Shown here piece after piece: positions 1-64,000 of a stretch of DNA of 64,000 nucleotides (its first letter is position 1; the number at the start of each line of letters is the position of its first letter). Source of the DNA: Vreelandella piezotolerans (GTDB taxonomy: Bacteria > Pseudomonadota > Gammaproteobacteria > Pseudomonadales > Halomonadaceae); the NCBI RefSeq assembly GCF_012427705.1, contig NZ_CP048602.1:3534001-3598000 (forward strand), in the 5' to 3' direction. Made by a program: the position numbers and the translations under genes. The notes under the pieces are model-generated. The model did not search any database. It was not told the DNA's origin and was given only the letters and a program-made list of their open reading frames with translations.

Positions 1-219
1 TCACCATTGTAGTGTCCCTTGGGACTTGGATTTGGTTACGGCCTATGCCGCAACCAGCCTGGGTGTGACGGGGTACATCCCGCCAAGGTGGTCCGTCACG
101 CCCAATTCTTTAGCTCCAGCGGTTTGTTGACTGCCTGTTGCGAGACCGCCAGAGGTGAGCCGAGCCATCACCTTTACATGGCCATGCTAGCCATAGCGTT
201 ACTTGTTGGGCCTTAGAAC
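1..219. other. Non-coding stretch with clustered stem-loops (possible structured RNA)
   Basis: No convincing gene is seen here. The + strand can fold into successive hairpins: GTCCC/GGGAC (14-18 with 21-25); GGTT-A-CGGC/GCCG-C-AACC (34-42 with 47-55); a 12-bp helix pairing 60-71 with 93-104, complete if T64-G100 is read as a G-U wobble; GCGGT/ACCGC (119-123 with 145-149); and AGGTGA/TCACCT (153-158 with 168-173). Such density suggests a structured RNA or the non-coding end of a mobile element cut by the window edge. The family is not recognised. Transcription from either strand is unproven. Confidence 0.35.
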
Positions 220-1077
220 TTATTGCACCAACTCGCCTTGCCTATCACGATAGGCGGCCAGGGCTGCCGCCCCCTCTGCCGCGTTAGCGAAACTCCATAG
301 CCCCCGTTCAGAGCCCTCCATAATCATGGCATGGACGGCTTGCTCAACCGCCTCACGCAGGGCGACTAAACGTGGTTCGTTACGAGAAAAGCCGGCTTCC
401 AATTCGAGAATTTCATCGGCATCCACGAAGCGAAATACATCGCCTTGAGCTTGTACCGAATAAATGCGTTTTGAGGCCACCACCGTTCTCCATACTTCAC
501 CGGTTTGACTACTAATCGCTCGTAGAAACACAGTGATCACGTCCTCACGGTATCTAGAACTCGCGCCAATACCGAGAAAGCGTGCGCCTGCTCCGCCGGT
601 CAGCGTATTGGTGTCGTAACCGATAATGCCGCCCTCTAAAATGACGCCCGCATAGAGCAGCGGAGATGGCGGAGGGAGCGGGTTACCGTTTGCATCCGCA
701 AAGCTTTGCCGCTGGTCTCGAATAATCTGCCGCTCAGTTAGCACACTGGAAAGCCGGTTACGCTCTAACACCCTAAACCACCTACCCCCGCCTGCGTCCT
801 GGAGAGCGCGAATGAGGACTGCCGCCCCGCCTTGGGAAACTGCCTTTGAATAGTGGGGCGCCCCGGCTTCCGTTTCGCGATGCTGCCCGGTCATATCAGG
901 AAAATCATAAACAGCAGCGACAACGGGCTCAGGTGGAAGCGGAAGTGTGGCCAAACTTGGCGTCGTACGAGTCTCAGGAGTGAAGGGCTGCAAACGTTGT
1001 GGAGAGGCACACCCGGCAAGTGCAACGGTCAGCGCCAATACCAGCATGAGATTTGGTGTCAGTGGCAATTTCGTCAT
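220..1077 (-). CDS. csgG: Curli secretion outer-membrane lipoprotein CsgG
   Basis: CsgG is the lipoprotein that forms the nonameric outer-membrane pore through which curli subunits leave the cell. The 285-residue product starts with a lipoprotein signal ending in a lipobox (LAGC, Cys at about residue 23). The body carries CsgG-family features: an early VAAVYDFPD strand, WFRVLERNRL, an ALLYAGV-like LLYAGVILEGGIIGYDTNT segment, and GEVWRTVVASKRIYS near the pore region. The ATG is preceded by AGGA at proper spacing. It lies 75 bp downstream of csgF on the same strand, so the two are probably cotranscribed. Length is close to that of E. coli CsgG. No csgE, csgA or csgB is in the window. Confidence 0.93.
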   Translation of the reverse strand: MTKLPLTPNLMLVLALTVALAGCASPQRLQPFTPETRTTPSLATLPLPPEPVVAAVYDFPDMTGQHRETEAGAPHYSKAVSQGGAAVLIRALQDAGGGRWFRVLERNRLSSVLTERQIIRDQRQSFADANGNPLPPPSPLLYAGVILEGGIIGYDTNTLTGGAGARFLGIGASSRYREDVITVFLRAISSQTGEVWRTVVASKRIYSVQAQGDVFRFVDADEILELEAGFSRNEPRLVALREAVEQAVHAMIMEGSERGLWSFANAAEGAAALAAYRDRQGELVQ

Positions 1078-1152
1078 GTCGACGTCCTGTTCGTACTTGG
1101 CTGAATAATCAAGGCCGCCAAGCGGCTCACTGGGCGCTGCTGCTTTTTATCA

Positions 1153-1614
1153 TTACTGCACTTGTAGTGTTGGAACGGTCACTTCCGTTTGGCTGCCATC
1201 TGTGGTGTTCTCGATCACAAGATGAACGCCCTCGAGGCCACGACTGAAGGAAATCACCTGCTCACCGAAAACAATGCGGCCCTCTTCAGCAGCGTTCTCA
1301 CCAAAAATGGCTTCATTAACTTGCTGTGAAAGACTGCTCAGCATGCGACTCTGGAGTTGACGTACGAACTGGTCTGCAGGGCTATTGCTATACCGAGAGG
1401 CTGCCGATGAGCCGGTCTCTTTGTGTTTATTCTGTCGTTCGGCCAGGCCAATCAGGTGGGCTGAATTGAACGCATCGCCACCGAAGGAGGGGTTATTAGG
1501 GCGATATACATAATCAGAGCTTTTAGCGCTTACTCCCCAAACACTGCTCACAGCACCTAAGAAAATAAGCCAAGCAAGCCGCCTGTTGAACCTTTTTGTA
1601 CATTTAACGTTCAC
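1153..1614 (-). CDS. csgF: Curli assembly factor CsgF
   Basis: CsgF is the small extracellular factor that couples the CsgG pore to curli nucleation at the cell surface. The 153-residue product has a basic N-terminus and hydrophobic segment (about residues 10-30) that act as a Sec signal. The mature N-terminus contains the family hallmark YRPNNPSFGGD, which in E. coli CsgF inserts into the CsgG channel. The rest, with LQSRMLSSLSQQVNEAIFG, fits the family. AGGGGG precedes the ATG. It is first in a csgF-csgG unit. In enterobacteria csgE lies just upstream of csgF; here the 377 bp upstream holds no gene, so csgE must be elsewhere or absent. Confidence 0.93.
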   Translation of the reverse strand: MNVKCTKRFNRRLAWLIFLGAVSSVWGVSAKSSDYVYRPNNPSFGGDAFNSAHLIGLAERQNKHKETGSSAASRYSNSPADQFVRQLQSRMLSSLSQQVNEAIFGENAAEEGRIVFGEQVISFSRGLEGVHLVIENTTDGSQTEVTVPTLQVQ

Positions 1615-1991
1615 ATAAGCCCCCTATAGTTCGTCGGTTTTTACACTAACCTCTAGTACAACAACATCATGAGATAATCGAAGCAGCATCAATGCTTCAC
1701 ATAATGATGACGTTATTATTAATAGAGAGCCTTCAAAACAACCATGCAACAAATAACTAAAAAATATCCACCCACTCCCATAACATCTAGAAGCGCTTCT
1801 GCATCTTTGTTTTGCTATGTTGATTTTGGTTATTTTGAGGATTTTAACTATAAGGTTAACTTACTATTCTAGCCGTGCATTTTAGCCACACGGAAAAAAG
1901 CCTGAATAACCAGAAAAACAATATGTCAACATGACGCGCCTAGTCACCTAAACGTACAGCCAAGTATTGCATACACTCTACCCGTGACTAT
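1615..1991. other. AT-rich gene-free region upstream of csgF
   Basis: This 377-bp stretch is clearly more AT-rich than its neighbours and has no usable reading frame. It should hold the csgF promoter (minus strand) and the end of the ABC transporter transcript. A perfect 12-bp palindrome, AGAAGCGCTTCT, sits at 1789-1800 and may be a regulator site. I found no clear rho-independent terminator or convincing -35/-10 pair. Confidence 0.5.
1789..1800. promoter_or_regulatory. Perfect palindrome in the csgF upstream region
   Basis: AGAAGCGCTTCT is a perfect 12-bp dyad about 175 bp upstream of the csgF start in an AT-rich control region. It could be an operator. It does not match the CsgD or OmpR consensus as I know them, so the protein that would bind is unknown. 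Confidence 0.3.
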
Positions 1992-3755
1992 TTAATTCAG
2001 TTGACTAAACTGCAGCGCTGCCAAATGGCGATAAAGATCGCTGTGCTCCATCAGCGTCGCATGCGTGCCTGATGCCACTAGCCGTCCTTCTTGAAACACG
2101 AGGAGTCGATCCGCATGCACCACAGTGGCCAAACGGTGGGCAATCACGATGCTGGTTCGCCCCTGCATCAAACGGTCGAGGGCTTTCTGCACCAGCCGTT
2201 CGCTTTCGGCGTCCAGCGCGCTGGTGGCTTCGTCCAGCAGCAGTATCGCGGGATCTTTCAACAATGCGCGGGCAATGGCCAGCCGTTGGCGCTGTCCGCC
2301 CGAGAGCTGCACCCCACCCGGCCCCAGCGGCGTGTCGAACCCTTGTGGCAGCGCCTCGATGAACGCTAATGCGTTGGCATCCTGCGCGGCTTGCCGAAGC
2401 TGTGGCTCGGTGGCTTCTGGGCAGCCGTAGCGCAGGTTATCCGCCACCGTGACACTGAACAGCACCGGTGACTGGGCCACCAGCCCCAGCGCGCCGCGCA
2501 GCTCACCAAGCGCCAGGGTGCGAATATCGACCCCGTCTAGCATGACCTGTCCTTGGTCCGGATCGTAAAAACGCAGCAGCAGCGCCAGCAGCGTGCTTTT
2601 TCCCGCTCCGGAAGGCCCCACCACCGCGACCCGCTCGCCGGGATGAATATGCAGATCGATCGCGTCCAAGGCAGGCAGCTCGCGGCCAGGGTACGTGAAG
2701 CGAACCTTCGCTAGCGTTAGCGCCCCTTGCAGTGGCTGAGCTAACGTTACTGGCTGCGTCGGCGACCTGATGGTGGGGGGCGTATCGAGTAACTCCAGCA
2801 AGCGCTCGGCCGCCCCAGCCGCCCGCTGCACATCCCCTGCCACCTCCGCCAATGTCGCGACGGCCCCCGCAGCCAGCACGGCATAAAAGATAAACGCGGA
2901 CAGCTCTCCTGCGCTCATGCTCCCTTCCAGCACCGAAAGACCGCCTTGCCACAGCATCACGCCTACAGCGCTGAACACCACCAGCATGGCCACCCCGGTT
3001 AGCCACGCCCGCTGGCGGGTACGCGCCACGGCGCTACCAAAAGCTCGCTCGACGCGCTGGCCGTAGTAGCGTCGTTCCGACGTTTCGTGGGTGAAGGCTT
3101 GCACGGTTTGCAGGCCGCTGAGCACCTCGTCGGCGTAGCGCCCCAATTCCGCCACGTGGTTTTGGCTAGTACGCGATAGCTGCCGCACCCGTCGGCCGTA
3201 CCAGACGATGGGCAGTAGCGTCGCAGGAATACCTACCAGCACCAGCGCCGAGAGCCAGGGCTGAGTCAGCAGCATCAGCACGACCGCACCGACCAGCATG
3301 ACGCCATTGCGTAGCGCCAAGGAAATCGACGAGCCAAACAGGCTCTGCAGCACGCTCGTATCCGCCGTGAGCCGCGAGGCAATGTCACCGGCGGCACGCC
3401 CGTCGTGAGCGCTTTCGAAAAAGCTGGGTTCCAACGTCAGTAGATGCTCGAACACGTGCTGGCGCAGATCTGCCGCTAGGCGCTCACCGATCCAGGTCAC
3501 TTGGTAATAGCGTAGCGCCGAGGCGGCCGCCAGCAGTGCCACGACACCGAGCATTAGCCCTAGCGTCGTGGCAAGCGCCTGAGCATCGGCCGCCAAAAAG
3601 CCTTGGTCGATGACGCGTTTCAGCCCATGCCCCAGCAGCAGCACGCTGCCCGACGCAATGAGTAGCGCACACCCCGCCAGCGCTACGCGCAGCTGGTAAG
3701 GGCGCAAAAAGTGCAGCAGCCGAAGAAGCGTGCGTCGATTGGCGGGTGAAGACAT
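1992..3755 (-). CDS. MsbA-type ABC exporter (fused permease and ATPase)
   Basis: A half-size ABC exporter of 587 residues: six membrane helices in about residues 20-310, then a nucleotide-binding domain. The ATPase motifs are complete: Walker A GPSGAGKST (about 380), Q-loop, signature LSGGQRQRLAIARAL (about 485), Walker B ILLLDEATSALD and the switch histidine in IVIAHRLAT. It would work as a homodimer in the inner membrane, exporting a lipid or hydrophobic compound. The sequence fits the broad ABC_MTABC/MsbA-like group often labelled as lipid A or multidrug exporters; the substrate cannot be told. It is alone on the minus strand, divergent from the DUF4149 gene. The start at 3755 places a normal N-terminal linker before helix 1. 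Confidence 0.9.
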   Translation of the reverse strand: MSSPANRRTLLRLLHFLRPYQLRVALAGCALLIASGSVLLLGHGLKRVIDQGFLAADAQALATTLGLMLGVVALLAAASALRYYQVTWIGERLAADLRQHVFEHLLTLEPSFFESAHDGRAAGDIASRLTADTSVLQSLFGSSISLALRNGVMLVGAVVLMLLTQPWLSALVLVGIPATLLPIVWYGRRVRQLSRTSQNHVAELGRYADEVLSGLQTVQAFTHETSERRYYGQRVERAFGSAVARTRQRAWLTGVAMLVVFSAVGVMLWQGGLSVLEGSMSAGELSAFIFYAVLAAGAVATLAEVAGDVQRAAGAAERLLELLDTPPTIRSPTQPVTLAQPLQGALTLAKVRFTYPGRELPALDAIDLHIHPGERVAVVGPSGAGKSTLLALLLRFYDPDQGQVMLDGVDIRTLALGELRGALGLVAQSPVLFSVTVADNLRYGCPEATEPQLRQAAQDANALAFIEALPQGFDTPLGPGGVQLSGGQRQRLAIARALLKDPAILLLDEATSALDAESERLVQKALDRLMQGRTSIVIAHRLATVVHADRLLVFQEGRLVASGTHATLMEHSDLYRHLAALQFSQLN

Positions 3756-3888
3756 AAGCGGTCAGGGTCTCTGTGATCGGCAGCCGTTAGCGTTGTCTGG
3801 ATAGCGTACGCGCCCGCCATGCTGTACATTAATTATACGAAAAGATAATCAAGAAACAGTGGTGTACTAAATACAGGAGGAAAGAGCC

Positions 3889-4281
3889 ATGCTGAACCTC
3901 GTATCGCTTTGGCTAACGGCTATTTTATTTGGCGGAATGAGCCTGTTCTCCTTTGGCTTGGCGGCCTTTTTGCTGTCCGTTTTGCCGAACGACACCGCCA
4001 GGGCCACACTTCGACGCGCTTTTCCTCCTTTTTATCTGTTCGTGCTCGTCGTCTCCATGTTAACGGCCCTACTGATGTGGCGTATCGACTATGTGTCGTC
4101 GATTCTCATGGCGACCATTGCGCTGTCGGTGATACCTACACGGCAAGCGCTCATGCCTGCCATCAATCGCGCCACTGACTCAGGCCAGCATGCACGCTTC
4201 AAGCGACTTCACGGGCTATCGGTGGCCATTGGCCTGGCACACATCGCGCTCAGTGGCTACGTATTGGCGAGGTTCGTTTGA
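3889..4281 (+). CDS. DUF4149-like small membrane protein
   Basis: A 130-residue integral membrane protein with about four predicted hydrophobic segments (residues 5-30, 47-65, 70-88 and 112-128). The layout, with an early LFGGMSLFSFG motif and the conserved LPPFYLF-like AFPPFYLFVLVVS, fits the DUF4149 family, whose function is unknown. A strong Shine-Dalgarno, AGGAGG, precedes the ATG. It stands alone and is convergent with the MFS gene; the two coding ends overlap by 25 bp (4257-4281). The family assignment is from memory of the motif pattern, so it is moderately sure. Confidence 0.7.
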   Translation: MLNLVSLWLTAILFGGMSLFSFGLAAFLLSVLPNDTARATLRRAFPPFYLFVLVVSMLTALLMWRIDYVSSILMATIALSVIPTRQALMPAINRATDSGQHARFKRLHGLSVAIGLAHIALSGYVLARFV

Positions 4282-5573
4282 GCGCTGGTATCACCGGGCT
4301 CGGTGGTCACGCTCTCCTCGTAAGGCTCGCCATTTTCATCGAGCAGCTGCTGATCGTAAGCGGCTTGAAGCCCCGTGTCCTCCTCGCTGTCTAGTAGCGC
4401 GGGCGTCTCTTCGGTCAAGTAATCGATATGGCCAGGATAAAGAGGCGACAAAAGCGCAATGAACACGCCCGCCACGCAAAAGAGCGAAAACGCATTCGCG
4501 TAGCCTAGTTGGTCGACCAAAGCCCCTATCACGGGTGATCCAATGGCTTGGCCTAACGCACACGCCATGAACGGCAAAACAGGCCCTAGGGAAAGCCGAC
4601 CTGGCAAGAGACGAATACCGGTCATCAGGTAAAGCCCTGTCAGACTCATATAGGCCCCGCCGAATATCAGCGCAGAGAACATGGCCAAGCCCAGCTGATT
4701 GGGGCTAGCGGCCAGCAGCACCAAGCTCGCTGAGAGCATCATCAGCATCAGCGCTTGGGTAATCGGTGGGTTATTGCGATCGGCTAGATCGCTCACCACG
4801 GCGCCTCCCAAACCTGCCACGCCTGCGGCAAACCATAGCCAGCCGGTCAAGTGCCCCGATAAGCCGCCCAACGACACCAGAAGATCTGGTGCAAACAGCC
4901 AGTACGGCGCTGCCACGAAGCCCATGGCAAATGCAAAGAGTGCCAGGCGTACCAGGCGAGACCACTGCTGGCGCGAGAGAGGCTCCGGTGGTGCAGCGTC
5001 GGCGGGCACCACACGAGAGACCGAAGGAATGAAGAGCCAAGCCGCTAACACGCCCAGGCCTGCAAGAACGGCAAAGGCGGCATACGTCACGCGCCATGCA
5101 TCCGAAAGAAATACGACGGTCGGCACCGCCACGATGATACCGATACTCGTCCCCGCATTCATGATCGAACTGACGCGCCCATGCATGGTACGACTCACCA
5201 AGGCCTGCATGGCTGCCGTTAGCGCAGGCATCATCAAGCCCGTGCACACCCCGCAGATAAATACCCCTACGCCGAGCAGCGAGGCACTACCGGCCTGACT
5301 AATCACCGCTAGGCCAGCCACGCCCAGCGTTCCGGAGAGCATGGCTAGATATCGAGCGCCTAACCAGTCGGCCGCCATGGGCGCCATCAGCGTGGCCAGC
5401 ACAAAGCTCAAAAAGGGCAACGCCCCAATGACGCCGATCATCGCGGGCGTGATCGACAGCTCCGTACTGATGGAGGGCACAAAGAGACCAAAGGCGAAAC
5501 GTGCCAGCCCGTAACTGATCGCCACCAGCGCAGCACCAAAGAGAGCAAAGCCCATGTTCGATAAGGTTTTCAT
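4257..5573 (-). CDS. MFS transporter with an acidic C-terminal tail
   Basis: A major facilitator superfamily carrier of 438 residues with twelve likely membrane helices. The start GFALFGAALVAISYGLARFAFG resembles the YbfB/YjiJ-type and cyanate-like carriers. The substrate is unknown. The last roughly 60 residues, after YPGHIDYLTEE, are hydrophilic and strongly acidic (ALLDSEEDTG and similar) and are unusual for this family; they should lie in the cytoplasm. I chose the ATG at 5573 because GGAG lies at good spacing before it; a GTG at 5582 would add three residues. The 3' end overlaps the end of the convergent DUF4149 gene, within the part that encodes the tail. Confidence 0.85.
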   Translation of the reverse strand: MKTLSNMGFALFGAALVAISYGLARFAFGLFVPSISTELSITPAMIGVIGALPFLSFVLATLMAPMAADWLGARYLAMLSGTLGVAGLAVISQAGSASLLGVGVFICGVCTGLMMPALTAAMQALVSRTMHGRVSSIMNAGTSIGIIVAVPTVVFLSDAWRVTYAAFAVLAGLGVLAAWLFIPSVSRVVPADAAPPEPLSRQQWSRLVRLALFAFAMGFVAAPYWLFAPDLLVSLGGLSGHLTGWLWFAAGVAGLGGAVVSDLADRNNPPITQALMLMMLSASLVLLAASPNQLGLAMFSALIFGGAYMSLTGLYLMTGIRLLPGRLSLGPVLPFMACALGQAIGSPVIGALVDQLGYANAFSLFCVAGVFIALLSPLYPGHIDYLTEETPALLDSEEDTGLQAAYDQQLLDENGEPYEESVTTEPGDTSAQTNLANT

Positions 5574-5873
5574 ACACTGCACTCCGCCGCCGCGCTTCGC
5601 CTAAAGGTAATGTCCATGGGCATCGTGCAGGCAACACGCGTGATGAGCAATGCATGCCTTCCTTCATTGAATAAAACCATGCTTAGCTCGCTTAATCACA
5701 CCCAATACTACGTTTTGTTCGAATTCCCATCTCCGACATTCATCAGCGCCTCCCCTGCGAACATCGTTGCTTTGAAAGCAACAAACACATCTCTTTTGGC
5801 ACTCGTTCCTGCCCGCCAAGTCGCTTAGCGTTACCGATGCCCACAACGACACAGACAACGGCAAGGACAGGAC
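5574..5873. other. Divergent control region between MFS and M20 genes
   Basis: A 300-bp region without a supported gene. It should contain promoters for the MFS gene (left) and for the M20-abgT pair (right). The most striking element is a 17-bp perfect palindrome at 5766-5782, listed separately. Confidence 0.5.
5766..5782. promoter_or_regulatory. 17-bp perfect palindrome upstream of the M20-abgT pair
   Basis: GTTGCTTT-G-AAAGCAAC is an 8+1+8 perfect dyad, 91 bp before the amidohydrolase start. The size and symmetry are those of an operator for a dimeric repressor or activator. The LysR gene at 8669-9565 is the nearest regulator candidate; a GntR or LacI protein encoded elsewhere is also possible. 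Confidence 0.45.
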
Positions 5874-7043
5874 ATGCATTCATCCCCCTTTTTCACCCAG
5901 CCACAAATTGAAGACGCGGTGGCCGTGCGCCATCAGCTTCACCAGCATCCAGAGCTCAAATTCGAGGAAACCGACACGGCCAAACGGGTGGCCGAACGGC
6001 TGACGTCACTGGGCTATAAGGTCACCGAAGGCATTGCTACCACCGGCGTACTGGCCGAGCTGGACACCGGCCGTAAAGGCCCTGTGATTGCCTTTCGGGC
6101 CGATATGGATGCGCTGCCGATCAAAGAAGCCAACGGCTTTGCGCACCGCTCCCAACGAGAAGGGCTGATGCACGCCTGCGGCCACGATGGACACACAGCG
6201 ACGCTGCTGCTCGCCGCTGAAGCGATTATCGCCCAGCGCGATCAGCTCTGCGGCTACATCAAACTGCTGTTTCAGCCAGGAGAAGAGGGTGGAAACGGGG
6301 CCGATAAGATGGTCAAAGCGGGCGTGCTCCAAAACCCGCAGGTAGACGCGATTTTTGGCTACCACAACCGCCCTGGCTTTCCCGAAGGGCAGCTGTTCGT
6401 CAAACCAGGCTCCGCCATGGGCGGTAACGACACCTTCAAAATCACCATTGAAGGCGTCTCCGGCCACGCAGCCATGCCGCATTTAGCAGTCGACCCGATC
6501 TATGTTGGCGCGTCTCTCGTTCAGCAGCTGCAAGGGCTGGTGGGCCGCCATAAATCACCGTTGGAAGCAGGCGTGATTACCGTCGCGGCGTTTCATGCTG
6601 GCGGCGCCGCCAACGTGATTCCAGGCCAAGCAGAGCTGCTGGTCAACATCCGCAGCGACCGGGAAAGCTCCCGCGCCGCGCTGGTCGGCAAGCTGGAACA
6701 GGTCGTGAACGGGGTGTGTTCCGCCCACGGCGCGCGCTTCCAACTAGAGCATCAGCACCAGATCCCTCCGCTCGTGAACGACGCCGCTTGGTCAGAACGC
6801 GTGCTGGCGATTGCCGCCGAGCACGGCGTCAGCGCCGATATTCAGCAGTTGGACTACATGCCCACCATGGGCGCCGAGGATTTTGCGTTCTACCTGCAAG
6901 AAGTACCGGGGTGTTTCTTCTTTGTGGGGAACGGCGACAGCGCCTATCTGCACAACGAACGCTACGACTTCAACGATGCCATTCTGCCCGTTGCAGGCGG
7001 CATGTTCGTGGCGCTCGCCACCTCACTGCTCAAGCGCGACTAA
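5874..7043 (+). CDS. M20 family amidohydrolase (hippurate hydrolase-like)
   Basis: A 389-residue metallopeptidase of the M20D group, which cleaves amide bonds of N-acyl amino acids and related compounds in the cytoplasm. Metal-binding and catalytic motifs are present: FRADMDALPI, MHACGHDGHT (about 100), FQPGEEGGNGA (about 135), and the late TMGAEDFAFYL. The dimerisation domain with GVSGHAAMPH lies between. It sits 67 bp upstream of an AbgT-type transporter, which suggests import and cleavage of an acylated amino acid or a p-aminobenzoyl-glutamate-like compound. The ATG follows AAGGACAGGAC. Enzymes of this type are often named hippurate hydrolase or amidohydrolase; the true substrate is not shown by sequence. 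Confidence 0.9.
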   Translation: MHSSPFFTQPQIEDAVAVRHQLHQHPELKFEETDTAKRVAERLTSLGYKVTEGIATTGVLAELDTGRKGPVIAFRADMDALPIKEANGFAHRSQREGLMHACGHDGHTATLLLAAEAIIAQRDQLCGYIKLLFQPGEEGGNGADKMVKAGVLQNPQVDAIFGYHNRPGFPEGQLFVKPGSAMGGNDTFKITIEGVSGHAAMPHLAVDPIYVGASLVQQLQGLVGRHKSPLEAGVITVAAFHAGGAANVIPGQAELLVNIRSDRESSRAALVGKLEQVVNGVCSAHGARFQLEHQHQIPPLVNDAAWSERVLAIAAEHGVSADIQQLDYMPTMGAEDFAFYLQEVPGCFFFVGNGDSAYLHNERYDFNDAILPVAGGMFVALATSLLKRD

Positions 7044-7110
7044 CAGCGCTCGCCGCCACGCACGTGGCCTAACAACGTTCAACAACAAGGCTTAAAATAA
7101 GGAAACTGTC

Positions 7111-8616
7111 ATGCAAGGTGTTCTCGCATCCATCGAACGGGTAGGCAACAAGCTGCCGCACCCGTTTATCCTATTCGCGATCTTGGCCGCGCTGGTGGTG
7201 GTCATTTCCGCCATGTTAGCGGCGCTAGGCGTCTCGGCGATCAACCCACAAACCGAGGCTGAAGTGACCGTTCGCAGCCTGCTCTCGGCGGATGGTGTGG
7301 AGTTCATGCTGACCAGCGTGGTCAGTAACTTCGTCAACTTCCCGCCGCTGGGGCTGATTTTGGTGGTGATGTTCGGCATTGGGCTGGCCGATAAAGTAGG
7401 TCTGATGTCCACGCTGATGCAGGTGAGCGTCGCCAAAGCGCCGCCCTCGCTGCTGACGTTTTGCGTATTTATGGCGGGTATTTGCGGCAGCATTGCTTCC
7501 GATGCCAACTACCTCATCCTGATCCCGCTGGCCGCGATGGTCTACTACTCAGTGGGCAGGCATCCCGTGGCGGGGGCCGCCGCTGCTTACGCAGCCGCCG
7601 GGGCTGGGTTTGATGCCAGCCTGTTCATTACCGTGGGCGATGCGCTGTTTGCGGGTATCACGACCGATGCTGCTCGGCTGGTGGATCCAGATGCCTACAT
7701 TTCGCCCGTGGATAACTACTACTTCGTGGCCTGCTCGGTCTTCGTGCTAGCGGCCGTCGGCACCCTGCTGGTCGATAAAGTGGTGGAGCCGCGGCTGCAG
7801 CGCACGCTCCCCATGGGTAAAGATTTCAAAACCGAGGTGGTCACGCCGACGCTGACGGAAGCCGAAAAGCGCGGCCTCAAGCGCGTAGGACTGGCAACGC
7901 TGGCCTACATTGCCCTGGTGCTGCTGGTAGTGCTGCCCGAAGCCTCGCCGCTGCGCAACGAGGACGGCGGTTTGATTCCTTCGCCGTTTCTGCGCTCGCT
8001 CGTGCCGCTGATGTTTATCTACTTCGTCACCATTGGGTTGGTGTACGGCATCACCACCGGCAAGATTACCCGCAGCCGCGACGTGCCCCAGCGTATGGCG
8101 GAATCGGCCAGCGACCTCGCCCCTACTCTGGTGCTGTTCTTCGCGATTTCGCAGTTCATTGCCTACTTCCGCTGGTCGGAGCTTGGCCAGTTCATTGCCA
8201 TCGAAGGTTCGAACGTGCTGCAAAGCACCGGCTTTACAGGACTTCCCCTCGTGGGGGCGTTCATCGCCATGAGCGCGGTGCTGAACGTCTTCATGACCAG
8301 CGGCTCGGCGCAGTGGGCGCTCATGGCCCCGGTGTTCGTGCCCATGCTGATGATGATCGACTTCGACCCCGCCTTCGTGCTGGCGATGTTCCGTATTGGG
8401 GATTCCAGCACCAACATCATTTCGCCCATGAGCCCCTACTTTTCGGTAGCACTGGTGTACATGCAGCGCTACAAACCGGACATGGGTCTGGGCACGCTGA
8501 TCGCCACCATGCTGCCCCTTGCCATGGGCTTCTTGCTGGCGTGGTCGGCGTTTCTGATGTTCTGGCTGATGATGGGTTGGCCGATTGGCCCCGGTGTTTA
8601 CATGATGGCGAGCTAG
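7111..8616 (+). CDS. AbgT family transporter
   Basis: A 501-residue inner-membrane carrier of the AbgT family (import of p-aminobenzoyl-glutamate in E. coli; some members export sulfonamides). The N-terminal ERVGNKLPHPFILF is typical, as are SDANYLILIPLAAMVYYSVGRHP and the C-terminal MTSGSAQWALMAPVFVPM with IGDSSTNIISPMSPYF. About ten to twelve hydrophobic helices are visible. AAGGAAA precedes the ATG. It follows the M20 gene by 67 bp, a pairing that mirrors E. coli abgAB-abgT, where the peptidase cleaves what the carrier brings in. A LysR gene is convergent downstream. Confidence 0.9.
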   Translation: MQGVLASIERVGNKLPHPFILFAILAALVVVISAMLAALGVSAINPQTEAEVTVRSLLSADGVEFMLTSVVSNFVNFPPLGLILVVMFGIGLADKVGLMSTLMQVSVAKAPPSLLTFCVFMAGICGSIASDANYLILIPLAAMVYYSVGRHPVAGAAAAYAAAGAGFDASLFITVGDALFAGITTDAARLVDPDAYISPVDNYYFVACSVFVLAAVGTLLVDKVVEPRLQRTLPMGKDFKTEVVTPTLTEAEKRGLKRVGLATLAYIALVLLVVLPEASPLRNEDGGLIPSPFLRSLVPLMFIYFVTIGLVYGITTGKITRSRDVPQRMAESASDLAPTLVLFFAISQFIAYFRWSELGQFIAIEGSNVLQSTGFTGLPLVGAFIAMSAVLNVFMTSGSAQWALMAPVFVPMLMMIDFDPAFVLAMFRIGDSSTNIISPMSPYFSVALVYMQRYKPDMGLGTLIATMLPLAMGFLLAWSAFLMFWLMMGWPIGPGVYMMAS

Positions 8617-8668
8617 GGTCAATATGAAAAGTTGGTGAGCGCAGGCAATTTTCAGACAGAGCCTAACG

Positions 8669-9565
8669 CTACTGCATCGCCATCATTAGCTTCCATAAAT
8701 AGTCGGCAGCGGGCGAGAGCCTTCTGCCGACACGCTTGACCAAGTTGCCCTGGCTGCTGGCCGCCATGGGGTGATCGATCGGGATCGCCTTCAACAGCCC
8801 CGCCTCGATCTCGCTGCGTGCAGCGGCCGCCGTCATGAACGACACCCCAATCCCCGCGCTCGCCATACGCCGCGAGACGGAGTGCAAATTACAGCGGTAT
8901 GCGGGGGTGGCAGGCTGCCCCGCCGCGCCCAATAGCGCATTCACGAACTGCTGAGAGCCCGACACGTCGGGCAGAAAAATTAGCTTATGCTGCAGCAGTT
9001 CCGCCACGCTCACCCGCTCATGGTTGGCCAACGCATGGGAAGGTGCCACGAGCGCACACAGCGGCCCCCTTTCAAACGAGTGCACCACCAAGCGTGGGTC
9101 GGAGATCGGTCCATAGGTGATGGCAATGTCGACCTCGTCGTTGGCCACCATCTCATGGGGTTCGCGAGGGTAGTAAATGCCGGTTTTGATCTCGATAAGC
9201 ACATCTGGGTAGTGCTCAGAGACCCGCTTCATCACATGGTTGATAAAGCTATCCACAAAGCCATCGCCCACCGACACCACCACTTTCCCGGCCTGCAAGT
9301 TACGTAGCCGCGACAGCGTATCGCCCAGCTCAGAGTTCAGCCGCCGCTGGGCCAAAAAGCCATCCACCACCAGCTGACCCGCCTCAGTGAGCATGACATG
9401 CCGCCCCTGACGCTCCAGCAGTGCCATGCCCAGCGCCTGCTCCAACGAGCGGATCTGCCGGCTCACCACCGACGGGTTGGTATGCAAATGCTCCGCCGCC
9501 GCGCGAATACCGCCGCAGCTGCTGACCTCCAAGAGATAGAAGGCGCGTTTGTCGAGTAGGGTCAT
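8669..9565 (-). CDS. LysR-family transcriptional regulator
   Basis: A 298-residue LysR-type regulator. The winged helix-turn-helix lies at about residues 5-65 (GGIRAAAEHLHTNPSVVSRQIRSLE, shown in part, then LERQGRHVMLTEAG), and a periplasmic-binding-protein-like effector domain follows. It is convergent with abgT and may control the M20-abgT pair, but LysR genes are usually divergent from their targets, so this is a guess. I prefer the ATG at 9565, with GGATGAAG upstream, to a GTG nine codons earlier. Confidence 0.85.
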   Translation of the reverse strand: MTLLDKRAFYLLEVSSCGGIRAAAEHLHTNPSVVSRQIRSLEQALGMALLERQGRHVMLTEAGQLVVDGFLAQRRLNSELGDTLSRLRNLQAGKVVVSVGDGFVDSFINHVMKRVSEHYPDVLIEIKTGIYYPREPHEMVANDEVDIAITYGPISDPRLVVHSFERGPLCALVAPSHALANHERVSVAELLQHKLIFLPDVSGSQQFVNALLGAAGQPATPAYRCNLHSVSRRMASAGIGVSFMTAAAARSEIEAGLLKAIPIDHPMAASSQGNLVKRVGRRLSPAADYLWKLMMAMQ

Positions 9566-9731
9566 GGAGGCTTCATCCAGAGCGTGGTGCACTCAAAGCG
9601 TGCTAACGATTGACGAACATCCTAGCGGTTGCGCGCGAACGGTCAATTCGATGAAGGCCATGGGGATAAAAAACGGCTGGGCGCGTCATGTAGCGTGCTT
9701 GCCGAGCCAGTCTATGCATGTGTAATAACGA

Positions 9732-9763
9732 TCGCCCTGGCACCGCGACACGGCCCAGGGCGA
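9732..9763. terminator. GC-rich hairpin downstream of tctA
   Basis: TCGCCCTGG (9732-9740) can pair with CCAGGGCGA (9755-9763) around a 14-nt loop. It lies just after the end of tctA on the minus strand. No clear U-run follows, so it may be a weak terminator or a 3'-end stabilising hairpin. Confidence 0.35.
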
Positions 9764-9788
9764 GAAAGGCTGTCAAACGAGCACTGCG

Positions 9789-11294
9789 TTAGCGGGTGCT
9801 AGGTTGACGCGCGGCCAGCAGTTTGGGTATCCACCAGGGCAGCACCAGTAGCAGCACCGCGGCCACCCAGAGCCCTAAGGAAATGCCCGATTGCCATAGG
9901 ATCCCGACGTCGCCACCGCTAATGGAGAGGGCACGGCGCAGGTTCTGCTCCATCAGTCCGCCCAGCACGTAGCCCAGGATGACGGGAGCCAACGAGAAAC
10001 CCAGCTTACGCAGCAGATAGCCAAACACACCGATCAACAGCATCAAATAGATGGCGAAGAGGTCGGAGTGAAGCTGATACACCCCAACGAACGCCAAAAT
10101 GGCAATGGCGGGCACGAGCACCCAGCGCGGAATGGTCAGCACCCGGGCGAAGACACCGGCCAGCGGCAGGTTGAGCATCAGCAGGACGATGTTGCCAATG
10201 TACAGAGACGCGATCAGCCCTCCGGCCACTTCAGGACGTTCGGTAAACATCATCGGGCCCGGCGTGATGTTGTAGAGCATCAGCGCACCGAGCAGGACCG
10301 CCGTCGTACCCGAGCCAGGGATGCCCAAGGTCAGCATGGGCACGAACGAACCTACCGCCGCGGCATTGTTGGCCGATTCCGGCGCTGCCAGCCCGCGCAT
10401 GTCGCCGGTGCCGAAGGTGTTATCTTTATCGGAGAGGCGCTTTTCCGTGGTGTAGGAGACGGCCCCTGCCACCGACGCGCCGGTGCCCGGCAGTACGCCG
10501 ATGATGAAGCCGATCAATCCCGAGCGGATGATGGCTCCTTTACACCACAGCACCTCTTTGAGACGGACGAAAACGCGCCCCAGCACCGGCAGCTCGCCGT
10601 CGTCGCCCTTGCGCTGCGAGTGCTCCAGCATCAGCAGAATTTCACTAATGGCGAATAAGCCGATGATCATCACGACGAAATCGATCCCGTCGTAAAGCTC
10701 GGGCATACCGAAGGTGTAACGCAAAACACCGCTGCCTGAGTCGATGCCGACGGTGCCAATCAGAATGCCGAGGACGGCGCCAATCGCCGTTTTGATGGGG
10801 TCTTTGCCCATCATCACCGACATGGACGAAAACGCGAAGACCATGAGGGCAAAAAACTCTGCCGGGCCGAACAGTACGGCCACCTTGGCCAGCAGCGGCG
10901 CAAAGAGCGTCAACCCTAGAATGGCAATGGTCGCACCAATGAAGGAGCTCACGGCGGACAGTCCCAGCGCTGGGCCTGCCAGCCCTCGCTGCGCCAGCGG
11001 ATAGCCATCCAAGGTAGTCATCACCGCCCCGGCGTCACCCGGGACATTGAGCAAAATACTCGACATGCGGCCGCCGTATTCGGCGCCGGTGTAGACCGCG
11101 GCCAGCAAGATCAATGAAGACTCGGCGGGTAACCCTAGCGTATAGGCCAGCGGCATGAGAATCGCAATGCCGTTGATGGGGCCAATGCCTGGCAAGGCGC
11201 CAAACAGCGTGCCCAACAGCGCACCCAGCAACGCCAAGCCCAGATTGAGCGGGGTTAGCGCAACGCCAAACCCCTCGATAAGTAAATCGAACAT
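9789..11294 (-). CDS. tctA: TctA: large permease of a tripartite tricarboxylate transporter
   Basis: The 501-residue large membrane subunit of a TTT-family secondary transporter, with about 11-12 helices. Family motifs are clear: GTLFGALPGIGPINGIAILMP near residue 35 (shown in part), YGGRMSSILLNVPG, and a second FIIGVLPGTGASVAG with GLAAPESANNAAA. Such systems import citrate or other carboxylates, driven by an ion gradient and delivered by a binding protein. It is the last gene of the tctC-tctB-tctA unit, 12 bp after tctB. Which carboxylate is moved cannot be read from the sequence. Confidence 0.93.
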   Translation of the reverse strand: MFDLLIEGFGVALTPLNLGLALLGALLGTLFGALPGIGPINGIAILMPLAYTLGLPAESSLILLAAVYTGAEYGGRMSSILLNVPGDAGAVMTTLDGYPLAQRGLAGPALGLSAVSSFIGATIAILGLTLFAPLLAKVAVLFGPAEFFALMVFAFSSMSVMMGKDPIKTAIGAVLGILIGTVGIDSGSGVLRYTFGMPELYDGIDFVVMIIGLFAISEILLMLEHSQRKGDDGELPVLGRVFVRLKEVLWCKGAIIRSGLIGFIIGVLPGTGASVAGAVSYTTEKRLSDKDNTFGTGDMRGLAAPESANNAAAVGSFVPMLTLGIPGSGTTAVLLGALMLYNITPGPMMFTERPEVAGGLIASLYIGNIVLLMLNLPLAGVFARVLTIPRWVLVPAIAILAFVGVYQLHSDLFAIYLMLLIGVFGYLLRKLGFSLAPVILGYVLGGLMEQNLRRALSISGGDVGILWQSGISLGLWVAAVLLLVLPWWIPKLLAARQPSTR

Positions 11295-11306
11295 CGTAGC
11301 AACCCG

Positions 11307-11756
11307 TTAAAGAAAGGAGGCGAACCAGTAGCCGGTGGGCAAGCTGATCCCGAGGGCCGTAGTGAACAGAAAATAACCGACCACCGCCATGAGGACGCCG
11401 GTCGTCAGTGCTTTCACCCAAGAGGCACCGAATAGCCTTGCCAGCGCCGTGACCGCCAGTAGCGATGAGACGATGAATCCCAGTTGCGTGAACAGCACGG
11501 CATAGGCCAACAGCAGCGCCAGTACCAGGAGTAGCCGAAGGGCCAACGTTTTATGGGGCCATTCCCCATTCGGGCCCGGCCTAAAGATCATGACCAAGGC
11601 GAGCAGTGCCAACACGATGGCGAGCACGATCGGAAAGGCCTTGGGACCCACGGGTTCGTAGCTAAAGGTGGTTTTTAGCTGCATGGCCTGGACGGCGATG
11701 AACGCCGCCAGACCGATGAGCGCAATACCCAGCATTCGGTCGGCGGCGATTCTCAT
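11307..11756 (-). CDS. tctB: TctB: small permease of a tripartite tricarboxylate transporter
   Basis: The 149-residue small membrane subunit with four hydrophobic segments (about residues 8-25, 42-60, 75-105 and 112-140). It pairs with TctA in the inner membrane. The poorly conserved sequence fits the TctB family by size, topology (LGIALIGLAAFIAVQAMQL start) and position. Its start overlaps the tctC stop (ATGA), indicating translational coupling. Confidence 0.88.
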   Translation of the reverse strand: MRIAADRMLGIALIGLAAFIAVQAMQLKTTFSYEPVGPKAFPIVLAIVLALLALVMIFRPGPNGEWPHKTLALRLLLVLALLLAYAVLFTQLGFIVSSLLAVTALARLFGASWVKALTTGVLMAVVGYFLFTTALGISLPTGYWFASFL

Positions 11757-12745
11757 TGGGTCAGACCTACTTCTGCGGCTAAACCTTGGAACTCAGCGAC
11801 CTGCTCTTGGACGTAGCGATCGAAGTCGTCACCGAACCGCGCCATGGGGAACAAACCTCGCGCCTCACGCAGCTCGGCGAAGACCGGGTCTTCCGCCAGT
11901 TGCTGCATGCGCTCCACCCACGCCTGGTACGCTTCGTCACTGACCTCTGGCCCCATGTAGTACCCCCGCCAGATGGGCCACTCCACGTCATAGCCCTGTT
12001 CGGCAGCGGTCGGAATCTCTGCATAGGGGCCTTCCATACGCTCTTCGGAGAGCGCCGCCAACACGCGGATGGTGCCGCCCTCGAGCTGTGACCTCAGTTC
12101 GGACAGGTCACCGGTGAACACCTGAATATGGTTACCTAACAAGGCGGCCAGCGCCTCACCACCGCCCTCGAAGGCCACGTAGCGCAGGTCTCTGGGCGAC
12201 ATGTCGCCGGATTTCGCAATCAGCGCTGCCTTCATCCAGTCCTGGCTACCCACGGTGCCACCGGCACCGAAAGCAATCTCGTTCGGGTTCTCTTTCAGGT
12301 CCGCCATGAGGTCGCCAAGGTTCTGCCACGGCGCATCGGCGCTGACGACGATCGCGCCGTAATCAACGCCCAAGGCCCCTAGCCAGCGCACTTCATCGGC
12401 GTCGTACTCGCCAAACTTGCCCAGCGCCAGGTTCACCGCCGCACCGGTGCTGGCCGCCACGATAAGACCGGGGTCATCCGTGCGCACGCCGTTGACATGG
12501 TTATACGCCACCGCCCCGATGCCGCCGGGCATGTAGCTCACCATCATGGGACGACTGATCAAGGCCGTCTCTTGCAGGCCGTTCGCCGCCAAGCGACACG
12601 TCAAATCGTATCCACCGCCGGGTTTGGCAGGCGCGATACACTCGGTCGCGTCGGGGATGGCTTGAGCGTGTGCCTGGCCCATCAGCAGTGCACTACTCAT
12701 CAGGGCGAGACGAGAGGTGTGGCGTAGCGTAGCGTTGAGCTTCAT
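11753..12745 (-). CDS. tctC: TctC: periplasmic binding protein of a tripartite tricarboxylate transporter
   Basis: A 330-residue secreted solute receptor of the Bug/TctC family. The first about 27 residues are a Sec signal ending in GQAHAQA. CIAPAKPGGGYDLTCR is the conserved carboxylate-contacting loop, and ISRPMMVSYMPGGIGAVAYN and AFGAGGTVGSQDW are typical. AGGAG lies 6 nt before the ATG. It is first in the operon and is divergent from tctDE, which presumably induces it on sensing the substrate. Confidence 0.93.
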   Translation of the reverse strand: MKLNATLRHTSRLALMSSALLMGQAHAQAIPDATECIAPAKPGGGYDLTCRLAANGLQETALISRPMMVSYMPGGIGAVAYNHVNGVRTDDPGLIVAASTGAAVNLALGKFGEYDADEVRWLGALGVDYGAIVVSADAPWQNLGDLMADLKENPNEIAFGAGGTVGSQDWMKAALIAKSGDMSPRDLRYVAFEGGGEALAALLGNHIQVFTGDLSELRSQLEGGTIRVLAALSEERMEGPYAEIPTAAEQGYDVEWPIWRGYYMGPEVSDEAYQAWVERMQQLAEDPVFAELREARGLFPMARFGDDFDRYVQEQVAEFQGLAAEVGLTQ

Positions 12746-12831
12746 GACGAACTCCTATTGTTTTATGGTACGCGGGAGCAGGAAGGCCCGAACCCGTTCA
12801 TACTGGAATGACCAGCGCCATGTTAGGCAGG

Positions 12832-12853
12832 CAACCTTTCATCAACCTGTCAT
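12832..12853. promoter_or_regulatory. Tandem 11-bp direct repeats, likely TctD site
   Basis: CAACCTTTCAT is followed directly by CAACCTGTCAT (10 of 11 bases the same, 11-bp period, one helical turn). Tandem direct repeats with this period are the usual recognition sites of OmpR/PhoB-type response regulators. The site lies in the 139-bp gap between divergent tctC and tctD, so phosphorylated TctD is the natural candidate to bind there. Confidence 0.55.
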
Positions 12854-12884
12854 TTACTTGATCACCTCCTGAGACTTTAGTCAT

Positions 12885-13553
12885 ATGCGCCTAATCATCG
12901 TCGAAGACGATCCGATGATCGCCCGCTCGCTGGATCACGCGTTATCCCCGCTGGGCAATAGCGTCGACGCCTTCTCACGGCTAAAGGATGCACGTGCGGC
13001 GCTCCGCCATGACCGCTTCGATCTCCTGCTGCTCGATTTGGGCCTGCCCGATGGCAACGGGCTAGAGCTGCTGAGCGAGTTACGTGAACGTGGCGATAAA
13101 ACCCCCGTACTGATCCTGACGGCCAGAGATGGCATCGAAGATCGCGTCAAGGGGCTCGATCTAGGCGCCGACGACTACCTGGCCAAGCCGTTTTCATTGG
13201 CGGAGCTCGAAGCGCGCGTACGCGCACTGCTGCGCCGCAGCCAGCAGCGCAGCGATAATCGTCTGATGCTAGGACCGCTGTGCCTCGACCCAATGGCGGG
13301 CACGGCCACACTCGACGGGGTCACGCTTGCCCTGCCCCGCCGCGAGCGACGCCTGCTCGAAGGGCTCTTGCTGCACGCTGGCAGTATTGCCCCACGGGAG
13401 ATGCTGGAAAGTCGCGTGTTCAGCTTTGGTGATGTCGGCTCTAATGCACTGGAGGTGTACGTTAGCCGGTTACGTAAGCGCCTTCAGGGCAGCGGTTTGC
13501 ACATCCGCACGTTTCGTGGCCTCGGCTATCGGCTCGAGGAAGCGCCGACGTGA
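12885..13553 (+). CDS. tctD: TctD-like OmpR-family response regulator
   Basis: A 222-residue two-domain response regulator. The receiver domain (about 1-115) has the acidic pair in IVEDDPMI, the phospho-accepting Asp in LLLLDLGLPDGNG (about 51), the conserved Thr/Ser in LILTARDG and the Lys in LAKPF. The C-terminal winged helix (about 125-220, ending FRGLGYRLEEA) is of the OmpR type. It is divergent from tctCBA and overlaps tctE. By analogy with Salmonella TctD it should activate the transporter genes. Confidence 0.9.
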   Translation: MRLIIVEDDPMIARSLDHALSPLGNSVDAFSRLKDARAALRHDRFDLLLLDLGLPDGNGLELLSELRERGDKTPVLILTARDGIEDRVKGLDLGADDYLAKPFSLAELEARVRALLRRSQQRSDNRLMLGPLCLDPMAGTATLDGVTLALPRRERRLLEGLLLHAGSIAPREMLESRVFSFGDVGSNALEVYVSRLRKRLQGSGLHIRTFRGLGYRLEEAPT

Positions 13554-14959
13554 CCCAGGTCGTAGGTTCGTTGAAGGCGCGTTTGGCGATTTGGCTGCTG
13601 GTCATGGTCTCGGGGCTAGGGGCACTGCTCTTGATGGAGGCCTATGGCGCCTCTCAGCGTGCCGCCGAACGCGCTTTCGATAGCCAGCTGGCCGCCGCCG
13701 CGCTGACGGTGGCCGATGCGATTCAGTGGGAAGGCCGCGACCCTGTCGTCAGCATTCCCCTCGCTGCGCTGCAGATTCTCGCCACCGCCCATCAGGAGCG
13801 GGTTTTCTACACCGTGCTCGATCACGATGGGCGACGCATTTCGTATAACCTCGACATCGTCATTCCCGAGGCCGATCAGGCCGCGGCAGCGGACGCCCCG
13901 ATTTGGCGGGACACGACCCAGGCTGGCACGCGGTGGCGGCTGCATGGGCGTGAATACGACTCGGCTGGCTGGGACATTCAGGACCCGGTACAGATATGGG
14001 TCGGTCATACGACCGAAGGTCGACGCGTCTTGACCCATGAACTCTTCGAGCGCGCGATCCTCCGCTTCGTCGCCATGGTGCTGCTGGCCGCTCTCTTGAT
14101 GCTGCTGGCGATGCGCGTGGCGCTAACCCCGATGCGCCAGCTACGCCATCGTCTGCGCCAACGTCAGGCCGACGACATGCGCCCCCTCGATATGCAGGTT
14201 CCGGAAGAGCTGCGCGAGATGGTCGAGGCATTGGATACTCTGTTCAGCCGACAGCGCAAGAGTCGCGACAATTTACTCCGCTTTACGGCCGACGCCAGCC
14301 ATCAGCTCAAAACGCCGCTGGCCGGCCTACAAAGCACCAGCGAACTGGCGCTGCAGAGTCATGCTCCCGACGTGTGGTATCAGGCGCTTGTCGATGTCCA
14401 CGAGGGTGCCCAGCGTACCAGCCGTCTAGCCGGACAGCTGCTCAGCCTGGCGCGACTTCGTCACATGGAGGAGGCAGAAGAGAGTCAGCCGCTCGACCTG
14501 GGGGCGCTGCTCCGCGACAGCGTGCTCGAGTGGGCCCAGCGCGACATGGCGGCTCAGCATGATCTTGGGCTCGCAGAGCTGCCTAGTGAGCCGATGGTCG
14601 TGCAGGGGCAAGCCTGGGCGCTGCGCGAACTGCTGGGTAATCTCATCGATAACGCGCTGCGCTATACGCCGCCGGGCAGCGAAATCACGCTAGGCCTTTA
14701 CGCCAACGACGATGGGCTCGTGCTGTACATCGACGACAATGGCCCTGGGGTGGACGCCGAGGTTCGCCATCGACTGCGGCAACCCTTCGAGCGCGGCGGA
14801 CGCCAGGATACTCACGGCTCGGGATTGGGCCTTGCCATTGTGGATAACATTGCACAGCGCCACGCGGCCACGCTCGAGATCAAAGAGCGCCTCCCCCAAG
14901 GGCTACGCATCGAGGTGCACTTTCAACCGTCAGTTCAACCGTTAGAGGAGCTAGCGTGA
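13550..14959 (+). CDS. tctE: TctE-like sensor histidine kinase
   Basis: A 469-residue membrane kinase. Two membrane helices (about residues 10-30 and 165-185) flank a periplasmic sensor domain. The cytoplasmic part has the H-box ASHQLKTPLAGL (phospho-accepting His about 245), N-box NLIDNALRYTPPG, G1 DNGPGV and G2 GSGLGLAIV. The GTG start overlaps the tctD stop, with GAGGA upstream. It should phosphorylate TctD. The next gene overlaps it and encodes a periplasmic binding protein, which may present the ligand to this kinase. Confidence 0.9.
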   Translation: MTQVVGSLKARLAIWLLVMVSGLGALLLMEAYGASQRAAERAFDSQLAAAALTVADAIQWEGRDPVVSIPLAALQILATAHQERVFYTVLDHDGRRISYNLDIVIPEADQAAAADAPIWRDTTQAGTRWRLHGREYDSAGWDIQDPVQIWVGHTTEGRRVLTHELFERAILRFVAMVLLAALLMLLAMRVALTPMRQLRHRLRQRQADDMRPLDMQVPEELREMVEALDTLFSRQRKSRDNLLRFTADASHQLKTPLAGLQSTSELALQSHAPDVWYQALVDVHEGAQRTSRLAGQLLSLARLRHMEEAEESQPLDLGALLRDSVLEWAQRDMAAQHDLGLAELPSEPMVVQGQAWALRELLGNLIDNALRYTPPGSEITLGLYANDDGLVLYIDDNGPGVDAEVRHRLRQPFERGGRQDTHGSGLGLAIVDNIAQRHAATLEIKERLPQGLRIEVHFQPSVQPLEELA

Positions 14960-16002
14960 TGCAGCGTGTATGGGTAGTGGCGTTACTGATAGGGGGCTCG
15001 CTCGCGTCCTTGCCCAGCCTGGCCGTCACGCCACTCGTGGTCGAAGCCGCCTTGGATCGGCAGGTGGTCGCACCGCTGCTGGCCACTTTCGAGCAGGCCC
15101 ACCCGGGCATCGAGCTGAGCTACCGTGACAGGAGCACCTTGGAAGTGGACCGCTTAGTCGTGGCGGCCGACCCGCCGCCCGATGTGGTGATCAGCTCCGC
15201 CATGCCTTGGCAGATGAACCGCATCAATCAAGGCTACGCCCAACGGCTGGACTCCGAGCTGGCCAACGAGTGGCCCGAATGGGCGAAATGGCGTAATGAG
15301 GTGTTTGGGTTTACCTTCGAGCCGATCGTCATGGCCTACCGGCTCGATCTAGCGCGCCATATGCTGCCGCCGCACACCCATGCGGATTTACAGCGCCTAC
15401 TGGAGACCCAGCGCGATACGTTGCAAGGCAGGGTCACCACCTATTCGCCGTCCGAGAGCGGGATCGGCTACACGCTCTTTCAGCAAGATGCGCGCTATAC
15501 CGAGCGATTTTGGGACCTGGTCACCGCGCTTGGCGCAAACGATGCGCACCTCGCTCCCAATACCCGAACGATGCTCGAAGGGCTATCGGAAGGACGCTAC
15601 TGGCTGGGCTATAACCTGCTGGGTTCCTACGCCATGGTGTGGGCCCAAGAGCATCCCGAAGTGATCGTTCAGGTTCCCCAGGATTACGCCTTGGTGGTAA
15701 TGCGCACCGGCTTCATCCACCGTGATGCGCCCAACCCTCGCGCCGCCCAAGCCTTCATGAACTTTCTGCTCAGCCGTGATGGCCAGCGGGTGCTCGCAGC
15801 ACAAACCCCGCTGTTCAGCGTCCGCCCCGACATCATAGGACCCTATACGGCGCAGCGCCTTCGCGACCAAGTCGGCGACCGCCTCTACCCCATTCCGCTC
15901 AACGCCTCGGTGCTGGCTTTCGTCGATCCCCAACGCCGCCAAGCGTTCATGGCGCGCTGGGCGCGTGAGTTCGACCGCTCTTGGCGTGAGGGGGATCAGT
16001 GA
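14959..16002 (+). CDS. Periplasmic binding protein attached to the tctDE two-component system
   Basis: A 347-residue secreted protein of the ABC-type extracellular solute-binding fold (group with Fe3+ and PgtC-like receptors). It has a signal peptide (about residues 1-23), then LVVEAALDRQVVAPLLATFE and PPPDVVISSAMPWQ. No ABC permease or ATPase is nearby. It overlaps tctE by 1 nt (TGATG), with GAGGAG upstream, so it is made with the kinase. Known parallels such as PgtC suggest a sensor accessory that binds the signal molecule and engages TctE. The ATG at 14959 is preferred to the GTG one codon earlier. The role is inferred from context. Confidence 0.82.
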   Translation: MQRVWVVALLIGGSLASLPSLAVTPLVVEAALDRQVVAPLLATFEQAHPGIELSYRDRSTLEVDRLVVAADPPPDVVISSAMPWQMNRINQGYAQRLDSELANEWPEWAKWRNEVFGFTFEPIVMAYRLDLARHMLPPHTHADLQRLLETQRDTLQGRVTTYSPSESGIGYTLFQQDARYTERFWDLVTALGANDAHLAPNTRTMLEGLSEGRYWLGYNLLGSYAMVWAQEHPEVIVQVPQDYALVVMRTGFIHRDAPNPRAAQAFMNFLLSRDGQRVLAAQTPLFSVRPDIIGPYTAQRLRDQVGDRLYPIPLNASVLAFVDPQRRQAFMARWAREFDRSWREGDQ

Positions 16003-16130
16003 TGACTGCTAATGGAAGCCCAGCGTCCGCTATGGTGGTACTCAAGGCGGGTCATATTTTGAGGTAAATAAAAAAGTTCTCTGAATACCTGACATCGGCC
16101 CATGGGTTCGTTGGGCGCCAGACGGACAAC

Positions 16131-16571
16131 TCAACTAACTGTAATAACGCCACATTGTGCCAAGTGCCCTACCTTATGCGATACGCTTCCCGCGACCATA
16201 CCGCCTAAATCACTGAGTCCGCGACTACCCATCACGATCACGTCGACGCCTTCGCGCCTTGATACTTCCAATATGATATCGACAGGCCTGCCTTGTTCGA
16301 TCATTGTCTCGATATTGCGGATGCCTTTCGCTTTAGCAAACGTTTCGGCTTCTTCAAGCAGTGCCTCGCCCGCTGACGCCAAGTGTTCGGACGTTGCATC
16401 ACTTGCAAGCACGCCGACACCCCAGATCAGCTTGGTAGTGTTACCAACCACCTCAGGAATATGCAGCACGTAAACCTTCGTACTGTTTTGCTCTGACAAT
16501 TTGCACGCCACGGACAGCGCATGCTGTGAGTGTACAGAACCATCGATAGGCACCAAAATCTTGGTATACAT
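16131..16571 (-). CDS. Universal stress protein (single UspA domain)
   Basis: A 146-residue cytoplasmic UspA-fold protein. MYTKILVPIDGSVHSQHAL is the typical start, and the C-terminal nucleotide loop GSRGLSDLGGMVAGSVSHKV is present (G-2x-G-9x-G-S type), so ATP binding is likely. The ATG at 16571 follows GGAGATGTT; longer frames upstream lack support. It is divergent from the BenM/CatM-like gene. The operator at 16730-16744 and its companion block are oriented so that this gene, not the regulator, lies in the position that catA and catB occupy at the other two sites. It is therefore probably part of the aromatic regulon. Confidence 0.88.
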   Translation of the reverse strand: MYTKILVPIDGSVHSQHALSVACKLSEQNSTKVYVLHIPEVVGNTTKLIWGVGVLASDATSEHLASAGEALLEEAETFAKAKGIRNIETMIEQGRPVDIILEVSRREGVDVIVMGSRGLSDLGGMVAGSVSHKVGHLAQCGVITVS

Positions 16572-16668
16572 AACATCTCCGACATTGACTAAAGTATGAG
16601 AAATATCCTTCAGCAAAACTGATAGCTTATACTTTTTAGGTATTTTGAGCGCTCTGCCAGAAAGATTA

Positions 16669-16674
16669 ATTATA
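16669..16674 (-). promoter_or_regulatory. Candidate -10 element of the usp promoter
   Basis: Read on the minus strand, 16674-16669 is TATAAT, a perfect -10 hexamer, 97 bp before the usp start codon. The matching -35 position has only CAATGG, as expected for a promoter that needs an activator. The ATAC-N7-GTAT operator would then sit about 70-80 bp upstream of the transcription start, a normal place for a LysR recognition site. Confidence 0.35.
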
Positions 16675-16704
16675 GCTAGAAAATGCCATTTCCATTGGCA
16701 TTTC

Positions 16705-16744
16705 TCCAATATCTTTCGGACAGAAAGCCATACCCAGGAGGTAT
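16705..16744. promoter_or_regulatory. BenM/CatM-type operator over the regulator's ribosome-binding site
   Basis: ATAC-CCAGGAG-GTAT (16730-16744) is a perfect match to the ATAC-N7-GTAT dyad known for BenM and CatM of Acinetobacter. A block TCCAATATCTTTC (16705-16717) lies 12 nt to its left, the same arrangement as at catA and catB. The dyad contains the Shine-Dalgarno AGGAGGT of the LysR gene starting at 16746, so binding should block the regulator's own expression. The geometry points to the minus-strand usp gene as the activated target. Confidence 0.7.
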
Positions 16745-16745
16745 A

Positions 16746-17648
16746 ATGGAGCTACGCCATCTTAGATACTTCTGCGTGGTTGCCGAAGAGCTAAACTTCA
16801 CGTCTGCCGCAGAGCGGCTCCATATGTCGCAACCTCCGCTTTCTCGTCAGATCAAGCAGTTGGAGCAAGAGGTAGGCACGGAACTGTTCGAGCGCAGTTC
16901 ACGAGGCCTACAGCTCACCCCATCAGGCATTTTCTTTCAACAACACGCCATACAAATATTAGAAAAAGTCGATGTTACGGTGGAGGCTACTCGCCATATG
17001 GCGCGCCATAAACGTCAGCTATTTGGGATTGGCTTTGTGCCTTCGGTTTTCTATGGGCAGTTGCCCACGCTCGTGCGTGATTTAAGACAAATGGACAATG
17101 TCGAGCTATCGTTAGCGGAGCTGACGACGGTGCAGCAAATTCAGGCTTTGAAAGCCGGGCGGATCGATATGGGGTTTGGCCGTATCAGAATCGACGACCC
17201 CGATGTGGAGCAGGACATTCTTTTCGAGGAGCCCATTATCGCGGCGTTACCCAGCGGCCACCCGCTCGAAGGAACGACCCCCAGCTGTGAAGAGCTTGCC
17301 CGCTACCCCCTCATTCTCTTTCCCGCCAAACCACGCCCGAGCTTAGCCGACATGGTACTTGGCATTTTTCGTAGGCGAGGCTTGAAGGTTCAGGTCTTTC
17401 AAGAAGCGAACGAGGTGCAAACGGCACTCAGCCTCGTCGCTTCTGGCATTGGCATCACGCTCGTACCGGAACAAGTCAAGCGTGTGCAGCGAGATGGCAT
17501 CACCTATGTCTATTTAGCGGATAGCAGTATCACTTCCCCCGTTATCTGTAGCCGTCGCCGTGGTGAAAAGCCATCTCACGTCATGCAAACGGCCAATGCC
17601 ATTTTGGATGTGCTAGTCGATAACCGACGCTCGGGACGGTATCCGTAG
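16746..17648 (+). CDS. BenM/CatM-like LysR regulator of benzoate and catechol genes
   Basis: A 300-residue LysR-type regulator. MELRHLRYFCVVAEELNF, then AAERLHMSQPPLSRQIKQLE, is the winged helix-turn-helix of the BenM/CatM/CatR group. The effector domain has the diagnostic order GIGFVPSVFYGQLP then QIQALKAGRIDMGFGRI, closely parallel to CatM. Family members bind cis,cis-muconate (BenM also benzoate) and activate ben and cat operons. The ATG at 16746 follows AGGAGGT; an upstream in-frame ATG at 16683 lacks such support. The operator over its ribosome-binding site suggests self-repression. It lies 10 kb from benA but next to usp and BenE-family genes. Whether it is closer to BenM or CatM cannot be told by eye. 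Confidence 0.87.
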   Translation: MELRHLRYFCVVAEELNFTSAAERLHMSQPPLSRQIKQLEQEVGTELFERSSRGLQLTPSGIFFQQHAIQILEKVDVTVEATRHMARHKRQLFGIGFVPSVFYGQLPTLVRDLRQMDNVELSLAELTTVQQIQALKAGRIDMGFGRIRIDDPDVEQDILFEEPIIAALPSGHPLEGTTPSCEELARYPLILFPAKPRPSLADMVLGIFRRRGLKVQVFQEANEVQTALSLVASGIGITLVPEQVKRVQRDGITYVYLADSSITSPVICSRRRGEKPSHVMQTANAILDVLVDNRRSGRYP

Positions 17649-17668
17649 CCTCACACGCATCGATCGCA

Positions 17669-18475
17669 CTAGGGACGGAGCACGACGACCGGGCACGGCG
17701 CTTCATGAACGACCTCGTGACTGACGCTGCCTGCCACTACCTGAGAAAGGCCGCTGCGGCCATGGGTCGTCATCGCCAGCATGGTATGGTGACTATCTGC
17801 TAGGTAGCTCACGATAGACGCCGCTGGGTCGCCATGAAGCACCTCCCAGTCAACCTCCAGTGCTTGGTCTTTTCCAACGCGGCGCGCCAACCCCGATAAA
17901 TACGCCGACTCCGAGACATCGGCGGGGGCCAACGATGTCGGTTTGTTGAACGTTGGGGTATCGAGTACTTGTAGCAGCTGTAAGCGCGCGCCTAATCGTT
18001 TGGCTAGTTCGGCCGCATGGGGCAGCATTTTTTCAGAGAGTGCAGACCCATCGACACATACCGCCAATACATCGACGTGCTGGTGAGCGCGACCACTATA
18101 ACGTGGTCCGCATAAAAAAACGGGCCGTCGAGAACGCCGAACCACGCCAGCCGTCACGCTTCCGATCAGCATTTCCGGCACCGGGCGACGTCCATGAGCC
18201 ATCATGCATACCCCCACCTCCTCCCGATTGGCCAGCGCTCCCAGGTAGTCCTTGACGCTGTGATGAGCAATCACTTCCAGCGCCATATCGTCGACACGTT
18301 GCGCCTTGAGGCGTGCTTTTAGCAGCGCCGAACGTGAACTGACGTCTGCTTGTTCGAGCACCACGGAGACGGCCTTCATCTCTACGCCCAGCTGCGACGC
18401 GAGGCGTCGACCAAATTCGATGGAGGTCACCGCTCCTTCACTGTCATCAATAGCCACGACGATCGTCTTCATCAT
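17669..18475 (-). CDS. Tandem-domain universal stress protein
   Basis: A 268-residue protein with two UspA-like domains. The second domain (about 140-268) keeps the ATP-loop pattern in MTTHGRSGLSQVVAGSVSHEV; the first (about 1-135) has a related but weaker motif (MMAHGRRPVPEMLIGSVTAGV). Such proteins resemble UspE. It lies 34 bp downstream of a BenE-family gene on the same strand and is probably cotranscribed with it. The two near-adjacent ATG codons at 18475 and 18472 both follow GGAGAGGA. With the single-domain usp at 16131, it flanks the BenM/CatM-like gene. Confidence 0.87.
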   Translation of the reverse strand: MMKTIVVAIDDSEGAVTSIEFGRRLASQLGVEMKAVSVVLEQADVSSRSALLKARLKAQRVDDMALEVIAHHSVKDYLGALANREEVGVCMMAHGRRPVPEMLIGSVTAGVVRRSRRPVFLCGPRYSGRAHQHVDVLAVCVDGSALSEKMLPHAAELAKRLGARLQLLQVLDTPTFNKPTSLAPADVSESAYLSGLARRVGKDQALEVDWEVLHGDPAASIVSYLADSHHTMLAMTTHGRSGLSQVVAGSVSHEVVHEAPCPVVVLRP

Positions 18476-18509
18476 TCCTCTCCAGTGACGGTGTCAGCCG
18501 CCTTTGTTG

Positions 18510-19697
18510 TTATTGCGTGTCATTGTTCAGTGGCGCAAAGCGCCGGTGCAGTAGGTTGTACGCCAGTCCGCCAACGACCACGCCCCAGAAAGCCGACCCG
18601 AGCCCCAAAAAGCTCACCCCGGATGCCGTGGCGACGAAGGTCAACACCGAGGCTTCCAAGTGGCTCTTCTCGGCGGCGAACGCGCTGATGTTGCTGCTTA
18701 TCGCCCCCATCAACGCCAGTCCCGCCAGTACCGCCACGAAGGCATTCGGCAGCGAAGTAAATAGCGCCACGATGGTGCCTGCAAACAGACCGCCCACGAG
18801 ATAGAACACACCGTTGGCCACGCCGGCAACGTAGCGCTTGTCCGGATCTTCATGCGCTTCTTTGCTGGTGCAGATTGCGGCGGTAATGGCCGCGATCACC
18901 GTCGTGATGCCGCCAAAAAAGGCTGTCAGCAGCGACGTTACGCTGGCCACCGTGACAATGGGCTTGGCAGGCGTCGTGTAGCCCGAGGTACGCAATATCG
19001 CCATGCCCGGTAGGAACTGGCCCGTCAGGCTGACGAGTACCAGCGGTATCGCCAAGCTCAAGGTCGCCTTCCATGTCCAATCGGGCTGGATGAACTGCGG
19101 CTGCGCCAACTGAACGCCGACACCCTCGAGGCTGGCTCCCTCCAAGAGAACCGCCAACACGACACCGACCAACAATAGGCAAATCAAGCTGTAGCGCGGC
19201 GTCAGACGTTTGAAAACCAGATAAGCGATCATCATTCCAATCACCAACGTCGGCACATTGCGCAACGACTCGAAGATGCCGACGCCGAATTGGAACAAGA
19301 TGCCGGCCATCATGGCACTGGCAATGCCGGGAGGAATCAGCTGGATGATACGATCGAACGATCCGGTGATGCCGATCACGAATAACAGGATGGCGGCCGT
19401 CAGGTAAGCGCCCACCGCTTCGTTGAGCGACAGCTCTGGAAAAAGCGTCACCAACAGGGCGGTTCCCGGCGCCGACCACGCGGTCACCACCGGCACCTTC
19501 AACCACATGCTCAGCAAAATCCCCGAGATGGCGGCCCCCATGGAGATGGCCCAGACCCAGGAGGTCATCATCGTGCTCGAGATGTCAGCACTCTGAGCGG
19601 CCTGAAAAAAGATGGCCAGCGGTCCAGAGTACGAGACCAGCACGGCCACGAAGCCTGCGGTGATCGCAGACACCGACCAGTCTTTGTGTAATTGCAT
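18510..19697 (-). CDS. Second BenE-family benzoate/H+ symporter
   Basis: A 395-residue membrane protein of the BenE family (benzoate:proton symport), with about twelve helices. The start KDWSVSAITAGFVAVLVSYSGPLAIFFQAA (in part) and PVVTAWSAPGTALLVT are typical. It is clearly not a copy of the benE at 27990: the two differ throughout. It may prefer another aromatic acid. I chose the ATG at 19697; a GTG two codons upstream is possible, and no strong Shine-Dalgarno is visible. It follows livF by 78 bp, across a strong hairpin, and precedes the tandem usp. Confidence 0.85.
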   Translation of the reverse strand: MQLHKDWSVSAITAGFVAVLVSYSGPLAIFFQAAQSADISSTMMTSWVWAISMGAAISGILLSMWLKVPVVTAWSAPGTALLVTLFPELSLNEAVGAYLTAAILLFVIGITGSFDRIIQLIPPGIASAMMAGILFQFGVGIFESLRNVPTLVIGMMIAYLVFKRLTPRYSLICLLLVGVVLAVLLEGASLEGVGVQLAQPQFIQPDWTWKATLSLAIPLVLVSLTGQFLPGMAILRTSGYTTPAKPIVTVASVTSLLTAFFGGITTVIAAITAAICTSKEAHEDPDKRYVAGVANGVFYLVGGLFAGTIVALFTSLPNAFVAVLAGLALMGAISSNISAFAAEKSHLEASVLTFVATASGVSFLGLGSAFWGVVVGGLAYNLLHRRFAPLNNDTQ

Positions 19698-19737
19698 ACC
19701 CACAGTATCCCAACGCGATTAAGGGTCACTACCCTGT

Positions 19738-19779
19738 GTAATGGCCTGGCAAAGAGAGCTCGGCCAGGCCTTCCATTAC
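19738..19779. terminator. Long hairpin between livF and the BenE-family gene
   Basis: GTAATGG-CCTGGC (19738-19750) pairs with GCCAGG and CCATTAC (19763-19768 and 19773-19779), leaving a 4-nt bulge and a 12-nt loop. It overlaps the livF stop codon. No U-run follows on the minus strand, so it may be a processing or attenuation site rather than a full terminator. Confidence 0.45.
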
Positions 19780-20507
19780 GCAACGCCCAGGTGCGTTTCC
19801 AACAGTCCTGGGTTATTCCTGAGCCCCTGTGAATCACCGCTGTACTTCACTTCCCCTTTCACTAACAGCAAGTGCTTCTCAGCCACTTCCAGCAGGTTAT
19901 CGATGTTTTTATCGACGATGATCGTCGAGATGCCCGTGGCCTTGATAGTGCGAATGATGTTCCAGATTTCATCGCGTATCAGCGGCGCCAAGCCTTCGGT
20001 GGCTTCATCGAGGATCATCAGATCGGGGTTCGTCGTCAGCGCTCGACCAATCGAGAGCATCTGCTGCTCCCCGCCCGACAGCAGCGCGCCATCATGGTTC
20101 ATGCGTTGCCCCAGGCGCGGAAACGTGTCCAGCACGCGTTCCATGGTCCAGGGGGTCTCTCCCCGCTCATTGGGGCGCGCCGCCATAATGAGATGCTCAC
20201 GCACGCTGATCCCAGGAAAGATGCCACGCCCTTCGGGTACGTAGCCGATTCCCTGACGCATCAACTGCCATGGGCGTCGTTTCGCGGTCGACACGCCCTT
20301 GATATAAACGTCCCCACGGCGTGGTGGCACAAAACCGAGGATCGACTTCAACGTGGTGGTTTTTCCCATGCCGTTACGCCCTAACAAACTGAGCGTCTCT
20401 CCGGGCATTAGGGTCACATCGACGCCGTGCAACACATGGCTTTCGCCATAGTAGGCGTGCAGCCCGCGGGCTTCGATGAGGGGAGTCACGGTTGCGTCTG
20501 TGGTCAT
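19776..20507 (-). CDS. LivF-type ABC ATPase (branched-chain/aromatic importer)
   Basis: A 243-residue ATPase of the LivF/HAAT group. Walker A GRNGMGKTT (about 45), signature LLSGGEQQMLSIGRAL (about 145) and Walker B DLMILDEATEGLAP are present. It energises import by the LivH/LivM pair encoded upstream. It overlaps livG by 4 nt (ATGA) with AAGGAG before it. The system lies directly behind catA1-benA1-benB1, so an aromatic acid such as benzoate is a likelier cargo than branched-chain amino acids; similar HAAT systems serve aromatic acids in other bacteria. Confidence 0.9.
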   Translation of the reverse strand: MTTDATVTPLIEARGLHAYYGESHVLHGVDVTLMPGETLSLLGRNGMGKTTTLKSILGFVPPRRGDVYIKGVSTAKRRPWQLMRQGIGYVPEGRGIFPGISVREHLIMAARPNERGETPWTMERVLDTFPRLGQRMNHDGALLSGGEQQMLSIGRALTTNPDLMILDEATEGLAPLIRDEIWNIIRTIKATGISTIIVDKNIDNLLEVAEKHLLLVKGEVKYSGDSQGLRNNPGLLETHLGVA

Positions 20508-21271
20508 GCGGTTACTCCTTCGTCGTGACGTCCCAAGTAGACATCGCGCACCTTGTCGCTGGTACGTATCTGCTCCGTCGGGCCGCTTTCTAGGACACAG
20601 CCATCGACCATGACCGTGATGCGATTGGCCAAGCGGAAAACCGAATCCATATCGTGCTCGATCAACACTAGGGTGTAGCGGTCGGTCAAACTGGCGAGCA
20701 GCTCCGTGACCTGCGCCGTCTCTTCACGCCCCATGCCGGCCATCGGTTCGTCCAGCAGCATCAAGGAGGGTGCCGTAGCCAGCACCATGGCGATCTGAAG
20801 CTGGCGCTGCTCGCCGTAACTCATGTCCGAGGCGGTCGTGTGCGCCCGGTGGTTCAGCTGACAGGTTTCCAGCACCTCTTGGGCGCGCTCGCTCACCTGC
20901 TGCGCCGTGTGACGGGAACGCCAGCTGCCCAACACGCCGCCCATATGGATGCGTGCCGCTAGCTCACAATTCTGCAAGCAGCTAAGGCGTGGAAAAATAT
21001 TGGTTTTCTGATGGCTGCGCCCAATGCCCAAGCGTGCAATTTGGCGAGCACTTTTGCCTTGAATCGCTTTTTGTCGATAGAGCACCTGGCCTTCCGACGG
21101 GGGGATCTCACCGGAGAGCAAATTGATCAAGGTGCTTTTGCCGGCGCCGTTGGGGCCCAAAATTGCATGTATTTCGTGGGCTTTCACATCAAAGTCCACG
21201 TCATTGACGGCAACGAGGCCACCAAAACGACGCGTCAAGCCCTGGGTGGCTAATACGATGTCATCACTCAT
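20504..21271 (-). CDS. LivG-type ABC ATPase (branched-chain/aromatic importer)
   Basis: A 255-residue ATPase, partner of the LivF-type subunit. Walker A GPNGAGKST (about 38), signature MSYGEQRQLQIAMVL (about 155) and Walker B LMLLDEPMAGMGREE are present; the Y in SYGE is typical of LivG. The C-terminal extension after the H-loop (LIEHDMD) also fits LivG. It is separated from livM by only 2 nt. Confidence 0.9.
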   Translation of the reverse strand: MSDDIVLATQGLTRRFGGLVAVNDVDFDVKAHEIHAILGPNGAGKSTLINLLSGEIPPSEGQVLYRQKAIQGKSARQIARLGIGRSHQKTNIFPRLSCLQNCELAARIHMGGVLGSWRSRHTAQQVSERAQEVLETCQLNHRAHTTASDMSYGEQRQLQIAMVLATAPSLMLLDEPMAGMGREETAQVTELLASLTDRYTLVLIEHDMDSVFRLANRITVMVDGCVLESGPTEQIRTSDKVRDVYLGRHDEGVTA

Positions 21272-21273
21272 GG

Positions 21274-22329
21274 CTAGTCCACCTTACTCTGTGTCACGGG
21301 CTGGGCGGAGACGGTCGCCTTTTCCGGCGCGTCATTGGCTGTCGTGCGGCGTTTGCGTGCCCAGGGAGGCGCGATCATCAGGCCTGCCACACCGCGCGGC
21401 AGCACCAACACTGCCACGATGATGGTCAGCCCCATCAAAATGGGCCAATGTGTCGTGGCATGCTCATAGACGAACAGCAGTATTTCATACGCGAAGGCAC
21501 CTAGAATGGGGCCAAAGATGGTGCCTATGCCGCCCAGAATCAGCATCATCAGTACCTCGCCGGACGTGTGCCAGCCGAGCTGGGCTGGATTGGCGAAGCC
21601 GTACTGCATCGCCGCCAGCATGCCGGCAATCGAAGCCATCACCCCGGCAATCACGAAAGCGATCAGCTTGTAACCACTGGTGGCATAGCCCAGGGCCTGC
21701 ATGCGGTGCTCGTTATCATGAATGCCGTCCAGCACCTGACCGAAGTAGGAGCGGGTCAGCCAGCGCAGAAAGAGGTACCCCGCCAACAGCGTTGCCAGGC
21801 AGAAGTAGAAGAAACTGTAAGGGTCATCCAAATCGACTAGCAGGGTATCGCCCACGGCCAAGCTGGGGCGGAACATGATGAAGACACCATCGGTGCCCCC
21901 CGCGAACTGAGACGTGCTAATGAAGTAGTAAAGCATCTGACCGAACGCCAGCGTCGTCATGATGAAGAAGATACCTTTGGTGCGAATGACCAAGAGGCCG
22001 ACGATGAGCCCAACACAGGCCGACACGCCGATCACCAGAGGCAGCATCCACCACATGGAGGCTGGGCTAAAGTCAGGGCTGGCGAGGGCAAGCGTATAGG
22101 CGCCTAACCCGAAAAAGAGCGCGTGCCCCAGGCTCACCAGACCCACGATGCCCACGAGCAAATCGAGGCTCATGGCAAACAGCGCGAGAATCAGCATCAA
22201 GGTCAGCTTCTCCAGCATGAAATTGGCCTGATTGCCGAAGACCGCCTCGCCCCACAGCGGAAAGGTTGCCACTAGCGCCGTCAGTACCAACATGAGGTAG
22301 GCAACGCGCTTGGGATATCTATGTAACAT
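21274..22329 (-). CDS. LivM-type ABC permease
   Basis: A 351-residue inner-membrane subunit with about ten hydrophobic helices. MSLDLLVGIVGLVSLGHALFFGLGAY is the conserved LivM start region (given here only as SLGHALFFGLGAY), and the EAA-like part near LGGIGTIFGPILGAF lies towards the C-terminus. The last about 30 residues are hydrophilic. GAGGAG precedes the ATG. It forms the channel with the LivH-type subunit. Confidence 0.9.
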   Translation of the reverse strand: MLHRYPKRVAYLMLVLTALVATFPLWGEAVFGNQANFMLEKLTLMLILALFAMSLDLLVGIVGLVSLGHALFFGLGAYTLALASPDFSPASMWWMLPLVIGVSACVGLIVGLLVIRTKGIFFIMTTLAFGQMLYYFISTSQFAGGTDGVFIMFRPSLAVGDTLLVDLDDPYSFFYFCLATLLAGYLFLRWLTRSYFGQVLDGIHDNEHRMQALGYATSGYKLIAFVIAGVMASIAGMLAAMQYGFANPAQLGWHTSGEVLMMLILGGIGTIFGPILGAFAYEILLFVYEHATTHWPILMGLTIIVAVLVLPRGVAGLMIAPPWARKRRTTANDAPEKATVSAQPVTQSKVD

Positions 22330-22341
22330 TGCTTGTTCTCC

Positions 22342-23202
22342 TCACGCGAAAAGACCGCGCGGTTTCACCAAAAGAACCGCTGCCATGATCAGGTAGATCA
22401 CCATGCTGGCGAGACTGGGAATGAGCACAGCGCCGAAGGTCGTGGCCATACCGATGATGATGGCCCCCCAAAAGGCACCCTTGATGGAGCCAATCCCCCC
22501 GATGACCACGACCACGAAGCAGGTGATCAAAATACTGTCACCCATGCCGGGGGCAATCGACGTGAGCGGCGCGGCAATCATGCCGGCAAAGGCGGTGAGC
22601 GCCACACCCACGCTAAAAATCAGTGTGAAGAGCGTACGGACATTGATACCGAGCCCCTCCACCATATCGCGATTCACGGCACCGGCCCGGATGATGATGC
22701 CCAGACGGGTATGGCGAATGACGCCATAGATGACGCCGGCCAACACCAGACAAACGCCCATGACGAAGAGCCGATAGACCGAATACTGCAGGTTGTCGGT
22801 GAGTTGGATACTGGCGTCGAACGGCGCAGGTACCGGCACGCGATGCACGTCGCCGCCCCAGATGATTCGCTGGGCTTCGTTGAGCACTAAAATCAACCCA
22901 AAGGTCAGCAGCACTTGATAGAGATGGTCGCGCTTGTAGAGCGTGTCGAGAAACAGCCGCTCGATGACCAGGCCGAGTGCGATAGCGATGGGGATCGCAA
23001 CCAAGATGGCCAACCAGAAGTTGCCGAAACGCATGGTCAGGTCATACACCAAATAGGCACCGATCATGTACATGGCACCATGGGCCAAATTGATGATGCC
23101 CATGATCCCAAAAATCAGCGTTAACCCACTGGCTATCAAAAACAGCAGCAACCCATACTGGAGCCCATTGAGCAGCTGGACACCAAAAAATGCGAGATCC
23201 AT
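22342..23202 (-). CDS. LivH-type ABC permease
   Basis: A 286-residue permease with about eight helices. The start MDLAFFGVQLLNGLQYGLLL, then GIMGIINLAHGAMYMIGAYL (N-A-H-G motif), is diagnostic of LivH. The late VVVIGGIGSIKGAFWGAI is the cytoplasmic coupling loop. I chose the ATG at 23202 because GGAGGGG lies just upstream; a frame open to 23250 has no such signal. It follows the binding-protein gene by 64 bp with a hairpin between. Confidence 0.9.
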   Translation of the reverse strand: MDLAFFGVQLLNGLQYGLLLFLIASGLTLIFGIMGIINLAHGAMYMIGAYLVYDLTMRFGNFWLAILVAIPIAIALGLVIERLFLDTLYKRDHLYQVLLTFGLILVLNEAQRIIWGGDVHRVPVPAPFDASIQLTDNLQYSVYRLFVMGVCLVLAGVIYGVIRHTRLGIIIRAGAVNRDMVEGLGINVRTLFTLIFSVGVALTAFAGMIAAPLTSIAPGMGDSILITCFVVVVIGGIGSIKGAFWGAIIIGMATTFGAVLIPSLASMVIYLIMAAVLLVKPRGLFA

Positions 23203-23224
23203 AAGACCCCTCCGAGCATAAAAG

Positions 23225-23248
23225 GGGAAGCGGGATTGCCCCGCTCCC
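23225..23248 (-). other. Intergenic hairpin after the binding-protein gene
   Basis: AGCGGG (23229-23234) pairs with CCCGCT (23240-23245), extended by GGG/CCC across a one-base bulge. It lies between the liv-type binding protein and livH. Hairpins here often stabilise the upstream mRNA so that the receptor is made in excess over the permease. Confidence 0.4.
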
Positions 23249-23266
23249 AAGCTGTACGAAGTGTCG

Positions 23267-24439
23267 TTACATCTGACAGGCGTCGTCGGGCACTTCTAGA
23301 TTCTCGGCAGCAATGCTGACGACCTCGTGCTTGCCGTCACGAATCTCGCGGAGGTAGACATTCTGGATGGGGTGGTGGGAATCCGAGAAGCTCATCGGAC
23401 CGCGCGGACTAGCTAACTGAACATTTGCCAAGACATCGATTAGTCGATCGCGGTCTGACGTGTCTCCACCGAGTACATTGAGCGCCTGGGCTAGCATCAT
23501 GCCGGTATCGTAGCCTTGCACCGCGTACGTATCCGGCGCTTCTCCGTAGGCGTCTTCATAGGCGGCCACGAACGAGCGGTTCGCGTCGTTTTCTAGCGTC
23601 TCTGCGTAATGAAGCGTGGTCATGACGCCTTCACCCGCATCGCCCAGGGCGGCTAGATTACCTTCGGTAAGGAACCCGGACCCCAGCAGCGGGATGCTCT
23701 CGTTGAGCCCCGCCGCCGCGTAATCCCTCACGAAGCTGACACCACCGCCCCCCGCGAAGAAGGTGTACACGGCATCCGGCTGAAGGCTGGCAATCTGCGT
23801 CAGGTAACTCTGGAATTCGGTGCTCGGAAACGGCACGAGAATTTGCTGGACGATGTCACCGCCTTCGGCGGTAAAGGCCTCTTCAAAGCCCTCCAGGTCT
23901 TCTTTCCCCCCTGCATAGTCCCAGGTAATGGTCACGATGTTTCTATGCCCTTGCTCGTAGGCCACTTTTCCCATGGGATAGCTGTCTTGCCACATACTAA
24001 AGGAGGTGCGAAACACGTTCGGCATGCACAGTTCGTTGGTCGCCGCCCCAAGCCCTGCATTCGGAATGATCGTAATGGCGCCGGTTTGTTTGGCCACGCG
24101 CAGCATGCCCATCGCCACGCCTGAGTGTACCGGACCTATCACGAAATCCACGTTGTCACCGTTGACCAAACGACTCATGTTTTGCGGAGCCTTGGAAGGA
24201 TCGGCTTCGGAATCCAACTCGACGTACTCGACGTCGCGACCGCCCAACTGCCCCCCCTCCTGCTCGATGGCCAGCTTCAAGCCGTTAGTGATGGCTTCGC
24301 CCAGCGCTGTATAGGTGCCTGAATAAGGCAGCATCAGCCCCAGTTTCACGGGATCTTCATTCGCCGAAAGGCCCATGGCCGACAGCGTCAGAGTGGTACC
24401 CAGAGCAGCAACGAGAGTGGTCTTTTTGACATTTTTCAT
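23267..24439 (-). CDS. Periplasmic binding protein of the Liv-type ABC importer
   Basis: A 390-residue secreted receptor of the Leu/Ile/Val-binding (HAAT, type I) fold. The N-terminus MKNVKKTTLVAALG with cleavage near SANE is a Sec signal. VKLGLMLPYSGTYTALGEAI and FVIGPVHSGVAMGM are typical of family members bound to aromatic or short organic acids. The ATG at 24439 is chosen because it gives a proper signal peptide; the reading frame is open to 24508. It lies 101 bp downstream of benB1, with no terminator seen between, so the importer is probably transcribed with catA1-benA1-benB1. Benzoate as ligand is inferred only from this context. Confidence 0.88.
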   Translation of the reverse strand: MKNVKKTTLVAALGTTLTLSAMGLSANEDPVKLGLMLPYSGTYTALGEAITNGLKLAIEQEGGQLGGRDVEYVELDSEADPSKAPQNMSRLVNGDNVDFVIGPVHSGVAMGMLRVAKQTGAITIIPNAGLGAATNELCMPNVFRTSFSMWQDSYPMGKVAYEQGHRNIVTITWDYAGGKEDLEGFEEAFTAEGGDIVQQILVPFPSTEFQSYLTQIASLQPDAVYTFFAGGGGVSFVRDYAAAGLNESIPLLGSGFLTEGNLAALGDAGEGVMTTLHYAETLENDANRSFVAAYEDAYGEAPDTYAVQGYDTGMMLAQALNVLGGDTSDRDRLIDVLANVQLASPRGPMSFSDSHHPIQNVYLREIRDGKHEVVSIAAENLEVPDDACQM

Positions 24440-24540
24440 TATGGATTCACCAGGATTGTGTTGTTTTAGATTGTTATGTCCATCGCGCTTCGCGTTGATG
24501 GAAGACACGATCAGCGACGTCCCTGTCTCATCGATGCGGC

Positions 24541-25029
24541 TTATACGTGATACACGTCGATGACTTGATGGATGTAGTCGTTGTTCAGCTGCACGACTTT
24601 TCTTGTGATTAGCGGGCGCTCGCCCGAGACGTCCAGGGTGTAGAAGCTCGTGCCGAAGAAGCTGTCCGTCTTCTTGTAGCGGTGGCTCAGCGTGTGCCAG
24701 TTGAACCGCAGCTCGGCCGTCTGGTCGTCTTGCGACAGGATTTCGAGGTTGGTCACCTGGTGCGTGGTGCGCGGCTCCGGCGTGCTCGCCCCGCTGCGCT
24801 CGGTCTTGATCCGGTAGACCCGATCTTCCAGCCCTTCGCGGTTGGGGTAGTAGATCAACGAGATCTCGCTGTGCGGATCGCGGGTGAGCTGATCATCGTC
24901 GTCCCAGGCGGGCATCCAGAACTCGGCGTCCTTACGATACAGCGCAAGCCACTCGTCCCACTCGCGGTCATCTAGTAGGCGCGCTTCGCGGTATAAAAAG
25001 GCTTGGATGTCGTGATAGCTGATGCTCAT
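24541..25029 (-). CDS. benB: Benzoate 1,2-dioxygenase beta subunit, copy 1
   Basis: The 162-residue small subunit of the benzoate 1,2-dioxygenase oxygenase component, an alpha3-beta3 enzyme. It has the NTF2-like fold of ring-hydroxylating dioxygenase beta subunits; YHDIQAFLYREARLLDDREW and DDQLTRDPHSEISLIYYPNR are typical. It has a structural role and no metal centre. GAGAGGAGAG precedes the ATG, and it follows benA by 32 bp. The protein is identical to the one at 31159-31647. No benC or benD follows this copy; the binding-protein gene of an ABC importer comes next. Confidence 0.94.
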   Translation of the reverse strand: MSISYHDIQAFLYREARLLDDREWDEWLALYRKDAEFWMPAWDDDDQLTRDPHSEISLIYYPNREGLEDRVYRIKTERSGASTPEPRTTHQVTNLEILSQDDQTAELRFNWHTLSHRYKKTDSFFGTSFYTLDVSGERPLITRKVVQLNNDYIHQVIDVYHV

Positions 25030-25061
25030 GGCGTTCTCTCCTCTCTTCTGGCATCGGACGT

Positions 25062-26429
25062 TTAGGCGGTCGCCGTGGCGATGAACTGGCGACGCTCTTT
25101 GTCGATGGCGCGCAGCATTTCGCTGACCCAGTGTTGGTGGTGCAGCACGTAGAGCCCTTCGTCTTCGGGGGAGGCGCCGCTGAGCAGCGGTTTCATGTCG
25201 ATGGCCTGGGCGTTCTCATCAGCCCCTTCGATCCATTGTTGGGCGCCGCGGGAGAGGTCGTTCCATTCGGCCAACGCGCCGTTGTAGCCTTCTTGGCAGG
25301 CGCGGAACTCTTCGAGGTCGTCCGGCGTGCCCATGCCGGAGACGTTGAAGAAGTCTTCGTATTGGCGGATACGTACGCGACGGTTTTCGGCCGACTCGCC
25401 TTTGGGGGCGAAGCAGTAGATCGTAACTTCGGTTCTGTTGACGTCGATGGGGCGCAGCACGCGGATCTGTGTGGAGAACTGGTCCATCAGGTAGACGTTG
25501 GGGTAGAGGCAGAGGTTGCGCGTCTGGTTGACGATGGCGTCGGCACGCGCCTCGCCTAGCTGCTCTTGGATCCACTCTTTTTCTTGGTAGACCGGGCGCA
25601 CCTCGGGGTTGAGTAGCCGGGTCCAGAGCATCATGTGGCCGTTTTCGTAGGAGTAGAAGCCGCCTTTACTCTTCGACCAGCCGTCGGCGTCCACCGCCTT
25701 GGTACCACCGGCGTCGTAATTGCGGCGCTCCATGGTGGAGGCGTAGTTCCAGTGCACGGAGCTGACGTGATAGCCGTCGGCGCCGTTTTCGGCCTGCAGT
25801 TTCCAGTTGCCGGTGTAGGTGTAGGAGGAGGTGCCACGCAGCACTTCCAGACCCTCGGGGGCTTGGTCGACGATGTTGTCGATGACCTTGGTGGTTTCGC
25901 CCAGGTGCTGCTCGAGGGGCAGCACGTCGTCGCTGAGGCTGCCGAACAGGAAGCCTTTGTAGTTCTCGAAGCGCGGTAGGCGCTTGAGGTTGTGGGAGCC
26001 GTCTTGCTTGAACTGGTCGGGGTAGGCGCCAGTCTTTTCGTTTTTGGCTTTGAGCAGCTGGCCGTCGTTTTTGAAGGTCCAGCCGTGGAACGGGCAAGTG
26101 AAGGTGCCTTTGTTGCCGCGCTTGCGGCGGCATAGGGTGGCACCGCGGTGGGCGCAGGCGTTGATCAGGCCGTGCAGTTCGCCCTGCTTGTCGCGGGTGA
26201 TGACGATCGGCTGACGGCCAACGGTGGTGGTGAAGTAGTCGCCCGGCTCGGCCACTTGGCTCTCGTGGGCCAGAAAGACCCAGTTGCCTTCGAAGATGTG
26301 CTTCATCTCCAGTTCGAAAAAGGCGGGGTCGGTGAACATGCTGCGGTGGCAGCGGAAAATGCCGTGATCCGGGTCGTCTTGTACCGCTCCGCGCACGCGG
26401 GCTTCGAGTTGATCAAGCTGTGTGGTCAT
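25062..26429 (-). CDS. benA: Benzoate 1,2-dioxygenase alpha subunit, copy 1
   Basis: The 455-residue catalytic subunit of benzoate 1,2-dioxygenase, which with BenB and reductase BenC adds O2 to benzoate to give the cis-diol carboxylate. The Rieske motif C-x-H ... C-x2-H is seen in CAHRGATLC and TFTCPFHGW (about residues 92-116). The mononuclear iron ligands fit [14 protein letters not shown] (two His, about 220) plus a later Asp. GAGGAGAG precedes the ATG. Length is typical. The protein is identical to copy 2. It must use the single BenC at 30109. Close relatives act on toluate or 2-halobenzoate, so benzoate is the likely but not the only substrate. Confidence 0.94.
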
Positions 26430-26470
26430 GATCGCTCTCCTCGTTAGGATGTCACGCTGTTAGGGCGTCA

Positions 26471-26496
26471 AGGCGGGCCAAGGGGAAGGTCCGCCT
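26471..26496 (-). other. Hairpin between catA and benA, copy 1
   Basis: AGGCGGGCC (26471-26479) pairs with GGTCCGCCT (26488-26496) over an 8-nt loop, with one G-T pair. It lies in the 82-bp catA-benA spacer and is repeated exactly at 33089-33114. It may stabilise or partly terminate the catA message and so set the ratio of catechol dioxygenase to benzoate dioxygenase. Confidence 0.4.
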
Positions 26497-26511
26497 CTTG
26501 AACAGGGGGGG

Positions 26512-27486
26512 TTATACCTTGGCCGTTCCGGCCAGTTGACTGGCCAGATCCTGCTCGTCTTCCTTGGCGCGGGGGCGGGCGTGGCGTACCTGCAGCTCGG
26601 CGGCGTCGGTGGGCGCTAACTCGACATCGAACACCACATGGGCGAAGGGGCCGTCCAGGTCGCGTTGGGCGATCTCGGTGGGATCGTCGATGCGCTCGGC
26701 GGGCACCACCAGCTCTTCGCGCGTGGCAAAGGCGAAGTCATCGAAGGTGTAGGGGTCACCGGCGAGGTTGATCTGAGTCGTCAGGTGTTGATGGCCGGGG
26801 GCCGAGACGAAGTAGTGAATGTGCGCCGGACGCTGGCCGTGGCGGCCCAGCGATTTGAGCACGACGTCCGTGGGGGCGCCTTCGGGCACACCGTAGCCCG
26901 ACGGGACGATGCTGCGGGCGGTGTAGCGGCCGTCGCGGTCGGCATAGATCGTGCGGCGCATGTTGTACTCGTCCTGGGAAGGGTCGAAGAACGAGTAGCC
27001 GCCTTTGGAGTTGCAGTGCCAGATCTCGACCTTGGCGCCGGGGATCGGCTGGCCGTTCACGTCGCGCACTTGGCCGGTCAGCCACATGGTCTCGCCGTCG
27101 GGATCGCTGCCGTCGTCCATCCGGGCGAAGCCGTCAGCTTCCGGGGCGCCGGCCACGTAGAGCGGGCCTTCAATGGTGCGCGGGGTGCCGCCGGTGCGCT
27201 TGGCTTCGGCGTCGATGGCGTCGTGGCGCATGTCGAGGAAGTGGTCGAACCCCAGCCCCGGCGAGAGCAGGCCGAACTGGGTCTGGCTACCCAGCGCGTT
27301 GAGCAGGTTCACGGCGGCCCAATACTCTTCTTCGGTGACATCGAAGTCGTCGATCAGTTTGAACAGGTCACCTACCAACCGATGCACGATCTGCTTGGCG
27401 CGGTCATTGCCGCCTGCCTGATCCAGGCCGGCCACGGCGTTGAGAAAGTCTTGAACCTCGGGCGTGTCGAAGATTTTTACGGTCAT
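26512..27486 (-). CDS. catA: Catechol 1,2-dioxygenase, copy 1
   Basis: A 324-residue intradiol dioxygenase that opens catechol to cis,cis-muconate with non-haem Fe(III). The N-terminal helical domain (about 1-100) is that of catechol dioxygenases. The iron ligands are visible: Tyr in GPLYVAG, Tyr in DGRYTARSIVPSGYG, and the His pair in RPAHIHYFVSAPGHQH. The protein is identical to copy 2, but the DNA before the ATG is quite different, and no strong Shine-Dalgarno is present in either copy. This copy begins its own transcription unit under the operator at 27662. It is followed by benA1. Confidence 0.94.
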   Translation of the reverse strand: MTVKIFDTPEVQDFLNAVAGLDQAGGNDRAKQIVHRLVGDLFKLIDDFDVTEEEYWAAVNLLNALGSQTQFGLLSPGLGFDHFLDMRHDAIDAEAKRTGGTPRTIEGPLYVAGAPEADGFARMDDGSDPDGETMWLTGQVRDVNGQPIPGAKVEIWHCNSKGGYSFFDPSQDEYNMRRTIYADRDGRYTARSIVPSGYGVPEGAPTDVVLKSLGRHGQRPAHIHYFVSAPGHQHLTTQINLAGDPYTFDDFAFATREELVVPAERIDDPTEIAQRDLDGPFAHVVFDVELAPTDAAELQVRHARPRAKEDEQDLASQLAGTAKV

Positions 27487-27636
27487 GGTTAAAGCCTATT
27501 GTTAGTTTTATCGTTATTTATCTCCCAATCACCGAATGGACGTTTGTCGATGAAGTGATTGAGTATCTACTTAGGACATGAGGACACTGTGTCTCTGTAC
27601 TCTTCACGACAATATCGAACAAACACCCATTAACAG

Positions 27637-27676
27637 ACCAATATCGTTTGAGTTCTCACCCATACTTCGAAGGTAT
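27637..27676. promoter_or_regulatory. BenM/CatM-type operator of catA1
   Basis: ATAC-TTCGAAG-GTAT (27662-27676) fits the ATAC-N7-GTAT dyad exactly, and its spacer is itself partly symmetric. ACCAATATCGTTT (27637-27649) lies 12 nt to the left, that is, downstream towards catA1. The same pair with the same spacing occurs before catB and before usp. The companion block, read as ATATTGGT on the minus strand, may be the activation site with a -35 element. The dyad is 176 bp from the catA1 start. Confidence 0.72.
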
Positions 27677-27696
27677 CTCAAGCAGCGTTCGTTTTT

Positions 27697-27710
27697 TGTG
27701 CGGTCGCACA
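27697..27710. promoter_or_regulatory. Inverted repeat upstream of the catA1 operator
   Basis: TGTGCG-GT-CGCACA is a perfect 6+2+6 dyad 20 bp to the right of the ATAC-N7-GTAT operator. It is not found at catB or usp. It could be a site for a second regulator specific to the catA1 unit. Confidence 0.35.
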
Positions 27711-27922
27711 CAGGACATCACACGAAAAGCACAACCTTTTGTTTTTATTTAATAAAAAACCAAACACAAGGATAGCAAGCTAACAAATAAACCCACCTCT
27801 CAACGCATTATCGAGTATATCCCGTCGCGCAGGTAAGGATGGGCTAGGAACGGCCAACACACTCTGTCCAAAGTCGGGGTGGGATACGACCAAAGCACAA
27901 AGGTCTCAACGGGCATCCATAG

Positions 27923-27955
27923 AAAAAAGCCCGCACTGCCTAAGCATGTACGGGC
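27923..27955 (-). terminator. Rho-independent terminator of benE
   Basis: On the minus strand GCCCGTAC pairs with GTGCGGGC (27955-27948 with 27936-27929; one G-T pair) around an 11-nt loop and is followed by a run of six T (27928-27923). It lies 35 bp after the benE stop codon. It should end the catBCA-benABCDE transcript before the second copy. Confidence 0.8.
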
Positions 27956-27989
27956 CAAACGCATCAAAAGAGTAACAAAGCAGAACTTG

Positions 27990-29237
27990 CTATCCGCTAT
28001 GTTTCTGGGCCGCTCTACGCGTAAACATGACGTCAAAATCTTTGGTTTCAAAAATGGCCGATACTACCACTCCAAGGACCAGGGCCCAGAACGTTGCGCC
28101 GATTCCCAATATTTGAATACCGGAAGCGGCAATTAAAAAGGCGAACAGCGCTCCTACTTCGTGTTTCTTGCCCGCAAACGCAATGGTCATGGAGGACGTG
28201 ATGACACGCATCAGCGCCAAGCCAGCGATGATGGTGATGAAGTAGCGAGGCGTGGCTTCCAGCAGGCTGACCACATAACCATAGAAAGGCGCCGCCACGA
28301 TAAAAATAGCCCCGGCAATGACCGCTGCGACCCAGCGTTTGTCATGGGCACCGGCCTCCGGTGAGGCGCATACCCCGGTCATGGGTGCCGCGATGCAAGT
28401 ACTGTGTAGATTGAAGAACGATGACACGATGGTTCCGATGCCACCCACGGCCGTGATCGCGTTCGCGGGCGCGTCCTTATAGCCCATTCCTTTGACCAAG
28501 CCCACGCCTGCCGGCGTCTCCATCCCAACCAGAATAATCGCGAGCGGCAACCCATAGGTGAGAAACGCCTCCAGAGTGAACGTCGGCAGAGTGAACTCCG
28601 GAAACCGGATGGTCGCTTGGATTCCCGAAAGATCCACTCCGGTGACTGTCAGGTAAGCAAGCCCTGCCGCCATGGCGATGATGAGCGGGGGAATTTTGCG
28701 AAAGACTCTCGCCGAGATAAAGAAAGCCAACATCATGATCGCGGCTGGCACCATCGCGTTTTCCAGCGGCTTGACCATGTTGAGCCCAAAGCTAAGCAGC
28801 ATACCGCCGACCATGCCCATCACGATTGGCATCGGTATCAACCGCATCACGATGCCCATGACACCGGTCACGCCCGCTATCAGCGTAATGATGCCAGCGA
28901 TAAGACCAGCGCCCAAGGCCGCTTCTAGCCCGATCACCGGAATGACCGCGGCAAACATCAGCGCACCTGGAATGGAGTTTGCCATCGGCAGCGGTAGACG
29001 GTAGTAAGCGGGCATGAACAGCCCAAACAAACCGTTGATCATCAAATAGCTGATGACCCAGATCATGATGAAGGAGGGGTCGAGACCTGCTGACGTGCCC
29101 GCACTGATATGGACGACGCCAACGCTGAGACCTAAGATGCCGGCGACTAACCCAGTACTGGCATTCTCAGCATTGAGGTCACGTAGAAAATCGCGAGGCG
29201 CATGCAGTAAGCTCACGCCTTTTTCTATATGTTTCAC
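27990..29237 (-). CDS. benE: Benzoate/H+ symporter BenE
   Basis: A 415-residue BenE-family carrier of the inner membrane with about twelve helices. MANSIPGALMFAAVIPVIG and PAGVGLVKGMGYKDAPANAI are typical of the family. It lies 74 bp downstream of benD, in the benABCDE order known from Acinetobacter, which supports benzoate uptake. The start is a GTG at 29237 with GGAG seven nt upstream; no ATG is close. A strong terminator follows. It is only distantly like the BenE-family protein at 18510. Confidence 0.9.
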   Translation of the reverse strand: MKHIEKGVSLLHAPRDFLRDLNAENASTGLVAGILGLSVGVVHISAGTSAGLDPSFIMIWVISYLMINGLFGLFMPAYYRLPLPMANSIPGALMFAAVIPVIGLEAALGAGLIAGIITLIAGVTGVMGIVMRLIPMPIVMGMVGGMLLSFGLNMVKPLENAMVPAAIMMLAFFISARVFRKIPPLIIAMAAGLAYLTVTGVDLSGIQATIRFPEFTLPTFTLEAFLTYGLPLAIILVGMETPAGVGLVKGMGYKDAPANAITAVGGIGTIVSSFFNLHSTCIAAPMTGVCASPEAGAHDKRWVAAVIAGAIFIVAAPFYGYVVSLLEATPRYFITIIAGLALMRVITSSMTIAFAGKKHEVGALFAFLIAASGIQILGIGATFWALVLGVVVSAIFETKDFDVMFTRRAAQKHSG

Positions 29238-29311
29238 GGTGTGCTCCAGGGGTTTTTGTAGTATTTAGCGTTATTTTGACAACGGGTTTACGACGATGGC
29301 TAACGGTTCGA

Positions 29312-30112
29312 TTAGCCTTGATCACCCCCACCGACCGGTAGAACGCTCCCTGTGATGTAGCTCGCCTCATCGGACGCCAGAAACAGAATGGGGGCGGCCA
29401 TCTCATCGAGCGTACCGTAGCGCTTCATGAGGCAGCTTTGCTTGGTCTGGTCGATGTGGGCTTGGAACCAAGCGCGCTCGGTGTCATTACTGGGCTCGGG
29501 CGTTCCACGAGAGATGCGGCGCGGTGGCGCTTCGGTGCCGCCAATGCCCGCCGCCACGACACGAATGCCCGCCTCAGCGTACTCAAAAGCCAGCGACTCA
29601 GTGAGTGCGTTGACACCGCCCTTGGCCGCCGAGTAAGGGATACGATGAATCCCTCGTGCCGCCACGGAAGAGACGTTGACGATCACACCCGCGCCCTGGG
29701 ACACCATCGTTGGCAGCGCCGCGCGGCAGCACCATAGCGTCGGCATCAGGGAGCGGGTGATCTCTGCGGAAATTTGCGCTTCGCTAAACTCCGTGAAGGG
29801 TTTGAAATTGATGGCGCCCCCCACGTTATTGATCAAAATATCGATACGCCCAAACGCGGTGACCGCCGACTGCATCGCCTGCTCGGCACCTGCCCAGGTC
29901 TCCAGGTCTGCTTGTACCGCCACCACCTCACGACTGCCCTGACGGATGTCTTCCACGACCTCGTGGATATAGTCAGAGCGGTCTACCAGCACCAGGCGCG
30001 CGCCTTCCATCGCCGCACGTTCGGCCACCCGCCGCCCAATCCCTTGAGCGGCCCCGGTGACGATCATTACTCGGTCCTGAAATCGAGCCCTATCCAAACG
30101 TTGATCGCTCAT
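29312..30112 (-). CDS. benD: Benzoate diol dehydrogenase BenD
   Basis: A 266-residue short-chain dehydrogenase that oxidises and decarboxylates the benzoate cis-diol (1,6-dihydroxycyclohexa-2,4-diene-1-carboxylate) to catechol with NAD+. The cofactor motif TGAAQGIGRRVAE (about 20), NNVGG (about 92) and catalytic Ser-Tyr-Lys in VSSVAARGIHRIPYSAAKGG (about 145-165) are present. Its start overlaps the benC stop (ATGA), so the two are translationally coupled. It is single-copy, unlike benA and benB. Confidence 0.93.
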   Translation of the reverse strand: MSDQRLDRARFQDRVMIVTGAAQGIGRRVAERAAMEGARLVLVDRSDYIHEVVEDIRQGSREVVAVQADLETWAGAEQAMQSAVTAFGRIDILINNVGGAINFKPFTEFSEAQISAEITRSLMPTLWCCRAALPTMVSQGAGVIVNVSSVAARGIHRIPYSAAKGGVNALTESLAFEYAEAGIRVVAAGIGGTEAPPRRISRGTPEPSNDTERAWFQAHIDQTKQSCLMKRYGTLDEMAAPILFLASDEASYITGSVLPVGGGDQG

Positions 30113-31134
30113 GCTGACGCTCCCGCCTGGTTAGGCGTAAACTTTTCATAGTGGAAGCTTTGCGGTTCGATGCCTTCCGTGTCGAAATGCTTGAGCACTG
30201 CGTCGACCATCGGAGGCGGCCCACACAAGTACACATCCACATCCCCGTCATGCATCACGGCGGCATCCATATGGTGGGTCACATACCCTTTTCGCGGGTG
30301 CTCGCTGGCCTCGTCCACCACCACGGTGGCGTAGCTAAAGCTGGGCAGCTTCTCCGCGATCGCCTCCAAGGCATCGATTTTTACCAGATGATCGTCTTTA
30401 TTGACACCGTAAATCATGTGGATGGACGCGTCACAGCCCTTCTCGACCAGCTGCGCTAGCATGGACAAAAAGGGTGCCAGCCCCGTACCGCCTGCCAGCA
30501 TCAGTATCGGGCGCGTGACTTCACGTAGGTAAAAGCTGCCTAACGGGCCTGTCAGTGTAAGCTTGTCACCCACGGCGGCACGGTCGGTCAGATAGCCACT
30601 CATCACCCCATTGGGGATATTGCGAATCAGGAACGTGGCCCGCTGATCGCCTGGCTGAGAGCTAAAAGAGTAAGAGCGATGCAGCTCCGTGCCAGGCACG
30701 TCGATATGGATGTACTGGCCAGGCAAAAAGGCAAGCTCCTGACCCTCCTCCAGTTCGACTACCAGCTCGATGCTGTCTTCGGAGAGCTGCTCGACGGCAG
30801 CGACCGTTCCCTCGACCTTGCCCACCTGGGTTTTACACATCGTAGACGCGACGGGCACTTGGATAACGCAGTCTGAAGAGGGCACCATCTGGCAGGTCAG
30901 CACTTGGCCTTCGGCCGCTTCCTCATCAGAGAGCGCCTCCTCCAGATACTCGTCGCCCATATCGAACTCGCCCTGCTCGCAGTGGCCTTTGCAGGTGCCG
31001 CATACGCCGTCGGAACAGTCCATCGGAAGATTCACTTTCTGGCGGTAAGCCGCGTCAAGAACGGTTTCCCCTTCTTTACAGCCGATGAAACGCGTCACGC
31101 CGTCTTCGAAGTTGAGGGCAATGGTATAGCTCAT
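30109..31134 (-). CDS. benC: Benzoate dioxygenase reductase BenC
   Basis: A 341-residue electron-transfer protein that passes electrons from NADH to the BenAB oxygenase. A plant-type [2Fe-2S] domain comes first (CSDGVCGTCKGHC, then LTCQM; about residues 40-85), followed by an FAD domain (RSYSFSSQP, about 155) and an NAD-binding domain (LAGGTGLAPFLSML, about 215). This order is that of BenC/XylZ. GGAGATTT precedes the ATG. It follows benB2 by 24 bp. Only one copy is present, so it must serve both sets of BenAB. Confidence 0.94.
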   Translation of the reverse strand: MSYTIALNFEDGVTRFIGCKEGETVLDAAYRQKVNLPMDCSDGVCGTCKGHCEQGEFDMGDEYLEEALSDEEAAEGQVLTCQMVPSSDCVIQVPVASTMCKTQVGKVEGTVAAVEQLSEDSIELVVELEEGQELAFLPGQYIHIDVPGTELHRSYSFSSQPGDQRATFLIRNIPNGVMSGYLTDRAAVGDKLTLTGPLGSFYLREVTRPILMLAGGTGLAPFLSMLAQLVEKGCDASIHMIYGVNKDDHLVKIDALEAIAEKLPSFSYATVVVDEASEHPRKGYVTHHMDAAVMHDGDVDVYLCGPPPMVDAVLKHFDTEGIEPQSFHYEKFTPNQAGASA

Positions 31135-31158
31135 GATGAAATCTCCTCTCCCATCGAG

Positions 31159-31647
31159 TCACACGTGATACACGTCGATGACTTGATGGATGTAGTCGTT
31201 GTTCAACTGCACGACTTTTCTTGTGATTAGCGGGCGCTCGCCCGAGACGTCCAGGGTGTAGAAGCTCGTGCCGAAGAAGCTGTCCGTCTTCTTGTAGCGG
31301 TGGCTCAGCGTGTGCCAGTTGAACCGCAGCTCGGCCGTCTGGTCGTCTTGCGACAGGATTTCGAGGTTGGTCACCTGGTGCGTGGTGCGCGGCTCCGGCG
31401 TGCTCGCCCCGCTGCGCTCGGTCTTGATCCGGTAGACCCGATCTTCCAGCCCTTCGCGGTTGGGGTAGTAGATCAACGAGATCTCGCTGTGCGGATCGCG
31501 GGTGAGCTGATCATCGTCGTCCCAGGCGGGCATCCAGAACTCGGCGTCCTTACGATACAGCGCAAGCCACTCGTCCCACTCGCGGTCATCTAGTAGGCGC
31601 GCTTCGCGGTATAAAAAGGCTTGGATGTCGTGATAGCTGATGCTCAT
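31159..31647 (-). CDS. benB: Benzoate 1,2-dioxygenase beta subunit, copy 2
   Basis: A 162-residue small subunit, the same protein as that at 24541-25029. It is in the standard benABCD context: benA 32 bp upstream and benC 24 bp downstream on the same strand. The few base differences from copy 1 are silent and sit at the 3' end. GAGAGGAGAG precedes the ATG. Confidence 0.94.
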   Translation of the reverse strand: MSISYHDIQAFLYREARLLDDREWDEWLALYRKDAEFWMPAWDDDDQLTRDPHSEISLIYYPNREGLEDRVYRIKTERSGASTPEPRTTHQVTNLEILSQDDQTAELRFNWHTLSHRYKKTDSFFGTSFYTLDVSGERPLITRKVVQLNNDYIHQVIDVYHV

Positions 31648-31679
31648 GGCGTTCTCTCCTCTCTTCTGGCATCGGACGT

Positions 31680-33047
31680 TTAGGCGGTCGCCGTGGCGAT
31701 GAACTGGCGACGCTCTTTGTCGATGGCGCGCAGCATTTCGCTGACCCAGTGTTGGTGGTGCAGCACGTAGAGCCCTTCGTCTTCGGGGGAGGCGCCGCTG
31801 AGCAGCGGTTTCATGTCGATGGCCTGGGCGTTCTCATCAGCCCCTTCGATCCATTGTTGGGCGCCGCGGGAGAGGTCGTTCCATTCGGCCAACGCGCCGT
31901 TGTAGCCTTCTTGGCAGGCGCGGAACTCTTCGAGGTCGTCCGGCGTGCCCATGCCGGAGACGTTGAAGAAGTCTTCGTATTGGCGGATACGTACGCGACG
32001 GTTTTCGGCCGACTCGCCTTTGGGGGCGAAGCAGTAGATCGTAACTTCGGTTCTGTTGACGTCGATGGGGCGCAGCACGCGGATCTGTGTGGAGAACTGG
32101 TCCATCAGGTAGACGTTGGGGTAGAGGCAGAGGTTGCGCGTCTGGTTGACGATGGCGTCGGCACGCGCCTCGCCTAGCTGCTCTTGGATCCACTCTTTTT
32201 CTTGGTAGACCGGGCGCACCTCGGGGTTGAGTAGCCGGGTCCAGAGCATCATGTGGCCGTTTTCGTAGGAGTAGAAGCCGCCTTTACTCTTCGACCAGCC
32301 GTCGGCGTCCACCGCCTTGGTACCACCGGCGTCGTAATTGCGGCGCTCCATGGTGGAGGCGTAGTTCCAGTGCACGGAGCTGACGTGATAGCCGTCGGCG
32401 CCGTTTTCGGCCTGCAGTTTCCAGTTGCCGGTGTAGGTGTAGGAGGAGGTGCCACGCAGCACTTCCAGACCCTCGGGGGCTTGGTCGACGATGTTGTCGA
32501 TGACCTTGGTGGTTTCGCCCAGGTGCTGCTCGAGGGGCAGCACGTCGTCGCTGAGGCTGCCGAACAGGAAGCCTTTGTAGTTCTCGAAGCGCGGTAGGCG
32601 CTTGAGGTTGTGGGAGCCGTCTTGCTTGAACTGGTCGGGGTAGGCGCCAGTCTTTTCGTTTTTGGCTTTGAGCAGCTGGCCGTCGTTTTTGAAGGTCCAG
32701 CCGTGGAACGGGCAAGTGAAGGTGCCTTTGTTGCCGCGCTTGCGGCGGCATAGGGTGGCACCGCGGTGGGCGCAGGCGTTGATCAGGCCGTGCAGTTCGC
32801 CCTGCTTGTCGCGGGTGATGACGATCGGCTGACGGCCAACGGTGGTGGTGAAGTAGTCGCCCGGCTCGGCCACTTGGCTCTCGTGGGCCAGAAAGACCCA
32901 GTTGCCTTCGAAGATGTGCTTCATCTCCAGTTCGAAAAAGGCGGGGTCGGTGAACATGCTGCGGTGGCAGCGGAAAATGCCGTGATCCGGGTCGTCTTGT
33001 ACCGCTCCGCGCACGCGGGCTTCGAGTTGATCAAGCTGTGTGGTCAT
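31680..33047 (-). CDS. benA: Benzoate 1,2-dioxygenase alpha subunit, copy 2
   Basis: A 455-residue oxygenase large subunit identical in protein sequence to copy 1, with the same Rieske ([15 protein letters not shown]) and mononuclear iron ([11 protein letters not shown]) motifs. In this copy benB, benC, benD and benE follow in order, so the whole route from benzoate to catechol is on one transcript. The catA stop lies 82 bp upstream, with the same hairpin as in copy 1. Confidence 0.94.
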
Positions 33048-33088
33048 GATCGCTCTCCTCGTTAGGATGTCACGCTGTTAGGGCGTCA

Positions 33089-33114
33089 AGGCGGGCCAAG
33101 GGGAAGGTCCGCCT
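33089..33114 (-). other. Hairpin between catA and benA, copy 2
   Basis: This is the exact repeat of the hairpin at 26471-26496: AGGCGGGCC paired with GGTCCGCCT around an 8-nt loop. Its conservation is part of the general identity of the duplicated block. Confidence 0.4.
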
Positions 33115-33129
33115 CTTGAACAGGGGGGG

Positions 33130-34104
33130 TTATACCTTGGCCGTTCCGGCCAGTTGACTGGCCAGATCCTGCTCGTCTTCCTTGGCGCGGGGGCGGGCGT
33201 GGCGTACCTGCAGCTCGGCGGCGTCGGTGGGCGCTAACTCGACATCGAACACCACATGGGCGAAGGGGCCGTCCAGGTCGCGTTGGGCGATCTCGGTGGG
33301 ATCGTCGATGCGCTCGGCGGGCACCACCAGCTCTTCGCGCGTGGCAAAGGCGAAGTCATCGAAGGTGTAGGGGTCACCGGCGAGGTTGATCTGAGTCGTC
33401 AGGTGTTGATGGCCGGGGGCCGAGACGAAGTAGTGAATGTGCGCCGGACGCTGGCCGTGGCGGCCCAGCGATTTGAGCACGACGTCCGTGGGGGCGCCTT
33501 CGGGCACACCGTAGCCCGACGGGACGATGCTGCGGGCGGTGTAGCGGCCGTCGCGGTCGGCATAGATCGTGCGGCGCATGTTGTACTCGTCCTGGGAAGG
33601 GTCGAAGAACGAGTAGCCGCCTTTGGAGTTGCAGTGCCAGATCTCGACCTTGGCGCCGGGGATCGGCTGGCCGTTCACGTCGCGCACTTGGCCGGTCAGC
33701 CACATGGTCTCGCCGTCGGGATCGCTGCCGTCGTCCATCCGGGCGAAGCCGTCAGCTTCCGGGGCGCCGGCCACGTAGAGCGGGCCTTCAATGGTGCGCG
33801 GGGTGCCGCCGGTGCGCTTGGCTTCGGCGTCGATGGCGTCGTGGCGCATGTCGAGGAAGTGGTCGAACCCCAGCCCCGGCGAGAGCAGGCCGAACTGGGT
33901 CTGGCTACCCAGCGCGTTGAGCAGGTTCACGGCGGCCCAATACTCTTCTTCGGTGACATCGAAGTCGTCGATCAGTTTGAACAGGTCACCTACCAACCGA
34001 TGCACGATCTGCTTGGCGCGATCATTGCCGCCTGCCTGATCCAGGCCGGCCACGGCGTTGAGAAAGTCTTGAACCTCGGGCGTGTCGAAGATTTTTACGG
34101 TCAT
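33130..34104 (-). CDS. catA: Catechol 1,2-dioxygenase, copy 2
   Basis: A 324-residue intradiol dioxygenase identical in protein sequence to copy 1 (one silent base change, 34021). It lies in the cat gene order catB-catC-catA, 63 bp after catC. The sequence before the ATG has GAGCTATCTC and no clear Shine-Dalgarno, and it is unrelated to the leader of copy 1. Expression should depend on the catB promoter upstream. Confidence 0.94.
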   Translation of the reverse strand: MTVKIFDTPEVQDFLNAVAGLDQAGGNDRAKQIVHRLVGDLFKLIDDFDVTEEEYWAAVNLLNALGSQTQFGLLSPGLGFDHFLDMRHDAIDAEAKRTGGTPRTIEGPLYVAGAPEADGFARMDDGSDPDGETMWLTGQVRDVNGQPIPGAKVEIWHCNSKGGYSFFDPSQDEYNMRRTIYADRDGRYTARSIVPSGYGVPEGAPTDVVLKSLGRHGQRPAHIHYFVSAPGHQHLTTQINLAGDPYTFDDFAFATREELVVPAERIDDPTEIAQRDLDGPFAHVVFDVELAPTDAAELQVRHARPRAKEDEQDLASQLAGTAKV

Positions 34105-34167
34105 GAGATAGCTCGCTACATTATTATAGATGTTATGGATCAGTACCTTGGCGTGCTCCGCCGAGCA

Positions 34168-34458
34168 TTAGCTGTCGTCGTCACGCACGGACGAGGGGTG
34201 GCGGCAAAGCGGCTTGACGCTGATCTCCATGTAGGGGAACAGCGGCAGGTTACTGACCAGCTCTTGAAGCTCGGCATTGTCCTCTACGTCAAAGATACTG
34301 ACGTTCGAGTAGCTACCGGCCACCCGCCACAGGTGGCGCCATTTGCCTTGACGCTGTAGGTCCTGGGAGTACGCTTTTTCGGTTGCCTTGATACTCGCGG
34401 CCTGCTCGGCGGGCATATCGGTCGGCAATTTGACGGTCATCTCGACTTGAAACAGCAT
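34168..34458 (-). CDS. catC: Muconolactone delta-isomerase CatC
   Basis: A 96-residue cytoplasmic enzyme that shifts the double bond of muconolactone to give the beta-ketoadipate enol-lactone. MLFQVEMTVKLPTDMP, WRHLWRVAGSYSNVSIFDVE and LPLFPYMEISVKPLCRHPSS match the family along its length, and 96 residues is the usual size. AAGGAGAG lies 11 nt before the ATG. It stands 48 bp after catB and 63 bp before catA2. Confidence 0.95.
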   Translation of the reverse strand: MLFQVEMTVKLPTDMPAEQAASIKATEKAYSQDLQRQGKWRHLWRVAGSYSNVSIFDVEDNAELQELVSNLPLFPYMEISVKPLCRHPSSVRDDDS

Positions 34459-34506
34459 ATCGATGGCTCTCCTTTTCGTTTGCGGTCTTTGCGTGCGGCG
34501 CGTTGG

Positions 34507-35622
34507 CTAGCGCGCGTAGTGCGCCAACTTATCTTCATCCAAGGTGATCCCCAGACCTGGCCCAGGCGGTAAGGCCACCCCAAATTCGCTGTAGTCGAGA
34601 GGCGACACCACGATATCGTCTTGCAGCAAGAGCGGGCCGAACATTTCCGTTCCCCAGGTCATGGTCGGTAGCGTTGCCCACGTATGCAGCGACGCGGCGG
34701 TACCGATCGTGCCTTCCAGCAAGGTGCCGCCATACAGGCCGATGCCAGCCGCCTGGGCGACATGCGCGAGCTCCAGTGCGCCATAAATCCCGCCCGACTT
34801 GGCGAGTTTCAGTGCAAAGGCTCCGCTGAAGCCGCCGCATACCAAATCAAGGCCGTCACGCGCATCCTGGACGGCCTCATCGGCGAGCATGGGCACATTG
34901 AAGCGGTTCGCCAAACGCACCAACCCCGCATGCTCACGCGCGCCGATGGGCTGCTCGATCAACTCGATACCCGCCTCTTGTAACGACTGAATACCGCGAA
35001 CGGCGGTGGATTCGTCCCACGCTTGATTGACATCGACGCGCACGCTCGCCCGGTCTCCCAAGGCCTCCTTGATGGCCGCTACGTGGCGGACGTCCTGGCC
35101 CACGGGATTGGCGCCAATTTTCAATTTGAAGTCGCAGTGCCGACGCTGCTCTAAACGCAGCATGGCTTCATCGATATCTTTCGCGGTATCGCCACTCGCG
35201 AGCGTCCATAGCACGGGGATATGATCCTGACGCACGCCTCCCAGCAGCTCGGCCACGCTCAACCCCAGGCGCTTGCCTTGGGCATCGAGCAGCGCCATTT
35301 CCAGTGCGGATTTAGCGATCATGTTGCCGCGCGCATGCCGATTGAGCAGCGCGCGGGCGTGGTGAATGTTCTGGGAAGGCTGGCCAATCAGCAGAGGTGC
35401 CAAGTACGTATCGATGTTGCGCTTGATGCTCTCGGGACTTTCCGGGCCATAGGCTAGGCCGCCGATGGTCGTGCCTTCGCCCAACCCCTCGATACCGTCT
35501 GAGTGATGCATGCGGATGATCACCATGGTCTGGCAGGCCATGGTGGTCATCGATAGTTTATGAGGACGGATGGTCGGTAAATCGACCAGAAGCGTCTCTA
35601 TTCGTTGGATAACAGTTGACAT
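34507..35622 (-). CDS. catB: Muconate cycloisomerase CatB
   Basis: A 371-residue enzyme of the enolase superfamily that closes cis,cis-muconate to muconolactone. The catalytic K-x-K is in FKLKIGANP (about 168), the metal ligands are in RVDVNQAWDE, IELIEQPI and LADEAVQD, and a late lysine is in ALKLAKSGG. I chose the ATG at 35622, with GGAG upstream, because it gives the standard MSTVIQRIETLLVDLPTIRP start; the frame stays open to 35712, where it would run into the operator. It is first in the catB-catC-catA2-benABCDE unit. Confidence 0.94.
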   Translation of the reverse strand: MSTVIQRIETLLVDLPTIRPHKLSMTTMACQTMVIIRMHHSDGIEGLGEGTTIGGLAYGPESPESIKRNIDTYLAPLLIGQPSQNIHHARALLNRHARGNMIAKSALEMALLDAQGKRLGLSVAELLGGVRQDHIPVLWTLASGDTAKDIDEAMLRLEQRRHCDFKLKIGANPVGQDVRHVAAIKEALGDRASVRVDVNQAWDESTAVRGIQSLQEAGIELIEQPIGAREHAGLVRLANRFNVPMLADEAVQDARDGLDLVCGGFSGAFALKLAKSGGIYGALELAHVAQAAGIGLYGGTLLEGTIGTAASLHTWATLPTMTWGTEMFGPLLLQDDIVVSPLDYSEFGVALPPGPGLGITLDEDKLAHYAR

Positions 35623-35961
35623 GGCGGCTCCGGCATCAGGCAATCGTTTCGCTATCGAGCAGTTTGCGTGCCCGTGCAAGCCGGAACCAATATTGTTTAA
35701 GTGCGCGTCCATACCAAGGAGGTATCACAAGCGCATGACAGGCTCGGCTATTCAGCCACTTTTTCCCCATAACCCCGAGTGCGAGAGCCGCTGCACGAGA
35801 CGTGCCCTCGCCAGGGGCGCTCAGCGCCGGATAAAGCGCGTATCGATACGCAACCGCGTGTTAAAGAGCCACGCAATCACTTCGCCGTGATACAGAGCGC
35901 CATAAGACAAAAGAATGATCCAAGCGTGTTGCTCGACGCGCACTCGCCTCAAGCGGAGTTT
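35623..35961. other. 339-bp control region upstream of catB
   Basis: No supported gene. The region holds the catB promoter with a perfect BenM/CatM operator (35711-35725). The AAGGAGGT here looks like a ribosome-binding site on the + strand but is the middle of that operator. GC-rich short inverted repeats (near GGGGCGCTCAGCGCC, about 35813-35828) lie closer to the flavoprotein gene and might end its transcript. Confidence 0.6.
35686..35725. promoter_or_regulatory. BenM/CatM-type operator of catB
   Basis: ATAC-CAAGGAG-GTAT (35711-35725) fits the ATAC-N7-GTAT dyad exactly. ACCAATATTGTTT (35686-35698) lies 12 nt to the left, towards catB, as at catA1 and usp. The dyad is 89 bp upstream of the catB start codon. 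In Acinetobacter CatM and BenM bind such dyads and activate catB and benA with muconate; the same is expected here. Confidence 0.75.
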
Positions 35962-37260
35962 CTAGAGACGGTCTCGAGATACGGTTTCGAGATACTGCCG
36001 AGCCGCAATGACATCGTCGTGTGGATCGTGATTCCACAGCCAGTCGAAGCGATTTTCCAGATCGTGGATGAGCTTGCTCTCATCGCCCCCAATGCCTTTT
36101 CCCGAATATTCATAGACATCGCCGGCGTCGTGGGAAGTACGCTGCGCTCGACACGTGCGTGCATGGCGCACGTGCTCGAAAGCGGCCAACACATCGCTCA
36201 CGGGGCGGTGATCGCAGCGGACGTCTGTCAGTAGTGTCGCCAGCACGTAGGCATCTTCGAGCGCCTGTCCAGCCCCCGCCCCTTGGTGGGGCACGAGCGC
36301 ATGGGCGGCGTCGCCGACAACCATGACGCGCTCGCGCCGATAGAAGGGAAGCTCGGGTAGCTCATGCAGCGCCCAGCGCGTTGGTTCGGCGATGGATGCG
36401 AGAATGGCCTGGCAAGCCGGGCTCCAGCCTTGGAAGACGTGTAACATTTCCTGCTGGCTGACGGCCTGAACCCACTCCTCCCCGTCGGGTAGCCGCGGGT
36501 GAGGAACCGAGCGGTCCGTGATGAAGGCTACGACGTTGACGAGCTGGGACTGTTTGACCGGAAACGTCAAAATATGGCGATCTTTACCGAGATACATTTG
36601 CGGCACCCATGCCAAACGTTTCTCGCTGCCATTAGCCTCGAGCGCTGTCTCTAAGGTGTGGGTGGGGATCATGCCACGATACGCGTAAGTACCGCTCCAG
36701 AAGGGCGCAATATCGCCAAACTGGTCGGGCGGTAATACATGGGAGCGAACCGCCGATTTGATGCCGTCAAAGCCGATGATGACATCCCCCGTAAAGTGCG
36801 TGCCATCATCGAAGTGGGCAGTGGCGCTAGCGGCGTCTTGCGTCACCGCGACACAGCGTTTGCCGAAATGCGCGATGCCCTCCGGCAGATGGGCCACGAT
36901 CGCATCCAGGAAGTCGGCACGGTGTACCGAGGATTGGCCAACGCCCGGCGCTAGGCTGGCCGTCAAGTAGGTATCATCACTGCCTCGGCGCCACTCGAAC
37001 CACACATCTTCGAAGGGGGCTGGTGAGGCGTCGGCAATACGTTGATAGGCCGCTTCCAACCCCAACAGCTGAATGGCTCGTACCGCATTGGGGCCAAAGG
37101 AGACCCCAGCGCCGATTTCGGAGAACTGGGGAGCGGCTTCGAATAGCTGGACATCAAGGCCGCTATCTCGCGACAGCGCAACGGCAAAGGCGACGCCACC
37201 GATCCCGCCCCCCACAATGCCAATGGAGAGACGTTTTGGCTGGGTATGTTTGACGTGCAT
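35962..37260 (-). CDS. FAD-dependent aromatic monooxygenase (salicylate hydroxylase-like)
   Basis: A 432-residue class A flavoprotein monooxygenase. The FAD motif GIVGGGIGGVAFAVAL is at about 14-30, the DG motif FDGIKSAVRSHV at about 165, and the GD motif VMVVGDAAHALVPHQGAGAG at about 310-330. Overall form fits salicylate 1-monooxygenase (NahG), which makes catechol from salicylate with NAD(P)H and O2. GGGAGTG precedes the ATG. The divergent NahR-like LysR gene and the catechol genes downstream support this, but 3- or 6-hydroxybenzoate or hydroxynicotinate enzymes look similar. It lies 340 bp upstream of catB and probably has its own promoter. Confidence 0.78.
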   Translation of the reverse strand: MHVKHTQPKRLSIGIVGGGIGGVAFAVALSRDSGLDVQLFEAAPQFSEIGAGVSFGPNAVRAIQLLGLEAAYQRIADASPAPFEDVWFEWRRGSDDTYLTASLAPGVGQSSVHRADFLDAIVAHLPEGIAHFGKRCVAVTQDAASATAHFDDGTHFTGDVIIGFDGIKSAVRSHVLPPDQFGDIAPFWSGTYAYRGMIPTHTLETALEANGSEKRLAWVPQMYLGKDRHILTFPVKQSQLVNVVAFITDRSVPHPRLPDGEEWVQAVSQQEMLHVFQGWSPACQAILASIAEPTRWALHELPELPFYRRERVMVVGDAAHALVPHQGAGAGQALEDAYVLATLLTDVRCDHRPVSDVLAAFEHVRHARTCRAQRTSHDAGDVYEYSGKGIGGDESKLIHDLENRFDWLWNHDPHDDVIAARQYLETVSRDRL

Positions 37261-37284
37261 GCTTCACTCCCTTTCACAGTGTAT

Positions 37285-37320
37285 CGTTATCATGTCGAGC
37301 CTCACGCTCTACTGATAACG
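37285..37320. promoter_or_regulatory. Inverted repeat between the flavoprotein and its LysR gene
   Basis: CGTTATCA (37285-37292) and TGATAACG (37313-37320) form an 8-bp inverted repeat with a 20-bp spacer. Another TAACGAT follows near 37385. It lies in the 203-bp divergent gap, 25-60 bp before the monooxygenase start. It is a candidate site for the NahR-like regulator or for another repressor. Confidence 0.4.
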
Positions 37321-37463
37321 CTATTAGGAGGAGGCAACGGTCACCACACAGCCCTCTTCATGTAAACTATAAACGGCGCTAATAACGATATGAAACAAAG
37401 AGTTGAGCTAGCACTCCGCGACAGAAGTAGACAATCGTCGCATGCCCGTCAGAGGCCATTGTG

Positions 37464-38369
37464 ATGATCAAGCTTGCCGATATCGATCTCAACTTGCTGG
37501 TGGTGTTCGATCTGCTCTACCAAGAGCAAAACACACAGCGTGTCGCGCTACGCCTGGGCATTACCCAGCCTGCGGTCAGCCATGCCTTGAAGCGTTTACG
37601 TCTTCTATTGAACGACGAACTCTTCGAACGCACCTCGCAAGGGTTACAGCCCACGCCCCGCGCAAGCCAGCTTTATCCCGGGTTTGCCGACGCGTTAGGG
37701 AAAGTGAATGACACGCTGAACCTACACAACGATTTCAACCCAGCCCTTAGTAGCCGTACCTTTCACCTCAACATGACCGACATTGGGGAAATCGTTTTCC
37801 TGCCCCGTTTACTGCAGCATTTATCCCAGGTGGCTCCCAGCGTCTCGCTCCACACCGCTCGCAGCAGCCATCACGCGCTGAAGTATGAGATGGAAGAGGG
37901 GCAGATCGATCTAGCCGTTGGGCTGATACCGCAGCTGGGCGCTGGCTTTTATCAACAGCGGCTATTCGAGCAGCGCTATGTTTGCCTGATGCGTGACAAC
38001 CACCCACTCGCCAAGGGCGATTTTGGTCTCGAGGAGTTTCGCTCAGCCCATCATGCCGTCATCGTCGCGAGCGGTACCGGTCATGGCGTGGTAGAGGAGC
38101 AGCTCGCCAACGCGGGCATTCAGCGCCCGGTGAGATTGACGCTGCCGCATTTCGCTGCCATTCCCTACATCGTGGGCAGCAGCGATCTCGTCGTGACGGT
38201 TACGAATAAATTGGCCGAAGCGACTTGCGAACGATTTGGCCTCACCGTTCGCGAGCACCCGCTGGCCTTTCCAGACATTCCCATCAATCTTTTCTGGCAT
38301 CGCCGTTTCCATCAAGACCCCGGCAACCGCTGGCTAAGGGGGGTTATATTTAGCATGTTTTCCGAGTAA
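37464..38369 (+). CDS. NahR-like LysR regulator
   Basis: A 301-residue LysR-type regulator of the NahR/NodD/LinR branch: ADIDLNLLVVFDLLYQEQNT start, helix-turn-helix with QRVALRLGITQPAVSHALKR (about 25-45), and FERTSQGLQPTPRA. The effector domain has MTDIGEIVFLPRLL, typical of this branch. NahR activates salicylate genes with salicylate as signal. It is divergent from the salicylate-hydroxylase-like gene, the standard layout for a LysR pair. The ATG at 37464 follows AGAGG; a GTG directly before it is also possible. Confidence 0.88.
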   Translation: MIKLADIDLNLLVVFDLLYQEQNTQRVALRLGITQPAVSHALKRLRLLLNDELFERTSQGLQPTPRASQLYPGFADALGKVNDTLNLHNDFNPALSSRTFHLNMTDIGEIVFLPRLLQHLSQVAPSVSLHTARSSHHALKYEMEEGQIDLAVGLIPQLGAGFYQQRLFEQRYVCLMRDNHPLAKGDFGLEEFRSAHHAVIVASGTGHGVVEEQLANAGIQRPVRLTLPHFAAIPYIVGSSDLVVTVTNKLAEATCERFGLTVREHPLAFPDIPINLFWHRRFHQDPGNRWLRGVIFSMFSE

Positions 38370-38409
38370 GCCACCTAGAGCGGCATCTGCCTTAAAGAGG
38401 ACGGTCTTG

Positions 38410-39297
38410 TTAAAACCCCTCTGTCGCCATTTGGATAAAATTATCGAGCACCGGCAATACATTACCAGCTCGCCACGCTAACCACAGTGGCATATCGCAG
38501 GCGGTTAGCTCATCCAGCTCAATAAAATGAATGCCGGGCATGGGGTGACTTCGGCTAGCGGCCGGTACGATTGCCAACCCTAATCCAGCCGCCACCATGC
38601 TAAGAATCGTAATATTATCAGCGCCATACTGCACCACACGAGGCTCAAAGTTGAACCGCGAAAAGTGCGCCACCACCCGATCGTAATAGACCGGTGAAAT
38701 GCTGCGGTACCCCCAGACAAATTCAGCATCGGCAAGCTCTGCTAGTTTTTTAGGTGGCACTTGCACCCATGTCGAGGTAGTGGGGACGGCAAGTATCAGG
38801 TGGTCGTGCTGGAGTAAACGTGCTTCGATATCTGACTGTGCATGATCATCAAGATAAAGAATACCGACATCAAGGGTGCCCTGTTGCAGCCTATCCAACT
38901 GTGGGCCGGAAAGTAGCGGAAAGACATCCAGCGCCACATGAGGAAAGCGACCACGATAGCCGCCCATGAGCTTAGCTACTCCGGGAACCCATAAGTGCGT
39001 GACGGTGACTCCTAGACTGAGCTTGCCCGTTTGACCGCTACCAAGTGCCAGTAGTCGCGCTTTGATATCAGAGCGCTCGTCTAGCATCCGTGTGGCTTCA
39101 CTATAAAGTGCTTGCCCCGCAACCGTCGGCCGAATCCCCCGAGCATGGCGATATAGAAGCTGGGTACCTACATCCTCTTCCAACAACCTCATCTGGCGAG
39201 TCAGCGCTGGCTGCGCAACATACACTTTCCGGCTAGCAGCGGAAATTGAGCCTGTTTCTACCACGGCAATAAAGTACTCCAACTGGCGAAATTCCAT
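38410..39297 (-). CDS. LysR-family regulator, divergent from the SSS symporter
   Basis: A 295-residue LysR-type regulator: MEFRQLEYFIAVVETGSISA, then AAS and YVAQPALTRQMRLLEED, is the DNA-binding domain. The effector domain follows from about residue 90. It is divergent from the DUF3311-SSS-M20D unit and is the likely controller. I chose the ATG at 39297 with the GGGGGAG upstream; the reading frame is open to 39324. An imperfect LysR-like dyad, ATAC-N7-ATAT, lies in the gap at 39351-39365. Confidence 0.87.
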   Translation of the reverse strand: MEFRQLEYFIAVVETGSISAASRKVYVAQPALTRQMRLLEEDVGTQLLYRHARGIRPTVAGQALYSEATRMLDERSDIKARLLALGSGQTGKLSLGVTVTHLWVPGVAKLMGGYRGRFPHVALDVFPLLSGPQLDRLQQGTLDVGILYLDDHAQSDIEARLLQHDHLILAVPTTSTWVQVPPKKLAELADAEFVWGYRSISPVYYDRVVAHFSRFNFEPRVVQYGADNITILSMVAAGLGLAIVPAASRSHPMPGIHFIELDELTACDMPLWLAWRAGNVLPVLDNFIQMATEGF

Positions 39298-39350
39298 TGT
39301 TGTTATCTCCCCCCAATCAGTCACTTTTCTTCTTCAACTTACTACTTAAC

Positions 39351-39365
39351 ATACCTATATGATAT
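39351..39365. promoter_or_regulatory. Imperfect LysR-type dyad upstream of DUF3311-SSS
   Basis: ATAC-CTATATG-ATAT is one base short of the ATAC-N7-GTAT form but lacks the CCAATAT companion block. It lies in the 167-bp divergent gap between the LysR gene and the symporter unit, where the LysR product would be expected to bind. Confidence 0.25.
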
Positions 39366-39464
39366 GGCTAGCATCTAAAATCTATATTTTTGGTATCTCT
39401 ATTCTTGTTTCATAGTGACACAACAACTCATAACAAGACTCGCCATGGCGAGCAGGACTCTGCT

Positions 39465-39677
39465 ATGAACAACAAGTACCACCTTGTAACGGGGTTGCAT
39501 TTTGCGGTGTGCACCCTGGCGATGATCTGGCCCGGCGCACTGATCGCCAATCGTATCGAACCCACCGTGCTCGGACTGCCCTTTCTATTTTTCTGGTACA
39601 TCCTATGGATGCTGATCCTATTTATCGGCATGTGGGTCGCCTTTGCCGTTCGCCACGGAGGTGGACGCCATGAATGA
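39465..39677 (+). CDS. DUF3311 small membrane protein, partner of the SSS symporter
   Basis: A 70-residue protein with two membrane helices (about 8-28 and 38-60) and a basic tail (RHGGGRHE). Such DUF3311/YhdT-like proteins are commonly encoded just before sodium:solute symporters, as here, and may help their assembly. AGGA lies 7 nt before the ATG. Its end overlaps the symporter start by 8 bp. Confidence 0.78.
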   Translation: MNNKYHLVTGLHFAVCTLAMIWPGALIANRIEPTVLGLPFLFFWYILWMLILFIGMWVAFAVRHGGGRHE

Positions 39678-41124
39678 TTCGATCATTGTTGTCGGCATCA
39701 CTTTGACCTATCTCGCCTTGATTCTATGGGTGGGGCTTCGCGCTCGCGGTCAGGAAAACTCCAGCTTGGAAGGTTATGTCGCGGGCGGTCGCCACGTGGG
39801 CGTCGTGATCCTGTTCTTCATTCTTGGCGCTGAAATCTTCTCCGCTTTCGCCTTCCTGGGCGCTCCGGGCTGGAGCTATCAGCATGGCGCGCCAGCCTTC
39901 TATATTCTCGCCTACCTCTCCCTGGTTCCCATCACCATCTGGGCCATGGGGCCGCGTGTAGCCAAGCTAGGTCGCGAGCGAGGTTACCTCACCCAAGGCG
40001 ATATGATTGCCGATTACTACCAAAGCAAATCGCTGGGCATGTTGGCGGGCGTGATTGGCGTGTTAGCACTGGTGCCCTACCTCACCATCCAGATTGCCGG
40101 TGCAGGCCTGCTGTTTCAGGCAGCAACGGATGGGGTGATCCCCTTCTGGCTGGGTGCGCTGCTGGCTTTCTTAGTGGTTGCTGCTTATGTCTTCTGTAGT
40201 GGCCTAAACGGCATCGGTTGGACCAACCTCATTCAGGGCATCATGATGATAGCCATCGCTTGGTTCCTGGGTCTTAGCATCTCCGAACGCCTCTACGGCG
40301 GCGTGGGCGACATGTTCAGCCAAATCCAACTGACGATGCCCGAGTACCTCACCATGCCAGGCGCAACGGGCATGAACTGGGGCTACTTCAGCACGGCGGT
40401 ATTGGTCAGCGCGTTCGGCGGCGCCATGTGGCCGCATCTGTTTATGAAGTTCTACTCGGCTGATAGCGGCAAAACGCTGCGCAAAGTCAGCGTCTTTTAC
40501 CCCCTCTACGCCTACCTACTGGTACCGCTGCTGTTTATTGGCTTTGCTGGCATCATAGTGTTTGCTGACACACCGTTAGAGCGCTCCGACACAGTGCTAC
40601 TGCGCATGGTGATGGACGTGGCCAACTTCTCGCCCTGGGTTATCGGCTTAATGCTCTCTGGCGCGCTGGCCGCCGCTATGTCGACCGGCGCCAACTTAGC
40701 GCATACCGCGGCGGTGGTATTAGTCCGCGATGTGGTCGGCCCAACCATGATGAAAGACGCCAGCGAGAAGGCGGTCGTCAGCGCAACACGTTGGAGCGTA
40801 CTCGGCCTGTCGCTGATTGCTTACCTGTTTGCACTGGCTAACCCCTCATCCCTGGTACTGCTGCTACTCGGCGCTTACGGGTTGATTGTCCAGCTATTCC
40901 CTATGGTGATCGGCGCGCTGTTCATGCCACAGCTGCGCCGCGCCAGCGTGATGGCGGGTGCTCTTTTCGGCAGCGTGGCCTACCTGTTGATGGAATTCGC
41001 CTGGAGCTCACCTTTTGGCTGGCACGCTGGCGTCTGGGCGATGCTGCTCAACGTCGCTGTCGTGGTGGTTTGGCAGTGGCTCACCAAGCCCACTGTTACC
41101 AACCCCACCCCTTCCCATACTTAA
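39670..41124 (+). CDS. Sodium:solute symporter (SSS family)
   Basis: A 484-residue carrier with about 13 helices. Typical SSS features include LEGYVAGGRHVG, SAFAFLGAPGWSYQHG near helix 2, and GALAAAMSTGANLAHTAA (helix 8, Na+-site region). The ATG at 39670 follows GGAGGTGG and overlaps the DUF3311 gene. The M20D amidohydrolase gene comes 19 bp after. Together they suggest Na+-driven import of an N-acyl or amide compound that is then cleaved. The exact substrate is unknown. Confidence 0.9.
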   Translation: MNDSIIVVGITLTYLALILWVGLRARGQENSSLEGYVAGGRHVGVVILFFILGAEIFSAFAFLGAPGWSYQHGAPAFYILAYLSLVPITIWAMGPRVAKLGRERGYLTQGDMIADYYQSKSLGMLAGVIGVLALVPYLTIQIAGAGLLFQAATDGVIPFWLGALLAFLVVAAYVFCSGLNGIGWTNLIQGIMMIAIAWFLGLSISERLYGGVGDMFSQIQLTMPEYLTMPGATGMNWGYFSTAVLVSAFGGAMWPHLFMKFYSADSGKTLRKVSVFYPLYAYLLVPLLFIGFAGIIVFADTPLERSDTVLLRMVMDVANFSPWVIGLMLSGALAAAMSTGANLAHTAAVVLVRDVVGPTMMKDASEKAVVSATRWSVLGLSLIAYLFALANPSSLVLLLLGAYGLIVQLFPMVIGALFMPQLRRASVMAGALFGSVAYLLMEFAWSSPFGWHAGVWAMLLNVAVVVVWQWLTKPTVTNPTPSHT

Positions 41125-41143
41125 GAAGTGCCAGGAGAACAGC

Positions 41144-42445
41144 ATGAGTATCCAGACAGATCACTTAGATTTAAAGAGTGCCATCGCCTCTCAACTAGAG
41201 GCAGCATTCGACGATATTCAGTCGCTCTACCACCAGTTACATCAAACGCCCGAGCTGCCCTTTCAGGAACATAAGACCAGCGCACGGCTCGCCGACGCTT
41301 TGGAAAGTTTTGGCTATGAGGTGAGCCGCAACGTTGGCGGTACGGGTGTCGTGGCATTGCTGCGCAACGGCAAGGGCCCTGCCGTCATGCTCCGCGGCGA
41401 TATGGATGCCTTACCCATCAAGGAAGAAACGGGGCTAGATTTTGCCAGCTGTGAAATGGCCACCTCAGAAACGGGTAGTGAAGTGCCATTGATGCATGCC
41501 TGCGGACATGACCTACACAGCAGCTGCATCGTCGGCACCGCGGCCGTCATGGCAGGACTAAGGGAGCAATGGGTCGGCACCTTGATGCTGATTTGTCAGC
41601 CCGCCGAGGAGATATTTGGCGGGGCAAAAGCAATGCTTGATGACGGCCTCTATACGCGCTTCCCTCGCCCAGACATTATTCTTGGCCAGCACAATATGCC
41701 CGCTCTTGCAGGCACCGTTGGACACCGTCCGGGTAGCGCTATGGCCGCTTGTACCAATTTGGCCGTTACCATACACGGCAACGGGGGCCACGGCTCCATG
41801 CCCGCCCAAACGGTGGATCCCGTGGTCATTGCCGCCCATGTGGTCACCCGCCTGCAGACCGTCGTTGCTCGCGAGGTTCCGCCGGAGGAGACCGTGGTGG
41901 TCACGGTTGGCAAGCTTCACGCTGGCACCCAGGCCAACATCATTCCGCACTCGGCAGAGCTTGAGATCAATATCCGCAGCTTTGATGACGCATTACACAG
42001 CCAAGTGGTTGAGTCGATCGAGCGTATCGTTCGTGCGGAGTGCGATGCGGGAAGAGCGCCCAAGCCCCCGACCTTAAAGGTGCTCAATGAAACCATCGCC
42101 TTGAACAACGACGCGATAGCGGTTGAGCATGTACGTCGCGCCCACGCAGAGCATTTCGGTGACGCCAACCTTTATGACATGCCACGGCTTAACGGCAGCG
42201 AGGATTTTCCGTTTTTTGGGAATGCAAAAGCAGCCGGTTTTGGTGGCGAGGATATTCCATACGTGTACTGGTTTATTGGCTCCACCCCCGCAGAACGCTG
42301 GGCAAACACCCCAGGAACGAACGTCTCACAGAAAATGCGTCATCTAGAAATGCCTCATTCGCCCTACTACTTCCCAGGCAATGACGTAACAATGCGCACA
42401 GGTATCGAAGCCATGGTCGTAGGCGCAATGGCATATCTAACGTAG
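41144..42445 (+). CDS. M20D amidohydrolase
   Basis: A 433-residue zinc-dependent amidohydrolase: VMLRGDMDALPIKEETG, LMHACGHDLHSS (about 130), LICQPAEEIFGGA (about 165), NGGHGSMPAQTVDP in the lid domain, and LNGSEDFPFF at the end. Compared with the M20 protein at 5874 it has longer insertions and a C-terminal segment PYVYWFIGSTPAERW, as in enzymes that act on acylated amino acids. AGGAG precedes the ATG. It is the last gene of the DUF3311-SSS-M20D unit, before a two-way terminator. Confidence 0.9.
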   Translation: MSIQTDHLDLKSAIASQLEAAFDDIQSLYHQLHQTPELPFQEHKTSARLADALESFGYEVSRNVGGTGVVALLRNGKGPAVMLRGDMDALPIKEETGLDFASCEMATSETGSEVPLMHACGHDLHSSCIVGTAAVMAGLREQWVGTLMLICQPAEEIFGGAKAMLDDGLYTRFPRPDIILGQHNMPALAGTVGHRPGSAMAACTNLAVTIHGNGGHGSMPAQTVDPVVIAAHVVTRLQTVVAREVPPEETVVVTVGKLHAGTQANIIPHSAELEINIRSFDDALHSQVVESIERIVRAECDAGRAPKPPTLKVLNETIALNNDAIAVEHVRRAHAEHFGDANLYDMPRLNGSEDFPFFGNAKAAGFGGEDIPYVYWFIGSTPAERWANTPGTNVSQKMRHLEMPHSPYYFPGNDVTMRTGIEAMVVGAMAYLT

Positions 42446-42453
42446 CAGCGTTA

Positions 42454-42490
42454 AAAACGAAACGGCAGTGCGAGGCCCTGCCGTTTCATT
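42454..42490. terminator. Bidirectional terminator between M20D and NTF2-like genes
   Basis: GAAACGGCAG (42459-42468) pairs with CTGCCGTTTC (42478-42487) around a 9-nt loop. A-rich sequence to the left gives a GTTTTTAA run on the minus strand. The right side gives GTTTCATT. It serves the two convergent units. Confidence 0.75.
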
Positions 42491-42515
42491 CCGTCGGTAT
42501 GCCTTTGCCGCGCGT

Positions 42516-42917
42516 TTACGGCTGGGCCCAGGATGCGCGGCTGCTGTGCGCAGCCGTCTTATTGGTAATTTTCCATTTACCATCGATTTTGATCAGCGCA
42601 ATCACATCGACCCAAGAATCTTCAAGGTTGTCGCTATTATCGAAGCCTAATAGCACGCTGGCGACCTCTCCGGCCTGGGTGATGGCAATGAAACGGCTCT
42701 TGACCTGCCGCTGGCTATTCGCCCATCGCTCAAAACGGTCGCTAATGAGATCGGTTGCCAAGGCACCCGCCGCGTCCAGCGCAAAAATCCACGCCTCTTG
42801 ATGAAACGCCTCCTCCAGCTTCTGCCTACTGCCTCGAAAACCATCGACATATAGCTGCACGACTCGTTTAATCTCGTCGATGTCAGGTGCATCACCGACC
42901 ATCGTGGTATCTACCAT
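42516..42917 (-). CDS. NTF2-like (putative lumazine-binding type) protein
   Basis: A 133-residue cytoplasmic protein of the NTF2/SnoaL-like fold. IDEIKRVVQLYVDGFRGSRQ, AWIFALDAAGALATDLISDRF and DVIALIKIDGKWKITNK fit the Lumazine_bd_2 type. Members are often of unknown role, some being small enzymes or binding proteins. AGGAG lies 7 nt before the ATG at 42917. It is last in a DASS-BKACE-NTF2 unit, 38 bp after the BKACE gene, so it may bind or isomerise a beta-keto acid. No catalytic residue can be assigned. Confidence 0.72.
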   Translation of the reverse strand: MVDTTMVGDAPDIDEIKRVVQLYVDGFRGSRQKLEEAFHQEAWIFALDAAGALATDLISDRFERWANSQRQVKSRFIAITQAGEVASVLLGFDNSDNLEDSWVDVIALIKIDGKWKITNKTAAHSSRASWAQP

Positions 42918-42955
42918 CTCGTCACTCCTGCTTATCAAGTGGTTGTTTCTTATCG

Positions 42956-43777
42956 TTATAACCCAAGCATCTCACGCGCTTGCTGCCAAGTAGCCACCGG
43001 GCGCTGATACTTTTCGCAAAGGGCTACGGTGCGCTCGACCAACACCGCGTTGGAGGGCGCCAAGGTGTCACTATCCAAGCGCACATTATCTTCGAGCCCC
43101 GTACGGGTATGGCCGCCAGCCGCAATCGACCACTCGTTGAGTAGGTACTGATGGGCACCAATGCCTGCACCGCACCACTGCGCATCCGGCGCCAGCCGCT
43201 TGAGCGTCTCGATGTAGAAATCGAAGGTGGGCTTGTCCGCTGGCATCGCATTCTTCACCCCCATGACAAACTGCACATAGAGCGGCGTCTTTAGCTTGCC
43301 TTGCTGGGAAAGACTCACGGCTTGATGGATATGCGACAGGTCGAACGCTTCGATTTCAGGCTTGACGCCGTACTTGAGCATCTCATCGGCCAACCACTCC
43401 ACCAGTTGGGGCGGATTCTCGTAGACACGATTGGGGAAATTATTGGAGCCCACCGAGAGGCTGGCCATATCAGGCTTCAGCGGGAGCATCCCACCCCGGG
43501 CTTCTCCTGCCCCGGAACGCCCGCCGGTGGAGAGCTGAATAATCATTCCCGGGCAGTGCTTCTTAAGCCCTTCCATCAGGCGGCCAAACTTTTCTGGGTC
43601 AGATGAGGGGGTTTGGTCATCGTTGCGCACATGGCAGTGGGCAATGGTCGCCCCTGCTTCGAACGCTGCCTGGGTGCTCTCAACCTGCTCCTCGACCGTA
43701 ATCGGTACGGCTGGGTTGTTCTCTTTGCGTGGCAGGCTGCCGGTAATGGCGACACAGATAATGCAGGGCTGGGACAT
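42956..43777 (-). CDS. BKACE (DUF849) beta-keto acid cleavage enzyme
   Basis: A 273-residue TIM-barrel enzyme of the beta-keto acid cleavage family, whose founding member is 3-keto-5-aminohexanoate cleavage enzyme Kce. These enzymes split a beta-keto acid with acetyl-CoA to give acetoacetate and a CoA ester, using Zn2+. The zinc His pair is in IAHCHVRNDD (about 45). ITGSLPRKENNPAVPIT near the start and MASLSVGSNNFPNRVYEN are characteristic. I chose the ATG at 43777 with GAGG upstream. The partner carrier is DASS-type, so a dicarboxylate-like keto acid is possible. The particular substrate is unknown. Confidence 0.87.
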   Translation of the reverse strand: MSQPCIICVAITGSLPRKENNPAVPITVEEQVESTQAAFEAGATIAHCHVRNDDQTPSSDPEKFGRLMEGLKKHCPGMIIQLSTGGRSGAGEARGGMLPLKPDMASLSVGSNNFPNRVYENPPQLVEWLADEMLKYGVKPEIEAFDLSHIHQAVSLSQQGKLKTPLYVQFVMGVKNAMPADKPTFDFYIETLKRLAPDAQWCGAGIGAHQYLLNEWSIAAGGHTRTGLEDNVRLDSDTLAPSNAVLVERTVALCEKYQRPVATWQQAREMLGL

Positions 43778-43888
43778 GGGAGCCTCTTTGTTCTTATTGC
43801 GAACATTAATTTGTATAACGAACACTTTAGGCTGTCTATCCGGTATCGTCAAATCAACAGGGCGACCAACGACATTGAGCATCACGGT

Positions 43889-45391
43889 TTAGAAAGAGAC
43901 ATCGAAGACCAGCGGTACGATGGTGTAGAGCGCCACCATGATCACCAGCAGGCCGATGACATTGAGCCAGACACCTGCTCGAATCATGCTTTGGATAGGC
44001 AGATCTCCCGTGGCGAACGCCACGGCATTGGAAGGCGTTGCGACCGGCAGCATGAAGGCACAGCTCACAGCAAAGGTGACCACGATGGTCATCAGGAAGG
44101 GCTCGATACCCAGCCCCACGGCAATCGATCCCATGATCGGGAAGAAGGCCGCCGCCGTCGCCGTGTTACTGGTGAGTTCGGTCAATAGAATGATGACGAA
44201 AGCCGTGATGGCGAGAATCAGGATCGGCGGTAGCCCCGATAATCCCGATACGCTTTCGCCCACCCAGGCACTCAAGCCAGTGGCAGTGAACTGGGCTGAG
44301 AGTGTTAGGCCACCGCCAAACAAAATCAGGACTCCCCAGGGCACATCGCGGGTGGCCGACCAATCCAGCAATGCCCCCTTTCCCTTAGAGGCGGGAATCA
44401 CGAACATCAGAATCGCCGCGAGGATCGCCACACTGGTGTCGTTGATATTGGAGAGCCAGGGTAAGACGTTCTGCACCGACAAGATTCGCGCTATCAAGGG
44501 TAAACATACCCAGCAGAACACGGCCCCGCCAAACACCATCAGTACGCGCGCCTCTTCAGGCGATAGGCGGCCCATCCTTTCGAGCTCCGACGCGATCATC
44601 GCTCGACCGCCCTGAATGTTTTCGACTTCCGAGCGGAACACCAGCTTGTTCAGAACGAACCAAGCCAACACTAGCATGGTGAATGAGAATGGCACTCCCA
44701 CCAGCATCCAGTGGCCAAACCCGATACTCAGCCCGTGGGTATCTGCCATGTATGCGCGCATTAGCGCCATCGGCGGCTGACCAATCAGGGTGGCCATGGA
44801 GCCGATGGTGATGGCGTAGGCAATACCCAGTAAAACAGCGGCGGAGAACTTGGGCGTGTCATCACCGTTACCCAGTGATGCCACCAGCGCGATGATCGAG
44901 CCGCCGATGGGTACCATAATGACGGCGGTGGCGGTATTGCTCACCCACATGGTGATAAACCAGCTAGCGAACATCAAACCGAAAACGATTTGCGCAGGCT
45001 TGGTACCCACCGTTAGCACCGTCAGTAGCGCAAAGCGGCGATGTAAATTCCAGCGCTGCGTTGCCAAGCCCAGCAATACGCCACCCAAGACGAGAAAGAC
45101 GATGCTATGGGCATAGGGCGCAGCGGTCACACCGACCGACGCAATATCGAAAAAGGGGAACAGTACGAGCGGAAGCAGCGATGTCGCCGGAATGGGAATC
45201 GCCTCTGTCATCCACCAGGTGGCCATCAGCATTGCAATGCCAGCGACGAGACGCGCATTGAAGGTCAGCGTTTCGGGCAAAAGGAAGAAAACTCCCAAAC
45301 TTACTAGAACGCCCAGAACAAGAGACATCGGCTTGAAAGCCGAGGCTTCAGTAGAGGGCGCTGGCTCAACGGCCCCAGTGGAGTGCGACAT
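43889..45391 (-). CDS. DASS/SLC13-family anion:Na+ symporter
   Basis: A 500-residue membrane carrier of the divalent anion:sodium symporter family. The two SNT substrate and sodium motifs are visible: SNTATAVIMVPIG (about 160) and TSNTATAAAFFPIMG (about 420), with TEAIPIPATSLLPLVLFP early on. Family substrates are dicarboxylates, citrate, sulfonates or sulfate. The ATG at 45391 follows AGGT at 8 nt. It is first in the DASS-BKACE-NTF2 unit, 111 bp before the BKACE gene, and no regulator is adjacent. Confidence 0.9.
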   Translation of the reverse strand: MSHSTGAVEPAPSTEASAFKPMSLVLGVLVSLGVFFLLPETLTFNARLVAGIAMLMATWWMTEAIPIPATSLLPLVLFPFFDIASVGVTAAPYAHSIVFLVLGGVLLGLATQRWNLHRRFALLTVLTVGTKPAQIVFGLMFASWFITMWVSNTATAVIMVPIGGSIIALVASLGNGDDTPKFSAAVLLGIAYAITIGSMATLIGQPPMALMRAYMADTHGLSIGFGHWMLVGVPFSFTMLVLAWFVLNKLVFRSEVENIQGGRAMIASELERMGRLSPEEARVLMVFGGAVFCWVCLPLIARILSVQNVLPWLSNINDTSVAILAAILMFVIPASKGKGALLDWSATRDVPWGVLILFGGGLTLSAQFTATGLSAWVGESVSGLSGLPPILILAITAFVIILLTELTSNTATAAAFFPIMGSIAVGLGIEPFLMTIVVTFAVSCAFMLPVATPSNAVAFATGDLPIQSMIRAGVWLNVIGLLVIMVALYTIVPLVFDVSF

Positions 45392-45803
45392 GGCAATGAC
45401 CTGCATCGGAATAGAAATAACGTGCAAATCAGTGTCACGACGGACGCGCAATGCCGCCAATACCTCTCAGGTTGATGTGCATACCCGGACAAACCGCACC
45501 GCCCAAGCACACACCCTCCCTACACAACAGAAACGATGAATCGAGCTTCCAGGGGCTATCCACTTCCCATCTTTTTGGGAGAAGACTGCCAACACATCGT
45601 CTCCGTGCTCATCCGTGCGACGTATGGCTTACGACTAATGGATTTTACGATTAGTCCTTATTGCCGAGCGAGGGCCATTGACGTATCAACGCGCTCCCTT
45701 TTGGTACAGGTTGAGGCATTAAAGGCCCAACTGAGTGGTAAAAAGTCCTAACGAGGCGCCAGGAATTGAGTACAAAGAGCACACAACGTGCTACGCTCTA
45801 CCT
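45392..45803. other. 412-bp region between DASS and toxin genes, no supported gene
   Basis: The region must contain the DASS promoter (minus strand) and the toxin-antitoxin promoter (+ strand). A short open frame (45536-45751) has no ribosome-binding site and no family I recognise. A 7-bp inverted repeat GACTAAT/ATTAGTC occurs at 45633-45639 and 45650-45656, and another lies just before the toxin gene. Confidence 0.4.
45778..45792. promoter_or_regulatory. Inverted repeat just upstream of the toxin gene
   Basis: AGCAC-ACAAC-GTGCT is a perfect 5+5+5 repeat that ends 11 bp before the toxin start codon. Ribbon-helix-helix antitoxins usually bind such repeats at their own promoter, so it is a candidate operator for the toxin-antitoxin pair. 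Confidence 0.4.
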
Positions 45804-46082
45804 ATGAAAACGATCACATGGAACCCAGAGAAGAACAAACTTCTCCAAGTGGAAAGAGATATCTCGTTTGAGGATGTGGTTTTTCACATCTCGATCGGAG
45901 GTATCCTAGATACGTTTGAGCATCCGAATCAGGAGCGGTATCCGGGTCAACAAATCCATGTGATTGAGATAGAGGAGTATGCATACCTCGTACCCTTCGT
46001 GGAGTCAGAGGATGAGGTTTTTCTGAAAACGATCATCCCGAGCCGGAAGGCGACCAAAACCTATTTGGGAGGTCCGAAATGA
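45804..46082 (+). CDS. BrnT-like toxin
   Basis: A 92-residue protein of the BrnT type, a RelE-fold ribonuclease toxin. The family pattern is visible: TITWNPEKNKLLQVERDISFEDV at the start (in part), HPNQERYPGQQIHVIEI in the middle and IIPSRKATKTYLG at the end. It overlaps the next gene by 4 bp, toxin first, as in brnTA. No clear Shine-Dalgarno precedes the ATG, so translation may be weak. Base composition is lower in GC than its neighbours, consistent with transfer. Its toxicity is inferred. Confidence 0.75.
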   Translation: MKTITWNPEKNKLLQVERDISFEDVVFHISIGGILDTFEHPNQERYPGQQIHVIEIEEYAYLVPFVESEDEVFLKTIIPSRKATKTYLGGPK

Positions 46083-46351
46083 GCAGGTTGGATAAAGAAG
46101 AGCTGGAAATCCTGGATGCTTTTGAAGCAGATGAAATGCAGCGCGCACCAGATGTAAAGGATAGGAAAGCGCGGCATCAACAGTACGCCGACGCTATGTT
46201 CAAAAAAGATGCCCGTATCAACATCAGGCTTTCTTCCAAGGATCTCAGGGGGCTCCAGAAGAAGGCGCTGGCCGAAGGTATTCCCTATCAAACACTGGTT
46301 GCCAGTATCCTTCACAAGTATGTGGAAGGTCGCTTACATGAGGATCGGTAG
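46079..46351 (+). CDS. CopG/BrnA-like ribbon-helix-helix antitoxin
   Basis: A 90-residue acidic protein. The C-terminal part has the ribbon-helix-helix signature: RINIRLSSKDLRGLQKKALA, then EGIPYQTLVASILHKYV (about 46-85). The N-terminal half (LDKEELEILDAFEADEM) is probably the toxin-binding segment. It overlaps the toxin gene (ATGA). It should neutralise the toxin and repress the promoter through the inverted repeat upstream. Confidence 0.8.
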   Translation: MSRLDKEELEILDAFEADEMQRAPDVKDRKARHQQYADAMFKKDARINIRLSSKDLRGLQKKALAEGIPYQTLVASILHKYVEGRLHEDR

Positions 46352-46470
46352 CTAATACACTGTTGCGGCGCCTATTACGTAGCGCCTTAGGTTTCATTAC
46401 ATGGGGCACATGCTACAAGGGCTGCATGGGATTATCTAAATAATCGCTCATAAGCGAAGCCAGCCAAACA

Positions 46471-46504
46471 AAAATGGCCTGCGAGAAATCGCAGGCCATT
46501 TTTT
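46471..46504. terminator. Bidirectional terminator after the tRNA-Arg gene
   Basis: AAATGGCCTGCGA (46471-46483) pairs with TCGCAGGCCATTT (46488-46500) around a 4-nt loop, flanked by an A-run on the left and a T-run on the right. It would end the tRNA transcript (minus strand) and the toxin-antitoxin transcript (+ strand). Confidence 0.85.
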
Positions 46505-46509
46505 CAATT

Positions 46510-46586
46510 TGGCGCGCCCGGCAGGAATTGAACCTGCGACCTTCGGCTTCGGAGGCCGACACTCTATCCAACTGAGCTACGGGCGC
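46510..46586 (-). tRNA. tRNA-Arg (anticodon CCG)
   Basis: On the minus strand the 77-nt gene folds into a full cloverleaf: acceptor GCGCCCG/CGGGCGC, D-arm GCTC/GAGT, anticodon stem TCGGC/GCCGA with loop CTCCGAA (anticodon CCG), variable AGGTC, T-arm GCAGG/CCTGC with loop TTCAATT, discriminator G. The CCA end is encoded (46510-46512). It reads CGG codons. The 3' half of a tRNA gene is a common integration site, and a toxin-antitoxin pair lies just beyond it. Confidence 0.97.
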
Positions 46587-46740
46587 TTTGGATGCGTATC
46601 GTACCCGTGTGGGCGGGCCGTGTCTAGCGGCGGGGCGGTTTTAGGCCGCCTTGTGATTGACCGTTTTCCCTGCGGTGGTGCATGCTCTGTGGGCACTTTT
46701 GCACCTCTTAACCCCCTTGGTCATATTGGGAACATAATAA

Positions 46741-47739
46741 ATGAAAACATTTGCACGTAGTACGCTGGCACTGGGCATCTCACTGGCGCTGGTCAGCGCC
46801 GCGAACGCCAACGATTTTGCGGATATGGACCCGGTCACGCTGCGCCTGGCCCACGTGGTCAACGAGCAGGATGGCTTCCATATCGCGGCCACCAAGTTCG
46901 AAGAGCTGGTGGAAGAGCGCACCGATGGCAAGGTGAATATCGAGATCTTCCCCAACGCCTCGCTGGGCGATGAGCGCACGCTGCTGGAAGGCATGCAGAT
47001 CGGCACCGTGGACATGGGCGTGATCACCAACGGCCCGGTGGCCAACTTCGTGGAAGAGATGGCGGTCTTCGAACTGCCCTTCCTGTTCCCCACTCCCGAA
47101 GCCGCCTATGGCGTGCTGGATGGCCCCATCGGTCAGGAGCTGCTGGACAAGCTGGCCGACGTGAACCTGAAAGGCCTGGCCTACGCCGAGCGTGGCTTCC
47201 GCAACCTGACCAACAGCGAGCGCGCCGTGAATTCGCCGGAAGACCTGGATGGCCTGCGCATTCGCGTGATGGAAAACCCGGTCTACACCGACACCTTCCG
47301 CGAGCTGGGGGCCAATGCGATCCCCATGGCCTGGACCGAAGCGCTTACCGCCATGCAGCAGGGCACCATCGACGGCCAGGAGAACCCGGTGAACGTGATC
47401 CACTCGTTCAACCTGGATGAAACCCAGAACTACATGACGCTCTCGCGCCACACCTACGCACCGGCGATCTTCGTGATGGGCATGCCCGCCTGGAACCAGC
47501 TCCCCGAGGCTGCCCAAGCAGTATTGGAAGAAGCCGCCCAGGAAGCTGCCGAGCACGAGCGCCAGGTGAACGCAGAGATGGAAGCGGAGCAGTTGCAGGC
47601 GCTGCGCGACGCGGGCATGGAGATCAACGACACCCCGGACATGGAAGCCTTCCAATCCGCCGTTGCGCCGGTGTACGAGAAGTACGGTGAGCAGTTCGGT
47701 GACTACCTGCCGCGTATTCAGGAGGCGCTGCAACAGTGA
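46741..47739 (+). CDS. dctP: TRAP transporter solute-binding protein (DctP)
   Basis: A 332-residue periplasmic receptor of the DctP family. A signal peptide covers about residues 1-23 (ending SAANAND). VTLRLAHVVNEQDGFHIAA, FPNASLGDERTLLEGMQIG, and GLRIRVMENPVYTDTFRELG with the carboxylate-binding Arg are typical. NAIPMAWTEALTAMQQGTID is the conserved substrate-side loop. The start has only a weak GGGA before it. It leads the dctPQM unit. Substrates of such systems are C4-dicarboxylates, sugar acids or keto acids; the specific one is unknown. Confidence 0.92.
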   Translation: MKTFARSTLALGISLALVSAANANDFADMDPVTLRLAHVVNEQDGFHIAATKFEELVEERTDGKVNIEIFPNASLGDERTLLEGMQIGTVDMGVITNGPVANFVEEMAVFELPFLFPTPEAAYGVLDGPIGQELLDKLADVNLKGLAYAERGFRNLTNSERAVNSPEDLDGLRIRVMENPVYTDTFRELGANAIPMAWTEALTAMQQGTIDGQENPVNVIHSFNLDETQNYMTLSRHTYAPAIFVMGMPAWNQLPEAAQAVLEEAAQEAAEHERQVNAEMEAEQLQALRDAGMEINDTPDMEAFQSAVAPVYEKYGEQFGDYLPRIQEALQQ

Positions 47740-48260
47740 TGTCGTTTGCACAGCCTCTGTTGACGCTGCTGCAACGCATTGAACGCGGGCTGGATGCCAT
47801 CATCCAGCCCGTGGTGTTTGCGGGCATGGCGGCGTTGATCGGTGTGATCACGCTACAGATCGTTTCGCGGGTGCTGTTCAGCGCCGTGGGTTGGACCGAA
47901 GAGGTCGCGCGGTTTCTGCTGGTGTGGATCACCTTTCTCGCGGGCACGCTGGCGTTTCAGCGCGGGCGACATATCGCGGTCAGTTTCGCAGTGGATGCCT
48001 TGCCCCTCCCGATGCGCAAGCTGGCCAGGCTGGCGGCGCTGGCGATTGTGGTGGCGTTCATGATCACGCTGATCGTCATCGGCTACCGCTATATGCAGGT
48101 GCAGAGCTTCCAGAAATCCGCTTCGCTACGGCTCTCGATGACCTATGTCTACGCCGTGATGCCCGTCTGCGCGGCGATCATGGCGTGGTATGCGCTGGTC
48201 GATATGGTCGAGCTACTGGTGAACGGCGAGATGCCCCCGTCCCAGGAGGCGTCGTTATGA
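47739..48260 (+). CDS. dctQ: TRAP transporter small permease (DctQ)
   Basis: A 173-residue membrane protein with four helices (about 22-45, 58-75, 95-118 and 138-160). FSAVGWTEEVARFLLVWITFLAG is the typical DctQ segment (in part). It links receptor and large permease. The ATG at 47739 overlaps the dctP stop by one base; the end overlaps dctM by 4 bp. Confidence 0.9.
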   Translation: MSFAQPLLTLLQRIERGLDAIIQPVVFAGMAALIGVITLQIVSRVLFSAVGWTEEVARFLLVWITFLAGTLAFQRGRHIAVSFAVDALPLPMRKLARLAALAIVVAFMITLIVIGYRYMQVQSFQKSASLRLSMTYVYAVMPVCAAIMAWYALVDMVELLVNGEMPPSQEASL

Positions 48261-49519
48261 CCCTGCTGCTGTTCGGGCTGTTCTTTCTGTTCATGCTGCT
48301 AGGCGTGCCGATTGCCTTTGCGATTGGGGCCAGTACACTCTACGCGCTGTATCAATCCGGCGTGCCGCTGATGGTGGTCACCCAGCAGATGTTCCAGGGC
48401 ATCAACTCCTTTGCTCTGGTGGCCATTCCGATGTTCATTCTGGCCGGGGATTTAATGGCCCAGGGCAAGGTTAGCGAGCGCCTGGTGAGCTTTGCCGATT
48501 CGCTGGTGGGCTTCATGCGCGGCGGCTTGTCGGTGGTGTCCGTCATGGCGGGCATGTTCTTCGCGGCCATTTCTGGCTCCGGCGCGGCCACCACGGCGGC
48601 GGTGGGCTCAAGCCTGGTGCCGGAGCTCAAGCGCAAAGGCTACGACCCCGCCTCGGCGGCCAGCCTGATTGCCGCCAGCGGTACCATTGGTGTGGTGATT
48701 CCCCCGTCGGTGCCGATGATCATCTACGCGGTCATCGCCCAGCAGTCGGTTTCCGAACTGTTCTTGAACGGCTTTTTGCCGGGGCTGGCGATGGGCGTGG
48801 CCCTCATGGCCATCGCCATTACCCAGGCGTACAAACGCCAGTACCCGAAAGGGACCCCGCTGTCGCTGGCCACCATGTGGCGCACGTTCAAGGCCGCGAG
48901 TTGGGGCTTGATGACCCCGGTGATCATTCTAGGGGGCATCTTTTCGGGGATTTTCACGCCGTCGGAAGCGGCCGTGGTGGCGGTGAACTACGCCCTGCTG
49001 GTGTCGCTCTTCGTGTATCGCGACTTGACCCTGCCCCAGGTTTACAAGCTGTTGATTCGCTCGGCGATGACCACGGCGGTGATCATGCTGGTGATCGCCA
49101 TGTCGGCGGTGCTGAGCTGGACGCTCTCTAGCTGGCAGGTGCCCGGCGCGATTGCCCAAGCGGTGCTGTCGCTCTCCACCAACCCTTACGTGATCATGCT
49201 ACTGATCGTGGGAATCATTCTGCTCACTGGGGTATTCATCGAAACGGCCAGCGCTTTGATCATCCTCACACCGGTACTGCTGCCGCTGGTGCTGCAGCTG
49301 GGCATCGACCCGATCCATTTCGGGCTGATCATCGTGGTGGGGCTATCGATTGGCATGATTACCCCGCCCGTGGCGATCAACCTGTACGTGGCGTCGTCCG
49401 TGACCCAACTGCCGCTGGAGCGGATCACCCGCGCCATCATCCCCTATCTGCTAGGGCTGATTGGCGTGCTGCTGCTGGTGGTTTACGTGCCTATCCTGCT
49501 GGGCTGGTCGGGAAGCTGA
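48257..49519 (+). CDS. dctM: TRAP transporter large permease (DctM)
   Basis: A 420-residue permease with about 12 helices. Typical motifs: LLGVPIAFAIGAS at the start, FALVAIPMFILAGDLMA, AAISGSGAATTAAVGSSLVP, and SGTIGVVIPPSVPMIIYA. It uses a sodium gradient to import the ligand delivered by DctP. The start overlaps dctQ (ATGA) after AGGAGG. A GlxA-type regulator gene is convergent 26 bp downstream. Confidence 0.92.
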   Translation: MTLLLFGLFFLFMLLGVPIAFAIGASTLYALYQSGVPLMVVTQQMFQGINSFALVAIPMFILAGDLMAQGKVSERLVSFADSLVGFMRGGLSVVSVMAGMFFAAISGSGAATTAAVGSSLVPELKRKGYDPASAASLIAASGTIGVVIPPSVPMIIYAVIAQQSVSELFLNGFLPGLAMGVALMAIAITQAYKRQYPKGTPLSLATMWRTFKAASWGLMTPVIILGGIFSGIFTPSEAAVVAVNYALLVSLFVYRDLTLPQVYKLLIRSAMTTAVIMLVIAMSAVLSWTLSSWQVPGAIAQAVLSLSTNPYVIMLLIVGIILLTGVFIETASALIILTPVLLPLVLQLGIDPIHFGLIIVVGLSIGMITPPVAINLYVASSVTQLPLERITRAIIPYLLGLIGVLLLVVYVPILLGWSGS

Positions 49520-49545
49520 CGCCAAGCACCGAGCTCACGCGCGGT

Positions 49546-50598
49546 TTACTGCGCTTGGCCACTGGCTTGGCACGACTTCCGAAACTGGCCGGGCGTGACG
49601 TCGAACAGTTGATAAAAACAGCTGCGAAAATGGGAGATACTGACGAAGCCCGTGGCCACCGCCACCTCGGCCACGGGCTTGTTGGTTTGCTGCAGCAGCT
49701 GCCGCGCGCGGGTCAAGCGAAGCTCCATGTAGTAGCGCGAGGGGCTGGCATCGACGTACGTGCAAAACATACGCTCTAACTGACGTCGCGAAATGTTGAC
49801 CCAGTTGGCGATTTCGGCAATCGTCAGCGGCTCTTCGATATTGTTCTTCATGAGCTGCAAAGAGACTTTGAGCTTTTCGGGTAGGGTCGGGTTTTGGTCG
49901 ACGTTGAGCGTCGAGATATCCGGCGAATCGAGCCCCTTGTCGCAACTCAACATCTCCTCCACCGCCGCGACCACGGCGTTGCCGCAGTCCGCGCGCACCA
50001 CCTCGAGCATCATGCTCAGCGAACTGCTGGCACCGGCGCAGCTCAGCCGGTTGCGGTCCACGATGAAGCTACGGCTGGTCACGGCGACATCCCAAAACTG
50101 CTCGGCCATCATCGCCCGGCCATCCGGATGATAAGCGCACTGATAACCGCTCAGCAGTCCCGCCTCCGCCAGAAAATAGGCACCGTTCCACAGCCCACCC
50201 AGCACGATGCCCTGAGCATCAGCACTTCTCAGCCGGTTACGTAGCAGCGGCGTCGACTTGGGCTGCACGCGCAGCCCCCCGCAGACGATCAACACATCGA
50301 CCGGCGGCGAGGCGCTATCGAACGCGTCGAGCGATAGGTCGGTGGCCACCTCGATGCCCAAGTCGGACATCGTGGCGCCCGACTCGCCGCCCACCACCAC
50401 CACGTCGTACAGCGTGGCGGCTTTCATCAGGTTGGTGGTCACCAGCGCATCCACCGCACCGGTAAACGCCATCATCGAAAAGTGCTCCAACAGAACGAAT
50501 GCGACGCGACGCGTGCCGTGGGGCGTATCACGCTCCTCGGAAGGCGTAATGTAGGGCAAATTCTTGCTCTTTAACGTGCTAGAGAACCGGTCTCGCAT
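49546..50598 (-). CDS. GlxA-family AraC-type transcriptional regulator
   Basis: A 350-residue regulator: an N-terminal DJ-1/PfpI-like domain (about 28-195; FVLLEHFSMMAFTGAVDALV, then VDVLIVCGGLRVQ) and a C-terminal AraC double helix-turn-helix (about 250-345; IAEIANWVNISRRQLERMF and VAEVAVATGFVSISHFRSCF). Members control amine, choline, arginine or polyol catabolism. It is convergent with dctPQM, so it may or may not be its regulator. GAGGG precedes the ATG. Confidence 0.88.
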   Translation of the reverse strand: MRDRFSSTLKSKNLPYITPSEERDTPHGTRRVAFVLLEHFSMMAFTGAVDALVTTNLMKAATLYDVVVVGGESGATMSDLGIEVATDLSLDAFDSASPPVDVLIVCGGLRVQPKSTPLLRNRLRSADAQGIVLGGLWNGAYFLAEAGLLSGYQCAYHPDGRAMMAEQFWDVAVTSRSFIVDRNRLSCAGASSSLSMMLEVVRADCGNAVVAAVEEMLSCDKGLDSPDISTLNVDQNPTLPEKLKVSLQLMKNNIEEPLTIAEIANWVNISRRQLERMFCTYVDASPSRYYMELRLTRARQLLQQTNKPVAEVAVATGFVSISHFRSCFYQLFDVTPGQFRKSCQASGQAQ

Positions 50599-50644
50599 GT
50601 GCCCTCGGTGTTCATTGGCAGCCGTGGTTTTTCTCGAACGTCGT

Positions 50645-51721
50645 TCACGAAGGAGGGTCGATCGCGTCGAGCACTTCGTCTACCGACATCACCTCACCGC
50701 ACCGGCTGGGGGCGTACCCCGGTAGTTGGCTAACGGCCTCCTGGAAAGGCGTACCGCGCAGCGTCTTCAAAAAGAGCTGAACGCGGGGCTCTTTCAAGGC
50801 GCGGTGGTGGCAGGCCAGCAGGTAATCCTCGGTGGCCAGCGGAAGGAAATCGAGCCCAAATTTTTGGGCGGCTGCCTCCACCCCAAAACCGACGTCGGCC
50901 ATGCCGGCCGCCACGTAGGCGGCGACGGCGGAGTGGGTGTACTCCTCGATATCAAAGCCGCGAATCTGATGACTAGGCACGTGCGACTCTTCCAATAGGC
51001 AGTCTAGCAGCGAGCGTGTACCTGACGAGCGTTGACGATTCACGAAGCGAATGCCGCTCGCGTTCAGCGAGGTGATCGCGTCGATACCCAGCGGGTTTCC
51101 TGGGGCCACCATCAGTCCCTGGGTGCGGGCAATGAAGCCGATCACCCGATGCTGCTGAGGCTTGAGTAGACCGTCATACGTGGCCCGCACACGCTCACCG
51201 ACCGACCCACGCGGCAGATGAAACCCTGCTACGTCGCACGCCCCCCGTTCGAGCGCGGCCAGCGACTCATGGGGGCTGCAGTACTGCAGGTCCAGCGGCA
51301 GCGCTTCCAGGTGCTTGGGCAACAGCTCCACCGCAAAGCCGTGGCTGGCGTGCAGCCGCAGCACCGACGAGGCTCCCTGGCAAAGCTGCTGAATGGTGAG
51401 GTTGAGCTCCGAGCCGAGACTCTCCAGCTGTGGCCCTAGACGAGCCATCGCGCGCTGTTCGGCCCACAGCAGTTTTTCGCCGAGCAGCGATAGCTTGGCA
51501 CCGCGTCCCCGTTGGAGTTCCACGAGCGGCACGCCAAAAAAATCGTCGCCCTGACGCAATAAGTTCCAGGCATGCCGGTATGAGACACCCACCTCTGCGG
51601 CGGCTTTGGTTAACTTACCCCGTCGATAGACCGCGCCCAGCAGGCGAAGTAACTGTACGTCGAGCTGATGTCCCGCCTCGTCTCGAAAGCACCAGCTAGG
51701 AATGACGGAGATTTTTTTCAT
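50645..51721 (-). CDS. ModE-like one-component regulator divergent from fds
   Basis: A 358-residue DNA-binding protein. The N-terminal winged helix (about 20-100; LLGAVYRRGKLTKAAAEVGV, YRHAWNLL) is like ModE and the LysR group. The C-terminal part (about 115-330) is a type II periplasmic-binding-protein fold, as in molybdate receptors (LRLHASHGFAVELLPKHLE; RFVNRQRSSGTRSLLD). It is divergent from the formate dehydrogenase operon, a molybdenum enzyme, so it may sense molybdate, a cofactor form or formate. The ATG at 51721 or a GTG two codons upstream may be the start. Confidence 0.82.
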   Translation of the reverse strand: MKKISVIPSWCFRDEAGHQLDVQLLRLLGAVYRRGKLTKAAAEVGVSYRHAWNLLRQGDDFFGVPLVELQRGRGAKLSLLGEKLLWAEQRAMARLGPQLESLGSELNLTIQQLCQGASSVLRLHASHGFAVELLPKHLEALPLDLQYCSPHESLAALERGACDVAGFHLPRGSVGERVRATYDGLLKPQQHRVIGFIARTQGLMVAPGNPLGIDAITSLNASGIRFVNRQRSSGTRSLLDCLLEESHVPSHQIRGFDIEEYTHSAVAAYVAAGMADVGFGVEAAAQKFGLDFLPLATEDYLLACHHRALKEPRVQLFLKTLRGTPFQEAVSQLPGYAPSRCGEVMSVDEVLDAIDPPS

Positions 51722-51826
51722 TGGCACAAACTTTCATATTTTTTAGCTCGTAACTTGATGCTAGCGTGAAATTAACCGTGATGCACGCGAAATGACCATT
51801 CAAATATAGGCAAAAACGTGCATATT

Positions 51827-51832
51827 TATAAT
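51827..51832 (+). promoter_or_regulatory. Candidate -10 of the fds promoter
   Basis: A perfect TATAAT lies 25 bp before the fdsG start. No good -35 is seen at 17 bp, which suggests an activated promoter. AAATAT (51802-51807) and ATATTT (51822-51827) form an inverted repeat overlapping it, a possible binding site for the divergent ModE-like regulator. Confidence 0.35.
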
Positions 51833-51856
51833 CAACAATTTGCACCGGGGAGAGAC

Positions 51857-52354
51857 ATGATGAACGGGTCTCCAAAATGGTCGCTGCCGTCGATCCAAGC
51901 CGAGATCGATGCGCTCAAACACCTACCAGGCGCGCTGCTACCGATCCTCCACGCCTTGCAGGATCGCTTCGGCTTCGTGCCATCAGACGCCATTCCCCTG
52001 ATCGCCGAGTCGCTGAAGACGACCCGCGCGGAGGTGCACGGCGTCATTACCTTTTATCACCATTTTCGCACCACGCCGCCAGGCCGCCACGTAGTACAGG
52101 TGTGCCGCGCCGAAGCCTGCCAGGCGGTGGGTGGGCGGGCGCTCGAAGTCCACGTTAAATCTCGCCTGGGGATCGATTACCACCAGACTACCCCGGATCG
52201 AGAGATCACCCTGGAAGCCGTTTACTGCCTGGGCAACTGCGCCTGCGGCCCGTCGGTCCGCGTGAACGACGAGGTACGCGGCCGCATCACGCCCGAGGCG
52301 TTCGATACCCTAATGGACGAGCTACAGACGCAGCCCCTGGAGATGATCTCATGA
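51857..52354 (+). CDS. fdsG: NAD-dependent formate dehydrogenase gamma subunit
   Basis: A 165-residue NuoE-like subunit of the soluble, NAD-linked FdsABG formate dehydrogenase. It carries one [2Fe-2S] cluster in a thioredoxin-like fold; the four Cys are in VCRAEACQ (about 85-90) and YCLGNCAC (about 128-132). AEVHGVITFYHHFRTTPPGRH is typical of the family. The ATG at 51857 follows GGGGAG; an in-frame ATG 39 bp upstream has no such signal. The end overlaps fdsB (ATGA). It leads fdsGBA-fdhD-fdsD. Confidence 0.93.
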   Translation: MMNGSPKWSLPSIQAEIDALKHLPGALLPILHALQDRFGFVPSDAIPLIAESLKTTRAEVHGVITFYHHFRTTPPGRHVVQVCRAEACQAVGGRALEVHVKSRLGIDYHQTTPDREITLEAVYCLGNCACGPSVRVNDEVRGRITPEAFDTLMDELQTQPLEMIS

Positions 52355-53907
52355 GCGTGCGCGTCTTCGTTCCCCGGGAAACCACCGCGCTGTCATTAGG
52401 TGCCGATACCATCGCGCGACGCCTGGAGCGCGACGCCGCCGCCCGGCACGAAGGCATCACCCTGGTACGCAACGGCTCGCGAGGGCTGTTCTGGCTCGAA
52501 CCCATGATCGAGGTGGAGACCCCCAAAGGGCGCTTCGCCTACGGGCCGGTCACGCCTAGCGACGTCCCCGAGCTGCTCGATAGCGGCATGCTGGAAGGCT
52601 GCATTAGTCACCCGCTAGCGCTGGGGCCGGTCGACGAGATCGAGTACCTCGCCCGTCAGCAGCGCCTGACCTTTGCCCGTATCGGTATCACCGACCCGCT
52701 CTCCATCGACGACTATCAAGTCCACCGCGGTTTCGCCGGTTTGGAGGTCGCCTTGGCGCTGACGCCCCAGGCCATCGTCGATGAAGTGAAGGCCTCCGGG
52801 CTACGCGGGCGCGGCGGCGCGGCGTTTCCCACCGGCATCAAGTGGCAGACGGTGCTGGATGCCCCCGCCGACCAGAAGTACATCGTCTGCAACGCCGACG
52901 AGGGCGACTCCGGCACGTTCGCCGACCGGCTGGCCATGGAGTGCGACCCCTACATGCTCATCGAGGGCATGACCATCGCCGGGCTCGCCGTGGGCGCCAC
53001 ACAGGGCTATATCTACCTGCGCTCCGAGTACCCGCTGGCGAAAAAAGTGCTCGACGAGGCCATCGCCCGCGCCGAACGGGCGGGCTTCCTGGGTGACGAC
53101 ATTCGCCACAGCGGCCACACCTTCCACCTGGAAGTCCGCCTGGGGGCCGGTGCCTATATCTGCGGCGAGGAAACCTCGCTGCTCGAAAGCCTGGAGGGCA
53201 AGCGCGGTCTGGTACGCTTCAAGCCACCGCTGCCCGCCATCGAGGGGCTCTTCGGCCGCCCCACCGTAGTCAATAACGTTCTCTCCTTAGCAGCGGTGCC
53301 GTTCATTCTGGCCGAAGGGGGCGACGCCTATGCGAACTACGGCATGGGCCGTTCGAAGGGTACGCTGGCGCTTCAGCTAGCGGGTAACGTCAAGCGCGGC
53401 GGACTGGTGGAGCTGGCCTTTGGCACCACTTTGCGCACGCTGATGGAGGAGTTTGGTGGCGGCACGCTCACCGGTAAGCCGTTGCGCGCCGTCCAGGTAG
53501 GCGGCCCGCTATGCGCCTATCTGCCCGAGAGCCAATGGGACATGCCGCTGGATTATGAAACCTTCGCCGAGGTAGGCGCAGGCATTGGTCATGGCGGCGT
53601 GGTGATGTTCGACGACAGCGTCGACATGGCCGAGCAGGCGCGCTTCTCGATGGAGTTCTGCAAGGTGGAGTCCTGCGGCAAGTGCACCCCGTGCCGCATT
53701 GGCTCGACCCGTGGCGTGGAGGTGATCGACCGCATTCGCGCGGACGATGATCGTGAGGCCAACCTCGCGCTGCTCAGTGACCTTTGCGACACGATGGTGG
53801 ATGGCTCGCTCTGCGCCATGGGCGGCATGACCCCCTTCCCGGTACAGAGCGCGTTGAAACACTTCCCCGGCGACTTCCAGCGCCCGGCGAATGGAGAGTA
53901 CTCATGA
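52351..53907 (+). CDS. fdsB: NAD-dependent formate dehydrogenase beta subunit
   Basis: A 518-residue NuoF-like subunit holding FMN and one [4Fe-4S] cluster, the site where NAD+ is reduced. After an N-terminal thioredoxin-like domain (about 1-110) come the FMN and NADH motifs GLRGRGGAAFPTGIKW (about 150) and GAGAYICGEETSLLESLEG (about 265). The cluster cysteines are in ESCGKCTPCRIG (about 435) plus a later Cys. It overlaps both neighbours by 4 bp, so the subunits are made together. Confidence 0.94.
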   Translation: MSVRVFVPRETTALSLGADTIARRLERDAAARHEGITLVRNGSRGLFWLEPMIEVETPKGRFAYGPVTPSDVPELLDSGMLEGCISHPLALGPVDEIEYLARQQRLTFARIGITDPLSIDDYQVHRGFAGLEVALALTPQAIVDEVKASGLRGRGGAAFPTGIKWQTVLDAPADQKYIVCNADEGDSGTFADRLAMECDPYMLIEGMTIAGLAVGATQGYIYLRSEYPLAKKVLDEAIARAERAGFLGDDIRHSGHTFHLEVRLGAGAYICGEETSLLESLEGKRGLVRFKPPLPAIEGLFGRPTVVNNVLSLAAVPFILAEGGDAYANYGMGRSKGTLALQLAGNVKRGGLVELAFGTTLRTLMEEFGGGTLTGKPLRAVQVGGPLCAYLPESQWDMPLDYETFAEVGAGIGHGGVVMFDDSVDMAEQARFSMEFCKVESCGKCTPCRIGSTRGVEVIDRIRADDDREANLALLSDLCDTMVDGSLCAMGGMTPFPVQSALKHFPGDFQRPANGEYS

Positions 53908-56789
53908 TCCAACATTTCGATCCCCGCCGTCAGGCCAACAGCGTCGACTTCAGCCGCGACTTCGGCACCCCCGCGCCAGCCCCCGGTGCGGCCAACGTCA
54001 ACCTCGAGATCGACGGTGTCACGCTCAGCGTGCCGGAAGGCACCTCCGTACTGCGCGCCGCCGCCCTTGCCGATATCAGCACCCCCAAGCTCTGCGCCAC
54101 CGACAATCTCGAGGCGTTTGGCTCTTGCCGCCTGTGCGCCGTCGAAATCGAAGGGCGTCGCGGCCTGCCCGCCTCCTGCACCACGCCAGTCGCGGAAGGC
54201 ATGAAGGTAACGACGCAAAACGCGCGGCTCGCCAAGCTGCGCCGTAACGTGATGGAGCTCTACATCTCCGACCACCCGCTGGACTGCTTGACCTGCCCGG
54301 CCAATGGCGACTGCGAACTGCAGGACATGGCGGGTAGCGTCGGCCTGCGCGAGGTGCGCTACGGCTTCAGCGGCGAGAACCACCTGGAAGCGGTCAAGGA
54401 CGAGTCCAACCCCTACTTCACCTTCGACCCGAGCAAGTGCATCGTCTGCTCGCGCTGTGTGCGCGCCTGTGACGAGGTGCAGGGCACCTTCGCGCTGACC
54501 ATCGACGGCCGGGGCTTCGACTCCAAGGTGTCGGCGGGCCAGAACGACGCCTTCATGGACTCGGACTGCGTCTCCTGCGGCGCCTGCGTGCAGGCCTGTC
54601 CCACCGCCACGCTGATGGAGAAGAGCGTAATCGACCAGGGCGTGCCGGACAGAAGCGTGGTGACCACCTGCGCCTACTGCGGCGTGGGCTGCTCCTTCGA
54701 AGCGCAGATGAAGGGCGACAAGCTGATCCGCATGGTGCCCTACAAAGGCGGCGACGCCAATCACGGTCACTCCTGCGTCAAAGGGCGCTTCGCCTTCGGC
54801 TACGCCACGCACAAGGATCGCATCCGCGAGCCCATGATCCGTGACAGCATCGACCAGCCTTGGCGCAGCGTCTCCTGGGAGGAGGCCATCGGTTTCGCCG
54901 CCCGCCGCCTACAGGAGACCCAAGCGCGCTACGGTCGTGAAAGCATCGGGGGTATCACCTCTTCCCGCTGCACCAACGAAGAGACCTATTTGGTTCAGAA
55001 GCTGATCCGTGCGGCGTTCGGCAACAACAATACCGATACCTGCGCGCGGGTATGCCACTCGCCCACCGGCTACGGCCTGAAGACCACGCTGGGCGAGTCG
55101 GCCGGCACGCAAACCTTCGACTCGGTGATGAAGGCCGACGCGATCATCGTGATCGGCGCCAACCCCACCGACGCCCACCCGGTGTTCGCCTCGCAAATGC
55201 GCAAGCGCCTGCGCCAGGGCGCCAAGCTGATCGTCGCTGACCCGCGCCGTATCGATCTCTTGAAAACGCCGCACATGGGCGAGGCCCAGCACCTGCCGCT
55301 GCGCCCGGGCACCAACGTAGCGCTGGTCAACGCGCTGGCCCACGTGGTGATCAGCGAAGGCCTCGAAGACACGGCGTTCGTCGCCCGTCGCTGCGATAGC
55401 GAGGCGTACCAGAGCTGGCGCGCCTTCATCGAAGACCCGCGCCACTCGCCGGAAGCCAGCGAAAGCATCACCGGCGTGCCCGCCGAGGCCGTGCGCCAAG
55501 CGGCACGCACCTACGCCACCGCCGACAACGGCGCGATCTACTACGGCCTGGGCGTCACCGAGCACAGCCAGGGCTCGACCATGGTGATGGGCATCGCCAA
55601 CCTCGCCATGGCCACCGGCAACATCGGCCGCGAAGGCGTGGGCGTGAATCCGCTGCGCGGCCAGAACAACGTGCAGGGCTCCTGCGACATGGGCTCTTTC
55701 CCCCACGAGTTGCCGGGCTACCAGCACGTCGCCGACCCCATCGCCCGTGGCCGCTTCGAGGCCGTGTGGGGCGTGAAGCTCGACGACGAACCGGGCCTGC
55801 GCATTCCCAACATGTTCGATGCCGCCATCGAAGGGAGCTTCAAGGCGCTCTACGTACAGGGCGAGGACATTGCCCAGTCCGATCCCAACACCCAGCACGT
55901 CGAGGCAGCGCTCTCGTCGCTGGACTGCCTGATCGTGCAGGATATCTTCCTCAACGAGACGGCCAAGTTCGCCCACGTACTGCTGCCGGGATCGAGCTTT
56001 TTAGAGAAGAACGGCACCTTCACCAACGCCGAGCGGCGCATCAACCGGGTACGTAAAGTGATGCCCGCCGTAGCCGGTATGGAAGATTGGCAAGTCACCC
56101 AGGCGCTGGCCAACGCCCTGGGCGACCCGATGCACTATACCCACCCCTCCGAGATCATGGATGAGATCGCGCAGCTCACCCCGAGTTTCGCGGGCGTTAG
56201 CTACGCCAAGCTGGAGGAGCACGGCAGCCTGCAGTGGCCATGTAACGCCGACTACCCGCTGGGCACGCCGACCATGCACGAGCATGAATTCCCCATTGGC
56301 CTGGGCCGCTTTGCGATCACCGAGTACGTGGCGACGGAAGAGCGCACCAACCGCCGCTTCCCGCTGCTACTCACCACTGGCCGCATTCTCAGCCAGTACA
56401 ACGTGGGCGCCCAGACCCGGCGCACCGACAACCAGTACTGGCACGACGAGGATGTGCTGGAGCTACACCCGTCTGACGCCGAGGTACGCGGCGTGCGCGA
56501 CGGCGACTGGCTGGGTATTACCAGCCGCTCAGGCCAGACGGTACTGCGCGCCCGACTCAGCGAACGTATGCAGCCCGGAGTCGTCTATACGACCTTCCAC
56601 CATCCAGGTAGCGGGGCGAACGTGATCACCACGGACAACTCGGACTGGGCCACCAACTGCCCCGAATACAAAGTGACCGCCGTGCAGGTAGAAAAAGTCA
56701 GCCAGCCATCGGCTTGGCAACAGCGTTTCAACGCCTTCGATCAGGCCCAGCGCGACCATTTGGCCAAGGCGCACCAGGAGGCGCCATGA
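53904..56789 (+). CDS. fdsA: NAD-dependent formate dehydrogenase alpha (molybdenum) subunit
   Basis: A 961-residue catalytic subunit that oxidises formate to CO2. Cofactor sites in order: [2Fe-2S] (CATDNLEAFGSCRLCAVEIE, about 65-85), His-Cys [4Fe-4S] (HPLDCLTCPANGDCELQ, about 125), two ferredoxin-type clusters (CIVCSRCVRACDE and CVSCGACVQACPT, about 180-235), a further [4Fe-4S] (CAYCGVGCSFE, about 255), then the molybdopterin domain. The metal-binding residue is Cys in ARVCHSPTGYG (about 380), not selenocysteine. The ATG at 53904 overlaps fdsB. Electrons pass through FdsB and FdsG to NAD+. Confidence 0.95.
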   Translation: MIQHFDPRRQANSVDFSRDFGTPAPAPGAANVNLEIDGVTLSVPEGTSVLRAAALADISTPKLCATDNLEAFGSCRLCAVEIEGRRGLPASCTTPVAEGMKVTTQNARLAKLRRNVMELYISDHPLDCLTCPANGDCELQDMAGSVGLREVRYGFSGENHLEAVKDESNPYFTFDPSKCIVCSRCVRACDEVQGTFALTIDGRGFDSKVSAGQNDAFMDSDCVSCGACVQACPTATLMEKSVIDQGVPDRSVVTTCAYCGVGCSFEAQMKGDKLIRMVPYKGGDANHGHSCVKGRFAFGYATHKDRIREPMIRDSIDQPWRSVSWEEAIGFAARRLQETQARYGRESIGGITSSRCTNEETYLVQKLIRAAFGNNNTDTCARVCHSPTGYGLKTTLGESAGTQTFDSVMKADAIIVIGANPTDAHPVFASQMRKRLRQGAKLIVADPRRIDLLKTPHMGEAQHLPLRPGTNVALVNALAHVVISEGLEDTAFVARRCDSEAYQSWRAFIEDPRHSPEASESITGVPAEAVRQAARTYATADNGAIYYGLGVTEHSQGSTMVMGIANLAMATGNIGREGVGVNPLRGQNNVQGSCDMGSFPHELPGYQHVADPIARGRFEAVWGVKLDDEPGLRIPNMFDAAIEGSFKALYVQGEDIAQSDPNTQHVEAALSSLDCLIVQDIFLNETAKFAHVLLPGSSFLEKNGTFTNAERRINRVRKVMPAVAGMEDWQVTQALANALGDPMHYTHPSEIMDEIAQLTPSFAGVSYAKLEEHGSLQWPCNADYPLGTPTMHEHEFPIGLGRFAITEYVATEERTNRRFPLLLTTGRILSQYNVGAQTRRTDNQYWHDEDVLELHPSDAEVRGVRDGDWLGITSRSGQTVLRARLSERMQPGVVYTTFHHPGSGANVITTDNSDWATNCPEYKVTAVQVEKVSQPSAWQQRFNAFDQAQRDHLAKAHQEAP

Positions 56790-57634
56790 GCGCAGCGGAC
56801 ACCCGCCATGCCTCGGCTTCGGCCGAGGCCGCGCTCATGCGCCTGCCGGTGGAGGAGCGCCGCGGCAGCAACGGCTGGCATGCCGACACCCACGAGGATG
56901 GCCTGGCCCTGGAGCAGCCGGTCGCGCTGGTCTACAACGGAATTTCGCACGCGGTGATGATGGCCAGCCCGACGGATTTGGAGGCGTTCGCGCTGGGGTT
57001 CAGCCTGACCGAAGGCATTCTGCACAGCGCCGACGAGTGCTACGACCTAGAGGTTCACGAAGCTCCAGGCGGTTTGGCCATTCACCTCACCATCGCCAGC
57101 CAGCGAATGGCCGAGCTCAAGCAGCGACGGCGCAGCCTGACGGGGCGGACCGGCTGCGGGCTGTGCGGCACCGAAGCGCTGGAGCAGGCCATCCGCCCGA
57201 TCCCAGCAGTCACCGCGCCGTCGCTGAGCGACGCCGCCATCCAGCGCGCGCTTCAGGAGCTGTTCGCCCACCAGCCGCTCCAGGCCGTGACGGGCGCCAG
57301 CCACGGCGCGGCCTGGTGCGATCTTCAGGGGCGCGTCCAGTGGCTCTGCGAGGACGTGGGTCGCCATAACGCCCTCGACAAACTGGTTGGCACTTTAGCG
57401 CGCGAGAACGCGCCTTTGGCCAGCGGCTTCGTACTGGTCACCAGCCGTGCCAGCTACGAGATGGTCCATAAATGCGCCAGCGTGGGCATCGGTGCCCTGG
57501 TGGCCGTCTCGGCGGCGACGTCGCTGGCCGTTGAGCAGGCCCAAACCGCAGGGCTCTTTCTGGCAGGCTTTGCACGGCCCGGCCGCCACCTGATCTACCA
57601 TCGCCCCGCCACGGCGGCGGTGGCCCACGGCTAA
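56786..57634 (+). CDS. fdhD: Sulfurtransferase FdhD for formate dehydrogenase maturation
   Basis: A 282-residue protein that passes sulfur from a cysteine desulfurase to the molybdenum cofactor of formate dehydrogenase. The active CxxC is seen in GRTGCGLCGTEAL (about 125). EDVGRHNALDKLVG, LVTSRASYEMVHKC and GHxxYHRP-like HLIYHRPATA are family features. It overlaps fdsA (ATGA), as is usual in fds operons, and precedes fdsD by 11 bp. Confidence 0.94.
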   Translation: MSAADTRHASASAEAALMRLPVEERRGSNGWHADTHEDGLALEQPVALVYNGISHAVMMASPTDLEAFALGFSLTEGILHSADECYDLEVHEAPGGLAIHLTIASQRMAELKQRRRSLTGRTGCGLCGTEALEQAIRPIPAVTAPSLSDAAIQRALQELFAHQPLQAVTGASHGAAWCDLQGRVQWLCEDVGRHNALDKLVGTLARENAPLASGFVLVTSRASYEMVHKCASVGIGALVAVSAATSLAVEQAQTAGLFLAGFARPGRHLIYHRPATAAVAHG

Positions 57635-57645
57635 GGAGCCACATC

Positions 57646-57891
57646 ATGTCGTCGAATCACACCACGCAACTAATCAGCATGACCAACCAAATCGCCGCTA
57701 ACCTAGGCGGCGGTCGCGATGAAGAGGCCGCCGCCGCAGCCACCTGCCGCCACCTGGAAACCTTCTGGGCACGGTCGATGAAGCAGCGCCTGGTCGCCAC
57801 CCTGGAGCACGACGATACCGAGCTCTCTCCACTAGCGAAACGTGCCGTCGTTCTACTCAGTGAGCGGCTCGCCGAGCGCCAGGCGGGGTAG
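57646..57891 (+). CDS. fdsD: Formate dehydrogenase delta subunit
   Basis: An 81-residue protein of the FdsD family, found at the end of fds operons and needed for formation of active enzyme in related bacteria. LISMTNQIAANLGG, RHLETFWARSMKQRLV and LSPLAKRAVVLLSERL match the family. AAGGAG precedes the ATG. A strong hairpin follows. Confidence 0.9.
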   Translation: MSSNHTTQLISMTNQIAANLGGGRDEEAAAAATCRHLETFWARSMKQRLVATLEHDDTELSPLAKRAVVLLSERLAERQAG

Positions 57892-57911
57892 TAAATCGGG
57901 CGCGCAGATAC

Positions 57912-57943
57912 AAACGGGGGTGGCCAGTCGACCACCCCCGTTT
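57912..57943. terminator. Two-way terminator-like hairpin after fdsD
   Basis: AAACGGGGGTGG (57912-57923) pairs with CCACCCCCGTTT (57932-57943) around an 8-nt loop, one of the strongest hairpins in the window. It lies between convergent fdsD and the dehydrogenase gene. The T-run is short in either direction. Confidence 0.75.
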
Positions 57944-57964
57944 GCATCGTCATGATGGGACAGA

Positions 57965-58915
57965 TCAAGCCTCAGCCAAATTATGCCCGGTCTGGCCTGC
58001 GTCGAACGCCAGTACGTTATCGAACGCATCGCCAAAATAGAGCTCGTAGCTATCTTTCTCTACATAGCCCAGGTGAGGCGTGGCCAGAAAGTTGGGCAGC
58101 GCCAGCAGCGTATGTTCCACCACCGGTTCTTCATCGAACACATCCACGGCGGCCATGCCAGGGCGACCCGCTTTCAGCGCTGCTTCCAACGCGCCCGCCT
58201 CCACTAACGGCGCGCGGCTGGTATTCACCAGCACGGCGGTTGGCTTCATGCTGGCCAAATTCGCGGCCGTGACGATGCCGCGGGTTTCCGGGTTCAAGCG
58301 CAGGTGCAGGCTGAGCACATCGCTGCGCTGGAAGAAATCCTCTTGCGAGGCCGCGACCTCAAGCCCCGCCGCAGCGGCCCGCTGGCGGGTGCCTTCACGT
58401 CCCCATACCAACACGTTCATCTCGAACGCCTGGCCGTAGCGGGCGACCAACTGACCAATTTTGCCGTAGCCAAATACGCCCAGCGTGCGCCCTTTCAAGC
58501 CAGTGCCCAGGGTCCGCTGCCAGCGGCCTGCCTTGAGGTTTGCCATCTCTTCGGGAATGCGTCGCATGGCCGAGAGCACCAGCCCCCAGGTCAGCTCGGC
58601 CGCCGCAAAGGGCGAGCCGGTACCGGCCAGTACCACCACACCGTGCTCGCGGCAGGCGGCCATGTCCACATGGGCCGCGCCGCCGCCGGTTTGGCTGATC
58701 AGCTTGAGCTTGGGTAGCCGCGCCAGCAACGACGCGGTGATCGGCGTGCGCTCGCGAATCAGCACTAGCGCGTCGGCGTCTTGAAAGCGCTCGACCAGCG
58801 CGTCTTCCTCGCTGACGGTGTCGTTGTAAATGGTGACCCGGTGCCCCGCCAGCTTGGCGAAGGCATCGAGTTCACGCACGCAATCCTGGTAATCATCGGG
58901 AATGACGATGTGCAT
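57965..58915 (-). CDS. D-2-hydroxyacid dehydrogenase family protein
   Basis: A 316-residue NAD(P)-dependent dehydrogenase of the D-isomer 2-hydroxyacid family. The Rossmann motif VFGYGKIGQLVAR is at about 148; the catalytic Arg is in VNTSRAPLV (about 234), Glu in VFDEEPV (about 263) and His in TPHLGY (about 281). It would reduce a 2-keto acid or oxidise the hydroxy acid. The ATG at 58915 follows AAGGAG by 8 nt and overlaps the stop of the TRAP permease gene by 1 nt, so the two are coupled. Its substrate is probably what the TRAP system imports. Confidence 0.9.
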   Translation of the reverse strand: MHIVIPDDYQDCVRELDAFAKLAGHRVTIYNDTVSEEDALVERFQDADALVLIRERTPITASLLARLPKLKLISQTGGGAAHVDMAACREHGVVVLAGTGSPFAAAELTWGLVLSAMRRIPEEMANLKAGRWQRTLGTGLKGRTLGVFGYGKIGQLVARYGQAFEMNVLVWGREGTRQRAAAAGLEVAASQEDFFQRSDVLSLHLRLNPETRGIVTAANLASMKPTAVLVNTSRAPLVEAGALEAALKAGRPGMAAVDVFDEEPVVEHTLLALPNFLATPHLGYVEKDSYELYFGDAFDNVLAFDAGQTGHNLAEA

Positions 58916-60870
58916 CAAAGCGGCTCCTTGCTCGGTGAACGCGCTAAAGAGCGATCCCCTTTAGCGGAATGGCTGAAAAACCGCTGCCAGGCGAAGATGC
59001 CGACGATGACGGCAATACCTACGACGTCCGTCATGACCTGACCGTTGATCAGCATCAGCGCGGCAAACAGCAGCAAACCGCGCTCTATCCAGGAGCAGGG
59101 GCGGGCAAAGTAGCCGATCGTCGAGGCCGCCAAGGCGATGATGCCCAGCACTCCCGAGGCCACCGCCATGGCGATGTCCAGCTTGGAGCCCTGCCCGAGC
59201 AGCGGTGGATGGTAGATAAACATAAACGGAATCAGGAAACCGCCCAAGGAAATTTTCGTCGCTGTCAGTGCCGTACGGAACCAGTGGGATCCCGCAATCG
59301 CCCCGCCAATGTAGGCCGCCAGCGCCACCGGAGGCGTCACACCCGACAAAATTGCAAAGTAGAGAATGAAGAGGTGAGCAGAGAGGCTCGGCAAGCCCGC
59401 CTCGACGAACGCAGCGGCGACCACTGACGCCGCCAGCATATAGGCGGCCACGGTGGGCAAGCCCATACCGAGAATGATGGCCACCACCATCGCTAGTAGT
59501 AGTGTGACCAGCACGTCACCGCCGCTCACCATCAAAATCAGCGAGGAGACTTTCAACCCTAGCCCGGTGATGCTGATCACCGCCGCAATGATCGCTACGC
59601 TGCCGATGATGACCGCAATCATCGCCGCGGTCATTGCCCCAGCTTCCAACGCGGCCGGTAGCGATTTCACCCGCTCCCAGAGCGTGCCTTGGCTGCGCGG
59701 CGACACCAGGTATAGCCCCATGGCGGTGAAGTAAGCCGCCACGGCGGCGGTAGTGGGCGTGTAGCGCAGCACCAGCATGGTAATCAGTACCACTAGCGGC
59801 AGCAGCAGGGTTTCGACATTGAAAAGCCCCTCCCGCAGCGTCGGGCGCTGGTCTTTCGGAATCGGGTTCAACCCCAGGCGTTTGGCTTCGAAGTGAACGC
59901 TCATCCAAATGGCAAGGTAGAACAACAGCGCAGGAATCAGCGCGGCGCTGATGATATCCAAATAGCTCGTGGAGATGACATCGGCCATCACGAACGCCGC
60001 GGCGCCCATGATCGGCGGTAGGATTTGCCCACCCGTCGAGGCAGAGGCCTCCGTGGCGGCCGCAAAGCGCGCGCTGTAGCCGTTTTTCTTCATCAGCGGA
60101 ATGGTGAATACGCCGGTAGTGGCGACGTTGGCGGCGGTACTGCCGCTGATGCTGCCGAACATCGCGCTACACAGCGTAGCGGCTTTGGCAGGGCCACCTG
60201 CCATACCGCCCGTCGCGGCATTGGAGAGACGCATGAAGGTGTCACCGCCACCGGTGGTGACCAAAAGCGCGCCAAACATGATGAACACGACAATGACGGT
60301 GGATGAGGTGCGCATCAGACTGCCGAAAATGCCGGTCGGCCCTAAATAGAAGGTGGCAACGAGGTCATCCCAGCGGAACCCACCGTGCCCCCAGACGCCG
60401 GGCAGATGTTGCCCAAAGGCGGCATAGGCCAACGCAATCAACACCAAAATGGGGAACGCGAGGCCAATCGCCCGACGGCAGGCTTCCAGCAACAGTAGAA
60501 TCGCGCTCACGCCGAAGACAAGATCCAGCGTCGTGGGCATTAAGTAGCCCAGCTGATAAATGATGCGATCAAAGTGATAAACGTAATAGGCGCTGATCAC
60601 CACGCTCAATAAAATCGGAATGACATCGAACCACGGAATGCGCTGGGTATCCCGCACGCGGCAGTGGTACGCCAGAAAGATCAACGGCAGCGCAAACAGC
60701 AAATGCACCGCATTTTGGGTGTTCACCGGCCCAGTGACGGCGGTATAGAGGTGGAAAATGGCCATTGCCACCGCCGCCGTGCGGGCCACCATAAACCAGG
60801 CGCCGGTAAGCTGCCGCTTGCCTGCATCCTCCTGGTATTTTTCGACGACTGATACTTTTGCGGTTTCCAT
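58915..60870 (-). CDS. TAXI-type TRAP transporter, fused 4TM/12TM permease
   Basis: A 651-residue membrane protein that joins the small (DctQ-like) and large (DctM-like) subunits of a TRAP transporter, as usual for TAXI systems. Hydrophobic segments run from about residue 30 to the end. Typical large-subunit motifs include MFGSISGSTAANVATTGVFT (about 235), EASASTGGQILPPIMGAAAF and GMGLPTVAAYMLAA. It follows its binding-protein gene by 97 bp, with a hairpin between. The ligand is unknown. Confidence 0.92.
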   Translation of the reverse strand: METAKVSVVEKYQEDAGKRQLTGAWFMVARTAAVAMAIFHLYTAVTGPVNTQNAVHLLFALPLIFLAYHCRVRDTQRIPWFDVIPILLSVVISAYYVYHFDRIIYQLGYLMPTTLDLVFGVSAILLLLEACRRAIGLAFPILVLIALAYAAFGQHLPGVWGHGGFRWDDLVATFYLGPTGIFGSLMRTSSTVIVVFIMFGALLVTTGGGDTFMRLSNAATGGMAGGPAKAATLCSAMFGSISGSTAANVATTGVFTIPLMKKNGYSARFAAATEASASTGGQILPPIMGAAAFVMADVISTSYLDIISAALIPALLFYLAIWMSVHFEAKRLGLNPIPKDQRPTLREGLFNVETLLLPLVVLITMLVLRYTPTTAAVAAYFTAMGLYLVSPRSQGTLWERVKSLPAALEAGAMTAAMIAVIIGSVAIIAAVISITGLGLKVSSLILMVSGGDVLVTLLLAMVVAIILGMGLPTVAAYMLAASVVAAAFVEAGLPSLSAHLFILYFAILSGVTPPVALAAYIGGAIAGSHWFRTALTATKISLGGFLIPFMFIYHPPLLGQGSKLDIAMAVASGVLGIIALAASTIGYFARPCSWIERGLLLFAALMLINGQVMTDVVGIAVIVGIFAWQRFFSHSAKGDRSLARSPSKEPL

Positions 60871-60931
60871 GGGGAACTCCCGCGCCGCCTATCAAGGGGA
60901 GGCTAGGCGGCGCGTCAGGCTAGTAGCAAAC

Positions 60932-60957
60932 CACCCCGCCCGTAAAGGAGCGGGGTG
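60932..60957 (-). other. Intergenic hairpin between TAXI receptor and permease genes
   Basis: CACCCCGC (60932-60939) pairs with GCGGGGTG (60950-60957) around a 10-nt loop. It lies in the 97-bp spacer after the receptor gene. It may protect the receptor message and reduce read-through into the permease, as is common for binding-protein operons. Confidence 0.45.
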
Positions 60958-60967
60958 CATGGGCGGG

Positions 60968-61945
60968 TTACTGCGCTTCAGGTGGAATGATGTCGGCGGG
61001 GATCTCCAGCCCTAATTCCTGGTAGTAGCGCAGCGCGCCAGCATGCAGCGGGAAGGTGGCCGTATCGACCACGGTTTGAGGATCGACGCTGCCCGCAGGT
61101 TTGAAGGAAGCAGCCACTTCGTCGTGATTTTCCCAGTAGGCTTTGGTGAGTTCATACACGGTGTCGGCATCGAGGTCGGTGGTGGCCGCAATGCCCATGT
61201 AAATGCCCAGCGACTGCGCTTCGCTCATGCCGGTGTAGGTGTCGGCCGGCACGATGGCGGGCGACAGGAAGGGCAGCTCAGTGGTCACCGTCGATACTTG
61301 CTCATCGGTGAGTGACAGCAGCTGTAGCGGCCGCGAGGAGTGCACTTCGGTGAACAGCGGAATGGGCGGTACGCCGTTATAGCTAAAGCCCACTAAACGA
61401 CCATCGGTGACCCCTTCCGCCGCATCGTTGACGCGCATGCGCTGGAAATCGGGCTCGATGCCTAGGATGCCGAACACCTGCTCGGTGATGTACTCGCCAC
61501 CCCCGCCGATGCTGCTGGGGTTGAAGCGCTCACCGTTGAGGTCTTCGAAGGTCTCGATGCCACTGTCCTGACGAACGGCCCAGTGCATGGTCGAAGGCGC
61601 AATCCAGTACACCAAGCGCACATCGGGGTTGGGCATATCGGCAAAGCGGCCTTCTCCGTTGTACTGCTCGTAACCCACTAGCGCCTCGGTGAAGGCCAGA
61701 TCCAGTTCACCGTTGGTGAGGCGAATGGCGTTTTCGCGGGTGCCGCCGGTTTCCCGCACGGTAATTTCGTAGGGCGTGTTGGCGCTGATCACCCGTGCGC
61801 CTTCAGAAATACCAAAGAACCATCCCGTGCCCGTCGGCACCGAACCCATGTTGAGTGCCGTTTGCGCTTGGGCAGTCGCAGCGGTCAGCGCGCTGACGGC
61901 TAGCAGAGAAGCAGGAAGTACGTGGCGTAATTTTAGCGTCATCAT
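60968..61945 (-). CDS. TAXI-type TRAP solute-binding protein
   Basis: A 325-residue secreted receptor of the TAXI family. A signal peptide ends near TAQAQTA (about residue 28). LNMGSVPTGTGWFFGISEGA, VRETGGTRENAIRLTNGELD and FNPSSIGGGGEYITEQVF are typical of the group, which differs from DctP receptors. GAGGAC precedes the ATG. It is the first gene of the TAXI receptor, permease and 2-hydroxyacid dehydrogenase unit. Confidence 0.9.
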   Translation of the reverse strand: MMTLKLRHVLPASLLAVSALTAATAQAQTALNMGSVPTGTGWFFGISEGARVISANTPYEITVRETGGTRENAIRLTNGELDLAFTEALVGYEQYNGEGRFADMPNPDVRLVYWIAPSTMHWAVRQDSGIETFEDLNGERFNPSSIGGGGEYITEQVFGILGIEPDFQRMRVNDAAEGVTDGRLVGFSYNGVPPIPLFTEVHSSRPLQLLSLTDEQVSTVTTELPFLSPAIVPADTYTGMSEAQSLGIYMGIAATTDLDADTVYELTKAYWENHDEVAASFKPAGSVDPQTVVDTATFPLHAGALRYYQELGLEIPADIIPPEAQ

Positions 61946-62147
61946 TGTTATGTCCTCAAAGCGTCGGGAAGCATGTTGTGATGTTGTGTGCTGTGGGAGG
62001 CCTGGACTGCACCTCTCCCGAGAACCGAGTCAGCAAGGGGAGTCGCTTAACGGTGACTAAAGTGATACCGCCAATCCAGAGAGCTGTACATTGGTCATTG
62101 ATGAACCTGCCTTCTCCAAACGCGAAAGCAGCGCCGCCAACGTGGCG

Positions 62148-63056
62148 TCAAAGCGTCGTTGCAGCGCCGTTGGCGGCCTGAGTCAAATGCTCCACCAGCA
62201 CTCGCGCCGCCATGGAAAGCCGGTCTAAATCTTTGACATAAATACTCAGCTTGCGCCGTGCCCAGTCGTCCTCGATCGGTAACACGGTCACGTTGAGCCC
62301 ATCCACGTACTGACGAATCGCCCCACGAGGCAGCACGCCGACGCCTAGCCCCGCCTGAACCATCAGGCAGAGCGCATCGTAGCTGGTCACCTGAATACGA
62401 ATACGTAGCGTTTTGTTGGCTAGGCTGGCCGCCCGCATGATCTCTAAGTTAATTGCGCTGGCGGTGTGTAGACCCACGTGGGGGTAGTCCAAACATTCTT
62501 GAAAAAACACCCTCTCCCGCGTGGCCAACGGGTGATGCTGGGGCACCACCAGCACCAAATCATCGACATGGTAGGGGAACTCGATCAGGTCATAGCCGTG
62601 TAGCATCTGCGCGCAGACCCCGATGTCGGCGTTGTTGTTCATCACTTCACGGGTGATGATCGGGCTGACCTTCTCTTCCAACTGCACGCCAATATCCGGA
62701 TGCCGCTCGAAAAAGGCACGCATTTCATGGGGCAGGTATTGGGTGATCGCCGACATATTGGCGAAGACCCGCACGATGCCTCGCTGGCCGCTGGCGTAAT
62801 CGCGCATCTGCAGGTCGAGGTCTTCTAAGTTGTGCAGAACGCCTCGGGAAAGATTGAGCAGTGCGCTGCCCGCAGGCGTTAGCTCGATGCCCCGGTTATT
62901 GCGCTTGAGCAACGGCGTATTGAAGTACGCCTCCAGCTCGCTCAGGCGCTTACTCACCGCAGAGGTCGCCATGAACGATGCATCCGCCGCGCCAGTGATG
63001 GTGCCCAGCTCGGCCACTTTCACGAACAGCTTGAGCGAGGTGGGATCGAGTTTCAT
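62148..63056 (-). CDS. LysR-family regulator downstream of the HAD gene
   Basis: A 302-residue LysR-type regulator: PTSLKLFVKVAELGTITGAA at the N-terminus, then AVSKRLSELEAYFNTPLLKR and NNRGIELTPAG. The effector domain starts at about residue 90 (GIVRVFANMSAITQYLP). Its start overlaps the stop of the HAD gene (ATGA), so it is cotranscribed with it rather than divergent. It may control this unit or the TAXI genes downstream, which lie 202 bp away on the same strand. Confidence 0.88.
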   Translation of the reverse strand: MKLDPTSLKLFVKVAELGTITGAADASFMATSAVSKRLSELEAYFNTPLLKRNNRGIELTPAGSALLNLSRGVLHNLEDLDLQMRDYASGQRGIVRVFANMSAITQYLPHEMRAFFERHPDIGVQLEEKVSPIITREVMNNNADIGVCAQMLHGYDLIEFPYHVDDLVLVVPQHHPLATRERVFFQECLDYPHVGLHTASAINLEIMRAASLANKTLRIRIQVTSYDALCLMVQAGLGVGVLPRGAIRQYVDGLNVTVLPIEDDWARRKLSIYVKDLDRLSMAARVLVEHLTQAANGAATTL

Positions 63057-63778
63057 GAGAGCTGCCGCGCCAAGTCGATAAAATCTTCTGCGACCAGATC
63101 AAAGCAGGGGTCGACGCTCAAGTCCGGCGTGGAATCGGGCCCAAACTCTAACGGGCGCTTCACGAAGGCGGTGCGCATACCCTCCCGGTGAGCGGCCTGT
63201 AAATCGTCTTGATGGGCGGCGACCATCAATATTTGCGACGGCTTCAGGTCGAGGAGATGGGCCGCCATGTGGTACACCTCCGGGTCGCGTTTATAGTGCC
63301 CGGCAAGCTCCGAGGAGAGCACGCAGTCCCAGGGTAGCCCCGCATGGCGCGCCATGTTCACTAGCAGCGAGATATTACCGTTGGAGAGCGTGGCCAAAAT
63401 ATAGCGCTGCTTGAGCTGCGTTAGACCGTCCACGCTGTCTGGCCAGGGCGTCAAGCGGTGCCACACGCGGTTGAGATGCGCTTTTTCGGCGTCATCCAAC
63501 TGCTCGGCAATATCAAAGGCGACCAGCAGACGGTCGAGGGTCATGCGGTGCAGGTCATCCAATTTGGTCCAGGGCAGCTCGCCTTGGCGGACACGGTTCA
63601 TCGCGGGGGCGTAGCCTGCCCGCCACTCATCGGCAAACCGCGCCCAGTCGATAGTCAGCCCTTTGGCCTGGTTCAACCGTTCGCCTTCGCGGATGACGCT
63701 ACCGCGCCAATCCACCACCGTACCGAACACATCGAAAGTGAGCGCTTTAATCTCGTGGGCAATGCCTGTTGTTGTCAT
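63053..63778 (-). CDS. HAD hydrolase, haloacid dehalogenase type II-like
   Basis: A 241-residue HAD-superfamily hydrolase. The nucleophile Asp is in LTFDVFGTVVDWRGS (about 14); motif II Ser is in LATLSNGN (about 118); the Lys is in HYKRDPEVYH (about 150), and motif IV is VAAHQDDLQAAHREG (about 175). The layout is that of L-2-haloacid dehalogenase, but the usual SSNxWD signature is replaced by AAHQDD, so dehalogenation is uncertain. GGAGAGAC precedes the ATG at 63778. It lies between two LysR genes, overlapping both by 4 bp. Confidence 0.85.
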   Translation of the reverse strand: MTTTGIAHEIKALTFDVFGTVVDWRGSVIREGERLNQAKGLTIDWARFADEWRAGYAPAMNRVRQGELPWTKLDDLHRMTLDRLLVAFDIAEQLDDAEKAHLNRVWHRLTPWPDSVDGLTQLKQRYILATLSNGNISLLVNMARHAGLPWDCVLSSELAGHYKRDPEVYHMAAHLLDLKPSQILMVAAHQDDLQAAHREGMRTAFVKRPLEFGPDSTPDLSVDPCFDLVAEDFIDLARQLS

Positions 63779-64000
63779 GGAGTCTCTCCGATGGCGCCTG
63801 TGGAAGTGAGCAAGTGATCGACCAAGTGGCGAGCCACTACGGGCAGCGCTGCGTAGTGGCGCATACCGATCACCAGCTCGCGGGTGGCCCAGTCGTCGGC
63901 CAGCGGTATCATGCGCAGCTTGAGATCGTTCAAATCGCGGTACAGCGTGCGCTGCGGCAATACGCCGATGCCCATCCCGTAATGAATCATGCGGCAAATG
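63775..64000 (-). CDS. LysR-family regulator, cut by the window edge (C-terminal part)
   Basis: Only the last about 75 residues lie in the window; the rest is beyond 64000. The fragment MIHYGMGIGVLPQRTLYRDL, then MIPLADDWATRELVIGMRH and VARHLVDHLL, is the end of a LysR effector domain and is related to the C-terminus of the LysR protein at 62148 (both have LPxR, DDWARR/DDWATR and a late VEHL/VDHL pattern). The stop overlaps the HAD start. The two regulators may be old duplicates. Confidence 0.8.
   Translation of the reverse strand, partial: ICRMIHYGMGIGVLPQRTLYRDLNDLKLRMIPLADDWATRELVIGMRHYAALPVVARHLVDHLLTSTGAIGETP

Follow-up and report, generated by a model that had tools for sequence, protein, structure and literature searches.

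At three places in a 64,000-nucleotide stretch of the Vreelandella piezotolerans genome (the window; contig NZ_CP048602.1, positions 3534001-3598000) the dyad ATAC-N7-GTAT lies beside genes of the cat and ben type, a LysR-type regulator gene and a usp gene. This raises the question of whether the three belong to one regulon, and how a universal stress protein gene came to face such a site. The literature, in its accessible parts, gives the dyad, a two-step binding to a recognition and an activation site, and a second site at the -35 (PMC3112211, PMC6449761, PMC6628147, PMC5002191, PMC9705993). The original prediction was that each dyad has a companion block at a fixed distance, located at the -35, and that one BenM/CatM regulator controls all three promoters. 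Our analysis makes it likely that each composite of block and dyad combines a CatR-type operator with a promoter, served by one CatR-like regulator, and that sites 1 and 3 go back to a single operator of a divergent catR-catB pair.

A composite element at three sites

All three predicted dyads are present in the sequence of the window, and the companion block ends 12 nt to the left of each (Table 1). The window holds four ATAC-N7-GTAT dyads, against 0.31 expected, and four were reached in 0/100 shuffles. The composite was defined as CCAATATNNTT-N13-ATAC-N7-GTAT (39 bp) and searched for in the whole genome, which is one contig of 3,945,801 bp. The dyad by itself occurs 22 times (reversed-pattern control, 8), and under a uniform base model these 22 dyads would be expected to carry about 0.0002 blocks. 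Perfect composites were found three times in the 3.95-Mb genome, exclusively at sites 1-3, and none was found anywhere at one or two mismatches. Three matches have three mismatches, one of them at 323105 and coinciding with one of the 18 dyads outside the window. The reversed composite gave six matches within three mismatches, and a control pattern with one extra base gave none at up to two mismatches and seven at three. The many random genomic matches that the original prediction had named as evidence against itself did not appear in the scan that it had proposed. The composite is confirmed as real and specific within this genome. A wider regulon beyond the three sites was rejected, as the genome has no further composite at up to two mismatches. 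No Rfam family reached its gathering score in the region 16000-36500.

Table 1. Predicted sites, promoter elements and genes in the window (window coordinates)
Feature	Position	Strand	Basis or remark
usp, encoding a universal stress protein; faces site 1	16131..16571	-	Usp domain on longer ORF
Fourth dyad ATACTTTTTAGGTAT, usp leader	16629..16643	.	perfect ATAC-N7-GTAT, without block
Site 1 companion block, putative activation site/-35	16705..16717	-	TCCAATATCTTTC / CCAATATCTTTC; ATATTGG towards usp
Site 1 recognition dyad (predicted) ATACCCAGGAGGTAT	16730..16744	.	sequence
CatR-like LysR-type regulator, predicted binder	16746..17648	+	HTH_1 + LysR_substrate
liv-type ABC transporter downstream of benB1, with binding protein, two permeases and two ATPases	19776..24508	-	Pfam
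benB1	24541..25029	-	Pfam
benA1	25062..26429	-	Pfam; benA TIGR03229 743 bits, just below cut-off 781
catA1, catechol 1,2-dioxygenase	26512..27486	-	TIGR02439, 473 bits, cut-off 392
-10-like GATATT, catA1 promoter	27611..27616	-	position common to catA class
Site 2 companion block ACCAATATCGTTT, ATATTGG towards catA1	27637..27649	-	sequence and genome scan
Site 2 recognition dyad (predicted) ATACTTCGAAGGTAT	27662..27676	.	sequence
catA (33130-34104), then benA, benB, benC, benD, benE (27990-29237), behind catBC	27990..34104	-	Pfam for catA, benC, benD, benE
catC, 96-codon frame between catB and catA	34168..34458	-	translation; named by position alone
catB, muconate cycloisomerase	34507..35622	-	TIGR02534, 501 bits, cut-off 335
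-10-like CAAACTG, catB promoter	35660..35666	-	offset as in relatives' catB promoters
Site 3 companion block ACCAATATTGTTT, ATATTGG towards catB	35686..35698	-	sequence and genome scan
Site 3 recognition dyad (predicted) ATACCAAGGAGGTAT	35711..35725	.	sequence

The start codons facing the composites lie at 134 nt (usp, site 1), 151 nt (catA1, site 2) and 64 nt (catB, site 3). The usp start was set at an ATG from which relatives align at residue 1. The listed catB frame extends to 35712, into the site 3 dyad, and the start was taken as the ATG at 35622 because related catB proteins align with their first residue at that point.

The surroundings hold further genes of note. Directly upstream of the catB operator, in the region 35962-39324, there is a salicylate 1-monooxygenase gene (TIGR03219, 584 bits), and two further LysR genes lie nearby (37461-38369 and 38410-39324). 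Two transporters belong to the BenE family, one at 18510-19703 and the other being benE of the long run, which scores 165 bits, below the NCBIfam benE cut-off of 203.

The regulator and the promoters

The product of the regulator gene is a LysR-type protein (HTH_1 92.1 bits, LysR_substrate 120.9 bits; cut-offs 26.6 and 28), and its closest PDB match is BenM (219 bits; 41.3% identity over 281 aligned positions). The second-nearest LysR protein in the same genome is only 32% identical. The scores are far below the NCBIfam cut-offs for BenM (NF040709; 221 vs 600 bits) and CatM (NF040710; 205 vs 580 bits), and among 25 of 53 NCBIfam families none reached its cut-off. Ser100 and Thr128 of the regulator align with Ser99 and Thr128 of BenM, which we take to be the residues that hold muconate. 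At the position of Arg160 of BenM the regulator has Phe, and BenM residue 293 falls outside the alignment. In the accessible part of the BenM literature, Arg160 is needed for the benzoate response and forms the benzoate site together with Tyr293 (PMC6628147). The BenM/CatM label of the original prediction is therefore not borne out, and the protein is better named CatR-like, because it misses both cut-offs and has Phe at Arg160. Muconate would be its inducer, by inference, since the equivalents of Ser99 and Thr128 are kept while Arg160 is replaced. The genome also contains 17 matches to AraC-type HTH domains, and benABC could be under another regulator.

In catB and catA promoters -10-like elements follow ATATTGG with constant spacing, which supports the placing of the companion at the -35. 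In catB promoters CAATCAAACTG follows ATATTGG at a single offset, with a mean of 9.8/11 matches in 15 loci of the genus and 9.75/11 in 28 other loci whose catB is at least 78% identical. The catA promoters have TCGATATT or a CCAGAATC-like sequence at nearly the same offset. A weaker version, typically CAAGCTG (mean 6.32/11), stands at the catB offset in the 22 usp-facing promoters, a score equalled anywhere by 1/2000 column shuffles. In the ten genomes of the genus that lack usp beside catR, the best -10 match is displaced to +4 (mean 6.9), and the score at the catB offset is unremarkable. The most constant part of the block is TTGG towards the gene, as a -35 would predict.

Since the other loci had been found by motif, ten plasmid loci of the CatR type were chosen by protein (ten of the 40 matches listed, among 649 records). 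All ten have the dyad, seven perfect and three at 7/8, and in eight of them CCAA, reading TTGG towards the gene, occurs at the spacing of the composite. It is absent there from the two loci of Azospirillum and Novosphingobium.

Taken together, the following mechanism is proposed. The dyad would be the high-affinity recognition site, which the CatR-like protein would occupy without inducer. With cis,cis-muconate the protein would extend to the block, the putative activation site that merges into the -35, about 17-19 bp ahead of the -10, and recruit polymerase. The promoters activated in this way would be those of catBCA-benABCDE, of catA1-benA1B1-liv and probably of usp. The idea of one regulator acting at three promoters is supported, as one regulon, by computation; for its usp part the support is purely comparative, and the usp promoter of the window itself has been remodelled.

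Separation of catR from catB and the association with usp

Among the genomes of the genus, 42/82 have the composite at up to two mismatches, and it is perfect in 32 of these, with one to three copies each. The regulator search covered 61 of the 82 genomes, to which the following counts are restricted. An orthologue was found in 15/37 and 17/24 genomes; the perfect composite occurs in 32/32 genomes with the orthologue and in 0/29 without it. In the family, 96/201 genomes match the regulator, giving at least 30 loci, of which nine from outside the genus served as outgroup. A class-wide sample of 369 genomes, scanned at up to one mismatch, had perfect composites in two genomes alone (G000 and G005), and four others had one match with one mismatch each. 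A contig scan yielded at least 120 stretches. Among the matches listed, named genomes with a composite beside catR or catB belong to Halomonas, Vreelandella, Chromohalobacter, Marinobacter, Zobellella, Oceanisphaera, Alteromonas, Pseudomonas and Variovorax; in Marinobacter, Pseudomonas and other Halomonadaceae the composite is also found in the space separating catR and catB. The 145 composites collected (130 after duplicate removal) were all found by motif and are therefore unable to measure block frequency. Composite-like matches were also seen near LysR genes in Streptosporangium and Streptomyces (L080, L086, L094), with the regulator start 29-32 nt from the dyad.

In the window the Shine-Dalgarno sequence of the regulator, AGGAGG (16736-16741), lies inside the site 1 dyad. 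The site 3 dyad also holds AGGAGG, yet no regulator gene starts alongside, and the site 2 dyad is without it. Where a LysR gene starts within 6 nt of a dyad, GGAGG or AGGAG is found within the dyad in 70/74 loci (59/59 with catB opposite, 6/6 with usp, 5/9 others). The same sequences were found in 0/13 dyads with the regulator further away, in 0/10 dyads at catA, in 7/16 catB dyads without an adjacent regulator (one such locus, L117, is a contig end with an adjacent start visible), and in 0/1 and 5/16 of the remaining locus classes. The operator and the translation start of catR therefore share bases, and many operators at catB in the genus seem, from these counts, to be remnants of one that once adjoined catR. 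Searches of open-licence papers brought up no report of a Shine-Dalgarno sequence within a CatR dyad.

Outside the genus, catR and catB are divergent and flank the composite in 8/9 family loci found by protein, and likewise in G055; the ninth locus (L224) has the composite, and no catB was found in its flank. Orthologues thus have the layout of the CatR group, unlike the window, where the neighbour is usp. The gene order of the genus is operator and catR, then convergent genes, then catB and its operator, and the convergent gene adjoining catR is catA in 8/10 genomes lacking usp. No remnant of catR turned up next to the catB operators in the genus. In the ancestral state a single operator would have served divergent catR and catB, its dyad doubling as the Shine-Dalgarno site of catR. 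The split would be explained most simply by a tandem duplication of catRBCA followed by reciprocal loss, one copy losing catR and the other catBCA, a route that we infer and that would leave one operator at catB and another at catR facing usp.

The usp gene stands beside catR in 22/32 genomes and is absent from ten, absence meaning no match within a flank of up to 1.5 kb left of catR. With usp, the block has at least 9/12 matches in 22/22 genomes and the dyad is perfect in 22/22 (the site 1 block has 9/12 matches to the genus consensus). In the genomes lacking usp, the block is below 9 in 10/10 and the dyad perfect in 2/10, and the usp leader is partly alignable in 7/10. The association of usp and block has a Fisher p of 1.6e-8, which ignores descent and uses the 9/12 cut-off chosen post hoc with the data already seen. 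On the tree, usp and block need three changes each, and a paired test has two or three pairs, too few for significance. The degenerate upstream sequence of G101 is common to the G020 clade and that of G063 to G064, and the catR tree separates them, which suggests recombination. Control of usp cannot be called proven, and the case for it is weakened, because these shared upstream sequences conflict with the catR tree.

The fourth dyad of the window, in the usp leader, had been overlooked in the original prediction; it was rejected as a fourth composite, as the block is absent. A perfect counterpart occurs in G067 as well, and G063, G064 and G087 each have one at a similar place in the leader. 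Weaker versions (6/8) occur in nine other genomes, a score no better than that of shuffles. In the same leader a stretch around ACTTTAGT (about 16586-16628) is conserved in 23/32 genomes of the genus. Between the site 1 block and a TATAAT there is an inverted repeat, AAATGCCA-N7-TGGCATTT (16681-16703), which is identical in G067.

Site 1 might instead serve only autorepression of the regulator, with usp a bystander that has its own promoter and the block a leftover. We regard this as rather unlikely. It would agree with the dyad covering the Shine-Dalgarno sequence of the regulator, and PMC9705993, in its accessible part, names CatR on the recognition site as the presumed repressor of catR itself. 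Furthermore, the window and its near twin G067 lack the catB-like -10 in the usp promoter; both have a TATAAT further down, which in the window (16669-16674) is too distant from TTGG for pairing. However, where usp is lacking, the block on the catR side is degenerate in 10/10 genomes and the dyad imperfect in 8/10, whereas catR and GGAG are kept in 10/10, and the usp-facing promoters as a set retain the catB-like -10 at the catB offset.

The decay of the block where usp is lacking, counted as one to three independent events, fits a capture of usp. We tentatively suggest, at somewhat less than even confidence, that after tandem duplication of catRBCA and reciprocal loss the stranded catB promoter was taken over by usp, which would now be muconate-inducible. 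The operator would stay with the regulator because it is embedded in the translation start of catR, and would decay where usp is absent. Searches of open-licence papers brought up no report of usp under CatR. A usp gene is in the predicted regulon of AphT, not CatR, in the accessible part of PMC6449761, and this regulon is a precedent.

Descent of the operators and comparison with known systems

The likeness of the three composites could also reflect recent copying of one segment and not the use of all three, which we hold to be very improbable. There is indeed a near-identical duplication in the window: catA-benAB is present at 24545-27487 and 31163-34105 (2,943 bp, 99.93% identical, about 6.6 kb apart), so that benA and benB of catBCA-benABCDE are the second copy. 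Sites 1 and 3, moreover, probably descend from one ancestral operator. However, the duplicated segment breaks off a single base short of the catA start codons and leaves the operators outside, so that it does not account for the resemblance of sites 2 and 3; an origin of these sites as copies of the duplication was rejected. Between the sites the 12-nt spacers vary but block and dyad are kept, and every class of site shows a consensus of its own across many genomes. A reading of the dyads as Shine-Dalgarno sequences or accidental matches, with a composite that regulates nothing, might be suggested by the AGGAGG in sites 1 and 3 and by the frequency of the dyad in the genome. It can practically be dismissed: site 2 is free of AGGAGG, the genome has three perfect composites and not one with one or two mismatches, these three stand at cat/ben promoters or the regulator, and they are conserved across the genus and beyond.

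The reading as CatR-type operators is close to known systems, as described in the accessible parts of the respective papers. The operator of P. putida catBCA likewise consists of a recognition dyad and a downstream site occupied with muconate, beside divergent catR-catB (PMC9705993). CatR of P. putida ND6 protects 26 bp without muconate and 48 bp with it (PMC9705993), and the 39-bp composite fits within the latter. The legend of Fig. 11 of that paper refers to logos built on CatR sites in the intergenic regions between catR and catB, and the block may already be visible in them (PMC9705993). Pseudomonas loci carry the same composite as the window; in contrast to the P. putida operator, the window has catR separate from catB, each with its own operator, that of catR facing usp, and a third operator at catA1-benA1B1. 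In Acinetobacter baylyi the BenM/CatM sites at benA and catB have ATAC-N7-GTAT as Site 1, and Site 2 overlaps the benA -35 (PMC6628147), but the regulator of the window differs from BenM/CatM in the cut-offs and at Arg160 as given above. For Betaproteobacteria, one regulator (CatR/CatM/BenM) over cat and ben operons is likewise described, with the consensus AkACC-N5-GGTAT, which sites 1 and 3 match in full and site 2 in all but one base; the accessible text describes the dyad only, unlike the composite of the window (PMC6449761). Halomonas organivorans, of the same family, has the same genes as catRBCA-benAB, with catR divergent from catBCA as in the 8/9 loci from outside the genus. There catR adjoins catB, whereas the two are split in the window, and no operator is described in the accessible text (PMC3112211).

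A known mechanism mostly explains the composite, and what is new is the division of the operator between catR and catB, the overlap of dyad and Shine-Dalgarno bases and the prediction for usp. For CatR-type targets, the 39-bp composite is far more selective than the 15-bp dyad (3 vs 22 genome matches). Genomes of the genus form a natural series showing a regulator parted from its operon while each side retained an operator. If the proposed capture is true, an operator that doubles as a Shine-Dalgarno sequence moves with its regulator and enlists neighbouring genes into the regulon. If usp is muconate-inducible, aromatic catabolism would be linked to stress protection, and the regulon would have gained a gene by rearrangement alone.
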